From: a virus
Virus record (IMG/VR): IMGVR_UViG_3300025864_000021
Coordinates: 1 to 47,602 of that record
Reading direction: 5' to 3' (one strand)
DNA: 47,602 nucleotides
A program made the translations under genes and the position numbers. Positions 1 through 47,602 of the stretch are shown here, one piece after another. Positions within the stretch are counted from its first letter, which is position 1. The number at the start of each line of letters is the position of its first letter. The notes beneath the pieces are model-generated. The model made no database searches and was not told the DNA's origin. It saw nothing but the letters and a program-made list of their open reading frames with translations.

Positions 1-71
1 CAGGTCAAACTGAGCCTGTCGCCACCAATGCTCCCATGTATCCAACTGGTTCTCCTTCCGCGTCTATCGCG

Positions 72-100
72 TTGACTCCTTTGTGGTATTATGCCATAAT
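72..100 (+). promoter_or_regulatory. Rightward promoter for the packaging operon
   Basis: TTGACT (72-77), a 17-base spacer, then CATAAT (95-100). This is a near-consensus sigma70-type promoter. It faces the small and large terminase genes and lies about 105 bases before the first start codon. The same sequence occurs in the right-hand copy of the terminal repeat. Confidence 0.7.
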
Positions 101-116
101 CAACCTAGCAACCAAC
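88..116 (-). promoter_or_regulatory. Leftward promoter overlapping the rightward one, with operator-like palindrome
   Basis: On the minus strand CATAAT (complement of 88-93) is preceded at 17 bases by GTTGGT (complement of 111-116), or at 16 bases by TTGGTT. The -10 boxes of the two opposing promoters form a perfect 13-base palindrome, ATTATGCCATAAT (88-100). On the circle this promoter reads into the HEPN gene (47520 leftward). The minus -35 box is weak, so the call is tentative; the palindrome is certain. Confidence 0.45.
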
Positions 117-138
117 AACTGAAATAACACGCCTGCTC

Positions 139-187
139 AAGGCCATCTGTTCGCGTGCCATCTCGGCGCGCTACAGGTGGCCTTTTT
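139..187 (+). terminator. Leader terminator before the packaging genes
   Basis: AAGGCCATCTG (139-149) pairs with CAGGTGGCCTT (174-184), an 11-bp stem with one T-G wobble, followed by a run of five T (183-187). It sits between the promoter at 72-100 and the first gene at 205, so the promoter alone would give an RNA of about 80 bases unless polymerase reads through. Confidence 0.6.
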
Positions 188-204
188 CGTTGTCGGAGGC
201 GAGG

Positions 205-432
205 ATGATCGCGGCGGAGTTGCGGCACACCAGGCAGCCAGTCGCCTCGAAGCACACCGCGTGCATGTGGTGTGGCCGACTGCTCCATCGGGACCACCGG
301 CTGCCAGCACACGGCAAGCTCGGCACTGGGCGGGGGTTCGACGTGGCTGGGCTGGCGCGGCTGAACTACAGCCACGGCGTGTGTAGGGCGGACTTGGCGC
401 TGATGCTGGCGAGGGCGATAGGGAAGAACTAA
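205..432 (+). CDS. Small Cys/His protein preceding small terminase
   Basis: 75 residues, not recognised. It has a CxxC pair (CMWCGRLL), several following His residues and a further Cys near the end (HGVCRADL), which suggests a small zinc-binding fold, perhaps an HNH-like or zinc-ribbon protein. I chose the ATG at 205 because GGAGG (195-199) lies five bases before it; an in-frame TTG at 190 has no such site. Its stop overlaps the next start (TAATG), so it is translationally coupled to the small terminase. Small HNH-like proteins next to terminase genes often assist DNA packaging, but a full HNH motif is not visible here. Confidence 0.6.
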   Translation: MIAAELRHTRQPVASKHTACMWCGRLLHRDHRLPAHGKLGTGRGFDVAGLARLNYSHGVCRADLALMLARAIGKN

Positions 433-815
433 TGGGCCGTGCATCAAAGCTTACACCCGAGGCACAGACGGCGATCGTCCGCCATATCCGCGCGGGTGCT
501 TTTGATTGGGTGGCGGCTCAGGCTGTCGGCATCACCCCCAAGACGTTCTGGAACTGGATGAAGTGGGGAGCTGGCGGCAACGATACTTATGTTCCGTTTT
601 TTCTTGAGGTCAGCCAAGCGAAGGCAGACGCCCGAACCATCGCCGAAAGCGCAATCTTCAAGGATAACCCGTTCGCTTGGCTGCGTTATGGTCCAGGGCG
701 TGAGCGACCAGGCGAGCCAGGCTGGACTGAGAGCAAAGAGATCACCGGCGCTGGCGGTGAGCCGTTCTCTGTTCGTTACGTCAACGACTGGCGCGGCAAG
801 GCGGAAGACGAATGA
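432..815 (+). CDS. terS: Terminase small subunit
   Basis: 127 residues. The N-terminal half reads as a helix-turn-helix: helix 1 near residues 8-20, turn and recognition helix around AQAVGITPKTFWNWMKWG (28-46). The middle part (FLEVSQAKADARTIAE) is helical, as in small terminases that form a ring on pac or cos DNA. The C-terminal part, with AWLRYGPGRERPGEPGW, is a pattern seen in small-terminase-like proteins encoded just before large terminases. It overlaps the large subunit by four bases (ATGA). The assignment rests on HTH plus position; the small subunit is poorly conserved in general. Confidence 0.8.
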   Translation: MGRASKLTPEAQTAIVRHIRAGAFDWVAAQAVGITPKTFWNWMKWGAGGNDTYVPFFLEVSQAKADARTIAESAIFKDNPFAWLRYGPGRERPGEPGWTESKEITGAGGEPFSVRYVNDWRGKAEDE

Positions 816-2071
816 TCGCTACGGGCCTCCCCGCCGAGATCATCCTGCCCTATCCGCACGCCGGACAGCGCATCGTGCGCCGCACGGCCAGCCGCCATAA
901 CTGGCTCTTCGCTGGCCGGCGCTGGCGCAAGACGACGCTCGCGATGGCCGTGGTTGTCGAGGCCGCGCTCAGTGGGCAGCAGGTCATTTGGGGCGCGCCG
1001 ACCTATGACCAGGTGCGCGTCTGTTGGGACGAGACTCGTCACGCCTGCGGCAACATTGGTCAGTTTAGCGAGTCGCGGATGGAGGTCGGCATTGGCAAGG
1101 GGCGCATAATCTACCGCTCGCTGGACGACCCCGACAATGCGCGCGGGCACACTGCCGACGGCCTGGTGATAGATGAGGGCGGCTATGTGTCTGAGGCGGC
1201 GTGGTACGAAGTGCTGCGCCCGATGCTGATGGACACGGGCGGATGGTCGTGGGTGATCGGCACGCCGCACGGGCGCACCTGGTTCTGGCGCGAGTGGATC
1301 GCCGCGGCTGACCGCTCCGATTCGATGGCCTGGCAGGCTCCGACGCTGGGTGTCGAGATTACGGCAGCCGGCCTAGTGCGCAAGCCTCACCCGCTGGAGA
1401 ATCCGCACGTCTCATTTGCCGAGATTCAACGCATGTACGAGACGCTACCCGAGCACACGTTCCGTCAAGAGATTCTAGCCGAGGCCATCGAGGAGACGGG
1501 CGGCGTCTTCCGCCGGGTGGTCGAAGCGGCGACAGCTATACCGCAAGAGCGTTCGATTTACGAGCACCAGTACGTCATCGGCGTGGACTGGGGTCGCTCA
1601 GTTGATTTTACCGTTTTCTCAGTTGCCGACCTGACGACACGCGAGATCGTCTATATCGACCGCTCCAACCAAGTCGAGTACGCGATGCAGCGCGGGCGAC
1701 TCGGCGCGCTCTACGAGCGGTTCCACCCGATTACGATCATCCCCGAATCCAACTCAATCGGCGAGCCGATTATCGAGCAGCTACGGCGTGACGGGTTGCC
1801 GGTGCAGCCGTTTACGACGACCAACGCGAGCAAGGCGGCGATTATCGACGGGCTGGCGCTGGCGTTCGAGCGCGGTGACATTCGGATTATTCCCGATCCG
1901 ACGCTTGTCTCTGAGCTGCAAGCCTACGAGGCCGAGCGGCTACCGTCGGGATTGACTCGGTATAGCGCGCCAGAAGGAATGCATGACGACACAGTTATGG
2001 CAACCGCGCTAGCGTGGTACGGGGCGACCGAAGCAGCCGGCGCCGGCCACCGCTCAAGGAGTCGTGCTTGA
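812..2071 (+). CDS. terL: Terminase large subunit (packaging ATPase-nuclease)
   Basis: 419 residues, normal length. It pumps DNA into the prohead and cuts it. The ATPase half shows a Walker A-like FAGRRWRKTT (about residues 32-41) and a Walker B LVIDEGG (about 117-123), followed by a coupling-type segment (VIGTPHG). The RNase H-like nuclease half shows three acidic positions in order: VIGVDWGRSVDF (about residue 256), IIPESNSIGEP (about 310) and GMHDDTVMATALAW (about 395). All key motifs are present. The stop overlaps the HNH gene start (ATGA), with AAGGAG at 2057-2062 serving that gene. Confidence 0.96.
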   Translation: MIATGLPAEIILPYPHAGQRIVRRTASRHNWLFAGRRWRKTTLAMAVVVEAALSGQQVIWGAPTYDQVRVCWDETRHACGNIGQFSESRMEVGIGKGRIIYRSLDDPDNARGHTADGLVIDEGGYVSEAAWYEVLRPMLMDTGGWSWVIGTPHGRTWFWREWIAAADRSDSMAWQAPTLGVEITAAGLVRKPHPLENPHVSFAEIQRMYETLPEHTFRQEILAEAIEETGGVFRRVVEAATAIPQERSIYEHQYVIGVDWGRSVDFTVFSVADLTTREIVYIDRSNQVEYAMQRGRLGALYERFHPITIIPESNSIGEPIIEQLRRDGLPVQPFTTTNASKAAIIDGLALAFERGDIRIIPDPTLVSELQAYEAERLPSGLTRYSAPEGMHDDTVMATALAWYGATEAAGAGHRSRSRA

Positions 2072-2568
2072 TGAGAGATAGAATCCCTGCTGAGCGAGTC
2101 ATTTTTGAGGGCGTTCCTTATTGGCGGCGTGTTGGCAATCGGTATTTCCAACACGAGTTGGTTTACTTGCATCGTGCTGTCTGGCAGAGTTTGCACGGGG
2201 CGATTCCTGAGGGAATGCTCGTTCATCATCTCGACAATAATCCAGGCAATAACGATCCGTCGAATCTAGCCTTGATGAATCGTTCTACTCATATGACACT
2301 GCACCATTCTGGCATTTGCACGGAAGCGAATCGTAAGCATCTGGAGGACGTGCGATCCCTTTGCACCGCTGCAATCAGGAGCGTTGAAGGTAGACGAGCT
2401 ATCGGTGAAGGTTCCAAGCGCGGATGGGTCAACCGTCCGTTTGCTGAGCACGTCTGCATCATTTGCGGGCAGACTTACCCGTCACGCAGTTCCGATCCCA
2501 ATCTCAAATACTGTTCGCACTCGTGCAAGAACGTTGCTAGGCGGGAGGGGAGTGTCAAATGCCGGTAA
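2071..2568 (+). CDS. HNH endonuclease with zinc finger (homing type)
   Basis: 165 residues. The HNH core is clear: LHRAVWQ, then EGMLVHHLDNNPGNNDPSNL with the tandem His and Asn residues, then THMTLHHSG. A C-terminal four-cysteine finger (CIICGQ ... YCSHSCKN) would contact DNA. HNH genes of this build are mobile in phages and cut a related genome to spread. It is inserted neatly between large terminase (4-base overlap) and portal (10-base overlap), and its sequence is visibly more AT-rich than its neighbours, which supports recent acquisition. I chose ATG 2071 because AAGGAG lies nine bases upstream. An alternative is a free-standing nuclease helping terminase cut. Confidence 0.88.
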   Translation: MRDRIPAERVIFEGVPYWRRVGNRYFQHELVYLHRAVWQSLHGAIPEGMLVHHLDNNPGNNDPSNLALMNRSTHMTLHHSGICTEANRKHLEDVRSLCTAAIRSVEGRRAIGEGSKRGWVNRPFAEHVCIICGQTYPSRSSDPNLKYCSHSCKNVARREGSVKCR

Positions 2569-4286
2569 TACCAATCATCCCGTCTGACAACGCGCGGGCG
2601 GTTGAATTTAAGATCGCTTTGGGACGAGCCTATACTGAACGTTCGGCAGAGTATGATTCCTTGGCCCGCTATCGATCCTACTACGCTGGCGACCACGATC
2701 TGCTGCTTTCCCCGGACCAGCTAGCGTTCTTGGCAGGCGTCATCGGCAACGATAACGACTCCTGGCCGATTGACAACAAGTGCCGGAAAGTCGTTGACAA
2801 GGTCCGCGCCCGTATCAACGTCACTGGCTGGCGCGATGGTGCTGGTGGCGAGGCAGAGGTTGGCGACGAGGTTAGCGACACTGGCGCGCTTGGTGTCGCG
2901 CTCTCCTGGTGGACTGACAACGATATGGACCGCTGGGAGGGCGAGGTCTACCGGGCGGCGCTCCGCGACGGTGAGGCCTATTTGTTGGTTGACCACAATG
3001 GCGTCCGTCCGCGCTTCACGTTCGCTCAGCGCTTCGATGGACTGTCAGGCGTGCGCGTGGTTTACGAGGATGAGGCCAAGACCAGAGAATTGTATGCCGT
3101 AAAATACTGGAGCGACCTTGACCCACAGACGGCTGACGTGCAGGCGGACGCTTCGACACAAGCTGAGCCGCGGCAGGGTGTCAACGGCTTCTTTGGCAGC
3201 CTCTTCTCGAACCCGTGGCGGACGGCTGATCCGTTTCGCTCGACGGCTGGGGTAGTTGGGATATCGAGGGCGACTATCTACACGCCAAGCCAGGTCTACA
3301 AATACGCGCGGTTCAGTGGGCCGAGCCAGCGCGCGCTCTACGCCTCCGCTGGGCCAGACACATCCGACGGATGGACACCGATTCTCGACAATGGCGATAC
3401 CGTGTGGCCGTTGCCGTGGGTCGATCGGCAGGGTAAGCCGCTTGGTCTGGCGGTCGTGCCGTTCGTCTCACCGCGTGGCAGCTTGATTGCGCAGGTAATC
3501 GGACTCAACAACGCTCTCAACAAAACCAATCTCGACCTGCTCTCAATCGCCGACCAGCAGGGCTTCGGTAACCTGATTGCCGAGTACACGAAGGCTCTGC
3601 CCCCTCCCACCGTTGACAAGGACGATGACGGCTACGGAATGCGGCCCGGCCGCATTGTCGAGATTGCCGAGGGCACGATCAAGAAACTGCCAGCCGATGA
3701 TATGGCGGGGTTGCTCAACTTCGCGCGGCATCTGACGATCTCGATTGCCAGCAATGCCGACGTCCCGCTCCACGATCTCGTGCCGATTGGCGGCGAGGTG
3801 CCATCAGGCGTGGCGCTCCAAATGCTTGACTCGGCTCTTGCCTTGCAAGCCTCCGAGATTACGGTCTGGTTCGGTGGCGCCTGGCGTCGGGTAATGGACC
3901 TGGCGCAAGCGCTCGCCGCTCAGTATGGCGGCCTGCAAGGGCAGCCACAGACGCTAACGCCGCTTTGGGCGCCGACCAGCTACCTGGACGAGCAGGGTAT
4001 GGAGGCGAACAAGAGTCTGGTGGCGACGCGCGTCAAAGCTTATGTCGAGGCGGGAATGCCGCTCGAAGTCGCCTTGAAACACGAAGGGTGGAGCGATGAA
4101 GACATAACCGAGTTGACTGACGCGAAAGAGGCTGACGCGGCGGCGGCACAGACGAGCTTGGCGAGTGCATTGGCTAGTCAGCAGAGAGCGTTTGATGCTG
4201 GTGGCGTGGCTAATACGGCAGGCACGCCGATGATCGCTGGGTTGAACGGTAAAACGACCGGCATGATGAGCAAAGCAGGAGGGTGA
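2559..4286 (+). CDS. Portal protein
   Basis: 575 residues, in the usual size range. Portals form the dodecameric ring at one capsid vertex through which DNA enters and leaves. The pattern is that of the SPP1 gp6-like portals: an N-terminal region with RSYYAGDHD and NKCRKVVDKVRARINVTGW (about 30-90), and a central region with ALNKTNLDLLSIADQQGFGN (about 310-330). A further region, PLHDLVPIGGEVPSGVALQ (about 400-420), corresponds to the crown-proximal helices. An Ala-rich C-terminus follows. The start ATG 2559 overlaps the HNH stop and follows GGGAGGGGAG. Position directly after terminase fits. Confidence 0.92.
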   Translation: MPVIPIIPSDNARAVEFKIALGRAYTERSAEYDSLARYRSYYAGDHDLLLSPDQLAFLAGVIGNDNDSWPIDNKCRKVVDKVRARINVTGWRDGAGGEAEVGDEVSDTGALGVALSWWTDNDMDRWEGEVYRAALRDGEAYLLVDHNGVRPRFTFAQRFDGLSGVRVVYEDEAKTRELYAVKYWSDLDPQTADVQADASTQAEPRQGVNGFFGSLFSNPWRTADPFRSTAGVVGISRATIYTPSQVYKYARFSGPSQRALYASAGPDTSDGWTPILDNGDTVWPLPWVDRQGKPLGLAVVPFVSPRGSLIAQVIGLNNALNKTNLDLLSIADQQGFGNLIAEYTKALPPPTVDKDDDGYGMRPGRIVEIAEGTIKKLPADDMAGLLNFARHLTISIASNADVPLHDLVPIGGEVPSGVALQMLDSALALQASEITVWFGGAWRRVMDLAQALAAQYGGLQGQPQTLTPLWAPTSYLDEQGMEANKSLVATRVKAYVEAGMPLEVALKHEGWSDEDITELTDAKEADAAAAQTSLASALASQQRAFDAGGVANTAGTPMIAGLNGKTTGMMSKAGG

Positions 4287-4287
4287 C

Positions 4288-4386
4288 ATGGGCGGACGAC
4301 CTTCACCGGGGACCAAGGCCGACCATCGGCTCAAAGCTAATCGGCCATCGTCGCCACCGAAGCCAATGCCGAAGAAAGGGAAGTAG
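4288..4386 (+). CDS. Small basic protein between portal and MuF-like gene
   Basis: 32 residues, rich in Lys, Arg and Pro (ends PKPMPKKGK), no recognised family. It begins one base after the portal stop with a strong AGGAGGG (4277-4283), and its stop codon TAG touches the TTG start of the next gene. The ribosome site and tight spacing make it a likely real gene; its basic character might mean nucleic acid or capsid-interior binding, which is inference only. Confidence 0.6.
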   Translation: MGGRPSPGTKADHRLKANRPSSPPKPMPKKGK

Positions 4387-5379
4387 TTGCCCGATAGCCT
4401 AGTCGCCGAGACAATGCGCGCATTCCAGGCCGGCATACTCGCGCGCGAGCAGTTGCAGACGGCGATGCTTGTGCGCGGTTGGATGCACGTCGAAGACAAG
4501 CTCCAGGCCGACATCGACGCGCTTGCCGTTGACCTTGCTGCCGAGAAAGCGGCGGGGCGATCTGTCAGTCAAGCCAAGCTGTACCGGATGCAACGCTACC
4601 AGACGCTACTCGGCCAGCTCCACACTGAAGTCAACCAGTACATCGCGACCACCGCCGACTCGATTACGGCACGACAACTCGAGCTCGCGGGCCTGGGCAT
4701 CGACCAGGCGGCGCAGGCAATCGAGCTTTCTAGCCCGACTATCCTGACGAGCTTCAACCGCCTGCCAGTGTCGGCCGTGCATAACATGATCGGGCTGGCG
4801 GGCGACGGCTCGCCGCTCCGCACGCTTCTGGCAGCTAGCTACCCCGACGCGGTGGAGGGCATCACCGGCGCGCTGATACGCGGCACGGCGCTCGGCTGGC
4901 ACCCAACGAAGACGGCAAGGGCAATGCGGCAAGGCAGCGAGATGGGATTGCAAAGAAGCTTGACGATTGCGAGGACTGAGCAGCTTAGGACGCTCAGAAC
5001 TGCGAGTCAGATGCAATACCAGGCGTCGGGGGTAGTCTCGGCGCTCATGTGGCATTGCGCGAACACTCCTAGAACCTGCCTGGCGTGTTTAGCCAAATCT
5101 GGCACGATCATCCCGCTCAATGAACCGATGGCAGAACACGTAAACGGAAGGTGCAGTGCCCTGCCGGTGCTCATCAACCGCCCGCTCCCGACGTTCCAGA
5201 CGGGTCAACAGTGGTTCGAGCAGCAAGACGAGACGTTGCAGCGCGAGATGATGGGGCCTGGCACGTTCACGGCGTGGAAGGATGGCGCGTTCAAGTTCGA
5301 AGATCTAGCGCGGATCACATCGGACCCGACATGGGGCAAAAGCATCGGCGTGAGGCCGCTGGGGGAGTTGGTAGCGTGA
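4387..5379 (+). CDS. MuF-like minor head (capsid morphogenesis) protein
   Basis: 330 residues. The C-terminal half (about 195-265) carries the MuF pattern: IARTEQLRTLRTASQMQYQ, then MWHCANTPRTCLACLAKSG with its Cys residues, then HVNGRCSALPV. MuF proteins sit inside the procapsid near the portal and may be ejected with DNA. The N-terminal 150 residues are mostly helical. It starts with TTG directly after the previous stop, with AAAGGGAAG upstream. The last four bases overlap the next gene. No toxin domain is fused at the C-terminus, unlike some MuF proteins. Confidence 0.85.
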   Translation: MPDSLVAETMRAFQAGILAREQLQTAMLVRGWMHVEDKLQADIDALAVDLAAEKAAGRSVSQAKLYRMQRYQTLLGQLHTEVNQYIATTADSITARQLELAGLGIDQAAQAIELSSPTILTSFNRLPVSAVHNMIGLAGDGSPLRTLLAASYPDAVEGITGALIRGTALGWHPTKTARAMRQGSEMGLQRSLTIARTEQLRTLRTASQMQYQASGVVSALMWHCANTPRTCLACLAKSGTIIPLNEPMAEHVNGRCSALPVLINRPLPTFQTGQQWFEQQDETLQREMMGPGTFTAWKDGAFKFEDLARITSDPTWGKSIGVRPLGELVA

Positions 5380-5555
5380 ACCATAACCCCTTGATGTACG
5401 TGTTCACGATCTCGAACGTGACGGAAGGGCATTGGCCGACGTTCCGCGAACTTGTCAACGTTGGTATTCCGCGGACAGTCGCTAAACATTATGAGATCGC
5501 CCGATGGGACATGACCGAGGGACTCAAGGAACGAATCGAGCAGGCAAAGAACTGA
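5376..5555 (+). CDS. Small hypothetical protein after MuF
   Basis: 59 residues with a GTG start overlapping the MuF stop (GTGA), with GGGGGAG about ten bases upstream. The sequence begins VNHNPLMYVFTIS and contains a predicted helix pair (FRELVNVGIPRTVAKHYEIAR). It resembles a small helix-turn-helix-like fold, but no family is recognised. Position within the head operon is the only functional hint. Confidence 0.6.
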   Translation: MNHNPLMYVFTISNVTEGHWPTFRELVNVGIPRTVAKHYEIARWDMTEGLKERIEQAKN

Positions 5556-5566
5556 GGAGCGCTACC

Positions 5567-5761
5567 TTGCCACTAATCCGCTGCCAGGATTGTGATCATC
5601 CGATCGCCGAGGTGCGCGGGCAAACGCTCATCATTCGCTCACGCCACCACGGCCACCAGCATGTCACTGTAATCCCGTTGGCGGAACTAATCGAGCTTAC
5701 GAGCAAGGCAGCACTTGACACAGCGTGTGTCAAGGCTTATAGTCTACTTAGTACAGCGTAG
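5567..5761 (+). CDS. Small Com-like zinc-finger protein
   Basis: 64 residues, starting at TTG 5567 with TGAGGAGC immediately upstream. It begins LPLIRCQDCDHPIAEVRG, giving a CxxC pair and then a His-rich stretch (RSRHHGHQH) that could supply further zinc ligands. It resembles the short Com-type phage zinc fingers that lie near Mu-like head genes and bind RNA, but the second Cys pair is missing. The 3' end of the gene carries the strong promoter at 5715-5743, so the last codons overlap regulatory DNA. Confidence 0.55.
   Translation: MPLIRCQDCDHPIAEVRGQTLIIRSRHHGHQHVTVIPLAELIELTSKAALDTACVKAYSLLSTA
5715..5743 (+). promoter_or_regulatory. Strong promoter for the capsid genes, with overlapping inverted repeat
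   Basis: TTGACA (5715-5720), 17-base spacer, TATAGT (5738-5743). The -35 box lies inside a perfect inverted repeat, TTGACACAGCGTGTGTCAA (7-bp arms, 5-base loop, 5715-5733), which is a plausible operator. It lies in the end of the preceding gene and reads into the scaffold and capsid genes. Confidence 0.75.
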
Positions 5762-5795
5762 CGAGCCACAACCAAATAAAACTAGTCGCCTTTTG

Positions 5796-5842
5796 AGCGG
5801 CCACTTGAGCGCCTTGAGCGCCCCGAGTGGCCGCTTTCGTTT
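5796..5842 (+). terminator. Terminator between promoter and scaffold gene
   Basis: AGCGGCCACT (5796-5805) pairs perfectly with AGTGGCCGCT (5826-5835), followed by TTTCGTTTT. The 20-base loop holds two copies of TGAGCGCC. It lies about 55 bases after the -10 box at 5738 and before the scaffold start at 5874. Confidence 0.75.
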
Positions 5843-5873
5843 TGTAGAGATTCACCTAAGGAGTTATGGCGAG

Positions 5874-6428
5874 ATGCCAGAAACTGACACGGCAACTGTG
5901 GAGCAGGTCTCCGCACAGCCACCCACCGCCTCAGACGGGCAGACCCCGGAAGAGGAGTTCGACCGACCGCGAGCAATGGCGACTATCCAGAAGTTGCGCG
6001 AGCTCGAGAAGGAATCCAAGGCCAAACTCGCCACCTACGAGAAGGCGCAGGCCGACGCCGCGAAGACGGCAAGCGCCGCCGAGCGAACGCGCCTGACTGA
6101 GCAGGGCGAGTACAAGAAGCTCGCTGAGGACGCCGAGAAGCGCGCTGCCGACCTCGAGCCGTACAAGGCCAAGGCCGAGCGGAACGAGGCGAGTCTGACC
6201 AAGCTTCTCACTGAGGAGCGCAAGGGACTGCCGAAGCACATCACGGCGCTACTGGACAAAATGGACGCCGCCGACCAACTCGACTACATCGCCGAGAATC
6301 GCGCGGTCCTGACCGCTCCGGCGCAAGCACCGCCGCCAAACATCAACGGCACGGCCGGCACGGGCGGCAAGCCGGCCTTCGACCCCCAGGCGCGCGAGGC
6401 CGAATTGACCGCGCGCTACCGCATTTAG
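5874..6428 (+). CDS. Capsid scaffold protein
   Basis: 184 residues. Charged, Ala/Glu/Lys-rich and almost wholly coiled coil (about residues 30-130), with a Pro/Gly-rich tail (TAGTGGKPAFDP) and a basic C-terminal end. This is the standard look of a phage scaffold that guides capsid assembly and is then lost. AAGGAG (5858-5863) is ten bases before ATG 5874; an ATG at 5866 is too close and opens another frame that is a shadow. Position just before the decoration and major capsid genes supports the call. Confidence 0.85.
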   Translation: MPETDTATVEQVSAQPPTASDGQTPEEEFDRPRAMATIQKLRELEKESKAKLATYEKAQADAAKTASAAERTRLTEQGEYKKLAEDAEKRAADLEPYKAKAERNEASLTKLLTEERKGLPKHITALLDKMDAADQLDYIAENRAVLTAPAQAPPPNINGTAGTGGKPAFDPQAREAELTARYRI

Positions 6429-6439
6429 GAAGGTGACTC

Positions 6440-6847
6440 ATGGCCGACGTTACTGTTGTACCCGCCCTCGTTCGCCCATTGGACCAGAAGAACATCCGTC
6501 GTTTCACATCGGCTGCGGTGATGACCCCCGGCCAGCCGGTTTACATCTCCGCCAATGACACCGTCGATCTCACGAATGGCGGCGCGCTGGGCACCGCGTC
6601 CTGCATTGGCGTGGTTGTCGGTGGCGCCGCTGGCGGCGCGGCTATCGCCATCGGCGAGGAGGTTGACGTCAAGCTCCTCGGTGCCGTCACTGGCTATTCG
6701 ACCAATATGGTCGCCGGCACCCGGTACTACTGCAAAGATGCGGCGGGCATTATCGCCGACGTCGCCGGCACGAAGGTGACGCTCATCGGGATCGGCATCA
6801 ACGCGACTACGTTGCTCGTCATGCCCAACGTCGTAACCGTCATCTAA
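6440..6847 (+). CDS. Head decoration protein
   Basis: 135 residues, beta-rich and small-residue-rich (GVVVGGAAGGAAIAIGEEV). The pattern of short strands with GQPVYISANDTV and TRYYCKDAAG resembles the DUF2190-like phage proteins that act as capsid decoration or head-fibre proteins. It lies between scaffold and major capsid, the usual place for a decoration protein, with AGGAAGG upstream of ATG 6440. Alternative: capsid-stabilising protein of a different fold. Confidence 0.7.
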   Translation: MADVTVVPALVRPLDQKNIRRFTSAAVMTPGQPVYISANDTVDLTNGGALGTASCIGVVVGGAAGGAAIAIGEEVDVKLLGAVTGYSTNMVAGTRYYCKDAAGIIADVAGTKVTLIGIGINATTLLVMPNVVTVI

Positions 6848-6851
6848 CTCT

Positions 6852-6873
6852 AGCGGGAAGCGCGCTTCCCGCT
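6852..6873. repeat. Dispersed GCGGGAA palindrome, copy 1 (perfect)
   Basis: AGCGGGAAGCG followed directly by its reverse complement, a perfect 22-base palindrome in the 54-base gap before the major capsid gene. No T-run follows, so it is not a normal terminator. It is followed by GGCGGCGCTGAATAAAGGAG, which also appears in similar form near 34590 after copy 3. Confidence 0.85.
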
Positions 6874-6901
6874 GGGCGGCGCTGAATAAAGGAGTACCAC
6901 G

Positions 6902-7996
6902 ATGCCACTCGGACCAAACAGTCTTCAACAGTTCGTTCTGCCGTCCTACTGGGACGCCGCCTCAATCGAGAAGTACCGGTTGGCGGACGGCACGACCTAC
7001 GCCGCACTGATTGCGGACATTCAGCAGGCGCTCAGTCTCGCGGACTCCGTTGTGCTGAGTGATCCACTCTACTCCGGCCTAATCGGGCCGATTACCACTG
7101 ACCTAGCCTCGGAGTATCCCGTCGGTTCGACCAACGGCTTCCAGGCGCACACCGAGTACGGCGAGCCTGATGCCAAGCGCGGAGCGACTACGGGTGACAT
7201 GATCCCGATCCAGGCATTCGACCGAGGGTTGGGCTGGACCTGGGACTTCCTGCGCAAGGCGCGACGCGCCCAACTCGACGCGGATATCCAGTCTGCCATC
7301 GCCGACCGCAAGGCCATCTTCCAGAAGGCCGTTTTGACTCGGCTATTCAAGTCGACCTACACCGCTGTCGGCTCGACTGGGCGCGCGATGCCTCTGGCGG
7401 ATGGTGGCACGGCGGACTCGTCCTACGTCCCAATTGCCAACCCTGATCGCGTGGCTGCGTTCGCAAACACGCACACTCACGTTGTGGACCCCAACGGCAT
7501 TACTCAGGCGCTGGTACAGGCTGAGGTCGGGAACCTCTGGGAGCACGGGTACGACCCGCCATACGACCTGCTGGCCGCTGCCGCTGATGCGGCGGCGTGG
7601 GTGAACCAGACCAACCTCACCGGCTTCGTGCCACGCTCCGACCCGCTGATCCGTTACGGCATGTCGGCTAACTTGGCCGACGTTGGCGCGGATTACCTTG
7701 GAGTGATCGACACGCAGTACGGCGCGGTTCGTGTTCGCGTGACAGGCCGAATCCCGACGAAGTATTGGACCGTCTACAAGAGCTTCGGTTCACTCGATCC
7801 ACGCAACCCGCTGGTCGTTCGTGTCAGTCCCGACTTCGGTTTCAACGCCGTGTTGATGCCGAGCAGCGCTGTTCAGACCGACCCGCTCCAGAGGGCCAAA
7901 ATCTTCCTCGAGTTCGGCGTTGGCGTCGCCAACCGTGTCGGCGCGGTGGTTGCCGAAAACGACGCCGGAGCTTACAGCATTCCCACGATCATCTGA
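6902..7996 (+). CDS. Major capsid protein
   Basis: 364 residues, a typical length for an HK97-fold capsid protein without a protease-cleaved delta domain. It follows scaffold and decoration genes. An N-terminal arm (about 1-90) is followed by a long helix region (FLRKARRAQLDADIQSAIADRK, split near residues 110-135) that matches the spine helix in place and length. The late part (VRVTGRIPTKYWTVYKSFG) fits the P domain and the end (FGVGVANRVGAVV) the A domain. ATAAAGGAG precedes the ATG. It should be the most abundant virion protein. No protease gene is visible, so maturation by cleavage is not implied. Confidence 0.88.
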   Translation: MPLGPNSLQQFVLPSYWDAASIEKYRLADGTTYAALIADIQQALSLADSVVLSDPLYSGLIGPITTDLASEYPVGSTNGFQAHTEYGEPDAKRGATTGDMIPIQAFDRGLGWTWDFLRKARRAQLDADIQSAIADRKAIFQKAVLTRLFKSTYTAVGSTGRAMPLADGGTADSSYVPIANPDRVAAFANTHTHVVDPNGITQALVQAEVGNLWEHGYDPPYDLLAAAADAAAWVNQTNLTGFVPRSDPLIRYGMSANLADVGADYLGVIDTQYGAVRVRVTGRIPTKYWTVYKSFGSLDPRNPLVVRVSPDFGFNAVLMPSSAVQTDPLQRAKIFLEFGVGVANRVGAVVAENDAGAYSIPTII

Positions 7997-8014
7997 GGCT
8001 AGCAGGAGTGATGT

Positions 8015-8371
8015 ATGGCGGCGACTTACTCAAGCTCACTGAGTGCGGCGAAAGACCTAATTCGCTTTCGCCTTGGAGATACCGACGTTGACGCCGCGCT
8101 CTTGAGCGATGAGGAGATCGCCGCCGTCCTCGTGTTCAAAGGTGCGGTCGAAGACGATGCCTGCCTCTATCTCGCGAAGGGCCTGCTCGCGCGCTACGGA
8201 CGTGAGCCAATCAAAGTCACGCAGGACGGCCAGACGCTCGACTTCTCTGGCCGCATCGGCGTCTGGCAAGCGTTGGTCGCCGACCTCGCACAGCAGAGCA
8301 CGGGCGGTATCCGAATCAGGCGAATGGCGCGGCCTCAGTCAATCACGACGCCTGGGGAGTATTACCCGTGA
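8015..8371 (+). CDS. Head-tail connector (adaptor)
   Basis: 118 residues. The opening SLSAAKDLIRFRLGDTDV and LLSDEEIAAVL pattern followed by helices (DACLYLAKGLLARYG) is that of gp6-like adaptor proteins, which bind the portal and form the first joining ring. It is the first gene after the capsid protein, the normal place for it. Its last four bases overlap the next GTG start. Confidence 0.78.
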   Translation: MAATYSSSLSAAKDLIRFRLGDTDVDAALLSDEEIAAVLVFKGAVEDDACLYLAKGLLARYGREPIKVTQDGQTLDFSGRIGVWQALVADLAQQSTGGIRIRRMARPQSITTPGEYYP

Positions 8372-8733
8372 CGGGACTGCTTACTACGTCGGGGCTAGCA
8401 GCGTTGCGTGCTCGGATGACCGCGACGCTGCCGGACGTCTGCACTATCAGTCGCAACGTGGCACCGAGCGACGGGGCAGGCGGATCAACCGACACCTGGT
8501 CAACCGTGGCTACGACGGTCTGCTCGATTGCGCCGACGGGTAGCCAACCCGAGGAGCGCGCGATCTCTGACCGCATGGCGTCGAAAGTTGGCTACACGGT
8601 GATCTTGCCTTGGGATACGGCGGTGACCGCCAGAGACCTAATCGTCTCGGCGGGCCGTACGTTGGAAGTCGCGGGCGTCATCGTGCGGACACAGCAGCTT
8701 AGTTGCAGAGTAGTTTGTCAGGAAGTGCTCTGA
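8368..8733 (+). CDS. Head closure (stopper) protein
   Basis: 121 residues, GTG start overlapping the adaptor stop. The middle part is beta-rich (CTISRNVAPSDGAGG, then VGYTVILPWDTAVTARDLI and RTLEVAGVI), the pattern of SPP1 gp16 / HK97 gp7-like stoppers that plug the connector after packaging. Family identity is by position and fold pattern, not a diagnostic motif. The stop overlaps the next ATG. Confidence 0.7.
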   Translation: MTGLLTTSGLAALRARMTATLPDVCTISRNVAPSDGAGGSTDTWSTVATTVCSIAPTGSQPEERAISDRMASKVGYTVILPWDTAVTARDLIVSAGRTLEVAGVIVRTQQLSCRVVCQEVL

Positions 8734-9068
8734 TGGGTGTCACGTTGAAACTCGAGTTCAGCCACTTCGGCAAGATCGGCGACGAGCTGATGGGTGCCGT
8801 GACGAAGGCGCTTGACACGACAGCGACAGCCATCGTCGCCGAGGCCAAGATCAACACCCCCCCCCGCGTAAAGTCAGGCGCGATGATGAACGGCTGGCAG
8901 ATCGAGAATACCAGCGAGCTTGTCCGAACGGTCTACAACACGCAAGAGTACGCGATCTATCAGGAATTTGGTACGGCAAGAGGGGTTTCGCCGCACCCCA
9001 TGCTTGTTCCAGCGGTCGAGCACCAGCGCGCCTCATTCCTGGACGAACTCAAGAAGGTGCTCGGTTGA
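8733..9068 (+). CDS. HK97 gp10-like tail completion protein
   Basis: 111 residues starting at ATG 8733, which overlaps the previous stop and follows AGGAAG. The pattern of an N-terminal helix with DTTATAIVAEAKINTP, then KSGAMMNGWQIE, then YAIYQEFGTARG and HPMLVPAV is diagnostic of the HK97 gp10 family, which joins the tail to the head. A run of nine C bases (8857-8865) encodes the TPPR part; the frame stays open across it, so the count looks right. Confidence 0.88.
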   Translation: MGVTLKLEFSHFGKIGDELMGAVTKALDTTATAIVAEAKINTPPRVKSGAMMNGWQIENTSELVRTVYNTQEYAIYQEFGTARGVSPHPMLVPAVEHQRASFLDELKKVLG

Positions 9069-9508
9069 TAGAGTCCTACCGTGCCGAAACCTGGCTCTAC
9101 GCGACGCTTGCCGCTGATACGGGCACTGGCGGCGTCAACCACGCGACTACCGGCGCTGCTGGCCGAATCTACGCATACCTCGCGCCTGAGAGCGCGGTAC
9201 TCTACCCGCAGGTCATATTCAACATGCAAAGCGGAACGGATGTGGACGTGGTTGGGGCGATCCGAATGTGGAACTCGATGATCTACCAAGTCAAGGTCAT
9301 CGGCAAGGGCAGTTCGCCGAACTTCGGTGCTATCAAGGCGCTGGCGGACAGGATTGACACCTTGCTACACACCGCATCAGGCACAACGACCGACGGTCGC
9401 ATTCTCTCGTGCGTGCGCGAGCAAAGCCTCAGTTACGTCGAGAACAGCGATTCAGTAGTGTTCAGTCACCTGGGAGGGCTTTATCGCCTCCAGGTTCAAT
9501 CACGATAG
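9065..9508 (+). CDS. Tail terminator protein
   Basis: 147 residues, TTG start overlapping the previous stop. The pattern of VLYPQVIFNMQSGTDV followed by YQVKVIGKGSS and IKALADRIDTLLH resembles lambda gpU / gp17-like terminators that cap the tail tube and set its final length. Its position between gp10-like protein and the tail tube protein is the expected one. Confidence 0.78.
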   Translation: MIESYRAETWLYATLAADTGTGGVNHATTGAAGRIYAYLAPESAVLYPQVIFNMQSGTDVDVVGAIRMWNSMIYQVKVIGKGSSPNFGAIKALADRIDTLLHTASGTTTDGRILSCVREQSLSYVENSDSVVFSHLGGLYRLQVQSR

Positions 9509-9520
9509 GAGGCGATACCC

Positions 9521-10507
9521 ATGCCAGACCGAGCGAGTATCTTCCAGACGGTAAATGTTGGAGTTGAAGCCACAAACGGTGCGATTGCGGTTTGTGCCAA
9601 GAAGCTCACGTCCATGAGCATCGAACCGGCAATCAAGACCAAAGTCGAGTCCTTCCACCCGATGGGGACGAAATACGCGACGATGACACAGCAAGGCAAA
9701 GAATGGGTCGAGGCGAAGGTCAGCGGCCCGCTCACCTACACCGAGATTGTCTATGCCCTGGCGAGCATTCTCAAGGTGCCGGTCATAACCACGGCGACCG
9801 GCGGCACGACTGCCAAGCAATGGCTGTTCGAGCCTTCCGCGACGCTGGCTGATGTCGTGCAAACGCTCACGGTCGAGCAGGGCGATGCTACCTATGCGCA
9901 TCGCTTCACCTACGGACTGTTCAACGCGCTGACTCTCAAATTCGACCGCGATAAGGTCGAGATGACCGGTTCGATGATCGGCCAAGCGCTAATCGACGGC
10001 GTGACACTCAACGCCGCTCCAACGACCGTCGCGCTGATTCCCGTAATGCCAAAACAGGTTACGGTCAGCATGGCCGACACACAAGCGGCGCTTGCTGACG
10101 CGGCTAATCTGGAACGCGTCGTGTCGGTCGAGTGGTCGCTCTCCGACCGCTTCGGCATGATCTGGCCGCTCAACGCTTTGCAACCGTCTTGGGATGGGCA
10201 TGTCGAGACTGAGCCGAAGCTGACCATGAACCTAATGATGGAGGCTGACGACGACGGCATGGGACTGCTCTCGCAGCTTCGTAACGGTGCGACCAAGTGG
10301 GTCCGCATTAAGTGCGCCGGTGACATTATCGAGGCTGCTGTCCCGTACAAGATTATTATCGACCAGCCCATCAAGATCACAGATGCCAAGGATTTCAAGG
10401 ACGCGGACGGGCTGTTCGCGATCTCCTGGGACGGCGTTGGGGTATTCGATGGGACGTGGGGAAAGGCTATTTCAGTCTCAGTCACGAATTTGCTGACGGC
10501 GCTCTAG
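9521..10507 (+). CDS. Major tail (tube) protein
   Basis: 328 residues. It should form the stacked hexamer rings of the tail tube. Beta-rich throughout, with paired segments (TKVESFHPMGTKYAT and FSHP-like repeats of charge pattern) and two similar halves (about 40-150 and 180-320), as in duplicated tube proteins of long-tailed phages. ATAGGAGG precedes ATG 9521. It lies between tail terminator and tail chaperones, as expected. It could carry an extra surface domain, since 328 residues is longer than the minimal fold. Confidence 0.82.
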   Translation: MPDRASIFQTVNVGVEATNGAIAVCAKKLTSMSIEPAIKTKVESFHPMGTKYATMTQQGKEWVEAKVSGPLTYTEIVYALASILKVPVITTATGGTTAKQWLFEPSATLADVVQTLTVEQGDATYAHRFTYGLFNALTLKFDRDKVEMTGSMIGQALIDGVTLNAAPTTVALIPVMPKQVTVSMADTQAALADAANLERVVSVEWSLSDRFGMIWPLNALQPSWDGHVETEPKLTMNLMMEADDDGMGLLSQLRNGATKWVRIKCAGDIIEAAVPYKIIIDQPIKITDAKDFKDADGLFAISWDGVGVFDGTWGKAISVSVTNLLTAL

Positions 10508-10517
10508 GAGGGCAATC

Positions 10518-10853
10518 GTGCCTATTCGAGTCTTGGACCTGGTAAACAAGCGCAAGGAGATCACGGTCGAGTGGGAAGGCGAGCAGGTCAAGCTCGCTTA
10601 CCGTCCCTATTCGCAAATCATCGAAAACCAGATGAAGCTGGTCGCTGAGAGCAGCGACCGCGGCGCGACCATCGAACAGCTCAAGGCGCTGCTTCTCTGG
10701 TGGGAACTAGTTGGCGAGGATGGCAAGCCAGCGCCAATCAGTTACGAGACATTGGACGTTCTGCCGTCGCCGCTGCTGATCGCGATGAACCGGGCGATTG
10801 TGGCGGCAATGTACCCAAACCTGACGAGCGACGCGAATACCGTCGCTGGCTGA
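10518..10853 (+). CDS. Tail assembly chaperone (G-like)
   Basis: 111 residues, GTG start after GGAGGGC. It has a beta-strand opening (KEITVEWEGEQVKLAYRP) and then helices, as in tail assembly chaperones that coat the tape measure during tail assembly. Near its end the slippery sequence CCCAAAC (10814-10820) lies in the correct phase to make a longer fused product. Confidence 0.85.
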   Translation: MPIRVLDLVNKRKEITVEWEGEQVKLAYRPYSQIIENQMKLVAESSDRGATIEQLKALLLWWELVGEDGKPAPISYETLDVLPSPLLIAMNRAIVAAMYPNLTSDANTVAG

Positions 10854-11026
10854 TGACCAACGGCAAGCTGGGTAGCAAACCAGACTGGGCTGACTGGATT
10901 GACGTAGCGCTGGCCATCGGGACTGACCCGATAACGATGGCTCAGCCAGAAAACATGCAGTGGTTCTACTGGGGCAGAGACAAGCTGATTGCCGAGTGGG
11001 AGGCGGAGCATCCAGATGGTGAGTAG
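10518..11026 (+). CDS. Tail assembly chaperone fusion (GT-like) by -1 frameshift
   Basis: Reading the G-like frame to CCCAAAC (10814-10820) and slipping back one base continues through PDERREYRRWLMTNGK to the stop at 11024-11026, giving a fusion of about 169 residues. The added T-like part is Trp-rich (PDWADWIDVALAIG, QWFYWGRDKLIAEW). In lambda and most long-tailed phages the ratio of G to GT is set in this way and is needed for tail assembly. An ATG at 10853 overlaps the G stop (TGATG), so separate initiation of the T part is a second possibility. Confidence 0.82.
10814..10820 (+). promoter_or_regulatory. Programmed -1 ribosomal frameshift site CCCAAAC
   Basis: The heptamer is split as C CCA AAC in the zero frame, an exact X XXY YYZ slippery site. 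It lies 30 bases before the zero-frame stop, directly before the tape measure gene, which is the conserved place for this event. Confidence 0.85.
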
Positions 11027-11029
11027 CCA

Positions 11030-14000
11030 ATGGTAACGATTGCCAGCCTAGCCGCGAAGGTCTCGGTCGAGGGCGCGGCTGCCGCGAAGGCGCAACTCGC
11101 CGCATTCGAGAGCCAGCTCAAGAGCGCCAGCAAGGGCGTCGGCTCGCTAGGTGCGAGTGGCGCTGGGCTTGGCGGACTGAGCGGCGGTCTCAATGCCGGC
11201 TCGGTCGCCACTGCTGGGTTGTCCGCTGCTGCTGGCGTTGCCAAGGTTGCGATGATCGGTCTGGCTGCCGCTGCTGCCGCTGTCGGCGCTGGACTAGTTA
11301 TTACTGTCAAGAGTGCCGCCGAGTTCGAGAAGATCATGTCAGGCGTCAAGGCCGTCTCGGGCGCTACCGCTGCCGAGATGAATAGTCTCTCCGCCCTCGC
11401 TATGCAACTCGGCAAGGACACAGTATTTAGCGCCGCTCAGGCTGGCACCGCGATTGAGGAGCTGGTCAAGGGCGGTATCAGCATTGCCGACATAATGAAC
11501 GGTGCCGCCAAAGCGACGGTCAATCTGGCTATCGCTGGTGGCGTGGACCTGGCAAGTGCCGCCGAGATCGCGGCCAACGCACTGAACATGTTCGGACTGC
11601 AAGGTCGGGACATGGCGCACGTCGCCGACATGGTTGCCGGTGCCGCCAATGCGTCGTCACTGAGCGTTCAAGACTTCCGCCTTTCCCTCCAGATGGCGGG
11701 CGCGGTCGCCAACCTCACGGGGCAGTCATTCGACAGCACGGCAACCGCGATTGCGCTGATGGGCCAAGCCGGAATCAAAGGTAGCGATGCCGGCACCTCA
11801 CTCAAGCAGATGCTAATCACCCTCCAACCAACAACCCGAACCGCCAAGGACATGTTTAACCAGCTCGGTATCACGGTGAACGACACAGGTAACAAGTTCA
11901 TCGATGCCAGTGGTAAGTACAAGAGCATGCGCGACATCTCCGAGGTCTTGCGCACGTCTCTTGCCGGGTACACCCAAGCCGAGAAAGAGATGGCACTCCA
12001 GGTCATGTTCGGCACCGACGCTATCCGTGCCGGCGCGATTCTGGCGAGTGGTGGTGCCGCTGCTTACGACACGATGGCTGCCAGCATGGGGAAGGTCACG
12101 GCCGAGTCGGTCGGCTTGGAACGCATGAATAACTTGGCTGGTGACTTCGAGAATCTCAAAGGTACTGTCGAAACGCTGGCGATCTCGTTTGGCGAATCCT
12201 TGACGCCCTCACTTCGGACGGTCACACAAGAGGGCACGACGCTCCTCAACGAAGTAATCACTGTTATGCCGGGCTTGATCGACATTGCGACGGAGAGCCT
12301 TGGCACCTTGGCCGAGCAGGCCAACACGCTAGCAAATGAAGCACTTTACACGCTTTACATCGCTGGCGAGACGGTTGGCGTGATGTGGGGCGATCTGTCG
12401 GCAGCGGCGGCTCCTGCCGTGGGCATGATCAATGCAGTCGCAAATGCCGCCGCCCAGGCAACTAGTTGGTTCAATGGGGCGGCCGCCGCGGTTCACAACT
12501 TCCTGGCAGAGTTTGGAATGGCGCCTAAGGGCGCTTTTGACCCGGTTGGCTCCTGGCTGGGGGGCCAGCTTACTGATAATCAAATCGGCGACCCTCTGAA
12601 CATTGCCAGAAACAAGGCGGCGGCTCAGGATGCCACTGCCGCGGCAAGCTGGGGGCGGCCCGATGAGTCTATCTACAGTGGCGGAGCCGCGTTCGCGCCG
12701 AAACCGTCTAATGCGTTGGATAACGCCAAGCAAGCCCTCGACGATTCTATCACCAGCGTCTATACCGACGCCAAGGCGCGCACTAACGCTATTGCCTCCG
12801 AAACGGCCAAGGCAAAGGTTGTTGCCGCGATGGGTGCTCCGGGAAACGTCTGGGATCCGAGTCCATCGACCGCGAAGCCGCCAGCGGCGCCAGCGCCCTA
12901 TCGCGCGCCGCTGGTAACAGGTGGCGGCGGTGGTGGAGGCGGCGGCGGAGGCAGCAGTGGCGGAGGTGGAGGAGGCGGCGGAGGTGGCGGTGGGAGTGCG
13001 GCTGCGAATGCAGCCGAAGCCGAAGCCAAAAAGACAGCGGCCATTCTCCAAGACGAAACGCAACTCATCCGCGACATGGGCGAAGAGACCGACAAGACGA
13101 TGACCAAGATCGCCGACATCAACACGCAACTCGGCAAGGATATCGCCAAGGCAACCGCGGATACCGCCAAGGCCATCGCCGACGCGGGCACGGCCGCTGA
13201 GAAGTCGCTGAGCGACCTGGCCAAGAGTGAGGCTATCAGCGTCGACGCGACTAATCGACGGAGTTCACTCGACGCGCGGCTAACAGGTGAGGACCTAATC
13301 CGTGGGCGTCGCCGCTCTGATGAAGACGACCTCTGGACCTACCAGCGAGCATTACTCACTGCCAAGACGCAGAAGGAAAAGGACGCGCTCACGCTGCAAC
13401 GGGACGACGCGCTGCAAGTCCTCACCTACCGCCGACAGCGTGAAGACGAGGATGCCGCTTGGCGCAAGCAGCAGGATGCGGCCAGGAACGCGCTCGAATT
13501 GCAACTACACGCCGAAGACCTCGCGCGCCAGCGCGCGGCCATCGTCGAAGAGCGGGACTTGAAAATCAAGAGCCTCAACGAAGAGCTGACTCAGAAGATC
13601 GCCGACTTGAAGACGACGGCCCTCGAGGCCATCGCCGCGCAGATCACCGAGTCCGAAGGCCGCCTCAAGGCCATGAAGGAAAGCTTCTGGGACAAGATCG
13701 CGGAGGCGGCGCGGCCGGGTCTCAAGGCTCTGGCTGACGAGATTGACAAGCAGATCGGCGCGCGAATGGCACAGTTGCAGGCGCTCTCGGGGATGCTCGG
13801 AGCGGGACCGCTGCCTGAGCCAGCACCAGGGGAAACCCCACCAACGACAGGCGGCACACCTTCGGCGGGAAGCGAACTTCCCGCCAGCGCGACTGGCGGC
13901 ACAGCTTCAGTCAGCGGGGTGCCTTACCGAATTGCCGGGACCGTCACCGCAACGGCTGGCGGACCGACCGTCATTGTCAACGCTGCCGGGTCAATTCTCT

Positions 14001-14074
14001 CCGAGCGAGACCTCATACAGCTCATTCGAAGCGGGATAGCCAAGGTCGGCTCTCGCAATGGTGATCTTCGATGA
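11030..14074 (+). CDS. Tape measure protein
   Basis: 1014 residues, the longest gene of the tail core. It sets tail length; at about 0.15 nm per residue this predicts a tail near 150 nm. Residues about 100-290 match the phage minor tail / TP901-like tape measure core (AEFEKIMSGVKAVSG, LAMQLGKDTVFSAAQAG, MAGAVANLTGQSFDSTA, GIKGSDAGTSLKQML). Hydrophobic segments lie at about 60-95 and 430-490. A glycine-rich stretch with few serines (about 628-655) separates it from a long coiled coil (about 660-910). Copy 2 of the dispersed palindrome lies in frame near the 3' end. Confidence 0.93.
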   Translation: MVTIASLAAKVSVEGAAAAKAQLAAFESQLKSASKGVGSLGASGAGLGGLSGGLNAGSVATAGLSAAAGVAKVAMIGLAAAAAAVGAGLVITVKSAAEFEKIMSGVKAVSGATAAEMNSLSALAMQLGKDTVFSAAQAGTAIEELVKGGISIADIMNGAAKATVNLAIAGGVDLASAAEIAANALNMFGLQGRDMAHVADMVAGAANASSLSVQDFRLSLQMAGAVANLTGQSFDSTATAIALMGQAGIKGSDAGTSLKQMLITLQPTTRTAKDMFNQLGITVNDTGNKFIDASGKYKSMRDISEVLRTSLAGYTQAEKEMALQVMFGTDAIRAGAILASGGAAAYDTMAASMGKVTAESVGLERMNNLAGDFENLKGTVETLAISFGESLTPSLRTVTQEGTTLLNEVITVMPGLIDIATESLGTLAEQANTLANEALYTLYIAGETVGVMWGDLSAAAAPAVGMINAVANAAAQATSWFNGAAAAVHNFLAEFGMAPKGAFDPVGSWLGGQLTDNQIGDPLNIARNKAAAQDATAAASWGRPDESIYSGGAAFAPKPSNALDNAKQALDDSITSVYTDAKARTNAIASETAKAKVVAAMGAPGNVWDPSPSTAKPPAAPAPYRAPLVTGGGGGGGGGGGSSGGGGGGGGGGGGSAAANAAEAEAKKTAAILQDETQLIRDMGEETDKTMTKIADINTQLGKDIAKATADTAKAIADAGTAAEKSLSDLAKSEAISVDATNRRSSLDARLTGEDLIRGRRRSDEDDLWTYQRALLTAKTQKEKDALTLQRDDALQVLTYRRQREDEDAAWRKQQDAARNALELQLHAEDLARQRAAIVEERDLKIKSLNEELTQKIADLKTTALEAIAAQITESEGRLKAMKESFWDKIAEAARPGLKALADEIDKQIGARMAQLQALSGMLGAGPLPEPAPGETPPTTGGTPSAGSELPASATGGTASVSGVPYRIAGTVTATAGGPTVIVNAAGSILSERDLIQLIRSGIAKVGSRNGDLR
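13864..13885. repeat. Dispersed GCGGGAA palindrome, copy 2
   Basis: GGCGGGAAG, four bases, CTTCCCGCC. It lies in frame inside the tape measure gene and is translated as AGSELPA in a region rich in Gly, Thr and Pro. Confidence 0.8.
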
Positions 14075-15345
14075 GCATGCCAGTTCTAACGGTTGAGATT
14101 GCCCTGACTAACAATCCAACCGACGTCGCAGTTTGGACCGACGTAACCGCCTATACCTGGCAAGTCGCGACTCGACGTGGCCGACAAATGGAGCTTGACC
14201 GCATTGAGGCGGGCACGGCGAGCATTACTCTCGACAACCGCGACCGTCGCTTTGACCCGACATTCGCGGCCGGGCCGTATTACGGCCAGCTTCTGCCGAT
14301 GCGCCGAGTGCTGATCTCGGCGGTCTGGAACTCGATCACCTATCCGCTGTTCTATGGTTATGTCGAGGGCTGGCCTCAGAAGTACGATTCAGCGATGGAG
14401 AGCACTGTCGAGATCAGCGCGGTCGACGGATTCAAGCTATTGAGCCGAGCCATCCTGACGGTCGATCTGCCAGTCCAGCGGACGGATGAGCGGGTCGACA
14501 CACTGCTCGCGCTCGCGGGGTGGACGCTTGGCGACTCCTGGGTTTTCGGCGCGACGGCGGCCAACAGCAAGTTTCCAGTTGTCTTCGGGCCAAACGGCGA
14601 CCGAGCGTTGGCGCGGGGCTATGCGTCGATGGCCGAGGATAGTCTGGTCAAAATTGACGCACTCTCGGCGATTATGGACGCTACTGATGTCGAACTTGGA
14701 CAGACCTATTGTGATCGACGCGGGAAATTCGTCTTCCAAGACCGCTACTATCGGAACGACGATCTGACTCCACTGGCAGTCATCGGAGACGGCGCGGGCG
14801 AGTTTCCCTATTCGAGTATCGAAGTGCTGTGGGACGACTCTCACATCATCAACACCTACACGGCGACGACGGCGGACAATATTGAGGCGACGGCTTCAGA
14901 CATGCCAAGTAAGCTTAAATACTTCACTTGCGCCGTCACGTCGAGCAGCTTGCCGCTTGGCGTTCAAGTCGGCGAGCCGTCGGTGCAACAACAACTCCAG
15001 TCGCGCGCCGATTATATGGTTCGCCGTTACAAGGAGCCGCAGCTTCGCTTCGGGACGATCACGTTTCCATTCGCACAGCCTGATTCGAACTGGCCGGTAA
15101 CGTTGAACATGGGCATCGGCGACCGAATCACGGTACGGCGGCGACCGATGGGCGGCACGATGATCAGCCAGGATTGCCACCTGGAGCATATCGAGCACAC
15201 GATTACAGCCGGGGCGAACGACCGGGATTGGCAGACAACGTGGCAGGTTTCACCCGTCGACCCGGTTAGCTACTGGCTCATGGGTGTTGCCGGACGAAGC
15301 ACGTTTACAAACGCCCCGAACACAACTGTTCGGTTTGGATGGTGA
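14071..15345 (+). CDS. Distal tail / baseplate protein
   Basis: 424 residues, overlapping the tape measure stop by four bases. The N-terminus (VWTDVTAYTWQVATRRGRQ, then EAGTASITLDNRDRRFDP, then RRVLISAVWNSITYPLFYG) is a pattern shared by many minor tail proteins that follow the tape measure, combining distal-tail and tail-hub-like folds. It likely forms the ring at the tail tip to which fibres attach. The middle region (about 130-300) has an alternating strand pattern; no enzyme motif is seen. Confidence 0.75.
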   Translation: MSMPVLTVEIALTNNPTDVAVWTDVTAYTWQVATRRGRQMELDRIEAGTASITLDNRDRRFDPTFAAGPYYGQLLPMRRVLISAVWNSITYPLFYGYVEGWPQKYDSAMESTVEISAVDGFKLLSRAILTVDLPVQRTDERVDTLLALAGWTLGDSWVFGATAANSKFPVVFGPNGDRALARGYASMAEDSLVKIDALSAIMDATDVELGQTYCDRRGKFVFQDRYYRNDDLTPLAVIGDGAGEFPYSSIEVLWDDSHIINTYTATTADNIEATASDMPSKLKYFTCAVTSSSLPLGVQVGEPSVQQQLQSRADYMVRRYKEPQLRFGTITFPFAQPDSNWPVTLNMGIGDRITVRRRPMGGTMISQDCHLEHIEHTITAGANDRDWQTTWQVSPVDPVSYWLMGVAGRSTFTNAPNTTVRFGW

Positions 15346-15349
15346 CAGA

Positions 15350-15865
15350 ATGGCCTGGACTCTACCGACGACAGTAACCGACGGCATGGCGATGACCGCG
15401 GCCAACTTCAACGCCTGGGTGACGGAGAACCTCAAGTTCCTCAAGGGCGTGGGCGGCGCCACGGCAACGCTTGATGGGCCGCTCACGCTCGGCGGGCCGC
15501 TCACGCTGCCAGCGGCCGGAGCGCTCGCCATTGGCACACTGATGTGGGCGCTACGCACGTCGAAGGGTCAGAACTACCACGTTGATGGCGGCGTTGTGAC
15601 GTTCAACGTCGGCGGCGACGGCGGCGGACAGCCGCAAGACACCTCGCAGGCAGTCACATTTACTCGGAACTTCGGCTCTAATCCCGCGATTGTGCCGTTC
15701 TTGGCGACGGAAACCGTCGTGACGGGCACGACGACGCTGCGCATCTCGGCCTGGGGCGTGAACGGGTTCACGCTGGTCGCGCGGACGAACAACCCGACCG
15801 CGACAGCCACACGATCGATTACCGTCTGTTGGATCGCCTTTGGTCAGTCGGCTGGAGGGCTATAA
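15350..15865 (+). CDS. Minor tail protein
   Basis: 171 residues from ATG 15350. The N-terminal part (MAWTLPTTVTDGMAMTAANF then VTENLKFLKG) is a common opening of tail-tip proteins that carry fibres. A low-complexity Gly/Leu stretch (DGPLTLGGPLTLPAAGALA) follows, then a beta-rich C-terminal domain (about 90-170) that could be a small receptor-binding or fibre-anchoring fold. The next gene starts four bases after its stop. Confidence 0.65.
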   Translation: MAWTLPTTVTDGMAMTAANFNAWVTENLKFLKGVGGATATLDGPLTLGGPLTLPAAGALAIGTLMWALRTSKGQNYHVDGGVVTFNVGGDGGGQPQDTSQAVTFTRNFGSNPAIVPFLATETVVTGTTTLRISAWGVNGFTLVARTNNPTATATRSITVCWIAFGQSAGGL

Positions 15866-15868
15866 CCG

Positions 15869-18091
15869 TTGAATCTCAACGAACTGCTACGCGACATTCG
15901 ACCGCACGTTCTGAGCTGGATCAATACTCCATCTCAGGGAGTAGTGACCGCGCAAGGCGATTACAACGTGTTCGATTATGGTGCGGTTGGCGACGATACC
16001 CACAACGACTCACCAGCATTCCAAGCCGCAGTTGACGCTTGTACGGCTGCTGGCGGTGGCACTGTGCTGGCACCAGGCGGGTATACCTACCTGCTAGTCA
16101 CGGGTATTGTAATAACGAGCCTCAGCCTAACGTCGGCGATCTCGTTCAATTGCCACGGCGCGATTCTCCACTACACGGGCAGCGGGCACGGGTTATCTGT
16201 CCTGACCAACTGCTCGGGGATGATTGGCGACAACTGCTACCAGTATGCCGAGCGTGCGACGCGGGTTTCCGGTCTGTACATGGTCGGCACCGTCAACGCG
16301 ATCAGCGGCATCTATGTCGAGGGCGCGGTTGGCGGTTCCTATCGTGACGTGATACTCGACAGCTTCACCAGTATTGTCGAGGGCAGTGGCGCGCTCAAGC
16401 TTTACGTGCCAGATGTCGTGCATTGGGTCGAGCAAAACACCTTCGAGAACTTCGAGATCAGAAACACGGGCAACGGCATCGTTGGCTCGTCCACTGCTCC
16501 GTGTTCGATGTCGAACAACTATTTCAAGGACATCAACATTTGGGTCTCTGTGAACGGCGGGCGCGGTCTGGACTTCCATATCACAGACTGGTTGTTACTC
16601 TGTCGCTGCACATTCGAGGGAGTGCTTGTCCACCCATTCAGCGTGAACGATTGCATCTGCTTCGATCTTGGGCGCGCTAGCGTCTTGGCGACAGTGTTCA
16701 TCTGTCCGTCGGTTGACGTTTACGGTTGGCCTTATCCTACCGGAATCGTTGTCTGGAATCACACAGACGATACGTTGTTGCCAATCATCCAGGGGGTTTA
16801 CTGGCCCACTCCATATCCCGATCCGGAGCCTCACTTCCCGTGGAAGGGCAATCCGATCCCGGGAGCGCCTGGAACCTACGATCACAGTTTCTACACGGGC
16901 GGCGGCAAGTACACCGTTTTGGGGCCTTACGGAGAGATGATTTGGAGTCCAGGCGGACATATCACGCTCGTCAACGGCACACAACCAGCGGTTGGCACCG
17001 CTCAGAATTCGCCGACCATCGGACTGTTCGGCCAGGCCAACATAGGCGGCACGCTCACGAGTGCAGGGATGCGGATAAGGGCGAATGTCGATGCCGCTGG
17101 AGGTGCCGCGCTAGCATTCCTGGGGGAGTCGGAGAATCCCGTCGCGTCGCTAACGGAAGCCGGGCATTTTACCCTTGTAAACGCAGTGCCACCAACCACG
17201 GGTGTGGCTGTGAACTCGCCGGTTATATCATTATTCGGTCAGAATAACGTGGCCGACGTGTTTACGAGTCTCGGAATGCGTTTGCAGACGGTTGTCCACA
17301 CCGATGGGACTTACCAGTTCACATTCATATCGGGGCCGGATGATGCGCAGGTTGGGATCGCGTTTCTGACCAATACTGGCTTTTTCTGGACTCTTGGCAA
17401 AGTTTGGGCTGCCGGTGGCGTGGACATTGGCGACGCCGCGCTATATCGAAACGGGGTGGAGATTCCGTTGGGTGCAGGTTCAAGTCCCATCGCCACAGAC
17501 CCGATTTGGGACGCTGCCGGTGATCTTGTGGTTGGTTCCGGGCCGAACACAGCATATCGATTGCCTAAAGGCGCAGATGGGACAGTGCTTAGTCTGGTTG
17601 CTGGCTGGCCTAATTGGGTAAGCTCTCCGCCGGCCGTTGCGACAGACCCGATCTGGGACGCGGCCGGTGACCTAGCCGTTGGCACGGGCGCTGATACGGC
17701 GGGCAAGCTCGCTAAGGGCGCGGACGGCACGCTGCTCGGGGTGAGCGCTGGCGCGGTTGGGTGGGTAGCTAGCGAAGGGTGGACCGCTCCGACGTTGCTA
17801 AACTCGTGGGTCAATTATGACGCTGGGACTTATAGTCCCGCTGGCTACTACAAAGATTCGATGGGCATGGTTCACATTCGCGGCATGATCAAGAACGGAA
17901 CTGTCACCGCCGGTACTGCATTCTTCGTGTTGCCTGCGGGGTATCGTCCGTACAAGGTGTTTATCGCATCATGCGCGTCAAATGATGCATATGGTGAGAC
18001 TCGGATTCGCCCAAACGGAAGTGTGGAGATCGAAGTGGGGTCGTCAACGTGGCTCTCGATGGATAACATCTCGTTCCGAGCGGAGAACTAA
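15869..18091 (+). CDS. Tailspike with pectate-lyase-like beta-helix
   Basis: 740 residues, TTG start with GGAGGGC upstream. Residues about 30-60 (YNVFDYGAVGDDTHNDS then AFQAAVDAC and GGGTVLAPGG) are the diagnostic opening of the pectate lyase 3 / tailspike beta-helix family; the helix runs to about residue 330. Such proteins bind and often cut host surface polysaccharide. Residues about 540-630 hold two copies of an ATDPIWDAAGDL...KGADGT unit of roughly 50 residues, a common shaft element. A C-terminal knob-like domain (about 640-740) follows. The catalytic residues of the helix are not identifiable by eye. Confidence 0.85.
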   Translation: MNLNELLRDIRPHVLSWINTPSQGVVTAQGDYNVFDYGAVGDDTHNDSPAFQAAVDACTAAGGGTVLAPGGYTYLLVTGIVITSLSLTSAISFNCHGAILHYTGSGHGLSVLTNCSGMIGDNCYQYAERATRVSGLYMVGTVNAISGIYVEGAVGGSYRDVILDSFTSIVEGSGALKLYVPDVVHWVEQNTFENFEIRNTGNGIVGSSTAPCSMSNNYFKDINIWVSVNGGRGLDFHITDWLLLCRCTFEGVLVHPFSVNDCICFDLGRASVLATVFICPSVDVYGWPYPTGIVVWNHTDDTLLPIIQGVYWPTPYPDPEPHFPWKGNPIPGAPGTYDHSFYTGGGKYTVLGPYGEMIWSPGGHITLVNGTQPAVGTAQNSPTIGLFGQANIGGTLTSAGMRIRANVDAAGGAALAFLGESENPVASLTEAGHFTLVNAVPPTTGVAVNSPVISLFGQNNVADVFTSLGMRLQTVVHTDGTYQFTFISGPDDAQVGIAFLTNTGFFWTLGKVWAAGGVDIGDAALYRNGVEIPLGAGSSPIATDPIWDAAGDLVVGSGPNTAYRLPKGADGTVLSLVAGWPNWVSSPPAVATDPIWDAAGDLAVGTGADTAGKLAKGADGTLLGVSAGAVGWVASEGWTAPTLLNSWVNYDAGTYSPAGYYKDSMGMVHIRGMIKNGTVTAGTAFFVLPAGYRPYKVFIASCASNDAYGETRIRPNGSVEIEVGSSTWLSMDNISFRAEN

Positions 18092-18660
18092 TGACGCCAA
18101 GTAGCGTAGTGCGGAGAAAACAAGTGACGCCAGGGACAGAGATAAGTATTGAGCGCACCGTTGGGCGGTTGGAAGCGACTGTAAACGGGATGCTGGAGCA
18201 ACTCCGACTACTCACGGCCAGCATCGAGACTGACCGCACGGAGCGCAACGTCAATTATAAAGACATCTGGGAGGCAACCCGCGCACTTCAGCAGGAGATG
18301 ATAGCAGAACGTGGCGCAAGAGAAACGGTGCTCGCCGATGCCAAAGCAGCCAGGGAGACGCTTGCCGCCGCCGCCCTTATTGCACAGACGAAGACAGCAC
18401 AAGATGCAACGGAGGCAGCAGAAACAAAAACGACCTTCGAGGCTATGAGGACTGACGCGATCGCGGCCGCTGCCGAGACCGCGCGGACCGTGCTCGCAAT
18501 CGATGCGAAGGAGGCTAAGAGGGCGATTGTCTACGAGACAGACGAGCGCAGGATACAACGCAACTGGGTAGTTGAGCGAATCGGCACTGTGTTGCCGTGG
18601 CTGGTGCCGCTGGTGATAGCAGGCGTAGCCTATCTGTTGGGGGCAGATTTGAACCCATGA
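18091..18660 (+). CDS. Coiled-coil protein with C-terminal membrane anchor (lysis cassette)
   Basis: 189 residues. Residues about 25-165 are one long, highly charged Ala-rich coiled coil; residues about 168-186 form a single membrane segment (VLPWLVPLVIAGVAYLLGA). The shape resembles small phage membrane proteins encoded before holins, which may tune lysis, but no family is certain. It overlaps the tailspike stop by one base and the next gene by four (ATGA), so it is coupled to the lysis genes. Alternative: a tail-associated coiled-coil protein. Confidence 0.6.
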   Translation: MTPSSVVRRKQVTPGTEISIERTVGRLEATVNGMLEQLRLLTASIETDRTERNVNYKDIWEATRALQQEMIAERGARETVLADAKAARETLAAAALIAQTKTAQDATEAAETKTTFEAMRTDAIAAAAETARTVLAIDAKEAKRAIVYETDERRIQRNWVVERIGTVLPWLVPLVIAGVAYLLGADLNP

Positions 18661-18797
18661 TTACGGTAATTGGGTTGTTGGTTCTGATCGCTTTTGGTCT
18701 CACGGTCCTGGCCTGGGCGGGCAGGGCACCGTTGACAGCCGCTGTGTTCGTGTTGTGCATCATCGAGGCGCTGAGCGTCTTGCCTTTGGGTAAGTGA
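18657..18797 (+). CDS. Small two-segment membrane protein, holin candidate
   Basis: 46 residues with two hydrophobic segments, about 1-19 (MITVIGLLVLIAFGLTVLA) and 24-43, separated by a short polar turn (WAGRAP). Its start overlaps the previous stop (ATGA). Very small two-segment proteins next to endolysins are frequent class II-like holins or antiholins. With the three-segment protein that follows, it may form a holin/antiholin pair. Confidence 0.6.
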   Translation: MITVIGLLVLIAFGLTVLAWAGRAPLTAAVFVLCIIEALSVLPLGK

Positions 18798-18805
18798 GGC
18801 GAACA

Positions 18806-19252
18806 ATGGACGCAACTTTGGCGGTTCTAACCTGGTTTGCTCAGGTGGCGGCTCTGGCAGCCGTGCTAGTCGGGCCAACCACGGCGGCGGTTGGCGTCGC
18901 CAAGACGCTGACCGAGGGGCGACTATCGACGCGGTACTACCCCGCGCTCTCGGTGACTGTCGGCACGACACTGGGCCTGGTGGTTGCACTGGCCGCGCCC
19001 GTCGATCTGTCAACCTGGAACATCGTGCTCGCTGGCGTTGTCGCGGGCTACTCGGCATCCGCTTTGTACGCTGGTGCTGCTGCTAGGGACGCTGCTAGGG
19101 TGGCCGCATCACAACCCACTCCGTCGATTATCGGTATACCGACTGTTCCAACGTCCCCAACGCCCCACCCTATCGACACGTATTTGCGCCCGATGGTCGC
19201 ATACGGCTCTGGCTCTGGCATGACAACTGGGGAGGTGCCACCTCGTGGTTAG
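18806..19252 (+). CDS. Holin-like membrane protein
   Basis: 148 residues from ATG 18806 (GAGG just upstream; a GTG at 18794 is a less likely start). Three hydrophobic segments are visible at about 4-26, 48-66 and 72-92 (ending YSASALYAGAAARDAARVA), followed by a Pro/Thr/Ser-rich hydrophilic tail of about 55 residues. This fits a class I-like holin with an unusually long C-terminal tail. It overlaps the endolysin start by eight bases, so lysis timing and enzyme production are tightly linked. Confidence 0.7.
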   Translation: MDATLAVLTWFAQVAALAAVLVGPTTAAVGVAKTLTEGRLSTRYYPALSVTVGTTLGLVVALAAPVDLSTWNIVLAGVVAGYSASALYAGAAARDAARVAASQPTPSIIGIPTVPTSPTPHPIDTYLRPMVAYGSGSGMTTGEVPPRG

Positions 19253-20714
19253 CACTCGTCTCGGCCCGCACGTCATCAATCCAACAGCGGACGCGCTCGC
19301 GTGGGCGCGTGTTGCGAGCATCGTCAAGGCGATCGACACGACCGAGCCGTTACGCGTCGCGCCTGACAACGCGGTGCGAGTGTTCCGCCACTACTTCGGC
19401 AATCAGGATATTAGACGCAGCGGTGCCGACATCGCCAGCGAAGTGCTGACAGCGCTCGGTGGATATCGTCATCCCCGACTTTACACGGAACTTTACAACG
19501 AGTGCGGTGCTGGTGTCTACAAACAGCAGACTCACCAGATCAACGAAGCCGCGCCCATCCTGCACGCTGCTGGTATCAAGCTATGCGGGCCGTGCTGGAG
19601 CACTGGTGACTACGGGGAGACGGAGTGGCGCTACCTGGTAGACAACACGCGAGGCGCGCTTGACGCGATCAACGTACACGCCTACATGTCGCCACAGTAC
19701 GGGCCGACTGAGTGGAACGCCTACCGTTATCGCAAGTTCTGGCGGATGGGTGATCCGCCAGTGATCTTGAGCGAGGTAGGTGAGGACGTGGTGCGCGACG
19801 CGCCAGGCAGTGGAATGGTTGGAGCTGGCGGTTGGCGCAAGAACGGCACTTCGCCACATGGCTACACCGGCGAGCTACTAGCCTACGACGTGGAGCTCGC
19901 CAAAGACGCCTATATGTTGGGTGCAACCGTGTTCACAGCAGGCGCACAGGGCGGCGACTGGAAGGACTACGACACAGACGGCCTGAACTTGGAGCGAGTG
20001 TTCACAGGCGGAACACCAGCGCTGACACCAACACCAGCACCAGCGCCACCGAAAGGAGCAACACCTATGATTAACTATCAGTCGCCTAATCACGAGGGAC
20101 CGCGCGCCTCGACGCTCGGTATCGTCGTGCACAGTACTCGCGGCGGCTCGGCGTCGCTCGAGCAAGAGCTCGACGGCACGATGGGTTGGGAGAATCGGCC
20201 AAACGGCGACTCGTGCCACGCGGTTGTCTCGCCAACCCGGACGGGGTTGCCAGTCCAGGATAACCTAATTGCTTGGCACTGTCGGACTCGGAATAAGACT
20301 CACCTCGGTATCGAGTTCTGCCAACCGCGAATCGGCGACCCGATACCCGACTCGGAGCTACAACGTGGCGCGCAGGTGTGTGCTGGCTGGTGTGTGAAGT
20401 ATCACATCCCGACCATCTGGGCGCTCAATGGCGGGTTCGCTCAGCACAAAGATTGTCCCGAGGGCCAAGCGGACGGGAAAAGCGATGTCGGCACGGGCTT
20501 CGATGGTGACAGGTTTATGGTGATGGTGAAGACGAGAATCGCCGAGATGACCGCACCAGCGCCCGTGAAGGTGGATGCTGTGACAGACGCCTTGAATGGC
20601 GCCTGGCAATTTGCGACTTTGGCGGAGGGGGCGCCGAACCTGGATGTGGCGCGCACGAACGCGACGCTCGCCAAGACGAAGATCGCCCAGTTGAAAGTTG
20701 CAATCGGCAGATAG
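19245..20714 (+). CDS. Two-domain endolysin: glycosidase-like barrel plus amidase
   Basis: 489 residues, GTG start with GGAGG nine bases upstream. The N-terminal domain (about 1-260) reads as a clan A glycosidase barrel: LYNE (N85-E86) fits the acid/base and ILSEVGE (E177) the nucleophile, with HAYMS between. A Pro/Thr linker (about 262-273) leads to an N-acetylmuramoyl-L-alanine amidase of the Amidase_2 type: GIVVHSTRG (H296), CHAVVSP (H325), HLGIEF, and QHKDCPE (H401) with an Asp near 414 as zinc-site candidates. Together they could cut both glycan and peptide links. No signal peptide, so release depends on holin. A separate start for the amidase lies at 20067. Confidence 0.85.
   Translation: MVSTRLGPHVINPTADALAWARVASIVKAIDTTEPLRVAPDNAVRVFRHYFGNQDIRRSGADIASEVLTALGGYRHPRLYTELYNECGAGVYKQQTHQINEAAPILHAAGIKLCGPCWSTGDYGETEWRYLVDNTRGALDAINVHAYMSPQYGPTEWNAYRYRKFWRMGDPPVILSEVGEDVVRDAPGSGMVGAGGWRKNGTSPHGYTGELLAYDVELAKDAYMLGATVFTAGAQGGDWKDYDTDGLNLERVFTGGTPALTPTPAPAPPKGATPMINYQSPNHEGPRASTLGIVVHSTRGGSASLEQELDGTMGWENRPNGDSCHAVVSPTRTGLPVQDNLIAWHCRTRNKTHLGIEFCQPRIGDPIPDSELQRGAQVCAGWCVKYHIPTIWALNGGFAQHKDCPEGQADGKSDVGTGFDGDRFMVMVKTRIAEMTAPAPVKVDAVTDALNGAWQFATLAEGAPNLDVARTNATLAKTKIAQLKVAIGR
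20052..20069 (+). promoter_or_regulatory. Internal ribosome site and in-frame ATG inside the endolysin
   Basis: AAAGGAG (20052-20058), eight bases, then ATG at 20067, in frame with the endolysin. The start falls exactly at the junction of linker and amidase domain, so it would yield a free 215-residue amidase. Confidence 0.7.
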
Positions 20715-20725
20715 CAGGAGGAGCG

Positions 20726-20914
20726 ATGAGACCAGTATGCAACGACTGCGGCGCGCAACTCGACGGCGGGCTGCGTGACGACACGACCGTCTGCCCGAAG
20801 TGTGGGCGGACCTGGGAGTTGTCGCCGGACCGGCAGCACATCAACGTGACGCTCGAAGTGCACGATGTGACGCATCGAGCGACACACATAATCGGAGGGG
20901 ATACCAGTGGCTAA
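20726..20914 (+). CDS. Small zinc-ribbon protein
   Basis: 62 residues with GGAGGAG upstream. Two CxxC knuckles (CNDCGAQL and CPKCGRTW) make a clear zinc ribbon in the first half; the second half is a short beta/His-containing tail (VTLEVHDVTHRATH). Role unknown; it lies between the endolysin and the accessory tail genes and overlaps the next start. Confidence 0.7.
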   Translation: MRPVCNDCGAQLDGGLRDDTTVCPKCGRTWELSPDRQHINVTLEVHDVTHRATHIIGGDTSG

Positions 20915-21275
20915 GTTTGATTCAGACGCGGTTCTCGACGGAACTCTCGACATCATCGCGGCGTGTACGGAGCTGTATATCTGTTCGGGCGCTGGCGCTC
21001 CAGCGGATCGGGCCGCTGCTATCGCAGCTTCGGGCATCGCGGCTCATACCCTGGCGTCTGGCGACTTCGCGAAGGCGGATGACACGTCAGGGAGGAAGGT
21101 GACGCTTGCCGCGCAAGCGGCACTCAGCGTCACGGCGAGCATCACGGCCACGCACATCGCGCTCTGCACGGGTTCGGTGCTGCAGGCAGTAACCACCTGC
21201 ACGTCGCAGGCGCTCACCAGCGGCAACACCGTTTCAACGCCAGCGTTCAAGTGGGGCGTCGCCGATCCTACCTAG
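20907..21275 (+). CDS. Putative tail-fibre or virion surface protein
   Basis: 122 residues, GTG start overlapping the zinc-ribbon stop, with GGAGGGG upstream. Rich in Ala, Thr and Ser with alternating strands (KVTLAAQAALSVTASITATH), as in small fibre-associated or capsid-decorating proteins. Two Cys (CTELYIC) lie near residue 20. No family recognised. It starts a run of beta-rich genes that ends with the large fibre protein. Confidence 0.55.
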   Translation: MAKFDSDAVLDGTLDIIAACTELYICSGAGAPADRAAAIAASGIAAHTLASGDFAKADDTSGRKVTLAAQAALSVTASITATHIALCTGSVLQAVTTCTSQALTSGNTVSTPAFKWGVADPT

Positions 21276-21290
21276 TCGTGAAGACCTTGG

Positions 21291-21312
21291 CCGCTCAGGT
21301 CGGAGTGAGCGG
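21291..21312. other. Intergenic hairpin
   Basis: CCGCTCA (21291-21297) and TGAGCGG (21306-21312) form a 7-bp perfect stem with an 8-base loop in the 59-base gap between two small fibre-region genes. No T-run follows; it may be an RNA-processing or stability element. Confidence 0.4.
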
Positions 21313-21334
21313 CAACATACGCTAGGAGGGTCCC

Positions 21335-21628
21335 GTGGCAGTAGGTGATGTCGTCTCGGTGGTGCCGACCAGCGTCAATGCGGCGGCATCGCTCACTATC
21401 CAACCGAGCAGCACAGCGGAGTGGGTGATCCACAATTTGTACTACGGCGCGGCTGTCGAAGTCTACTTCACCGACGGCTCTCACCCCATCAAGATCGACT
21501 CCGATGCCAGTCTGGGCGGGCGGTTCGGGGCGGTGTTCCACGTCACGGCCACGGCGTATCTCACGCTCAAAAACGTCTCGGCAGGTGCGGCGTATTATGC
21601 TTACGATGGGGTGATTACTCACGCCTGA
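21335..21628 (+). CDS. Small beta-rich structural protein
   Basis: 97 residues, GTG start with TAGGAGGG upstream. The sequence is all strand-like (SSTAEWVIHNLYYGAAVEVY, then TATAYLTLKNVSAG) and resembles small head-fibre or tail-decoration proteins that form compact beta-sandwiches. No catalytic or binding motif is visible. Position among fibre genes supports a virion role. Confidence 0.55.
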   Translation: MAVGDVVSVVPTSVNAAASLTIQPSSTAEWVIHNLYYGAAVEVYFTDGSHPIKIDSDASLGGRFGAVFHVTATAYLTLKNVSAGAAYYAYDGVITHA

Positions 21629-21640
21629 TAGGAGGGCGAC

Positions 21641-21886
21641 ATGCTCCCGACTCAGTTGGTTGTAGTTCTCGAGCAGTGCCTGTCAAAACTACTGGCCGCC
21701 AACCTCGATCCGAGGAACGGTACGCGAATGTCCTTCCTGACGCAACGGCTGAAGCTCCGATATGCCACGATCACGGGATGGGGGTATGACGAGGCAGCGG
21801 ACCGGCTGACAGTCTACATCAACGTGCTGCCATCTCTGACCGCATTCTCCGAGTTTGGCGTGGTTACGGAGTTGCGACTTGAGTAG
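21641..21886 (+). CDS. Small hypothetical protein in the fibre region
   Basis: 81 residues, ATG after ATAGGAGGG. A helical start (TQLVVVLEQCLSKLLAANL) is followed by strands (YATITGWGYDEAADRLTVYI). No recognised family. The spacing (12 bases after the previous stop) puts it in the same operon as the neighbouring structural genes. Confidence 0.5.
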   Translation: MLPTQLVVVLEQCLSKLLAANLDPRNGTRMSFLTQRLKLRYATITGWGYDEAADRLTVYINVLPSLTAFSEFGVVTELRLE

Positions 21887-21902
21887 GCAACAAGGTGAGC
21901 AG

Positions 21903-22646
21903 ATGGCGGCGCTGGAGGGCAGCCAGAAAACCATCACAACGACGCTGAACTACAACGAGACAACTGGGTCGCAGGTGGACCTCCCGAACGCCGAGCCTGG
22001 CACCAGCCAGGTAATCTACACTGTGGCATCGGGCGATCTGCCGACTATCTCGTCCGCGCCGTTCTCTACTGGCTACTATGCCGAGGTCTACGTCGGAGGA
22101 CGCAACTACTCAGGCGGAGCTGTGACCGTCAACTATCGCGTCATACTGAACGGCACAAGCCAAACCACGGGAAGCGCCTCGGTCGCGACCGCAACTAGCT
22201 ATTTCACTGTCAATGCAGGCAGCTTCGGGACTAATCCTCTTGTGGTTGGCGACGTTCTCGAAGTACGGCTCTGGGCCAGCGCCGCTACTAGCGTCTACTG
22301 GGATTATATGTGTCTTTCCGTCGTCCCCACTCGGATGTTCCCCGAGCGCCGTCGACGGATGCTCCTGGACTTCAGCGCGACGCAGGCTTACTCGGGTTTG
22401 CCCTCGGGCACGTCGGCTTCTGGGGTGGTTTCTGGTAGTTACCTGGGGCAAAGCACTACGTCACTCAATCCCACCGGGTTTAACGGCGCGATGGCTATCG
22501 TGCTTGACACCGCGAACGGGATTGCCCGCCAGGGCCGTGACACCGCCCAAGCGACGGCCATAACTCAGCACGCGACGACGCGGCCATATTACAGCTACAT
22601 CTTCTATCTCTCGCCGATTTCCTACCGCGTCGGGCCTGATCTCTAA
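21903..22646 (+). CDS. Beta-rich tail or fibre protein
   Basis: 247 residues from ATG 21903 (AAGGTGAG upstream; an in-frame TTG at 21879 overlaps the previous gene and is possible). A jelly-roll-like strand pattern fills residues 20-160 (YYAEVYVGGRNYSGGAVTV, GDVLEVRLWASAATS), followed by a more basic segment (RMFPERRRRMLLDF) and a Ser/Thr/Gly-rich end. It may be a fibre-tip or carbohydrate-binding component. The TAA stop overlaps the ATG of the first His-x-His repeat gene by one base. Confidence 0.55.
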   Translation: MAALEGSQKTITTTLNYNETTGSQVDLPNAEPGTSQVIYTVASGDLPTISSAPFSTGYYAEVYVGGRNYSGGAVTVNYRVILNGTSQTTGSASVATATSYFTVNAGSFGTNPLVVGDVLEVRLWASAATSVYWDYMCLSVVPTRMFPERRRRMLLDFSATQAYSGLPSGTSASGVVSGSYLGQSTTSLNPTGFNGAMAIVLDTANGIARQGRDTAQATAITQHATTRPYYSYIFYLSPISYRVGPDL

Positions 22647-23347
22647 TGGCAATCACCGACCGTGGCCGCATCGTCGTAGCCCCGATAACCGAGCAGGGGC
22701 GGCTCGTCATTGGGAGCCTGACGGAACTGGGCTACGTCATGGCTACGGCGGGCGGGGGCGGCGATACCGCTCTCACCGTCGCGGACAGCAGCCATGCGCA
22801 CTCGGCGGAGTCGCCCGCACTGACGCAGGCTCACGCGCTCGCGGTCGGCGACTCGGCGCATGCTCACTCGGTCGAGATACCGAGTCTGACGCAGGCGCAT
22901 AGCCTGGCGGTCGCCAACAGCGATCACGCGCACACGGCAGATGCGGTGCTGCTGACCCAGGCACACTCTCTGGCGGTCGCGGCCGCCGATCACGCTCACG
23001 GCGCTGAGGTTCCTGTTCTGACCCAGGCGCACTCGCTAGCAGTGGCCGACAGCGGCCACGCTCATACGGCAGATGTACCAACGCTGACTCAAGCGCATAG
23101 TCTGGCGGTGGTTGATTCGATCCATCTGCACTCAGCCGAGTCGCCAGCCCTGGCTCAGCTCCACAACCTGATAGTCGCTGACACGAGTCACGCGCACTCA
23201 ACGGATGCCGTGCTGCTGACCCAGGCGCACAACCTCACTGTCGCGGACCCCAGCCACGCGCACTCGGCGGACAACGTGACGCTTTTGACCGCGTCCCTCA
23301 CCGCCGCTCAAGTCGGCCCCAACATTCGCCTGAACTGGACGTTCTGA
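22646..23347 (+). CDS. His-x-His repeat fibre protein (short)
   Basis: 233 residues. After a 45-residue opening with two EQGRLVIG-like units come eight tandem copies of a 22-residue repeat, consensus L-x-V-A-D-S-x-H-A-H-S-A-E-x-P-x-L-T-Q-A-H-x, covering about residues 46-217. Each copy carries His-x-His and usually a third His in LTQAH. Such regular spacing with His-x-His pairs is known from T4 gp12-like trimeric fibres, where the pairs bind metal on the fibre axis; use of that model here is inference. The next gene, overlapping by one base, carries the same repeat, so the two products may co-assemble. Confidence 0.75.
   Translation: MAITDRGRIVVAPITEQGRLVIGSLTELGYVMATAGGGGDTALTVADSSHAHSAESPALTQAHALAVGDSAHAHSVEIPSLTQAHSLAVANSDHAHTADAVLLTQAHSLAVAAADHAHGAEVPVLTQAHSLAVADSGHAHTADVPTLTQAHSLAVVDSIHLHSAESPALAQLHNLIVADTSHAHSTDAVLLTQAHNLTVADPSHAHSADNVTLLTASLTAAQVGPNIRLNWTF
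22778..23300 (+). repeat. 66-bp coding repeats, block 1 (eight copies)
   Basis: Diverged tandem units of about 66 bp encoding the 22-residue His-x-His repeat. Codon differences between copies show the protein pattern is conserved more than the DNA. Confidence 0.85.
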
Positions 23348-26300
23348 TGGCAACAAGACTGTACCCGCTTAACCAGACGGCACCATACACTCCCGCGACG
23401 ATTCGAGGGACGTGGAATGATACCGCGTCCCTTGTAACTAAGAAGCTCGGCACGGTCAAATTCACTGGCGACGCGAATGCAAACGTCAGCAAGGCCGAGA
23501 CTTCTACCACCAACCTCTACAGCGTCGGGCTGCTGCGGTTTGTCTCCGACGCGCTGCCAACGGCGCGCACGCTCACTGCCAGCGACACGTTCACGATCTG
23601 TATGGGCTGCTACGAGTCGTCATCTTCCGCGAATATGTTCCCGAAGATTACGATCTACGTCACGGTTGGCGACTCGGACACGGTTCGCGGCTATTTGAAA
23701 CAAGATTGGGTTGGCGCGACCGAGTGGACAACGACCGCTGGGTACCGCTCGACCGGTGCGATCGCGCTCGCTGGAACAGTGGCCGCACAGGTGGGAGACA
23801 GGATAGTCGTCGTCCTTGGGTACAGCGCAGCGAACACCTCCGCGACCAGCTACGCCGGTCAGATGTGGTACGGTGCTGGCGCTGCGATGGCGGACGGCGT
23901 GGCCGCTGCTACGACTCATACGACGACGGCGGGCTGGATCGAGTTCAGCGGCAACAACATGTTCGCGCAGTCTCAGCCCGCGTCGCTGCCGATGAATCTC
24001 CTGAGCGATGTTGGAACCGTTCAAGAGGATTTTTCTAACGCTGCCGACTGGACGGTTGCCAACGGCTCGGCGGCAGACAACACAACGGAGTTTCGGACCG
24101 GCACTCAGTCTGTCAAAATCACGGGCACGACGGCCACTGACTGTACTGCGACCAAAACTGTCAACTGGGACCTCTCGGGCAACTTCCACCGACTGCAACT
24201 CTGGTACTACTTGCACAATCCAGCGGCGGACTACCCGGCGGGCGTTCAGTTCTACCTCAGCTCGACGACCGGCTTCACGAAGTCCTACTGGCAAGAAGCC
24301 TACAACACTTATTTTCGACAGGGCTGGAACGTCCTCACCTTTGACCAGAGTGACCTCATCAACGCTGGGACTGATAGCTGGGCGTCGGCACGAATCAGAC
24401 TCCGCGTTGAATTCACCTCGGCGACTGGCAAGGCGGCGGCGATCTCGTTCGACTCACTGACTATCAACCAGATCGCGGTTCCGGCCGTGATGCTGTACTT
24501 CGACGACGCGACAACCACGCAGTACACGGTTTGTTTTCCATATATGCAGAGCTACGGAATCAAAGGTACTATTTTCTGTGATACTAGCCAGATTGATCAG
24601 GCGGGTTCCCTTACCAGCGCACAGCTCGCCGCGGTAGACGCCGCTGGCTGGACGGTCGGAAACCATACGAACTCGGCATCGGGGCTCGGCGGTCAGACAG
24701 AGGCGGCTCAGGAAGCGCAGATACTTGGCGGCAAGACCGCGCTCACAGCGCTGGGGCTGACCAAGGGCGTCAACTACGTTGCCTATCCCTCGGGTACTTT
24801 CGACCTCAACACCGACATCGCGATGGCAAACCTCGGGATGCTGTTCGGGCGAACCACCGAACCAAGTGACGGTTCGGGGGAGATTCGTCAGGCGCTGCCG
24901 TGGGGTGACTGGTATCATGTCCCGACTAGGGCCTCAACCGCTCTAACGCTCGCCACTGCGAAAACCGCTGTAGACAAAGCGATTGTTGACGGCTATATCC
25001 AGCCGATCCATTTTCATAAGGTTGGCGCTGGTGACTGGACTACAGCCGACTTCCAGAGCCTAATCGATTATCTTGCCCTCAAGGGGGTCGCCTGCATCAC
25101 GGCAGACGACTTCTATCAACTCTCGCAAGGGCCGCTTGGTGGCACGACGCTCACCGTTGCCGATGCTGACCACGCTCACAGTGTCGATAGCCCGACGCTT
25201 ACCCAAGCGTATTCGCTCACCGTGGCAGATGCGGGGCACGCTCATACGGCTGAGACACCTGCACTAACGCAGGTTCACAGTCTCACGGTTGCGGATAGCG
25301 GACACGTTCACGCTGCCGAGAACGTCACGCTGGCATCGGATGTCGCGCTCACCGTGGCGGATTCCAACCACGCTCACACGGCGGAGGCCATCCCGACTCT
25401 GTTCTCAGACCTGGACGAGATACAGCGGTCGGCAGGCGGAGAAGATTCCTACGCCACAGTTCAGCACCTCACGGCGGACGTCGATACATGGGACGATGCT
25501 GGCCCGTTCACAGGCGGCACGACCTATTTTTATCGCGGACGGCACTGGACAGGCACCGAGGCTGGCGACTGGTCTGCATCGGCGAGTGTGACGTTCGCAG
25601 GCGCGATTGACCTTGTTGTAGCTGACGTAGCGCATGCCCATACGGCAGATGCACCGACGCTGACTCAAGCACACTCACTCACCGTGGCCGACGTAGCGCA
25701 CGCTTCTGCAACCGAGTCGCCCGTACTGACGCAGGCCCACTTGTTGGCGGTGGTTGATAGCAGCCATGTCCACACAGTAGATGCACCAGCGCTAACGCAG
25801 GCGCATAGCCTGGCCGTAGCCGATGCGAGCCACGGACACAGCGCGGAGTCGCCAGTCCTGACCCAGACGTATGTGTGGTACGTTTCGCGGAATGGCAATA
25901 ATGGCAGTGGCGGATCGTGGGCGAACGCCTGGAATGAACTTGACCAGATTGATTGGGCGAGTGTCCAACCGGGAGATCGAATCCTCATCGATGGCGGGAC
26001 GAGTGTCTGCTCTTCGCCATTCAACGCTCTGTCAACCACTCCATTCGATTTCTCATCGCCGAAGCCGGGACAGACTGGCGGCGGCGGGATGCTCTACAAC
26101 ACGACACTGACGATCGGCAAGTCGGGCACCACGGCTGCTCCAATCACGATTCAGCGAGCCACGGAATCAGGCCACAACGGGACGGCTGTCTTCTTCGGTG
26201 GCAGGCTCTCGAGCTTGCCCGCCTGCACTCAGTCGAGCTACACCAACCAGACCTCAGGGAATGTGCTGGCCGAATCAATTCGGGTGAATGCATATCACGA

Positions 26301-28491
26301 CGTTGTGATTGATGGGATGGATCGCTCCGGCATCGTCATCTACGGGGCCGAGGCCGGAGTCAATATCCACTCGACATCAGCGGCCTTTGTCACCCTGAGG
26401 AATATGGAGATATTCGACAACGGCGTCGCTCTGCACACTGTTGGGTTTGGCTGGTATTCCGACAATCCCGGCATCTGGATGGTAGGCCACGATCTTACCT
26501 TCGACCGAATGCTCGTCCACGACAACGGGCAAGACGCGATTCAGGATGGCACGAAGAACGGTGTTGGCCAGTATAACGTGACCATAACCGACTCCTGGCT
26601 CTACTGTAGCCGGGAGAACCCGTATCAGCCTGGATACGGTTTCAACACAGGGTGGGGTGAGATCGGCACTCATCCCGATGGCCTACAGACCTGGGATGGC
26701 GGGACTCAGACTGGCCTCACCGTTCGGAACACCGTCTTTGGCCCCTACCTCGGGCAAGGTTTCTATCCCGCCGACTCGGGCACCCCCGCCAAGTGGAACA
26801 ACGTCACACTCGACAATCTACTTTTCATGAATATTCTGTACGACAGCATCAATGCCGACGGCAACTCAACGACCAACTGGCAGATGCAGCACATTACGTC
26901 CTACAAATGGGGAGCCGCTCCTGACGGCATCAATGGCGCGCACCTCGACATGATTCGAGGGTCGGGTCACACGTTGACTGACTCGATCTTCGTGAACGCG
27001 GCCAACGATACGGGGCTGACAGGCGTGACTGGCTCGGGCAACTTCTACCACAACACCGATCCGGTGCCTGGTGGGACTAACGCTGATCCTCAGTTTGTCG
27101 CGGTTCTGGCAACTGGGACTCCCCACTTCAGCGACCTCCTGGCGGTGGACCTTACCCCTCAGAATGGAGCTTGTGCAGGTAAGGGATCGACACTGCACAC
27201 GCTCCAGGACATACTCGACCAGATCGACACTCTCAACCTAACCAACCACCTGATCATCGCCGACGTGGCTCACGGTCACTCTGCCGAGGCCGTGACTCTG
27301 ACTCAGGCGCATACGCTGTCTGTCGCGGATTCGAGTCACGTTCACTCGGCAGACGCACCGACCTTGACTCAGGCGCAGGTTCTGACGGTAGCCCCCTCTG
27401 ACCACGCTCATTCGGTAGAGGCTCCTGTTCTGACTCAGGCTCATACGCTGACAGTGGACGACAGCAGCCACGTTCACACCGCTGCCAATGTGACGCTCGG
27501 AGCAGCCGACACGTTGGTTGTCGAGGACTCCAGCCATGCGTCCTCCGTGGAGTCGCCGACGCTGACTCAGGCGCATAATCTGACGGTTAGCGATAGCAGC
27601 CACTTGCACTCGGCAGAGACTCCGACTCTGGTGCAGGCGTTTACCCTGACGGTAGCCGACTCGGGGCACGCTCATACGGCAGCATCACCGATACTGACTC
27701 AGGCGCACGTTCTGACCGTTGCTGACAGCGGGCACGCTCACTCAGCCGAATCTCCCGCACTAGTGCAGGCGTTCACCCTCGTAGTCGCCGATGTAGCGCA
27801 CTCCCACTCAGTCGATGCTCCGACCCTAGCTCAAGCGCACACGCTGACCGTCGCCGCCTCTACGCACGTCCACCAGGCCGACAACGTGACGCTAGGGACC
27901 GCTGACATGCTAGCAGTTGCGGATGTGACTCACGCACACTCGGCAGCGTCGCCAACACTGACGCAACTCCACAACCTGATAATCGCCGACGCGAGTCACG
28001 CGCACTCGGCGGACGCGGTGTTGCTCACGCAGGCGCACTCGCTGGCGGTGGCAGGCTCGGCACACGCGCACACGAGCGAGAACGTCACGCTCAGCTACGG
28101 TACGACCCTCACGGTTGCCGACGTAGCTCACGGTCACTCTGTCGAGGCTGTGACGCTGACTCAGAATCACGTGTTGACAGTCGCCGCGGCAACGCACGCG
28201 CATACAGCCGCGTCGATCGCGCTGACTCAGTGGCACGCGCTATTGGTTGCCGATCTCGCGCACGTCCATACCGCGGACTCGCCGTCGCTCGGGCAGGACC
28301 ATGTGCTCACGGTCGCCAATGTCTCGCACACGCTGACGCTGGATGGGGTCGTGGTAGTGGAGGGCAGCGCGATCGTGCCGTTCCGGGTGTTCGTTGTCCA
28401 GGCGCGGCAGTTGGCGTTCGTAGTAGCAGCGCGACCAACGACATTCTCGGTGCCGGCTCGCAATCTGACGTTTACGGTGGTGAAAAGATGA
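23347..28491 (+). CDS. Giant fibre protein: His-x-His repeats, deacetylase-like and beta-helix domains
   Basis: 1714 residues. Order: beta-rich N-terminal domain (about 1-220); jelly-roll carbohydrate-binding-like domain (220-378); NodB-like polysaccharide deacetylase-like domain (about 380-595) with MLYFDDA, VGNHTNSAS, YPSGTFD and IHFHKV in the expected order; four repeats (599-685); a fibronectin-III-like module (685-755, TTYFYRGRHWTG); four repeats (756-840); a parallel beta-helix (841-1296, YVSRNGNNGSGGSWANAW); about sixteen repeats (1302-1667); a beta-rich end. It probably forms a long adsorption fibre with surface-glycan enzymes. The second His of the deacetylase HxxxH-type motif is Ser, so activity is doubtful. 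Confidence 0.82.
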   Translation: MATRLYPLNQTAPYTPATIRGTWNDTASLVTKKLGTVKFTGDANANVSKAETSTTNLYSVGLLRFVSDALPTARTLTASDTFTICMGCYESSSSANMFPKITIYVTVGDSDTVRGYLKQDWVGATEWTTTAGYRSTGAIALAGTVAAQVGDRIVVVLGYSAANTSATSYAGQMWYGAGAAMADGVAAATTHTTTAGWIEFSGNNMFAQSQPASLPMNLLSDVGTVQEDFSNAADWTVANGSAADNTTEFRTGTQSVKITGTTATDCTATKTVNWDLSGNFHRLQLWYYLHNPAADYPAGVQFYLSSTTGFTKSYWQEAYNTYFRQGWNVLTFDQSDLINAGTDSWASARIRLRVEFTSATGKAAAISFDSLTINQIAVPAVMLYFDDATTTQYTVCFPYMQSYGIKGTIFCDTSQIDQAGSLTSAQLAAVDAAGWTVGNHTNSASGLGGQTEAAQEAQILGGKTALTALGLTKGVNYVAYPSGTFDLNTDIAMANLGMLFGRTTEPSDGSGEIRQALPWGDWYHVPTRASTALTLATAKTAVDKAIVDGYIQPIHFHKVGAGDWTTADFQSLIDYLALKGVACITADDFYQLSQGPLGGTTLTVADADHAHSVDSPTLTQAYSLTVADAGHAHTAETPALTQVHSLTVADSGHVHAAENVTLASDVALTVADSNHAHTAEAIPTLFSDLDEIQRSAGGEDSYATVQHLTADVDTWDDAGPFTGGTTYFYRGRHWTGTEAGDWSASASVTFAGAIDLVVADVAHAHTADAPTLTQAHSLTVADVAHASATESPVLTQAHLLAVVDSSHVHTVDAPALTQAHSLAVADASHGHSAESPVLTQTYVWYVSRNGNNGSGGSWANAWNELDQIDWASVQPGDRILIDGGTSVCSSPFNALSTTPFDFSSPKPGQTGGGGMLYNTTLTIGKSGTTAAPITIQRATESGHNGTAVFFGGRLSSLPACTQSSYTNQTSGNVLAESIRVNAYHDVVIDGMDRSGIVIYGAEAGVNIHSTSAAFVTLRNMEIFDNGVALHTVGFGWYSDNPGIWMVGHDLTFDRMLVHDNGQDAIQDGTKNGVGQYNVTITDSWLYCSRENPYQPGYGFNTGWGEIGTHPDGLQTWDGGTQTGLTVRNTVFGPYLGQGFYPADSGTPAKWNNVTLDNLLFMNILYDSINADGNSTTNWQMQHITSYKWGAAPDGINGAHLDMIRGSGHTLTDSIFVNAANDTGLTGVTGSGNFYHNTDPVPGGTNADPQFVAVLATGTPHFSDLLAVDLTPQNGACAGKGSTLHTLQDILDQIDTLNLTNHLIIADVAHGHSAEAVTLTQAHTLSVADSSHVHSADAPTLTQAQVLTVAPSDHAHSVEAPVLTQAHTLTVDDSSHVHTAANVTLGAADTLVVEDSSHASSVESPTLTQAHNLTVSDSSHLHSAETPTLVQAFTLTVADSGHAHTAASPILTQAHVLTVADSGHAHSAESPALVQAFTLVVADVAHSHSVDAPTLAQAHTLTVAASTHVHQADNVTLGTADMLAVADVTHAHSAASPTLTQLHNLIIADASHAHSADAVLLTQAHSLAVAGSAHAHTSENVTLSYGTTLTVADVAHGHSVEAVTLTQNHVLTVAAATHAHTAASIALTQWHALLVADLAHVHTADSPSLGQDHVLTVANVSHTLTLDGVVVVEGSAIVPFRVFVVQARQLAFVVAARPTTFSVPARNLTFTVVKR
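25141..25400 (+). repeat. 66-bp coding repeats, block 2 (four copies)
   Basis: Four His-x-His units between the deacetylase-like domain and the fibronectin-like module; the last two copies are degenerate after the His pair. Confidence 0.8.
25612..25868 (+). repeat. 66-bp coding repeats, block 3 (four copies)
   Basis: Four His-x-His units linking the fibronectin-like module to the beta-helix. One copy reads HASA, losing the second His. Confidence 0.8.
27250..28345 (+). repeat. 66-bp coding repeats, block 4 (about sixteen copies)
   Basis: The longest run. Most copies keep H-x-H; some replace the third His with Phe or Gln (VQAF, TQAQ), and one reads HASS. A final degenerate unit (NVSHTLTLDG) marks the end of the array. 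Confidence 0.85.
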
Positions 28492-28799
28492 GCACGCTAA
28501 CAACTAGTCCCGCGACGTTTGAAATGGCAATCTCGGAAATCAAAGCGGCAGGCTTCGACTTCACGCCAGAACTGGGCGCGACTACGATTGTGTCGGCGAC
28601 CTCTACGCTGATCGACAAACAGACTGGTGTCGCCTGCCCGTCCGCGCTGACGACACTGAGCCACACTACAACGGGTGTGACTCAGACGGTGACAGGCTCG
28701 TTCCTTCTGCCGAATCATAGTTACTCGCTGCGAGTAACCATCGTTCCGTCGGACGGGATGAACACAACGGCCGAGACGGTGATCAACTGTATTTTCTGA
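28488..28799 (+). CDS. Small beta-sandwich protein closing the fibre operon
   Basis: 103 residues, ATG overlapping the giant gene stop (ATGA). The strand pattern (ACPSALTTLSHTTTGVTQTV, then HSYSLRVTIVPSD) looks like a fibronectin- or Ig-like domain, as used for virion surface decoration or fibre-tip attachment. No enzyme motif. It is the last gene of the late operon, followed by a strong hairpin. Confidence 0.6.
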   Translation: MSTLTTSPATFEMAISEIKAAGFDFTPELGATTIVSATSTLIDKQTGVACPSALTTLSHTTTGVTQTVTGSFLLPNHSYSLRVTIVPSDGMNTTAETVINCIF

Positions 28800-28818
28800 C
28801 CCTCCTCTCCTCTCCTCG

Positions 28819-28856
28819 CGGAACGGCCACCAGCGCTATTACTGGTGGCCGTTCCG
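28819..28856 (+). terminator. Strong hairpin after the late operon
   Basis: CGGAACGGCCACCAG (28819-28833) pairs perfectly with CTGGTGGCCGTTCCG (28842-28856), a 15-bp stem with an 8-base loop. A clear T-run does not follow (TTGCCCG), so termination may be inefficient or factor-dependent, but its place at the end of the late genes supports the call. Confidence 0.6.
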
Positions 28857-29099
28857 TTGCCCGCGCCCGCCCTCGGTTTGAACTAACAAGGTTTGCTTGT
28901 GAGTTGCCCTCTTCACAGTGCCCCAGGAGGCCTCTACGTTTACGAGAGGGTACGATTCTACCTCTCAATAGCAGTCGATCTAGCCCTCGGCTTGAGGATT
29001 GCGCCTACGCGATGCTTCGCGCGCAGTCCGACGCGGATCGAGATCGAGATCGCGAAAACCAGGTTACAAAACTCTAATGCGATCTGCCTCTAAAACCCC
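28857..29099. other. Non-coding stretch between late and small rightward operons
   Basis: About 240 bases without a convincing gene. A 66-codon frame from TTG 28893 lacks a ribosome site and runs into the promoter region. CGATCTAGC, GCGATGCTTCGCGCGC and the run CGGATCGAGATCGAGATCGCG (written in parts here: ATCGAG twice, then ATCGCG) are local short repeats. Nothing else is supported. Confidence 0.5.
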
Positions 29100-29137
29100 T
29101 TGACACTATAACGCGGCCGCGCTATAGTAACGGTGTC
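29100..29137 (+). promoter_or_regulatory. Promoter with long overlapping palindrome for the small rightward operon
   Basis: TTGACA (29100-29105), 17 bases, TATAGT (29123-29128). The spacer and -10 box form a 24-base near-palindrome, ACTATAACGCGG/CCGCGCTATAGT (one mismatched pair), and the outer TTGACAC / GGTGTCGA extend it. The boxes match the capsid promoter at 5715 exactly. It reads into the gene at 29182. Confidence 0.75.
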
Positions 29138-29181
29138 GAGAGAAATCAACCCCCTCTCACCAGCCACGAGGAGCAAGCCAG

Positions 29182-29529
29182 ATGCCGAAGTACGAATCCG
29201 ACGCCGAGCGCGCCGCCCGTGTCAACGCCGCCAGAGCGCGTCAGGACAAGCTACACCCGCCGACACCCGCCACCGCCAGTGATGACCTTCGCACGCAGCG
29301 CGAATTCATTGCGCTGAGCCTCGGGGCCGCGCTAACAACGAGCAGCGAGTTAGCAGCGCGCGCGAATGACCAGGACGGGCCGGCTGGTTGGGCCAGAGTT
29401 CGGGCCGCCGACGCCAAGACCGAGCTAGCTCGGTCCGCGCTCCTAGCTTTCGACACCGCACACCCCGAGATCGTCGCCGCCATCCGGGCCGAAAAGGCGG
29501 CTACTCTCAAATCGCACGAGTGGGATTAG
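29182..29529 (+). CDS. Hypothetical Ala/Arg-rich protein
   Basis: 115 residues, ATG after ACGAGGAGC. Helical and charged at both ends (YESDAERAARVNAARARQDK; KTELARSALLAFDTAHPEIV) with a helical middle. No recognised family. First gene of the operon from the promoter at 29100, about 54 bases downstream of the -10 box, so it may be expressed early or from the prophage. Confidence 0.65.
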   Translation: MPKYESDAERAARVNAARARQDKLHPPTPATASDDLRTQREFIALSLGAALTTSSELAARANDQDGPAGWARVRAADAKTELARSALLAFDTAHPEIVAAIRAEKAATLKSHEWD

Positions 29530-29549
29530 TTAGGCAAGGAGCAACCACG

Positions 29550-29744
29550 ATGACGGATCAATTCTTCAGCACACGCGGGGCTTTCGAGCCGAAGTGGACG
29601 CAGGAACAGCTCAATAACTTGTACGCGCGAGCCGTCAAGGCGTCCAACTCGCCGGACCAGGCAGACATCGATACCGGCGAGCCGGCCGAGATACTACGGA
29701 TCAAGTACGAATACGAGTTAGCCCGAGCGCATCACGCTTTTTAG
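29550..29744 (+). CDS. Hypothetical small helical protein
   Basis: 64 residues from ATG 29550 with CAAGGAGC upstream. Mostly helical (WTQEQLNNLYARAVKASNS; EILRIKYEYELARAHHAF). No family recognised. Second gene of the small rightward operon. Confidence 0.6.
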   Translation: MTDQFFSTRGAFEPKWTQEQLNNLYARAVKASNSPDQADIDTGEPAEILRIKYEYELARAHHAF

Positions 29745-29834
29745 CTAGCGCGGAGTGGCAGCCCGGCCGTGTTGGTCGGGCTGGTAACGCGGCGAGCCGG
29801 TCACAGCCCGGCCAGCGTTGGAGGAGATCGCCCA

Positions 29835-30050
29835 ATGGCAGCGCAGTTAGACTCCGCCGATTACCCAACATTTCTCGCCATCTCGAGCAGCCCACCCGGC
29901 GAGCCGGTAAAGATGAACTACGTCACCCTCCAGGAGCTGGAGGACGTGCTGGCAGGAGTCCACTCCGTGGATATCTATGCGGCATGGGCCGACCGCAAAG
30001 ACGCGGACCGGCTGCACCGATTGTGGACCAGGTATCTTCAGGGGGGATAG
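29835..30050 (+). CDS. Hypothetical small acidic protein
   Basis: 71 residues from ATG 29835 with TTGGAGGAGATC upstream. The 90-base gap before it holds a GC-rich hairpin (AGCCCG ... CGGGCT) and two copies of CAGCCCGGCC. The protein is strand-helix (VTLQELEDVLAGVHSVDIYA) with a basic C-terminus (DADRLHRLWTRYLQ). Not recognised. Confidence 0.6.
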   Translation: MAAQLDSADYPTFLAISSSPPGEPVKMNYVTLQELEDVLAGVHSVDIYAAWADRKDADRLHRLWTRYLQGG

Positions 30051-30062
30051 GGGAGTAACACA

Positions 30063-30308
30063 ATGTCTGGAACCATCTATCGCTCGACTTGCCTGTGTTT
30101 GTCATCCGGGCCAGAGCCAGAGGGTTACTCCATTAAGAATGGACGTTCAGCCGAGTGGACGGAATGGGATGCCGCCTGGCGAATAGCAGTTGACGCCCAT
30201 CACCCGCGCTGTTGCGAGGAGCAGCAGCGGCTTGGTCGGCACGGGTTCCCACTCCTGGACTGCCAGCAGAATCGCGATGTGGCCAACTGCCCCCACGTCG
30301 CACGGTAG
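30063..30308 (+). CDS. Hypothetical Cys/His-rich small protein
   Basis: 81 residues, ATG after GGGGAGTAACACA. It holds six Cys (STCLCLSS, HPRCCEEQ, LLDCQQ, ANCPHV) and several His, so metal binding is possible, but the spacing matches no known finger. Not recognised. Fourth gene of the small rightward operon. Confidence 0.6.
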   Translation: MSGTIYRSTCLCLSSGPEPEGYSIKNGRSAEWTEWDAAWRIAVDAHHPRCCEEQQRLGRHGFPLLDCQQNRDVANCPHVAR

Positions 30309-30324
30309 GAGGAGGAGGAACGAC

Positions 30325-30744
30325 ATGCTCTTTTCTCGAATCGTCCAGGACGCGGCCGAGGATGCGTTTGGCCCGTCGGCTCGCGTCCACCTGACACTCC
30401 GAGAGCCGCACCCGCTCTCGACCCAGCCGCGCGTCTGGGTGGCGTGGGCTGGCGACGATGACGAGGTGTTCGCGATTGGAGTCGGCGACACCACCGACGG
30501 AGCATTCCGAGACCTGCTGCGAGTGGTCTACTCCGAGGACCGCACGGTGAGCATCGAGACCACGGCGCGCGTGTTCTGTGTCAACACCTCGCGCATCCGC
30601 CAGATCGTGCTAGCCGGTAGGTTAGCCCCGATCAGTGCGGGCCAGAGTCCGAACAGCGCGCGGTTTGCGCCGACGGACGTGCTCGGGCGAGCGGGGCTGC
30701 TAGGTGCGTCGTTCGGCGGTGTAGCCTCGTTGACAGTGGAATAA
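30325..30744 (+). CDS. Putative DNA-binding protein near attP (excisionase candidate)
   Basis: 139 residues from ATG 30325 after a long GGAGGAGGAGG. The N-terminal half is beta-rich (HLTLREPHPL; VWVAWAGDDDEVFAIGVGD). The C-terminal half holds a MerR/excisionase-like helix-turn-helix pattern: SIETTARVFCVNTSRIRQIV, then AGRLAPIS ... ARFAPTDVLG, which reads as recognition helix plus wing. It ends about 90 bases before attP and points toward it, so it may be the directionality factor for the integrase; that is inference. An alternative is an early regulator. Confidence 0.5.
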   Translation: MLFSRIVQDAAEDAFGPSARVHLTLREPHPLSTQPRVWVAWAGDDDEVFAIGVGDTTDGAFRDLLRVVYSEDRTVSIETTARVFCVNTSRIRQIVLAGRLAPISAGQSPNSARFAPTDVLGRAGLLGASFGGVASLTVE

Positions 30745-30833
30745 ACGCGCTGACCCGCGAGGAGCCGAGAATAGCGCGGTAGTTCATTCTTATTGTGCTT
30801 CGATGGGGCTACATTCACTCAAGCCGAGGCACT

Positions 30834-30886
30834 AGAGCGGACTCTGGATCAGAAGACCCTAGGTTCGAATCCTAGTCCGGCAGCCA
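30834..30886 (+). other. attP: attP core: 3' end of a tRNA-Gln gene
   Basis: The stretch AGAGCGGACTCTGGATC (30834-30850) resembles an anticodon arm with CTG (Gln), and 30851-30886 gives a complete T-arm (CTAGG TTCGAAT CCTAG), acceptor strand TCCGGCA, discriminator G and CCA. The 5' half of a tRNA is absent, so this is not a functional gene. It abuts the integrase gene, as in phages that integrate into tRNA genes and restore the 3' end. Confidence 0.8.
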
Positions 30887-30923
30887 CCCCTTCAGATTAT
30901 CAAGTCTGGAGGGGTTTTCTTTT
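30887..30923 (+). terminator. Terminator at the attP/integrase border
   Basis: CCCCTTCAGA (30887-30896) pairs with TCTGGAGGGG (30905-30914), one wobble, followed by TTTTCTTTT. It ends the small rightward operon. The integrase stop codon (minus strand, 30892-30894) lies inside its left arm. It also follows the tRNA 3' end directly, so it may derive from the terminator of the host tRNA gene. Confidence 0.85.
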
Positions 30924-32142
30924 GACTTTCGGCCGCTTTGGATAAGGAATCTTCACCCCCAACGACAACACGCGGAAGACTGTTTGGCTCTGACAGTGCG
31001 TTGACAGTGGGAGAGCGTAAAAGCTCCCCCAACGAGACCGCGAGCGCGGCGTCCTGGCCGCTCATCAGGTGGCCGTAGCGGTCCATCGTGATCCCGATGC
31101 TGCTATGCCCGAGCCTGCCCTGGATTGCTCGAGGGTGAGCGCCGAGCGCGATGCTCAGACTGGCGGACAGGTGCCGGAGCTGGTGGAAGGTGAGGACCGG
31201 CAGCCCGATCGCCGCGGCAACCTTCTGGAGTTTGCGCCGGGCACCCTCGTCGGTACGAAGGCCGCCGTCTCGCTGAGGAAAGACGAGCTGCCGACCAACC
31301 CAGCCAGGCTTCGCCGCCCAGGCCACGAGCCGAGCAAACTGCCGATGCAGCGCGTCCATGCCCTCGACTGGCAGCACTACCAGGCGACGAGATGTTGCGG
31401 TTTTCGCGTCTTTGACTTCGAGACGCTTCTGCCCCGGTATGCGCGTGACCGACTTCTGAATCGAGATCGTGCTCCGCGACTCGTCTACATCGGCCCACGT
31501 CAACGCCAGTAGCTCGCCAGCTCGAGCGCCCGAGAGTATCGCGACGATGAAGAGGTCGGAGTCATCGTCGTCAATCACCGCGGCGAGGAACTCGCGAAGC
31601 TGCTCGGGTGACCAGAGAATCAACTCTTTCTTCCGGATCTTCGGGAGCTTGACGTGCATCGCCGGGTTGAACGTCAACTGCTGCCAGGAGATCGCGTCGT
31701 TCAGCGCGTGCCGGAGCACACCGTGAACTTTCTGGACGTAGTGAGCGCTCTTGCCGTCGCGGAGTAGATCGGAGATCATCCGCTGAATCTCGGGGATGCT
31801 CAGCTTCTTGAGGGGAATGGCACCAAGACGAGGGACTAGCACGACGTTGACGTAGTGCGTTACGTCATAGAACCACTTAGGCTCGACTGTCGGCTCAGTG
31901 GTATGCAGCCAGTCCGCCAGGAACATCGCGACGGTCGTCTTGGTGCCAACGACTAGCTTGCCTTTGTCGCGCTCTTTGAGCGCCTCGGCCAGCGCCGCAA
32001 ACGCCTCGGCGCGCTTGGCGTGGTAGGTGCACCAGACGCGACGCTCGCCGGTGTAATCCGTGCCGAGGTCCAGCGACGCGACCCAGCGGCCGTCGGACTT
32101 CCGCTTGTAGACCGAGCCTTGGCCGGGAGAGCGACGCGGCAT
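30892..32142 (-). CDS. int: Tyrosine-type site-specific integrase
   Basis: 416 residues. Residues about 5-60 form the arm-type DNA-binding domain (GQGSVYKRKSDGRWVASLD), about 65-165 the SAM-like core-binding domain, and 175-390 the catalytic domain. Catalytic residues are all visible: Arg in LSGARAGELLAL, Lys in the KDAKTATSRR hairpin, HxxR in FHQLRHLSAS, His in LGHSSIGITMDRYGHL and the Tyr nucleophile of that same motif. It catalyses integration and excision at the adjacent tRNA-Gln attP. GGAGG lies seven bases before ATG. The lipoprotein gene lies 29 bases upstream, so the two are probably cotranscribed. Confidence 0.96.
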   Translation of the reverse strand: MPRRSPGQGSVYKRKSDGRWVASLDLGTDYTGERRVWCTYHAKRAEAFAALAEALKERDKGKLVVGTKTTVAMFLADWLHTTEPTVEPKWFYDVTHYVNVVLVPRLGAIPLKKLSIPEIQRMISDLLRDGKSAHYVQKVHGVLRHALNDAISWQQLTFNPAMHVKLPKIRKKELILWSPEQLREFLAAVIDDDDSDLFIVAILSGARAGELLALTWADVDESRSTISIQKSVTRIPGQKRLEVKDAKTATSRRLVVLPVEGMDALHRQFARLVAWAAKPGWVGRQLVFPQRDGGLRTDEGARRKLQKVAAAIGLPVLTFHQLRHLSASLSIALGAHPRAIQGRLGHSSIGITMDRYGHLMSGQDAALAVSLGELLRSPTVNALSEPNSLPRVVVGGEDSLSKAAESQKKTPPDLII

Positions 32143-32171
32143 GGGCGGGCCTCCGAGGGGCGAGGGTAGCG

Positions 32172-32777
32172 CTAGGAAGGCGGGGGAAGGGCAAAGAATA
32201 CCGAACCGGTCGACATGAACATATTGGGGCGATAAAGCAGTGCTCCGGCCTTGTCGGCGATGAAGACAACATTACCCTTCATCTTGCCGCCGCCAAACAT
32301 CGAGCCTTGGAGCGCATTGCCAGCAGAAGACCCCATCATGTCCGATGCGAGCAAGTTCTTCTGGCTATCCACAAGAGAGAAGTTCGTGCTAGAAAGACCA
32401 AAGTTGTCAGCGGCATCTCCATCGAACTTCGCTTCCATAGCGATGATCTGGTAGTGGTTGTTCGGGTCTTTGGGTGTGTAGGTCGTGTATTCGCTAATTA
32501 CAAGTTTGTCTTGAACCGTCAAACTGACGACGCGTGCCTGAGCGCCTTTCCCGATGGTCACCCACTCGCCAGCGGGGGATGGTGAGGTAAGCGACGCTCC
32601 GGCGGCGGACTTCGTGGTAGCCGTAGGCGTCGCGGCTAGCATCGCTTTGAGACCAGCAATCTCGGTCGCCTGAGCATCGATCTGAGCCTTCATCGATGGG
32701 TCAGTGGCTGGGACGGCGGCCTGAGCGCACGCCGTCAGCAGGAACAGGGCGACTGCAATAGCCAGTAGGACGCGCAT
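32172..32777 (-). CDS. DUF4352-like lipoprotein, superinfection-exclusion candidate
   Basis: 201 residues from ATG 32777, with GGAGG seven bases upstream (an upstream in-frame start at 32834 would bury the signal). Residues 1-18 form a lipoprotein signal ending in a lipobox, LTAC, so it should be lipid-anchored on the outer face of the cytoplasmic membrane. A helical/Thr-rich spacer (20-60) leads to a beta-sandwich domain (about 65-195) with VISEYTTYTPKDPNNHY, FGLSSTNFSLVDSQKNL and KGNVVFIADKAGALL, the DUF4352 strand pattern. Between integrase and repressor it is likely expressed in lysogens. In other phages lipoproteins at this place block DNA entry of related phages. Confidence 0.75.
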   Translation of the reverse strand: MRVLLAIAVALFLLTACAQAAVPATDPSMKAQIDAQATEIAGLKAMLAATPTATTKSAAGASLTSPSPAGEWVTIGKGAQARVVSLTVQDKLVISEYTTYTPKDPNNHYQIIAMEAKFDGDAADNFGLSSTNFSLVDSQKNLLASDMMGSSAGNALQGSMFGGGKMKGNVVFIADKAGALLYRPNMFMSTGSVFFALPPPS

Positions 32778-32847
32778 AATCGTACCTCCGCGCGCCAACT
32801 TCCTTGCTAGCGCTCTTGGTATTGTCGCACACAATCGCCGGTCGCCG

Positions 32848-32908
32848 TGCTATAATAATGTTGCAGGACTGAACCCGGCGTATGCCGGGGTAGGCCCTGC
32901 TTCTTTTT
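32848..32908 (+). ncRNA. Possible tiny RNA: extended -10 promoter plus terminator hairpin
   Basis: TGCTATAAT (32848-32856) is an extended -10 box on the plus strand. A start near 32863 would give a 46-base RNA made almost wholly of a nested hairpin: GCAGG...CCTGC outside, CCCGGC-GTAT-GCCGGG inside, followed by TTCTTTTT (32901-32908). No good -35 box is seen. It lies between lipoprotein and repressor genes, opposite to both, and could be a small RNA or simply a terminator. Confidence 0.4.
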
Positions 32909-33527
32909 ACCTCGGCACCTTCATGACTTGAATGACCACGCCAAGCACCGCAAAGCCATCCGTTATATCGGCGTAGCCGTCGGCGTCAGCGTGCAACCTC
33001 GTACCGTGCTCATCAACCAAAAGGCGCTTGACATGAATGTCCCCGTCGCGTCTTGCCAAAACAATCGAGCCGCCACGCCACTCCCGATCCAAATCAACCA
33101 CGACGGTATCGCCGGGCTCGATCTGCGGTGCCATGCAATATCCGCGAACCGTGAAGGAAACCAGACTCGATGAAGCACCTTTCGGCGGCGTCATCGCCAC
33201 ATAGCCATCGGGCGCGGTAAAGCCGCCGCCAGCGCTCACCTCCGACACAATCGGTACCAGCACCACGCCGGTTAGGCCAGGCATCGGCGCGGTGTGCGGT
33301 AGCTCGGGTCCGACGTTGTAGCCAGCGGCAGCAAGGAGCGTGTTGGCGGGGATTTGGAGGTGAGTAGCGAGACGCTTTAGTCTGTCGGGATCGGGACGCT
33401 GGCGCTCGTCTGCTTCGACCTTTGCCAACCACGAGCGAGTGACTCGTGCGTTTGCCGCCAACTGACCTTGAGTAAAATCTAGTGACTTCCGAAGACGGAA
33501 AATCATCTGCCCGATAGTCTCAGTCAC
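32907..33527 (-). CDS. CI-like repressor (XRE HTH plus S24 domain, Ser-to-Cys)
   Basis: 206 residues. Residues about 5-65 are an XRE helix-turn-helix (LDFTQGQLAANARVTRSWLA). Residues about 90-200 are a LexA/CI-type S24 domain: the SEVSAGGGF segment fits the Ala-Gly self-cleavage site, HVKRL the general-base Lys. The nucleophile motif, normally GDSM, reads VRGYCMAP, so Ser is replaced by Cys. It should keep the prophage silent through the palindromes at 33550 and 33636. GTG 33527 is preferred because GAGGGG lies seven bases before it; an in-frame GTG at 33533 is too close. Confidence 0.88.
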   Translation of the reverse strand: MTETIGQMIFRLRKSLDFTQGQLAANARVTRSWLAKVEADERQRPDPDRLKRLATHLQIPANTLLAAAGYNVGPELPHTAPMPGLTGVVLVPIVSEVSAGGGFTAPDGYVAMTPPKGASSSLVSFTVRGYCMAPQIEPGDTVVVDLDREWRGGSIVLARRDGDIHVKRLLVDEHGTRLHADADGYADITDGFAVLGVVIQVMKVPR

Positions 33528-33549
33528 AACCACGCCCCTCTGTTCCGCC

Positions 33550-33567
33550 GTGGTACGAGTGTACCAC
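33550..33567. promoter_or_regulatory. Operator O1 at the repressor side
   Basis: Perfect palindrome GTGGTAC-GAGT-GTACCAC, 18 bases, lying 23 bases upstream of the repressor start. Its core is repeated at 33636-33651 over the early promoter. It should mediate repressor autoregulation. Confidence 0.75.
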
Positions 33568-33615
33568 TAGGCGGGGGAACAGCGATAGAATTGGACCAGA
33601 TTGCTGAAAAACCCA

Positions 33616-33651
33616 TTGACATTCGGAACGCGCCGTGATACACTCGTACCA
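33616..33651 (+). promoter_or_regulatory. Early rightward promoter with operator O2
   Basis: TTGACA (33616-33621), 17 bases, TACACT (33639-33644). The -10 box lies inside TGATAC-ACTC-GTACCA (33636-33651), which matches O1 read on the other strand (TGGTAC-ACTC-GTACCA) except for one base. Repressor bound here would block transcription of the Cro-like gene and the early operon. Confidence 0.8.
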
Positions 33652-33680
33652 TCAACCGAGCGCAAGAGGGGCAAGGCAGG

Positions 33681-33929
33681 ATGCTAGAACAGATCGTCAA
33701 GAAGCAGGAGGAATTGAGCCTGAACGATACTCAGTTTGCCGCCCTTATCGGGATTCCCCGAGAGACTTGGCAGAAGACAAAGACTGGCCAACGCCCCCTC
33801 AGCCGCCGAATCCTGATCCACGTTTTGCGCAAGTTCCCTGAGCTTCGGGAGGCCGCCGGTCTCTTTTTGCTCTCGGGTGTCCCAGGCGTCACAGTCATTG
33901 TGACAGCCGACACAACCACCGCCGCCTGA
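33681..33929 (+). CDS. Cro-like DNA-binding protein
   Basis: 82 residues, ATG after GGCAAGGCAGG, about 37 bases downstream of the early promoter -10 box. An XRE-like helix-turn-helix fills residues 5-50 (LSLNDTQFAALIGIPRETWQ then KTGQRPLSRRILI). The C-terminal part is hydrophobic and Thr/Val-rich (FLLSGVPGVTVIVTADTTT), which could be a dimer strand. Divergent placement from the CI-like repressor around shared operators makes a Cro role likely. First gene of the rightward early operon. Confidence 0.75.
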   Translation: MLEQIVKKQEELSLNDTQFAALIGIPRETWQKTKTGQRPLSRRILIHVLRKFPELREAAGLFLLSGVPGVTVIVTADTTTAA

Positions 33930-33941
33930 AAGGAGTCCACC

Positions 33942-34256
33942 TTGTCCACATCCTGGGAGATCACCGCGTCCGAGATGGCCGAGGTTCTGGACTGCCCGAA
34001 GTCGCGCGTCTACCGCCTGCTCTCGGCTGGCGTCATTCCGAGCCAGCAGGGCGAGGGGATGGACAGGGTGACTCATCGTGCCGAGTTCTTACGCTGGGTT
34101 CGGGACGGACGCCCCGAGCGCCAGATCACCGAGGAAGCGATTGCTCGCGCGGTCGCAAGAGCGCTCCGCGAGCTGCTGGCCGAGATGCAGCCGACGATCT
34201 CGCTGAGAGCAGTCACGGCGCGACCGACACGAATCTATCGGGAGGCCATTGGATGA
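33942..34256 (+). CDS. HTH (MerR/excisionase-type) DNA-binding protein
   Basis: 104 residues, TTG start after AAAGGAGTCCACC. The N-terminal part is a clear winged HTH of the HTH_17 type (ITASEMAEVLDCPKSRVYRLL, then AGVIPSQQGEG and a His-containing wing). The C-terminal half is a charged helix (EEAIARAVARALRELLAEM). It could be the excisionase or an early regulator; it competes for the excisionase role with the protein at 30325. Overlaps the next start by four bases. Confidence 0.7.
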   Translation: MSTSWEITASEMAEVLDCPKSRVYRLLSAGVIPSQQGEGMDRVTHRAEFLRWVRDGRPERQITEEAIARAVARALRELLAEMQPTISLRAVTARPTRIYREAIG

Positions 34257-34567
34257 CAGTCTCCACACTACCGAGCCTCCGCGTGCTGCCCGCTGTTGAG
34301 CCAGCGCCAACCGACTTCAACGCGCACTGGCATCTGTTCGGCTACTACCCTCGGACGAGGGACGTGTACCGCTTGGTTCGCACTTTCTACGCAGCATTCG
34401 ACCGCAACACGCCACCTACTGAGCTTCCCGCCACCGTGCGCGATTGCACCGAGCTTGCACTGGTATTTGGCGTCCATTGGACCGACATGGTGGACCAGTT
34501 CCGCGCAGCTCGAGGGCGACCACGGCGAGCGAAGCTCGGCGGGAAGCGTTCCCGCCAGGCGGCGTAA
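34253..34567 (+). CDS. Hypothetical early protein
   Basis: 104 residues, ATG overlapping the previous stop. A helical domain (RDVYRLVRTFYAAFDRN; VRDCTELALVFGVHWTDMV) is followed by a basic tail (ARGRPRRAKLGGKRSRQAA). The tail is encoded across copy 3 of the dispersed palindrome. The pattern suggests a small nucleic-acid-binding protein, but no family is recognised. Confidence 0.6.
   Translation: MTVSTLPSLRVLPAVEPAPTDFNAHWHLFGYYPRTRDVYRLVRTFYAAFDRNTPPTELPATVRDCTELALVFGVHWTDMVDQFRAARGRPRRAKLGGKRSRQAA
34538..34556. repeat. Dispersed GCGGGAA palindrome, copy 3
   Basis: GGCGGGAA, three bases, TTCCCGCC. Translated as GGKRSRQ, a different reading frame from copies 2, 4 and 5. It is followed after about 35 bases by GGCGGCTGAATAAACGGAG, similar to the sequence after copy 1. 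Confidence 0.8.
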
Positions 34568-34621
34568 CACGTCAATCATCGCACGCAACCAGGCGGCTGA
34601 ATAAACGGAGGTGACAACGGA

Positions 34622-34837
34622 GTGAGGACCGCAGCCAACGGTAGGAGGACAGCGATCTTGAACGCCCAGACAGACGCGATCGCGCTGCTCCTACGGGAAG
34701 TCAACCAGCCCGAGTATACCTGGGCGGAACGGAGGCTAATCCAGCGGGCGCATCGAACGCAGTACGTAGCCAATGTGCGAGCTTGTAGAGCGCTGTTTCC
34801 GCTGGAGACAGAAGTGATCAGACTTCGCGCAGCCTGA
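34622..34837 (+). CDS. Hypothetical small helical protein
   Basis: 71 residues, GTG start after GGAGGTGACAACGGA. All helical and Arg-rich (ILNAQTDAIALLLREVNQ; ERRLIQRAHRTQYVANV). Not recognised. Basic pI and position among early genes hint at nucleic acid binding, without direct support. Confidence 0.55.
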   Translation: MRTAANGRRTAILNAQTDAIALLLREVNQPEYTWAERRLIQRAHRTQYVANVRACRALFPLETEVIRLRAA

Positions 34838-34857
34838 ACCAGAGGAAGGGAAGCGTC

Positions 34858-35091
34858 ATGAAAGTCGCGTTCAAGGGTGAGATCTCCAGCATCGCGATCA
34901 AGCCCGGATTCGGCAACACCAAGATTCAAATCACGGTCTTCGATAACGTCGGCATCCACCAGCTCGCCGCGCTCATGAACCGGACTGTCGAGATCGTACT
35001 CGACGACGGCCAGCAGGAGTTGCCGGGCATCCAGGACGAGGCCGAGAGCCAGGAAACCGTTGAGCCAATCGCGCGAGTCTTGTTCGGCTGA
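34858..35091 (+). CDS. Hypothetical small beta-rich protein
   Basis: 77 residues, ATG after GAGGAAGGGAAGCGTC. Beta-strand opening (KVAFKGEISSIAIKPGFGN; TKIQITVFDN) followed by an acidic tail (DEAESQETVEP). It resembles small phage proteins that modify or inhibit host enzymes, but no family can be named. Confidence 0.6.
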   Translation: MKVAFKGEISSIAIKPGFGNTKIQITVFDNVGIHQLAALMNRTVEIVLDDGQQELPGIQDEAESQETVEPIARVLFG

Positions 35092-35121
35092 ACTGGACAA
35101 GCATCTAGCAGACAAAGAGAC

Positions 35122-35151
35122 GCCGCGAGTGGGGACAAATCCACTCGCGGC
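35122..35151. other. Intergenic hairpin in the early operon
   Basis: GCCGCGAGTGG (35122-35132) and CCACTCGCGGC (35141-35151), an 11-bp perfect stem with an 8-base loop. No T-run follows on the plus strand. It may limit transcription into the next gene or protect the upstream message. Confidence 0.55.
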
Positions 35152-35199
35152 AGGAAAGAGAAGTAAGCCCATTGTAGGGCTTGGAAAGGTAGTTGTCAA

Positions 35200-35613
35200 T
35201 TGACACAGGCAATCTACGGCAAGACCCCACTAGAGAAGGCCGAGGACGACGAGTTGCGACGCGGCGTGTACGAGCAACTCACGCGGGGGCAGCACGAGGC
35301 CCAGGGGTGGGCGGAAGTCCATGCCGACCGCGCGAAGTACCAGCTCACTCGCGACGACCAGCACGAGCGAGCCAAGCGAGTCTCCGATGCTGGCGTGGAA
35401 ACCATGCTACGAGCGGCGCAAGAGTTTACGGACACGCTCAACGAGTTGAAGTGCTTGACCGAAGCCGAGCGTGCCGAGGCGATCACGGCGATCGGCGAGA
35501 TCATCCGCGACTTGATGGCTTACCAGGCGACGTATCGACCACGGCCGGTGGAGATACGGACGACGGGCGGGGGCGAAAGCACGGGGCACCCGGGGTCAAG
35601 GACGAGCTGGTAG
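35200..35613 (+). CDS. Hypothetical coiled-coil early protein
   Basis: 137 residues with a TTG start. The start codon lies inside the perfect palindrome TGTCAATTGACA (35194-35205); AAAGG lies about ten bases upstream. Mainly helical and charged (EKAEDDELRRGVYEQLTRG; ERAKRVSDAGVETMLRAAQ), with a Gly-rich, disordered end. No recognised family. The alternative frame starting at 35193 runs through the structured region downstream and is less likely. Confidence 0.6.
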   Translation: MTQAIYGKTPLEKAEDDELRRGVYEQLTRGQHEAQGWAEVHADRAKYQLTRDDQHERAKRVSDAGVETMLRAAQEFTDTLNELKCLTEAERAEAITAIGEIIRDLMAYQATYRPRPVEIRTTGGGESTGHPGSRTSW

Positions 35614-35749
35614 TAGTTCCGAGGCCGGCGCGGTCGGCGCGCGGTGGGTGGTTCGAGTCCACTCCGGTCTCCTGGCGGAACACAATCCGCCACGCACCGA
35701 TTGCCCAGAGGCAACGGTAGGGCGAGAAACGCCCAGAGGTAACGAGACC
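35604..35749 (+). ncRNA. Structured leader with tRNA-like arms
   Basis: In order: a D-arm-like GAGC/GTTC (35604-35619, overlapping the end of the previous gene), a GCCG-7-CGGC arm (35624-35638), and a T-arm-like GGTGG TTCGAGT CCACT (35647-35663). Three small hairpins follow: TGGCGG/CCGCCA (35673-35692), TTGCC/GGCAA (35701-35714) and GGGCG/CGCCC (35720-35734). GGTCTC (35666-35671) and GAGACC (35744-35749) could close the last three. No acceptor stem pairs, so this is not a normal tRNA. It ends two bases before ATG 35752. Confidence 0.4.
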
Positions 35750-35751
35750 AC

Positions 35752-36468
35752 ATGGTTACAGAGACCCAAGCATCCCAGGCCCCTGAGGTTGACCCGTACG
35801 ACTCGGCCATGAGCGCCGAGGCACGGCCCGCGACACTCATCTATTTCGGCCAGGTAGACGTGGACATCTGGTACTGCATCCTCCAGCGCGGCATGGGCAA
35901 GGTTCCGTTCGACGCGGGGCAGCACAGTGCGGACCAGCGGCGCACGGCGATCGACTTGTCTCTCACCCCAATCCAGACGGGCAGCTACACGGTCAGACCA
36001 GTCAAGCGCGACATCATCGCCGAATCACGCGACTGGACGCAGATCGTCCGCCCGAGCCTTCAGACGTTGGGCGTCGACCTTCGCGGGCTCAAGGGCCGCT
36101 ACGCTCAGATTCAGATCGTGCCCAACGGCCAGACCTACCTGGACAAGACCACCGGCGAGAAGAAAGACTCGACTACCATCAAGTTCCTGACGGTCTACAA
36201 CAGCGAGTCTGAGTGCATCGCGGCACGAGAAGCGCTGTTCGGCACACGGCAAGACGCGACGACGACAGCAGCCGCGCCCGCCAATGCCACTACGTCGCGC
36301 GCCAACGACGCCGAGAAGACATCGGCAGCGAAGTTCCTGCCCGCTCTCGTCAAGATAGCCAACGGCGACATGGTCAAGCTCGAAGACATGCTCAAGAAGA
36401 ACGAGCTTACGAACCGCCACTTCACCATCGCGAGCCCCGAAATCCTGGAGCTGATTGCGCCCTTCTAG
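35752..36468 (+). CDS. Hypothetical protein, possible ssDNA-binding protein
   Basis: 238 residues. The N-terminal two thirds are beta-rich (TLIYFGQVDVDIWYCIL; GRYAQIQIVPNGQTYLD; STTIKFLTVYNSESEC), suggesting an OB-like or similar barrel. An Ala/Thr-rich linker (about 170-190) leads to a helical C-terminal part (KFLPALVKIANGDMVKLEDM) ending in a hydrophobic tip (ELIAPF). It is the first gene of a set with ERCC4 nuclease, RecT-like and Cas4-like genes, so an ssDNA-binding or recombination role is plausible. No diagnostic motif; treat as inference. Confidence 0.6.
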   Translation: MVTETQASQAPEVDPYDSAMSAEARPATLIYFGQVDVDIWYCILQRGMGKVPFDAGQHSADQRRTAIDLSLTPIQTGSYTVRPVKRDIIAESRDWTQIVRPSLQTLGVDLRGLKGRYAQIQIVPNGQTYLDKTTGEKKDSTTIKFLTVYNSESECIAAREALFGTRQDATTTAAAPANATTSRANDAEKTSAAKFLPALVKIANGDMVKLEDMLKKNELTNRHFTIASPEILELIAPF

Positions 36469-36475
36469 CTGCCCC

Positions 36476-36520
36476 GGGGCCTCGGCATCCCGCTGAGGCC
36501 CCTAAGCTTCGGCATGAAGC
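36476..36520. other. Two hairpins between recombination genes
   Basis: GGGGCCTC/GAGGCCCC (36476-36483, 36495-36502; 11-base loop) and then GCTTC/GAAGC (36506-36510, 36516-36520). The loops both contain GGCAT. No T-run; likely RNA-processing or a weak terminator in the 82-base gap. Confidence 0.45.
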
Positions 36521-36550
36521 AGTCAGGTAAGGGCACGGTGAGGTGACAGT

Positions 36551-37300
36551 TTGGGAATCCAGTCAGTGTTGGTGGACCAAAGAGAACCTTCCTGGGCGCA
36601 GGAGCTGAAGTTCGGCGGCGCGCCCGTTATGTCGATGCTGCTTGATACTGGCGACTTCGTCGTCACGTTGGACAACGGCGATGTCTTAGGAATTGAACGG
36701 AAAACGTGCAGCGATTTCCTAAACACCCTACGTGACGAGCGGCTGTTCCCGCAGCTCGCGAAGTTGCGCGACTTGACTCAATGGGCCTACCTGGCACTGG
36801 TAGGCAACATCCAGCCCGGTCCGGCGGGGACGTGCGTCGTCGACGGTCGGGCGAGTGGCTGGAACTGGGCGAGTGTCACCGGCGCATTGCTCTCGGTCCA
36901 GGAGTGCGGCGTCCATGTGCTCTACGTTGCGAGCGATGAAGATCTCGAGGCGTCGCTACTCAGGCTCGCAAACCGCGAGCGGCGCGCAATGCGCGTGCGG
37001 CCAGCGCGCGACCTCACCCTGGTAGGCGACGCGGAGACTGTGCTTGGCTCGTTGCCCGGCGTTGGTCCCGACCGCGCGAAGGCGCTGCTCGATTACGCTG
37101 GCTCGGTGGCATGGGCGCTGACGTGGCTCGCTGACGACACGATGCCGGAGAGCGCGGTGCCAGGAGTGGGGCAGGGGACGAAGCGCCGAGTGCGGCGGGC
37201 GCTGGGCCTAGACGACGCGCAGGCCCTCGCAGTGGTGCTCAAGGCGACGGGCAACCCCGTAGTTCGGGTGACTCAGGAAGAAATGGAGTTGGTTGGATGA
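36551..37300 (+). CDS. ERCC4-type (XPF/Mus81-like) nuclease
   Basis: 249 residues, TTG start with GGTGAGGTGACAG upstream. The ERCC4 nuclease motif is complete: VDQREPS (about 8-14), DTGDFVV (about 32-38) and GIERKTCSDF (about 47-56), giving the acidic and basic catalytic residues. A helix-hairpin-helix pair closes the protein (LGSLPGVGPDRAKALL at about 170-185; VPGVGQGTKRRVRRAL at about 213-228). XPF/Hef-family enzymes cut branched or flap DNA. In this operon it probably resolves replication or recombination branches. It overlaps the RecT-like gene by four bases. Confidence 0.92.
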   Translation: MGIQSVLVDQREPSWAQELKFGGAPVMSMLLDTGDFVVTLDNGDVLGIERKTCSDFLNTLRDERLFPQLAKLRDLTQWAYLALVGNIQPGPAGTCVVDGRASGWNWASVTGALLSVQECGVHVLYVASDEDLEASLLRLANRERRAMRVRPARDLTLVGDAETVLGSLPGVGPDRAKALLDYAGSVAWALTWLADDTMPESAVPGVGQGTKRRVRRALGLDDAQALAVVLKATGNPVVRVTQEEMELVG

Positions 37301-38031
37301 CGAACGAGTCTCGCGCGCTGGTAGCCCAGCAGCCACAGCTCTCAATGTCCACTTGGTCAGTGATCCAGGCGATCGCCCCAACGATGCACCAATCGCGGCT
37401 GTTCGGCGTCGCCAGTCCCGAAGCTGCCGCCGGCGTCATGGTTCTCGGTAGCGAACTAGGGTTCGGCCTCGCCGCGTCGTTCGACCTCATCGCCGTAGTT
37501 CAGGGCAAGCCGACCCTCAAGCCGATAGGCGCACTTGCGCTCATCTACCGATCTGGCGAGCTCGCCGGAATGAAAATTGAGGACAAGCCCGGCTCCTGCA
37601 CAGTTTGGATGAAGCGGCGAAACGGCTTTGAGTATCAGTTGACCTGGACGATTGAAGACGCCCGACGGGCGGGACTTGTGAAGGCGGGCGGCGCTTGGGA
37701 GACCTATCCGGCGAACATGTGCCGCTGGCGCTGTATCGGCTACGTCTCCGACGTGGTTTTCCCCGATGTGCTCGGTGGCCTTCGCCGTGCCGACGAGATG
37801 GGCGCGGAGATCGACACAACCGGCAACGTCGTCGATGCCGAGTGGTCAGTGGCACCGACACAACCCACCGCTGTCGTCGCCGAAGTAGTGGCTGCCCCCG
37901 CCGTTACCCTCGACGACCTCGTGAGCACCTACGGTGCCGACCGCGTGCTCGAAGCGGCGGGCGGGCGGATTCCCGGCACGTTGGACGAAGTAGCCGCGGC
38001 GGCCAGGGTGCTCGGTGCGAGTAATGGTTGA
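37297..38031 (+). CDS. RecT-like single-strand annealing protein
   Basis: 244 residues, ATG overlapping the previous stop. The order AAAGVMVLGSELGFGLAASF, then VVQGKPTLKPIGALALIYRS, then TWTIEDARRAGLVKAGGAW, ETYPANMCRWRCI and VFPDVLGGLRRADEM is typical of phage RecT-family proteins that coat and anneal ssDNA during replication and recombination. The last 60 residues are an Ala/Val-rich linker and a small helical end. It pairs with the exonuclease-like gene that follows. Confidence 0.78.
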   Translation: MTNESRALVAQQPQLSMSTWSVIQAIAPTMHQSRLFGVASPEAAAGVMVLGSELGFGLAASFDLIAVVQGKPTLKPIGALALIYRSGELAGMKIEDKPGSCTVWMKRRNGFEYQLTWTIEDARRAGLVKAGGAWETYPANMCRWRCIGYVSDVVFPDVLGGLRRADEMGAEIDTTGNVVDAEWSVAPTQPTAVVAEVVAAPAVTLDDLVSTYGADRVLEAAGGRIPGTLDEVAAAARVLGASNG

Positions 38032-38803
38032 ACTCAACCATTTGTCGTACTCGAGCCTCAGCCTCTACTCAATGTGCCCGCGCGCATGGCGCTATCGTTA
38101 CGTCGAGAAGGTTCAAACACTCACGGCGCCCGCTCTTGTCCTGGGTAGCGCGTTTCACGCGACTGTCGAGCGTGTTGTGCGAGCTTCCGTCACGGGCGAG
38201 CAAGTCGACGCGGGAGTGGTGTGGGAAGCAGAGTGGGCAAAGGTTTGCGAGCAAGAGATCGCCTGGAACGGCGACGCGCCCGAAATCATCGGTGCCGAGG
38301 GTGCGCGGATGATTGCCTGCCAGACTTCGCGCGATCTGCTCGCGTCACTCAGCCCGCTCGTTGAGAACGGCGAGCCAGTGATCGAGAAGCGCTTCGAGCT
38401 GAGCGTGCCTGGCGTGCCGGTTCCAGTGCTGGGGTTCATCGACCTGATTACCGCGGACGGCGTGCCGTGCGACCTGAAAACGGCGGGAAGGGCATGGTCG
38501 GTGGACCAGGCGCGGAAAGAAGTCCAGCCGACAGTCTACTTGGCCGCTCTGAATCAACTGGGCTACACGCTGAACCCCGAGCGGCGCTTCACGCATCACG
38601 TCTGGGTCAAGGGTCGGAATCCCCGAGTCGAGTCCTTCACGACGACGCGCACTGTCGGCGAGATGTTCCAGCTCTTCGCCAACATCCGTGACACCTGGAC
38701 CAGTATCGAGGCTGGTTTGTTCCCGACCAACACAACGACGTGGAAACATTCGAAAAAGTTTTGCGACTTCTGGGCGATGTGCCCGGCCGGCGGGGCGGTG
38801 TAG
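38024..38803 (+). CDS. RecB/Cas4-like PD-(D/E)XK nuclease
   Basis: 259 residues from ATG 38024, overlapping the RecT-like stop (a GTG at 38015 is a possible start). Motifs in order: LSYSSLSLYSMCPRAWRYRY (about 4-23), LGSAFHATVERV with the active-site His (about 43-54), GFIDLI (about 134-139) with the acidic residue, CDLKT (about 146-150) and QARKEVQPTVYL. Cysteines in SMCPRAW and in FCDFWAMC at the C-terminus could hold an iron-sulfur cluster as in Cas4/AddB, though only three are evident. Such enzymes resect DNA ends and commonly pair with RecT-like proteins. Confidence 0.85.
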   Translation: MVELNHLSYSSLSLYSMCPRAWRYRYVEKVQTLTAPALVLGSAFHATVERVVRASVTGEQVDAGVVWEAEWAKVCEQEIAWNGDAPEIIGAEGARMIACQTSRDLLASLSPLVENGEPVIEKRFELSVPGVPVPVLGFIDLITADGVPCDLKTAGRAWSVDQARKEVQPTVYLAALNQLGYTLNPERRFTHHVWVKGRNPRVESFTTTRTVGEMFQLFANIRDTWTSIEAGLFPTNTTTWKHSKKFCDFWAMCPAGGAV

Positions 38804-38804
38804 C

Positions 38805-39683
38805 ATGGTCAACTTCTTGACCCTACACGCGGACTACCTGCGACGTGTCGGGCCGCTACACGCCGAGCTTGTCCCGGTAGGCAACGCGCTTGCTTTCACG
38901 AGCACTTTTGACGCCGGCCTGGTCGCGGCATTCAAGGCAGCAATCCCGCCCGAAGGTCGCCAGTGGGACAAGGCCAATCGGCGATGGCTGGTTTCGCCAC
39001 AGTACGGCAAGGCCTGCGCGGACCTCGCGGCGACCTATCTCGGTGTCATGGTGATGGTGCCGAGTGTGGCAAGCGCGGTGGCGATCGAAACGCGGCTTGT
39101 GAAGCTGGAGTATCTCGGGCGAGCGAAAGACCGACAGGGCGGTGAGCCTTCTGCCTTCGGCTGGGCCGACGGCGCCTGGTCGCTCGTCTTCCCCGAGACC
39201 GTGCTGCGCGAGTGGTTCGAGGCCGTGCCGGCGAAGCCGGGCGAGTTGCCGACGTTGTACGCCGCGCTGGGTGTCAAGCAGGAAGTTGACGAGCCAACTC
39301 TGCGCAGCGCCTACCGACGGATGGCGCGACTTTGGCACCCTGACGTGAACAAAGAAGAAGACGCTGCTGAGCAGTTCAAGGTTATCCAACACGCCTGGGA
39401 AGTGATCGGGGAGCCAACGTTGCGGCGCAAGTACGACGTTGGGCTACGACTCCAGGCGGCGGCAAAGGTCGATGCACTACCGACGCGCTCGGCCTGGGCC
39501 GACCCGAGCGGCTTCCGCGCGCCACTACGTTGCGGGTATGTGCTGGTCGAGGGGCAAGTCGCGTTGGCTCGTTATGTCGTCTCTCGCATCCTACAGTGGG
39601 AAGACGTTACCCGAGCGGATGGCAAGATCATGGTCTCGAGCTGGGTAATGGGCGCCGACAAGCCGGAGGTGGTTTGGGCATGA
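38805..39683 (+). CDS. J-domain protein with HARP-like N-terminus
   Basis: 292 residues from ATG 38805. The N-terminal part has AAFKAAIPPEGRQWDKANRR, split across residues about 38-57, a pattern like the HARP/annealing-helicase accessory domain. Residues about 145-215 are a J-domain: LYAALGVKQEVDEPTLRSA, then the diagnostic HPD in ARLWHPDVN, and AWEVIGEPTLRRKYD. J-domains recruit and stimulate DnaK-type chaperones. Among replication genes it may bring host DnaK to the phage replisome, as lambda P does through host DnaJ; that is inference. The stop overlaps the VWA gene start. Confidence 0.8.
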   Translation: MVNFLTLHADYLRRVGPLHAELVPVGNALAFTSTFDAGLVAAFKAAIPPEGRQWDKANRRWLVSPQYGKACADLAATYLGVMVMVPSVASAVAIETRLVKLEYLGRAKDRQGGEPSAFGWADGAWSLVFPETVLREWFEAVPAKPGELPTLYAALGVKQEVDEPTLRSAYRRMARLWHPDVNKEEDAAEQFKVIQHAWEVIGEPTLRRKYDVGLRLQAAAKVDALPTRSAWADPSGFRAPLRCGYVLVEGQVALARYVVSRILQWEDVTRADGKIMVSSWVMGADKPEVVWA

Positions 39684-40246
39684 GACCAGAACGAAGCATC
39701 ATTCCAGGCAGCCTCGGCGCTGTGGCCGAGCGCAACGGGGTATCGCTCGCCGAAGCGTTTCTGTCCGCCGAGATCGTTGCGGTGGTCGACGTGAGCGGAT
39801 CGATGGCCTGCCGCGACTCACGCGACGGTCGCAGCCGCTACGAGGTCGCGTGCCTTGAGCTCGCCAAGCTACAGAACGCCAACCCGGGCAAGGTAGTGGT
39901 TGCCGCGTTCAGCAGCGGGGCAGAGTGGAGCATGGCGGGCGTGCCATTTTACTCGGGTGGCGGCACCGACCTCGCGCGGGCGTTGCAATTTGTCCAGGTT
40001 GCCGACGGCGTGGTGAAGTTCGTGGTCATCTCCGACGGGGCCCCCGACGATGAAACGAAGGCGCTCAGTGTCGCGGCGACGTTCACATCGGAGATAAGTT
40101 GCGTATTTGTGGGCGATGAATTCGACAGGTCAGCCCGCGCGTTCCTCGACAAACTGGCGCGCCAACACGGCGGCAAGTCGGTGCTAGCCAAGAACGCCAA
40201 CGACCTGGCGGAAACAGTCTCAACTCTGATGCTCAGGGCAGGCTAA
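39680..40246 (+). CDS. VWA-domain protein
   Basis: 188 residues from ATG 39680, overlapping the previous stop. A von Willebrand factor A fold with an intact MIDAS metal site: VVDVSGSM (DxSxS, about 38-45), the Thr in GGGTDLARAL (about 95-104) and the Asp in VVISDGAPDD (about 118-127). These domains bind partner proteins through a divalent metal, often together with AAA-type ATPases. The RepA-like ATPase follows two bases after its stop, so a partnership in replication is possible. Confidence 0.85.
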   Translation: MRPERSIIPGSLGAVAERNGVSLAEAFLSAEIVAVVDVSGSMACRDSRDGRSRYEVACLELAKLQNANPGKVVVAAFSSGAEWSMAGVPFYSGGGTDLARALQFVQVADGVVKFVVISDGAPDDETKALSVAATFTSEISCVFVGDEFDRSARAFLDKLARQHGGKSVLAKNANDLAETVSTLMLRAG

Positions 40247-40248
40247 GA

Positions 40249-41499
40249 ATGGTTGATGCCGCTCTGCTTCAGGCCCTCGCGGACCGCCTTGCTGGCTTGC
40301 CGAAGAACGGGCACCTTGCCAGTGACTTCCCTGAGCCTCTCGCGACGCTCTGGGCAGCACTTGACTCGGACCCGACAACGGCACCATCAAGCGTCTTCAC
40401 GACCTGGGCAGGCGTGGATCAGGCACGGATGGACCTCGCCGCCGACATACTCAAAATGTCGCCCGGCGCGCCACCACCGCCAGACCCGTGGAAGGTCTAC
40501 ACACTCAAGGACGCCTACCAACCACGCGCGCCACTGTTCTACATCGTCGCCGATCTGCTGGTCACACCGTCACTCAATATGGTCTATGGCGCGCCGGGCG
40601 TGATGAAAAGCATGCTCGTCGCCGACCTGCTCGTTTGTGTCGCTGGCGGCGTCGCTTGGCTGCCACCACTCAATCCAAAGGAGCGAACGTCGCGGGCCAC
40701 CACTTCCGTGCCCGTGCTGTGGCTCGACTTCGACAACGGCAAGCGCCGCACGGATGAGCGCTTCGACGCCCTCGGCCAGGCGCGCCACCTTCCCGACACG
40801 TCGCCGCTGTACTACGTCAGCATGCCAAGTCCGTGGCTCGACGCCAGCGACGCCACGGCGATCGCCGACCTGAAGGCGCGAATTACTCGCCTGGGCGTCA
40901 AGCTGGTTGTGATCGACAACCTCGGGACCATCACCGGCAATGCCGAGGAAAACACGAGCGACATGGTGCAGGTGATGGCCAACCTTCGTGGTATAGCCGA
41001 AGCGACGGGTTGCGCCGTCATCGTCCTGCACCACCAACGCAAGGGCAACGGGACGAACAGCCGCGCGGGCGAATCCGTTCGCGGCCACTCGTCAATCGAA
41101 GCATCGCTCGATCTCGCGCTCCTGGTCGAGCGCGAGGAGCACTCGGACAACATCACGGTCAAGTCAACCAAGACGCGCGATGTCGACGTCTACCCATTCG
41201 GCGCGTTCTTTCGCTACGCGCACAAAATCGGCTCCAAGGAGCTGGCGACCGCGCAGTTTCTCGGCGTGGTCGTCGACGACACCACGAGTCAATCTGCCGT
41301 GAAGTCGGAGATCATCGCCGCGCTCACGGCCCGACACCCACTCAGCCAGAAAGAACTCACGGCCAACGTAAAGAAGGTGATGCCCGATGTAGGACTGAAT
41401 CGCATCCGATCAACGGCTGATAGTCTCGTGAGTTTAGGGACGCTCGTGCGTTGCACCGGCTCCCAATCAACCCTGCTGTATGACTTGCCAAGCCCCTGA
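40249..41499 (+). CDS. RepA-like replicative helicase / AAA ATPase
   Basis: 416 residues. A RecA-fold ATPase occupies about 85-320: Walker A MVYGAPGVMKSMLVADL (about 113-129), a first acidic site LWLDFDNGKRRTDERF, Walker B KLVVIDNLGTITG and a conserved VIVLHHQRKGNG with RAGESVRGHSSIEASLDLAL. This order is that of RepA/DnaB-like hexameric helicases. A winged-helix-like C-terminal segment (about 345-410, HPLSQKELTANVKKVMP) may bind origin DNA. It directly precedes a repeat-rich gap and the primase. Confidence 0.86.
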   Translation: MVDAALLQALADRLAGLPKNGHLASDFPEPLATLWAALDSDPTTAPSSVFTTWAGVDQARMDLAADILKMSPGAPPPPDPWKVYTLKDAYQPRAPLFYIVADLLVTPSLNMVYGAPGVMKSMLVADLLVCVAGGVAWLPPLNPKERTSRATTSVPVLWLDFDNGKRRTDERFDALGQARHLPDTSPLYYVSMPSPWLDASDATAIADLKARITRLGVKLVVIDNLGTITGNAEENTSDMVQVMANLRGIAEATGCAVIVLHHQRKGNGTNSRAGESVRGHSSIEASLDLALLVEREEHSDNITVKSTKTRDVDVYPFGAFFRYAHKIGSKELATAQFLGVVVDDTTSQSAVKSEIIAALTARHPLSQKELTANVKKVMPDVGLNRIRSTADSLVSLGTLVRCTGSQSTLLYDLPSP

Positions 41500-41905
41500 A
41501 CGGCATCTGGGACTGTAACCAACCAGATCGCAGACTAAAGTGACTGCTGAAGGGGACATAACCCAACTGGCCTTGCGGATTAGCGGTAACTGTAGCGGAA
41601 ACGCGGACACCGGTCCGGACCGAGTGGGGCAAGAGAGTACTAGCGCGAACGGTATTCGTGTACGCCACCAAAGGTAAACGACATGGTGAACGAGTCTTAC
41701 AGATTTACACCCATCGCGCGTAACGGGCGTAAGCCATAATCCTGGACCATAACCCAGGATTACAGGATTACAGCAAGGTATGAGCTGGTATAAAGGTGGA
41801 CAACGGTTGGACAGGTCAAGATTTAGAATTACGCGTTACACCCCCTATTAAGGGTGTAACGCGTAATTCTGAAGACCCAGGGTGTAACGGGTTCTGGAGG
41901 AATTG
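41500..41905. promoter_or_regulatory. ori: Candidate replication origin with repeats and palindromes
   Basis: 406 bases without a gene, between helicase and primase. It holds GGTCCGGACC (41612-41621); TAATCCTGG/CCAGGATTA (41737-41745, 41754-41762); tandem CAGGATTA (41755-41770); and a 19-bp perfect inverted repeat, AGAATTACGCGTTACACCC and its complement (41825-41843, 41852-41870; 8-base AT-rich loop). The 8-mer GGGTGTAA occurs four times (41705, 41836, 41852, 41880; two in each orientation). The region is more AT-rich than its surroundings. An origin or a repressor-controlled leader of the primase would both fit. Confidence 0.6.
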
Positions 41906-43006
41906 ATGGCAATCGACGTGTCGGACGTGAAGTCAAAGGCGGACTTGCTGGCAATCGTGGAGACAGACCTCGGCACGGCGCGGCATCGGAATGGTCGCTG
42001 GTACCAGTGGCCTTGCCCGTTTCATGACGACGGCGAGCGTGACGGCGGCTCTCTCCGCGTCACTCCCGACACTGGCACGTGGTTCTGCTTCGGCTGTCAT
42101 GCTCACGGGGATGCTATCGACTGGGTGCAGCGGCGGCAGGGGCTGAAGTTTGGCGAGGCGTGTAGGCAGATAGGCGGCAGTGCGCCGGTGCCGACGCACT
42201 TCGATGGCGTGAGAGTGGGGGCGAGACGAGCATCGCCGCTTACCCCGGCGCCGGACGACAACTGGCGTGTTGCCGCCGAGCGCGTCGTGGCGACGGCCGA
42301 GCAGTGTCTCAGCAATTCTTCGGGTGCGACTGCTTACCTAAACGCTCGTGGTCTGAATGCTCCGACTATCAGCCTTTGGCACCTTGGCTACACTCCTGGC
42401 CGCTACAACGTACCGGAGATCGTCGGCGCTGACGGCAACCCCGCTACTACGGTAAAAGGTATCACCATTCCGATCTATGCCGGCGGCAAGCTGTGGGCGG
42501 TCAAGACGCGCCAGGCCGACGGCCTAGCGCCGAAATACTTGCAACTCTATGGCAGCCGACCGGCGCTCTTCGGGGCTGACACGCTCTCCGGCAAGAGCAC
42601 GGTGGTTCTCACCGAGGGTGAGTTCGACGCGATGTTGCTGCACCAGGAAGCGGGCGACATCGTGGGGGTTGCGTCTACTACTGGCGGCGCGAAGACGTGG
42701 CGGAAAGAGTGGGCGCCGTACCTGATTGGCGCGACGACGATCCTGCTCGCCTATGACACTGACCAGACCGGCGAGGAAGCCGCGGTGATGATGGCCGCGA
42801 CGCTTGGCGCGCGGGCACGGCGCGTGAGCGTGCCGACCGGCAAGGACGTGACGGACTACTGGAAGGCTGGCGGCGACGTTCGGGCGTGGGTTGAAGGATT
42901 GATGCCTGGGGTTCCTCCACGGCCGACGCGGGGCTGCCCGATCTGCATGAACGCGGCGTGGCATTACGTTGGGAGTGACTGGGCTTGCACGGTGTGCAGG
43001 CCGTAG
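41906..43006 (+). CDS. DNA primase (CHC2 zinc finger plus TOPRIM)
   Basis: 366 residues from ATG 41906 (GGAGG five bases upstream). The zinc-binding domain reads WPCPFHDDGERDGG ... GTWFCFGCHAHGDAIDWV (about 32-75). The catalytic TOPRIM region shows VVLTEGEFDAMLL (about 234-246) with the key Glu and LLAYDTDQTGEEAA (about 280-293) with the Asp pair. A second four-Cys ribbon (CPICMNAAW ... WACTVC) closes the protein. It should make RNA primers beside the RepA-like helicase. Both catalytic motifs are intact. Confidence 0.93.
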   Translation: MAIDVSDVKSKADLLAIVETDLGTARHRNGRWYQWPCPFHDDGERDGGSLRVTPDTGTWFCFGCHAHGDAIDWVQRRQGLKFGEACRQIGGSAPVPTHFDGVRVGARRASPLTPAPDDNWRVAAERVVATAEQCLSNSSGATAYLNARGLNAPTISLWHLGYTPGRYNVPEIVGADGNPATTVKGITIPIYAGGKLWAVKTRQADGLAPKYLQLYGSRPALFGADTLSGKSTVVLTEGEFDAMLLHQEAGDIVGVASTTGGAKTWRKEWAPYLIGATTILLAYDTDQTGEEAAVMMAATLGARARRVSVPTGKDVTDYWKAGGDVRAWVEGLMPGVPPRPTRGCPICMNAAWHYVGSDWACTVCRP

Positions 43007-43017
43007 GAGATGACATC

Positions 43018-43263
43018 ATGACACACCTTCAGAAGCGCGACTGCCGAGCGCTTGCGCGGATTGACGATCTACGGCAGGCGGGCAAGTCGCTCAGCATCGG
43101 TGTCTCACGCGGCGGCTACGAAGTCGAGCTGACCATCTCCGACGTGCCGCGCGATTACATTGTGGGTTTCGGCAACACGTTGACTGACGCGCTCGACGCG
43201 GCTGTCGAGCTGGCGGCGAGTCAGAAAGAAACGGAGGAGGTGTTGGAATGGCTCAGCGCGTGA
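43018..43263 (+). CDS. Hypothetical small protein after primase
   Basis: 81 residues from ATG 43018 after TAGGAGATG. It has a helix-strand-strand-helix layout (QKRDCRALARIDDLRQAG; YEVELTISDVPRD; LTDALDAAVELAAS). Small proteins like this are common in phage early operons. Not recognised. Overlaps the next start by 16 bases. Confidence 0.6.
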   Translation: MTHLQKRDCRALARIDDLRQAGKSLSIGVSRGGYEVELTISDVPRDYIVGFGNTLTDALDAAVELAASQKETEEVLEWLSA

Positions 43264-43562
43264 TTGCGTCACAATGGCAGGTTCTCTCGCCGCGTCGCGT
43301 CGTCTACCCGTCCCCTGCCTGCGGCGCGAATGACGAACCGTACACCTACCGCTGCGAGCCACACCTCGAGCTGACGGACCGAGTGGCGGAGAGGCCAGTT
43401 GCGACGAATGCGACGACCGACGCCGAATCTACCAGTCCAGTCGTTCATCCCTCGCTTCTCAAGGAATACTTTGATGGCCTGGTGTTCGCGATCTTTGGGA
43501 CGAGTATTCTCTGGACGGGCATCATCCTCGCGATAATCGCGCTGAAGGGGTTGCTCGGATGA
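43248..43562 (+). CDS. Hypothetical single-span membrane protein
   Basis: 104 residues, ATG after AACGGAGGAGGTG. A hydrophilic N-terminal part of about 75 residues with two Cys (PSPACGANDE; YRCEPHLEL) is followed by one membrane segment (about 78-101, GTSILWTGIILAIIALKGLL). Not recognised. A membrane protein among early genes could act in superinfection or host takeover, but nothing specific is visible. Confidence 0.6.
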   Translation: MAQRVIASQWQVLSPRRVVYPSPACGANDEPYTYRCEPHLELTDRVAERPVATNATTDAESTSPVVHPSLLKEYFDGLVFAIFGTSILWTGIILAIIALKGLLG

Positions 43563-44584
43563 TAGCCGAGAGTGTCGCGACTCTGACCCCGGCGGGAACT
43601 CCGAAGGTTCCCGCCAATTGCCCGCGCTGCGAAGGCAACCTGATTGCCGAGTGGGACACCGACGTTCGCCGCAACATCCGGGAGTGCATCGCGTGCGGCT
43701 GGAACGAGCTGTCGCCAACACGGACCTTCCTCCCGGTCAGGATGAGCACGGCGGGAGCTTCGGCTCCCGCCGAGGTGGCCGTGCCCGCGCCGAAAGCCGA
43801 GGCGCCGATCGCGCCGCCAGTAGTCGAGCCGGTTGTCGAGACGCCTGCCGCGCCAGAGCCCGGCGCTGATCTGCTCACTCGGCACGAGGTGGAGATCGAG
43901 TACGGCCTGACCGCTACGCAGATTTGGAGCGCGACGAGAGCTGGTATGCTCCACCCGGTTGGCGAGCCACACAAGCTTCAGAGCTTCTACCGCGCCGACA
44001 TTGATGCGTGGCTCGCTGCAATAGCGGCAAGGCCAATCGCGCTAGTTCCCAAGCCCGAGCCGACACCAGCTCCAACGCCTGAGCCAACGCCGGATCTCGA
44101 GCTGACACCCGAGCCGACCGCCGAGGTCGCGCCGATTGCGCCCGCTACTGAGCCAGCGCCCGACGTGCTAATGTCGGCCTCTGAGGTCGCCGCCGAGTTC
44201 GGTATTACCGCCAACCGCGTTTACAACGCGGCGTTGGTAGGTCATCTCCGAGTCGCCACCAGAGGGCGCAACAACGTGCGCTACAGACGCGCCGACGTGC
44301 TGGCGTGGCGAGCCTCGGCCACCGACACGACCAACCGTCACAAGCGCGCGGCGGCAGAGGAGCACACGAAGTACCAGGCGAAACAGGTGCAGGCACCCGT
44401 TGTCGCCGCCGACCCGCTCGTTGCCGTGCTCGCCGAGTACCGCAAGGTCAAGGCGGAATTGCTGGCGACCGAGGGCGAGGTGCGCGTGTTCGAGGGCAAG
44501 CTGGCGGATGCTCGCTACCTGGCTGGGCTGCTGGGGCTGAAGGTGGACGAGCTGAAGGGGCTGATTCTGGAGGGGCTGTTATGA
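43559..44584 (+). CDS. Zinc-ribbon protein with two HTH domains
   Basis: 341 residues, ATG overlapping the previous stop. Order: zinc ribbon (CPRCEGNL ... CIACGWNE, about 21-50); Pro/Ala/Glu linker; HTH 1 (LLTRHEVEIEYGLTATQIW, about 105-145); a long Pro/Glu/Thr linker (TPAPTPEPTPDLELTPEP, about 165-195); HTH 2 (MSASEVAAEFGITANRVYN, about 202-250); C-terminal coiled coil (EYRKVKAELLATEGEVRVF). Both HTH units are of the excisionase/MerR-like winged type. Beads-on-a-string DNA binding suggests it can join two DNA sites. Two palindrome copies (4 and 5) lie in its 5' third. Confidence 0.72.
   Translation: MIAESVATLTPAGTPKVPANCPRCEGNLIAEWDTDVRRNIRECIACGWNELSPTRTFLPVRMSTAGASAPAEVAVPAPKAEAPIAPPVVEPVVETPAAPEPGADLLTRHEVEIEYGLTATQIWSATRAGMLHPVGEPHKLQSFYRADIDAWLAAIAARPIALVPKPEPTPAPTPEPTPDLELTPEPTAEVAPIAPATEPAPDVLMSASEVAAEFGITANRVYNAALVGHLRVATRGRNNVRYRRADVLAWRASATDTTNRHKRAAAEEHTKYQAKQVQAPVVAADPLVAVLAEYRKVKAELLATEGEVRVFEGKLADARYLAGLLGLKVDELKGLILEGLL
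43591..43615. repeat. Dispersed GCGGGAA palindrome, copy 4
   Basis: GGCGGGAAC, seven bases, GTTCCCGCC. Translated as AGTPKVPA at the start of the two-HTH protein. Confidence 0.8.
43749..43772. repeat. Dispersed GCGGGAA palindrome, copy 5
   Basis: CGGCGGGAGC, TTCG, GCTCCCGCCG: a 10-bp stem capped by a TTCG tetraloop, a very stable RNA hairpin. Translated as AGASAPAE. Confidence 0.8.
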
Positions 44585-44850
44585 GCAATCGTGTTCGCAT
44601 GTTCATGCACGTGGTTGAGCTCGAGCGCGCCGCGCGGGCTGCTTCCGGTACGTCGGCGGTTGGCGGGAAGGGACTTCCCGCCGCGCTTCCCGCCATGCTG
44701 GAGATGAAGGCTGAAAAGGTCGCGCAGATGTGCCAAGACTGGCAGCGGCTGATGAACGTGATCGAGTGGTACTGTGACCGCGCGGAAGACCTGCCGGACT
44801 CCGGTGTCCGCGCGGTCGCGGCGAGGGATTCGGCGAAGGGGCTGGAATGA
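44581..44850 (+). CDS. Hypothetical helical protein
   Basis: 89 residues, ATG overlapping the previous stop. Helical (MFMHVVELERAARAAS; KAEKVAQMCQDWQRLMNVIE), interrupted by a Gly/Leu/Pro/Ala stretch (GGKGLPAALPAM) encoded exactly by palindrome copy 6. This looks like an insertion of the element into a helical protein. Not recognised otherwise. Confidence 0.6.
   Translation: MSNRVRMFMHVVELERAARAASGTSAVGGKGLPAALPAMLEMKAEKVAQMCQDWQRLMNVIEWYCDRAEDLPDSGVRAVAARDSAKGLE
44662..44694. repeat. Dispersed GCGGGAA palindrome, copy 6, with extra half-site
   Basis: GGCGGGAAG, GGA, CTTCCCGCC (44662-44682), followed directly by a second right half, GCGCTTCCCGCC (44683-44694). Confidence 0.8.
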
Positions 44851-45215
44851 AACGCCGAGTCGTTGCCACGCCTATCCCGCTCTTTGTCGAGGACCACGTT
44901 GAGGCGGCGCGTTTCTCGACTGACCCGAACGCCTACCTTGCCGCGCTCCGTCGGGTGTTGGACACGACGTGCCCCGTGTGCGGTGAGCCGACGCACGAGT
45001 GGAAGCTCTCTAGCGACCCGCCCGGAACCGGGGCAATGGACTGCGAGCACTGCCGCGCGATCACGATGTGGCGAGACGGCTCCATCTTTCGTCAATACTG
45101 GGGGAATCGGGCGCGACGAGAACGGGACTGGGTGCGGTGGCAGCCTAGCGGGAACGAAGTTCCTGCTGGCGATGTTGAGGATTGGACTGTGAGTTGGGAG
45201 AGAGCGAATGACTGA
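44847..45215 (+). CDS. Hypothetical zinc-ribbon protein
   Basis: 122 residues, ATG overlapping the previous stop. A four-Cys ribbon (CPVCGEPTHEW ... CEHCRAIT, about 42-72) sits in the middle, followed by aromatic, basic residues (RQYWGNRARRERDWVRWQ). Palindrome copy 7 encodes SGNEVPAG near the end. Nucleic acid or protein binding is likely; role unknown. Confidence 0.6.
   Translation: MKRRVVATPIPLFVEDHVEAARFSTDPNAYLAALRRVLDTTCPVCGEPTHEWKLSSDPPGTGAMDCEHCRAITMWRDGSIFRQYWGNRARRERDWVRWQPSGNEVPAGDVEDWTVSWERAND
45147..45167. repeat. Dispersed GCGGGAA palindrome, copy 7 (imperfect)
   Basis: AGCGGGAAC, GAA, GTTCCTGCT; one base differs from a perfect stem (G-T pair in RNA). Confidence 0.65.
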
Positions 45216-45990
45216 GACAAAAGCGCCCTACCGCGTGGCTCAGTGCCCAGTTTGCAAGACGCCTGTTACGACCGTTACAGGCGAGGATGGCACGACCTAC
45301 ACGCGCGCGCTCTACGCTAGCGACCGCGAGCGGCAGCAGGTATACGCGGCGCTGGTGGAAGAGCGCTCGCGGGTGTTGGTCTTGCAGGCGCAGTGTGACG
45401 AACTGAGGCGGGCGCTGGATAATCCGGAGGTAGACAAATGCCGTGCGCTTCTTGATGGCGCGGCTATTGAGCATAGTGGCTGCACCCTGTCCGAACGGGT
45501 GAAGCGACTTGTGGAGCGTGAGCACGGGTATTTTGAGCTGGGGATAAGTGCTGCCGGCGCGCGGAACGTTGCGGTCGCGGCCCTCGAGCTCGAGCGTGCT
45601 GAGGTCGTGAGGCTGCGCGGCGAGCTAGGCGCCGCGTTCGACGCCGCGCTCCGGCAGGCCCGGTCAATTCTCTACGAACAGGGCAGAAAGGATGAGGCGG
45701 AAACCGAACTGAACGAGGCTCGCGATGTTCTGTTCGACCTGGGCGTGCAATACGATGGCGACGGAGTCAAAGACCGAATACAACGGCTAGCATATCGACT
45801 GAGCGAGCAGCGCGACTCCGCGCGCACGTGTGCCGCGAGGTGGAAGCGTTGCGCCAAGCGCGCCCTCTATGGCGATACCGATGTGGTGTCCACCAAGCCA
45901 ACCCCAGGGCGGCGTATCACATCGGTGGTGGTTAGCAGTCGCGTTCGGGCGCCGCTAATTATCGAGGAGTTGGAGGAGAAGGCAGGATGA
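45208..45990 (+). CDS. Hypothetical coiled-coil protein with CxxC
   Basis: 260 residues, ATG overlapping the previous stop. An N-terminal CPVCKT knuckle is followed by long coiled-coil segments (about 38-75 and 120-210; VVRLRGELGAAFDAALRQA), with scattered Cys. The C-terminal 40 residues are basic and Val-rich (RRITSVVVSSRVRAPLI). Not recognised. Many phage early operons carry such ribbon plus coil proteins. Confidence 0.6.
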   Translation: MTETKAPYRVAQCPVCKTPVTTVTGEDGTTYTRALYASDRERQQVYAALVEERSRVLVLQAQCDELRRALDNPEVDKCRALLDGAAIEHSGCTLSERVKRLVEREHGYFELGISAAGARNVAVAALELERAEVVRLRGELGAAFDAALRQARSILYEQGRKDEAETELNEARDVLFDLGVQYDGDGVKDRIQRLAYRLSEQRDSARTCAARWKRCAKRALYGDTDVVSTKPTPGRRITSVVVSSRVRAPLIIEELEEKAG

Positions 45991-46403
45991 GGCTGTTCAC
46001 TAGCCGCTATGCAAACCCCGACCTTGCCAACCGCCCCGACCTCGTGAAGGTCAAAATCTCGGTAGGTGTGCCACGGGGCAGGCACATCGGGTATAGAGTC
46101 GAGGCGCAGGTGTGGAATCTGGAGCCGACGTGGCGAATGGTTCAGGACGTACGCAAGGGGATTATCACTCGCGAACAGTACGAGGTCGCTTACTCCAAAA
46201 CTCTTGCCGAACTCGACATCGGGTTCCTCTCGTTGCAGCTGGAACACATTGGCCGGACCAACGGCAACCGAGATCTCGTGCTTCTCTGCTTCGAGGACTT
46301 GCGCAAGCCGGGTGCGTGGTGTCATCGCAGAATGTTCGCCGATTGGTGGCAGAAGCAGACCGGCGAGGAAGTGCCGGAGTTGGAGGAGGAGAACCATGCC
46401 TGA
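45987..46403 (+). CDS. DUF488-family protein
   Basis: 138 residues, ATG overlapping the previous stop. The pattern LFTSRYANPDLANRP, then VKISVGVPRGRHIGY, and near the end LLCFEDLRKPGAWCHRRMFA is that of DUF488, including the conserved Cys and the CHR motif. The biochemical role of the family is not settled. It is shorter than many chromosomal members. Neighbouring genes give no clear hint. Confidence 0.8.
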   Translation: MRLFTSRYANPDLANRPDLVKVKISVGVPRGRHIGYRVEAQVWNLEPTWRMVQDVRKGIITREQYEVAYSKTLAELDIGFLSLQLEHIGRTNGNRDLVLLCFEDLRKPGAWCHRRMFADWWQKQTGEEVPELEEENHA

Positions 46404-46668
46404 GCATACCCATTTTGGACGAATCGGTCCTGGTGGCCCGTTCGTGGCTGAACCGTTTGGGCGTCGATTCCTGGCGTTGATCGTCTTCGACTGGGGAACG
46501 CACATCTGGCTCTGGCAGCGAGCGAAGTATCTCTGCCTCACGTGGCGTCCCGGCCGACCTTCGCTCTATCTCTCTCGCAACGCAACACCGTGGGCGGCCT
46601 ACTGGGGCATTGGCTGGTTTGATGGGCGGTTCACCTGGCGGCATCGGGGTGAGAAGCCGCAAGTCTGA
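46396..46668 (+). CDS. Hypothetical Trp-rich small protein
   Basis: 90 residues, ATG after GGAGGAGGAG, overlapping the DUF488 stop. Rich in Trp and other aromatics (VFDWGTHIWLWQRAKYLC; TPWAAYWGIGWFDGRFTW). A hydrophobic middle is not long enough for a clear membrane segment. Not recognised. Confidence 0.55.
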   Translation: MPEHTHFGRIGPGGPFVAEPFGRRFLALIVFDWGTHIWLWQRAKYLCLTWRPGRPSLYLSRNATPWAAYWGIGWFDGRFTWRHRGEKPQV

Positions 46669-46706
46669 CGGCGAGCTGGGCTAGGCAGACAATCTATCGA
46701 ACTGCT

Positions 46707-46727
46707 AGCGGAAGCCGAGCTTCAGCT
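46707..46727. repeat. Dispersed palindrome, copy 8 (diverged)
   Basis: AGCGGAAGC, CGA, GCTTCAGCT, one mismatch, in the 73-base gap before the next gene. It lacks one G of the core, so it is a weaker member. Confidence 0.5.
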
Positions 46728-46741
46728 GAGGTGAGGTGATG

Positions 46742-47005
46742 ATGGCGACGACCGAACTGGTGACCGCGCGATCGCGGACGATCCTCTGCACTTGCGGTGG
46801 CTTCCTCGAAGAGGGCACCTACCCGCTGGGGCACCGTGTCCGTCGCCGATTGCGCCGATGCAGCCGCTGTCATCGCTCGGGCCTGCCAAGCTGGCCGGTG
46901 CTGTTCGTCGACGAGCACGTGCGCTACGTCGTGGAGCTGCACGCCGGGCGCATCACGATCGAGGGGTTGGGTCAGCTTGTGTGGCCGGAGGGTGGTTGGA
47001 GGTGA
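46742..47005 (+). CDS. Hypothetical Cys-containing small protein
   Basis: 87 residues. ATG 46742 fits GAGGTGAGG (46728-46736) best; ATG 46739 is possible. Two Cys pairs (LCTCGGF; CSRCHRSG, about 15-45) separated by an Arg-rich stretch (GHRVRRRLRR) make a zinc ribbon likely. Last rightward gene; the HEPN gene converges on it 29 bases later. Confidence 0.6.
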   Translation: MATTELVTARSRTILCTCGGFLEEGTYPLGHRVRRRLRRCSRCHRSGLPSWPVLFVDEHVRYVVELHAGRITIEGLGQLVWPEGGWR

Positions 47006-47034
47006 ACAACTATGACTGTAGCCGAGGCTCCCGA

Positions 47035-47520
47035 CTAGATGCGGCTGCTAACCACCGACAGAATCTTGTGGGCGAGATCCTTCAACCAGGTAGCATCTTC
47101 CGAGCTGAACGCGTCACACGGGGCTGAACTCAGTGGACCAGAAGGCCGCTTTGCATCGGGATAACGGGTGCTCTCCCCGATGTTTTCCTGCTCAATTCGC
47201 CTTAGGTCGGGATCGAACCCCTGAAGCGACTTACGATGGAAGACGTGAAGGTCATTCAGGCCTTTGGCTAGGTCGTGGCGTACCTTGCATTGATCGCCAC
47301 CTGCTCCGAGTTGGCCGAACGAGTAGCCGCTCAAGTCATTGAAGGTGACCGTGTCGAGATTGCCGAATGTAGTTGGTTTCCTCGCTAGCGCCTTTAGCGA
47401 CTTCTCGATTGCCTGCTGCGCGAAAAAACAGCACGGCGCCCATTTCTGACAACCGTGGAGTAAGTCGCAGACTTCCAGGTCAAACTGAGCCTGTCGCCAC
47501 CAATGCTCCCATGTATCCAA
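47035..47520 (-). CDS. HEPN-domain protein
   Basis: 161 residues, TTG start with AAGGAG six bases upstream. The N-terminal half shows the HEPN core (WWRQAQFDLEVCDLL, then WAPCCFFAQQAIEKSLKAL); the C-terminal half ends ESTRYPDA ... FSSEDATWLKDLAHKIL, as in free-standing HEPN proteins. The usual RNase motif Rx4-6H is not evident; the nearest is KGLNDLH, with Lys in place of Arg. HEPN proteins often act as RNases in toxin-antitoxin and anti-phage systems. No nucleotidyltransferase partner lies beside it. It is the only leftward gene outside the lysogeny module. Its first 45 bases lie in the terminal repeat (copy at 1-45). Confidence 0.85.
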   Translation of the reverse strand: MDTWEHWWRQAQFDLEVCDLLHGCQKWAPCCFFAQQAIEKSLKALARKPTTFGNLDTVTFNDLSGYSFGQLGAGGDQCKVRHDLAKGLNDLHVFHRKSLQGFDPDLRRIEQENIGESTRYPDAKRPSGPLSSAPCDAFSSEDATWLKDLAHKILSVVSSRI

Positions 47521-47602
47521 CTGGTTCTCCTTCCGCGTCTATCGCGTTGACTCCTTTGTGGTATTATGCCATAATCAACCTAGCAACCAACAACTGAAAT
47601 AA
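47476..47602. repeat. Terminal direct repeat, right copy
   Basis: Identical to positions 1-127. It includes the first codons of the HEPN gene and the divergent promoter region. Confidence 0.95.

Follow-up and report, generated by a model that had tools for sequence, protein, structure and literature searches.

A dispersed GCGGGAA/TTCCCGC palindrome in a temperate phage genome, possibly a REP/RPE-like element

The window analysed here, the whole stretch of 47.6 kb (47,602 nucleotides), is the genome of a temperate phage with a 127-bp end repeat, and carries the dispersed palindrome GCGGGAA-n-TTCCCGC in seven clear copies, or eight if a weak probable member at 46707 is included. Our preferred reading, to which we assign a probability of roughly 0.5, is that these palindromes represent a REP/RPE-like miniature DNA element that arose within, or arrived in, the phage lineage and has been copied into several sites.

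The pattern GCGGGAA-N(0-12)-TTCCCGC has five exact copies, at 6853, 13865, 34539, 43592 and 44663, joined by two further clear copies at 45147 and 43749. The initial annotation, whose coordinates lie one base leftward because the outer R-Y pair was counted in, had listed eight places, and its palindrome is borne out at all but the eighth, 46707, which is weak. Exact matches occurred in none of 100 dinucleotide shuffles, and an order-4 Markov control (60 simulated windows) yielded 0.017 exact matches per window vs the five observed and 0.12 one-mismatch matches vs the one observed. Similar counts in shuffled sequence, named at the outset as the result that would speak against the element, were thus not obtained, and a chance origin is rejected.

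As annotated, two copies (6852 and 46707) are intergenic and six lie inside ORFs; the latter are in frame, spread over five ORFs, and fall either in linkers or close to the ends of the proteins. Copy 1 (AGCGGGAAGCGCGCTTCCCGCT, 6852-6873), an exact match, sits between a cement-like ORF (6440-6847) and the major capsid gene (6902-7996) and folds as RNA at -20.0 kcal/mol (z -4.4). Copy 2 (13864-13885), also exact, falls in an ORF identified with PHROGs as the tape measure (11030-14074), where it encodes SAGSELPA, residues 945-952 of 1014, in a G/P/T-rich linker, and exact copy 3 (34538-34556) encodes the extreme C-terminus of ORF 34253-34567 (GGKRSRQAA, then stop). ORF 43559-44584 harbours two copies: exact copy 4 (43591-43615) in its N-terminal tail (PAGTPKVPA), with a CxxC motif directly after, and copy 5 (43749-43772) in a low-complexity linker (TAGASAPAE), with two mutually compensating mismatches that amount to one A-T to G-C double change in the stem, and the loop TTCG. 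Residues 1-16 and 49-82 of this protein have pLDDT <50 in its single-sequence structure model; the models of this type were poor overall (mean pLDDT 49 and 58) and lend weak support. Exact copy 6 (44662-44682; ORF 44581-44850, GGKGLPA) is directly followed by an extra right arm, GCGCTTCCCGCC, at 44683-44694, and copy 7 (45147-45167; SGNEVPA), near the C-terminus of ORF 44847-45215, has one mismatch, which makes one G.U pair in plus-strand RNA. The probable, degenerate copy 8 (46707-46727), immediately upstream of GAGGTGAGGTGATG, is weak as RNA (fold z -0.98) and is the top covariance-model match outside the training set, to which it did not belong (18.1 bits, E 0.075; runner-up 14.0 bits).

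The claim of two reading frames holds for the left arm across the six genic copies, which is read as GCG.GGA at 13864, 43591 and 43749 and as GGC.GGG or AGC.GGG at 34538, 44662 and 45147. Together with compensating changes in the stem, this supports conservation of the nucleic acid and not of the peptide. The invariant core is free of stop codons in every frame, so that in-frame copies could survive. The strong copies lie nearer to CDS ends than random positions do (P 0.014), and the clustering noted initially also stands: four of the seven fall in a 1.7-kb stretch (P 0.006) that lies downstream of the helicase and primase genes. Most copies are in unrelated genes, with no consistent position relative to starts. 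Searches with two of the hairpin-bearing proteins brought up no relatives; among the hairpin-bearing proteins, homologues were found only for the tape measure, and there only for its N-terminal portion.

The palindromes look like one family of ~19-25 bp with the approximate consensus (C/T)RGCGGGAAG-CGAA-CTTCCCGCY(G/A), a grouping based on compensating stem changes, on CGAA/TTCG in four of seven loops and on an outer pair, just outside the stem, of T..G or C..A in six of seven strong copies. In 20,000 random draws from window interiors the loop count was never reached, and any 4-mer was shared as often with P 0.005 in permuted interiors. The outer pair is found in 7 of 34 other hairpins in the window and in 7 of 119 same-stem hairpins elsewhere; it is not taken as a sign of orientation, since an outer pair that was once C-G or T-A could equally have become T..G or C..A by a single transition. 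The seven strong copies have stems of 8-11 bp, loops of 3-7 nt and half-site spacings of 3, 5, 6 or 9 nt, and 95.7% of 69 stem cells are paired. Three of ten stem pairs are changed on both sides vs 0-1 in slid controls, a count that is unexceptional vs shuffles (reached in 242 of 500). No two loops are identical even though the stems have hardly changed; this counts against the REP/RPE-like reading and suggests that the copies are old, with a stem still under selection, or else that they have a direct function.

Such a function is the substance of a tentative alternative, namely that a phage or host protein reads the element, be it a cruciform or single-strand hairpin in DNA or a hairpin in mRNA, with the stem selected and the loops free to drift; replication, recombination and mRNA processing are examples of where such reading could matter. 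The contrast between stems and loops is what this explanation predicts, seven of the eight copies fold stably (RNA, -17 to -23 kcal/mol), the 1.7-kb cluster follows the helicase and primase genes, and an ERCC4/HHH-type protein of the phage (36551-37300) could act on such structures. However, the scatter of most copies through unrelated genes, without a consistent place relative to starts, argues against it, as does the immunity region: the divergent promoter region of the S24-type repressor contains no copy, and a different palindrome there, TGGTACnnnnGTACCA, is likely the operator. The binding site offered initially as an alternative to a mobile palindrome survives as a real rival, although not in the form of a classical dimer site, which the variable spacing fits poorly.

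The REP/RPE-like reading is supported by the capsid-gene junction, which measures 54 nt here, hairpin included, whereas two hairpin-free relatives have 16 nt (L208) and 14 nt (L047), so that, judged by sequence comparison, the hairpin is an insertion relative to both. This presence-or-absence comparison, proposed in the initial annotation, covers the capsid site, one of the eight, the searches having given no relative for the other seven, a breadth that counts against the reading. The tail after copy 1 (GGGCGGCGCTGAATAAAGGAGT, 6874-6895, plus strand) likely holds the ribosome-binding site of the capsid gene and resembles the tail after copy 3 (34557-34610, plus strand), which consists of AGGCGGC and later a second GGCGGC and then TGAATAAACGGAG. 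The common tail had been correctly noticed but is looser than claimed: GGCGGC starts 2 nt past the heptamer in both hairpins, whereas TGAATAAA stands 2 nt past GGCGGC in copy 1 and, in copy 3, past the second GGCGGC, ~35 nt further. The tail that copies 1 and 3 have in common is more readily explained if a leader segment was duplicated than if a bare hairpin moved, which counts against the REP/RPE-like reading.

It is conceivable, if doubtful, that hairpin, GGCGGC and TGAATAAA-GGAG form a leader module for translation or mRNA stability, as at the capsid gene, with the genic copies as offshoots; the ESAS of cluster K mycobacteriophages offer a likeness. Besides the tail of copies 1 and 3, the position of copy 8 directly before a likely ribosome-binding site speaks for this, but copies 2, 4, 5, 6 and 7 have no GGCGGC/TGAATAAA tail and are not similarly placed upstream of the next gene start (only copies 1, 8 and loosely 3 precede a start), the TGAATAAA of copy 3 is displaced by a 30-odd-nt stretch, and the full copy 3 tail has no other match at <=3 mismatches, ungapped. 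A hairpin-plus-GGCGGC scan of IMG/VR returned only L009, a fragment identical to the studied phage, and one unrelated contig, L229, whose hairpin lies roughly 110-120 nt before an apparent gene start and which may match by chance.

That the palindrome is an operator, bound by a dimeric repressor or partition protein, is very unlikely: dyad symmetry and the nearly invariant heptamer core would suit it, but dimeric operators have fixed half-site spacing, the spacings seen here change the helical phase, and the likely operator at the S24-type repressor is a different palindrome. Intrinsic terminators are rejected and, like chance G+C-rich hairpins, scarcely credible: elsewhere this stem often occurs in terminator-like surroundings, with a run of >=4 T within 12 nt in 65 of 119 IMG/VR stretches, but no such run adjoins any of the eight copies on either side, and the chance expectation is near zero.

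Neither 18 related virus records nor 600 genomes from two phyla, nor pattern scans of IMG/VR, revealed a comparable set of copies. The scans for T-GGCGGGAA..TTCCCGCC-G (15 contigs) and T-AGCGGGAA..TTCCCGCT-G (9 contigs, one of them L009) gave one copy per stretch, and the 20 of these 24 contigs that were traced to full records have a single copy each. The palindrome occurs in 11 of 301 genomes from the phylum of a bin titled Chloroflexi (L207) and in 11 of 299 from that of a bin titled Steroidobacteraceae (L204), one copy each, which makes a host REP origin among the sampled genomes of these two phyla unlikely. Relatives of TerL come from bins titled Steroidobacteraceae, Spirochaetes, Lokiarchaeota and Chloroflexi, too mixed for a trusted host assignment, and RecT gave no match in 47 genomes from the class of the Chloroflexi bin, a negative that carries no weight. 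The source may yet be a host REP family from a phylum other than the two sampled, which counts against the REP/RPE-like reading as an element private to the phage. Searches of open-access PMC text, within the terms used, turned up no account of a phage carrying a comparable set of dispersed palindromes.

RPEs are palindromes inserted in frame within unrelated proteins; they are bacterial, and most are longer, about 100-150 bp. The six genic copies of the phage likewise lie in frame in unrelated proteins (five ORFs, two frames), although the phage element is shorter and resides in a phage. REPs and REPINs, as described in PMC3733652, are dispersed units of 20-40 bp with a stem of 5-13 bp and a variable loop, some copies being intragenic; families of few units exist, and RPE-4 and RPE-6 are linked to CGTC repeats. 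The phage hairpins share the small size, short stem, variable loop, dispersal and partly intragenic location, and the seven strong copies fall within the REP ranges for stem (5-13 bp) and loop (2-20 nt). Unlike GTAG/CGTC REPs, they have no such end tag in the flanks of any of the eight copies, nor does the window encode a RAYT/Y1 gene (no match to the IS200-type Y1 transposase, PF01797, vs control matches in 5 of 14 genomes); and unlike REPs they are found in a phage, with no set in the host genomes sampled. Of the small mobile palindrome first suggested, then, insertion is supported at the capsid junction against two relatives; transposase, tag and target-site duplication were not seen, and their absence from the window weighs against the REP/RPE-like reading. 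The SAS/ESAS of cluster K mycobacteriophages, described in PMC3203893, are also group-private, repeated inverted repeats with a variable spacer, as are the hairpins of this phage lineage, but ESAS have imperfect 17-bp arms tied to a 13-bp SAS at the starts of a subset of genes, whereas the arms in the present phage measure 8-10 bp, match almost perfectly and lie for the most part within ORFs.

Under the REP/RPE-like reading, the copies would have travelled as DNA, by a mechanism that requires the hairpin to be folded, perhaps through a host-encoded transposase or through annealing and strand exchange by the RecT (37297-38031) and exonuclease (38015-38803) of the phage, and purifying selection would have removed those that landed in protein cores. 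A narrower version, which we consider unlikely, is a transposase-free palindrome found only in the phage lineage, copied by annealing recombination and a structure-specific nuclease and seeding in-frame linkers; RecT, the exonuclease and the ERCC4/HHH protein would be its machinery.

Bacterial chromosomes are the known setting of REP-like palindromes, and in-frame inserts of the RPE type are known in a few bacteria. A set peculiar to a single phage genome, with six of its eight copies in ORFs, would mean that elements of this type can be carried and spread by phages, and would offer a small system for testing how they move and how they affect proteins. If a phage protein instead reads the hairpin, the palindrome would be a new recognition element.

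A dispersed GCGGGAA-n-TTCCCGC palindrome in eight places had been claimed in the initial annotation, and this claim was borne out: the window contains five exact palindromes, against none in 100 shuffles and 0.017 exact matches per window under an order-4 Markov control. The copy at 45147 also folds, with one G.U pair, as does that at 43749, with a compensating double change; the sequence at 46707 is degenerate, yet is still the top covariance-model match outside the training set (18.1 bits, E 0.075; next 14.0 bits). The palindrome set is real and well above chance.

In a single-strand alignment of the seven strong copies, 95.7% of stem cells were paired and 3 of the 10 stem pairs carried changes on both sides, compared with 32-66% paired and at most one two-sided pair for slid partners. 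Shuffles reached the count of two-sided changes in 242 of 500 cases, and the paired cells and covariation score in 8 of 500 each, all these statistics resting on few copies (seven). CGAA or TTCG occurs in four of seven interiors, a number reached in none of 20,000 random draws, and any 4-mer was shared as often in 0.5% of permutations. T..G or C..A lies just outside the stem in 6/7 strong copies, compared with 7/34 other window hairpins and 7/119 same-stem hairpins elsewhere. We read this as descent of the copies from one palindrome, a pattern that shared selection could also give.

Copy 1 (6852) lies between the cement-like and capsid genes, and copies 2 to 7 lie in frame within five ORFs: in a tape-measure linker rich in G, P and T (13864), the final residues of a small ORF (34538), the N-terminal tail and proline-alanine linker of one HTH protein (43591 and 43749), a loop-like GTSAVGGKGLPA stretch (44662) and the tail of a Cys-rich protein (45147). 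Copy 8 (46707) is upstream of a likely ribosome-binding site. Coding-sequence ends are closer to strong copies than to random positions (P 0.014) and 1.7 kb contains four of the seven (P 0.006), both values being post hoc and dependent on our own ORF choice. Separately, a degenerate 66-nt (22-residue) repeat, in ~23 copies (22778-28274), lies within ORFs 22646-23347 and 23347-28491.

The capsid junction is the sole site of eight with relatives to compare. The cement-like protein has relatives at 55% identity in locus L208 and 30% in L047, and the capsid protein at 60% and 35%; the junction measures 16 nt in L208 and 14 nt in L047 without a hairpin, versus 54 nt with it in the window; fragment L009, which has the hairpin, is identical over 6,279 bases and represents the same phage. 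The comparison supports gain of the hairpin by insertion at this one site.

The loose pattern GCGGGA-n-TCCCGC was present in 5 of 24 records from earlier loci (22 obtained via TerL searches): once each in two virus records, one of which (G022) came from a hairpin scan rather than TerL, and 1, 13 and 23 times in three whole genome bins, where the reversed pattern gave 0, 8 and 30. In a covariance-model search of 34 loci (561 kb), no match fell below E 0.1, the best having E 0.12. The strict form GGCGGGAA-n(3-7)-TTCCCGCC, present three times in the 47.6-kb window, occurred in 11/301 and 11/299 genomes of two phyla, one copy each. IMG/VR scans of two T..G forms returned 15 and 9 contigs, and the 29 records searched next (20 from these scans) held one copy each, except one with two. 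The unrelated contig L229 carries the same stem followed by GGCGGC (5461-5487), slightly more than 100 nt before an apparent gene start. Loci L029-L031 show a TerL relative with two or three GCGGCACTC..GAGTGCCGC hairpins, then T-rich runs, and the same ACCAACCGCTTG leader; from their sequence, we take these repeats to be terminators. No T-run follows any copy in the window.

The 47,602-base virus record has a 127-bp direct repeat at both ends and encodes terminase, portal, capsid, tape-measure, integrase, RecT, exonuclease, helicase and primase. Beside an S24-type HTH repressor (32907-33533), the divergent region 33534-33683 contains TGGTACGAGTGTACCA and TGATACACTCGTACCA, likely operators of this repressor; two matches were also reached in 19/100 shuffles. 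The 400-nt gap between helicase and primase (41500-41902), a possible replication origin, includes a 19-bp-arm palindrome (41825-41870), a second palindrome (41737-41762) and repeated GTAACGSG words. An ORF with a DnaJ domain (38688-39683, + strand; 65 bits) is unusual for a phage replication region.

A half-site spacing that ranges from 3 to 9 nt, together with the stable folds, indicates a hairpin and not a dimer site. That the copies are a selected recognition hairpin which something still reads has a probability of about one quarter, and the best argument for it is that stems stay near-intact while loops drift. The suggested likeness to REP or RPE palindromes holds for size, hairpin form and in-frame residence (PMC3733652); the hairpin fails the REP tag and transposase tests and is therefore classed as neither. 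The nearest phage precedent found, the ESAS repeats of cluster K mycobacteriophages, differs in its position at gene starts and its longer, imperfect arms (PMC3203893). A mobile palindrome is plausible, with a probability of about one half. Since the window lacks a Y1 transposase, any movement would depend on machinery supplied by the host or on RecT-type annealing by the phage itself. The protein encoded at 36551-37300 (+ strand), adjoining RecT and the exonuclease, is an HNH endonuclease according to PHROGs, but in Pfam it matches an ERCC4 nuclease domain (40.8 bits) and, weakly, a helix-hairpin-helix; this XPF-like protein is no more than a candidate partner.

Follow-up and report, generated by a model that had tools for sequence, protein, structure and literature searches.

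The window, by which is meant the whole stretch of DNA analysed, comprises a single virus record, 47,602 bases long. It carries a terminase, a portal, a head protein, a tape measure, a tailspike-like gene, a holin and an endolysin, and its gene content points to a temperate tailed phage. The endolysin (19245-20714) joins an Amidase_2 domain to an N-terminal part that resembles, by eye, a glycoside hydrolase. After the lysis genes comes a small gene encoding about 125 aa (20907-21275, + strand), here called the partner gene; then two adjacent genes on the + strand, A (22646-23347, 233 aa) and B (23347-28491, 1714 aa); these are followed by an opposite-strand integrase gene and the replication genes.

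Gene A consists of a short N-terminal segment and eight tandem copies of a 22-residue repeat (22772-23299), which start at residues 43, 65 and so on to 197, exactly 22 residues apart. Every one of them holds a His-x-His pair (HxH) at positions 8 and 10. The much larger, multidomain gene B has 24 copies in three blocks, again with a spacing of exactly 22 within each block: four at residues 602-689 (25150-25413), four at 756-843 (25612-25875) and sixteen at 1302-1653 (27250-28305). One copy in the second block and one in the third read HxS; the pair is HxH in the remaining 30 of the 32 copies across the two genes. A degenerate 25th copy, at residue 1654, is followed by a C-terminal tail of short R-x-hydrophobic strands (together 28306-28488). 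The initial annotation of this DNA had counted about 32 copies in two adjacent genes, eight in the first and some 24 in the second; the count stands, with the degenerate copy added, and the pattern then given, L-x-V-A-D-S-x-H-A-H-S-A-E-x-P-x-L-T-Q-A-H, agrees with the majority residues of the copies.

A hidden Markov model of the repeat, the seed of which contains the window copies, finds gene A at E 1e-49 and gene B at E 1e-117; the best of 200 composition-preserving shuffles reached E 0.12, which rules out a chance origin. Recent tandem expansion at the DNA level is also ruled out: the window copies share a mean DNA identity of only 56%, and Tandem Repeats Finder detected none in the repeat DNA. 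The copies are thus old ones, preserved as protein sequence.

The enzyme-like and binding domains that had been placed between the repeat blocks of gene B are in part elsewhere. The one solid assignment, a NodB polysaccharide deacetylase domain (Pfam PF01522, E 9e-15, 55.2 bits against a cut-off of 23.1) at residues 379-498 (24481-24840), stands before the first block. It belongs to a longer part, a beta-sandwich plus the deacetylase-like domain at residues 192-591 (23920-25119), that matches the turret protein gp31 of HFTV1 (PDB 8QPG, chain 8qpg_TC; phmmer E 9.5e-7). HFTV1 is an archaeal virus, and its turret, a capsid protein, forms trimers and combines a galactose-binding-like with a deacetylase-like domain (PMC12494034). 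The two proteins have in common the beta-sandwich and the polysaccharide-deacetylase-like domain; the HFTV1 chain has 413 aa, and it matches gene B only outside the repeats. In the alignment, read by eye, the FDD/DD and first His region is kept, but gene B has N-H-T-N-S-A where HFTV1 has N-H-G-Y-N-H, so that the second metal-binding His is apparently missing; the domain may therefore bind a glycan instead of cleaving it. Domains do lie between the blocks as well, at residues 690-755 (25414-25611) and 844-1301 (25876-27249), but neither has a match in the databases searched, PDB and family models included; the small one looks Ig/FN3-like and the large one parallel-beta-helix-like, by eye only.

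The initial annotation knew of no named family with this repeat, and sequence searches with the repeats of genes A and B against Pfam, PHROGs, NCBIfam and PDB chains likewise returned no match; a literature search for the text of the motif found none. A profile search with a 22-residue repeat model, which had been put forward as a check, shows that the repeat is far from private to this virus: 106 arrays with 1,260 copies were collected (median 11 per array, maximum 30), nearly all in uncultured phages, in a set that was widened with a model that does not require His at position 10 and that includes some near-duplicate loci. About 60 further repeat loci came from IMG/VR, which was scanned with protein queries as well as with a degenerate DNA pattern. 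Among 50,697 records of cultured phages, longer queries matched only Microcystis phage Mae-JY22; a tblastn search of the cultured phages with a consensus peptide gave nothing, for which low-complexity filtering may be responsible. One scan of GTDB genomes yielded a single locus, on a Zixibacteria MAG contig that carries a phage capsid gene. The N-terminal parts of the family proteins vary, some looking LamG-like (a weak match), and the C-terminal tails are often of short R-x-hydrophobic strands. Very large relatives exist (L007 5927-11632, 1,902 aa; L040 4327-8904, 1,526 aa), in which the repeats are irregularly spaced and separated by long stretches of other sequence.

The closest named family is PTR (phage tail repeat like, PF12789), examples of which are gp12 of Alteromonas phage R22Y and gp4 of V19. 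PTR too has a 22-residue period with one HxH per repeat, in phage structural proteins, and the HxH pairs of the window copies stand at the same 22-residue interval. One might then suppose that the repeat is a divergent branch of PTR in which a helix-type segment has turned into strand, as the common period, the HxH and a following acidic residue in similar register would allow. This is very unlikely. The PTR model of Pfam finds none of four repeat proteins even at E<=10, whereas four control PTR proteins score between 1e-11 and 2e-27; profile-profile comparison with PTR arrays (hhalign) gives a probability of 5.2%; and the helix-type G-L-x-x-x-L-x-x-K-A that lies between the HxH pairs of PTR is absent, its place taken by an alternating, strand-type L-x-L-T-Q-x-H-x-L-x-V-x-D. 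Membership in PTR is ruled out by the first two results. The families also differ in the pair itself, which is near-invariant in PTR (HxH in 45 of 48 repeats of the control arrays, with no swaps to Gln; this is a small control, and HxH was present in its seed) and exchanged for Q or L in the repeat described here. R22Y itself deserves a remark: its HxH repeats belong to PTR by Pfam match, and the 'six iron-binding domains' reported for it (L086 5949 onward; L085 2988-6182) are mostly PTR repeats, 22 residues apart. The published description likewise puts the four central HxH pairs of R22Y 22 residues apart, in passages that do not name the PTR family (PMC11705849).

What the histidines do is the question on which the two earlier suggestions about metal turn: that the His pairs have a metal role, and that they define a metal-stitched trimer. 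In long phage proteins such pairs have good precedent. T4 gp37 and gp12, R-pyocin fibres and phage spikes carry them, and in gp37, the pyocin fibres and the spikes HxH sites hold iron with six His (PMC6116203). By this analogy the shaft would be built of three chains that bring their HxH pairs together on the axis, where each repeat would bind one Fe or Zn; arrays with QxQ or HxL would be metal-free derivatives. The near-uniform HxH of the window copies fits, as do the 38 of 106 arrays that are fully HxH, the established six-His iron sites of trimeric fibres and spikes, and the proposal that the 22-residue-spaced HxH fibre of R22Y binds iron (PMC11705849).

The relatives fit it poorly. In the arrays reached via the partner gene, only 53% of repeats have HxH, the rest including QxQ (13%), HxQ (13%) and HxL (7%); in 14 of 44 such arrays HxH makes up 20% or less. 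Three arrays (L152 2907-4526, L153 3076-4695 and L117 6403-7848) have QxQ in every copy, and other arrays are mostly HxL or HxQ; the 22-residue framework is otherwise unchanged in them. HxH is thus not conserved in homologues, whereas a metal-stitched trimeric fibre would be expected to conserve it. The substitutions have arisen repeatedly: on the partner-gene tree, which rests on few alignment columns relative to its number of rows and may misreport the history of the repeat gene if both recombine, the low-HxH state undergoes 10 changes, nine of them forced by the starred branches (hence at least nine), and L098, rich in QxQ, groups as sister with L027, rich in HxH (support 100/96). Nor are the two positions lost alike, as a symmetric six-His site would have it: position 8 is His in 1129 of 1260 copies, position 10 in 940. 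In raw counts that ignore phylogeny, the residue at position 10 tracks that at position 12: Leu10 is paired with Ser12 in 53 of 56 copies, His10 with Ala12 in 714 of 861, and Gln10 mostly with Ala12 or Val12. This covariation (H/A, Q/V, L/S) suggests, as sequence evidence, one packed face shared by residues 10 and 12 rather than an obligatory pair of ligands. The PTR control, too, is without such swaps.

Repeated replacement of the paired His by Gln or Leu in relatives therefore argues for a structural rod that probably has no need of metal, and metal is probably not what makes the 22-residue repeat fold. The metal reading is thus weakened, the metal-stitched trimer is unsupported, and a metal-stitched shaft is unlikely; it is possible that HxH-rich arrays, including those of the window, bind metal all the same. 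T4 gp37, gp12, the R-pyocin fibres and the phage spikes have six-His sites on the trimer axis, and the window repeat differs from them in that its His is replaceable, and in being known from sequence alone. The implication is a wider one, as HxH fibre repeats are interpreted in the literature as binding iron (PMC11705849): to go by this family, an HxH pair recurring every 22 residues would not by itself be evidence of metal. The all-Gln arrays provide a built-in control, and would serve as natural controls for a metal-binding test.

For the fold of the repeat, two AlphaFold2 monomer runs gave pLDDT 63.5 and 59.4 and pTM 0.54 and 0.46, with only short strands in the repeats. Such low confidence for a single chain would fit an obligate oligomer, without proving one. 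Two features of the sequences favour beta strands: the coupled positions in the repeat, 10-12 and 19-21, are i, i+2 pairs, and where repeat gaps are irregular, insertions of two are preferred (24 aa in 64 cases, against 29 of 23 aa and 16 of 25 aa). A second way to picture the array is a single-chain beta-solenoid, in which each repeat forms one coil of a three-sided helix with ladders of His or Gln and folds without any oligomer. Coils of beta-solenoids are commonly about 22 residues long, the predicted strands group into about three segments in each repeat, and most of the weak Foldseek neighbours from the PDB are beta-helices (LpxD, tailspikes, pectate lyases). None of those neighbours is significant, however (all E >=0.44, listed TM-scores <=0.37), the viral library has no significant match either, and a larger ungapped alignment brought no rise in confidence. 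A firm monomeric solenoid is unsupported by the two runs, and the solenoid is on balance unlikely. A rod of intertwined chains has a parallel in the shafts of adenovirus and reovirus, where short beta-repeats of about 15 residues, the triple beta-spiral, form a long trimeric shaft; the resemblance is in the short beta-repeats, whereas the period differs and the triple beta-spiral repeat is not known to have a His pattern.

The partner gene travels with the repeat gene. Of 65 repeat loci, 45 have a homologue no more than 3 kb from the repeat gene and on its strand; the 20 without a match include the window, counted so only because it supplied the query, and 17 of the other 19 have less than 2 kb of upstream sequence. 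In the reverse direction, with the partner alone as bait, the repeat was found by a strict model in 48 of 77 new loci, and several of the remaining loci hold QxQ or HxL arrays that this model missed. In cultured phages the partner occurs in Mae-JY22 and, weakly, in one Octadecabacter virus. The protein has no Pfam match and no significant match in the PDB; PHROG matches are to 'virion structural protein' in two of 24 members (best E 5.5e-4) and to 'head protein' in one (E 0.0072). It is a candidate anchor, or base, or head-associated protein.

Gene order leans toward the head, as a hint only: in 22 of 25 loci with a recognised landmark (window included) the module lies on the same strand as a terminase, portal or capsid gene and within about 7.5 kb of it, a count biased by landmark queries that were mostly head genes. 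Three loci are exceptions: in L022 the tape measure and a gene for a minor tail protein flank the module, in L023 module and terminase are on opposite strands, and in the window the module comes after the lysis genes. Independent of gene order is the match of gene B to the HFTV1 turret.

The reading preferred here, to which we give a probability of roughly 55%, is that the products of genes A and B sit on the surface of the virion and that their shaft is made of an unnamed 22-residue beta-repeat, L-x-V-x-D-x-x-H-x-H-x-A-D-x-x-x-L-T-Q-x-H, and forms a rod that displays glycan-directed domains. Each repeat would probably contribute short strands near positions 20-3, 8-12 and 15-19; copies would stack into an elongated rod, probably an intertwined oligomer; the pair at 8 and 10 would be a structural ladder, residue 10 packing on residue 12, so that His could give way to Gln, or at position 10 to Leu, without loss of the repeat and with no metal required for the fold. 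The rod would space and display domains that bind or modify glycans, here the deacetylase-like one, and the small conserved partner protein would be a candidate for its anchor; we infer a role in contact with the host surface. The long shaft with glycan-active domains of the initial annotation is in this respect upheld, as a long repetitive virion-type shaft, of predicted fold, with a deacetylase-type domain.

A broader proposal, possible though tentative, is that these loci represent a virion module, widespread in uncultured phages and not yet described: a small conserved anchor and, fixed to the capsid and not the tail, a long beta-repeat fibre with a ladder that switches freely among His, Gln and Leu and with exchangeable domains that bind or modify glycans. 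Repeat and partner gene together would be a tag for such a module in many environmental phages; both are almost absent from the cultured-phage collection.

Other repetitive sequences also occur beside the partner gene. At L108 (8932-12366) a long repeat protein of apparently unrelated sequence, with a period of about 43 residues (L-A-G-A-I-A-A-Q-S-A-L-S-G-N), adjoins it, and at L124 (5366-5764) a 12-residue repeat, V-N-V-P-E-A-A-P-P-V-V-N, lies just upstream.
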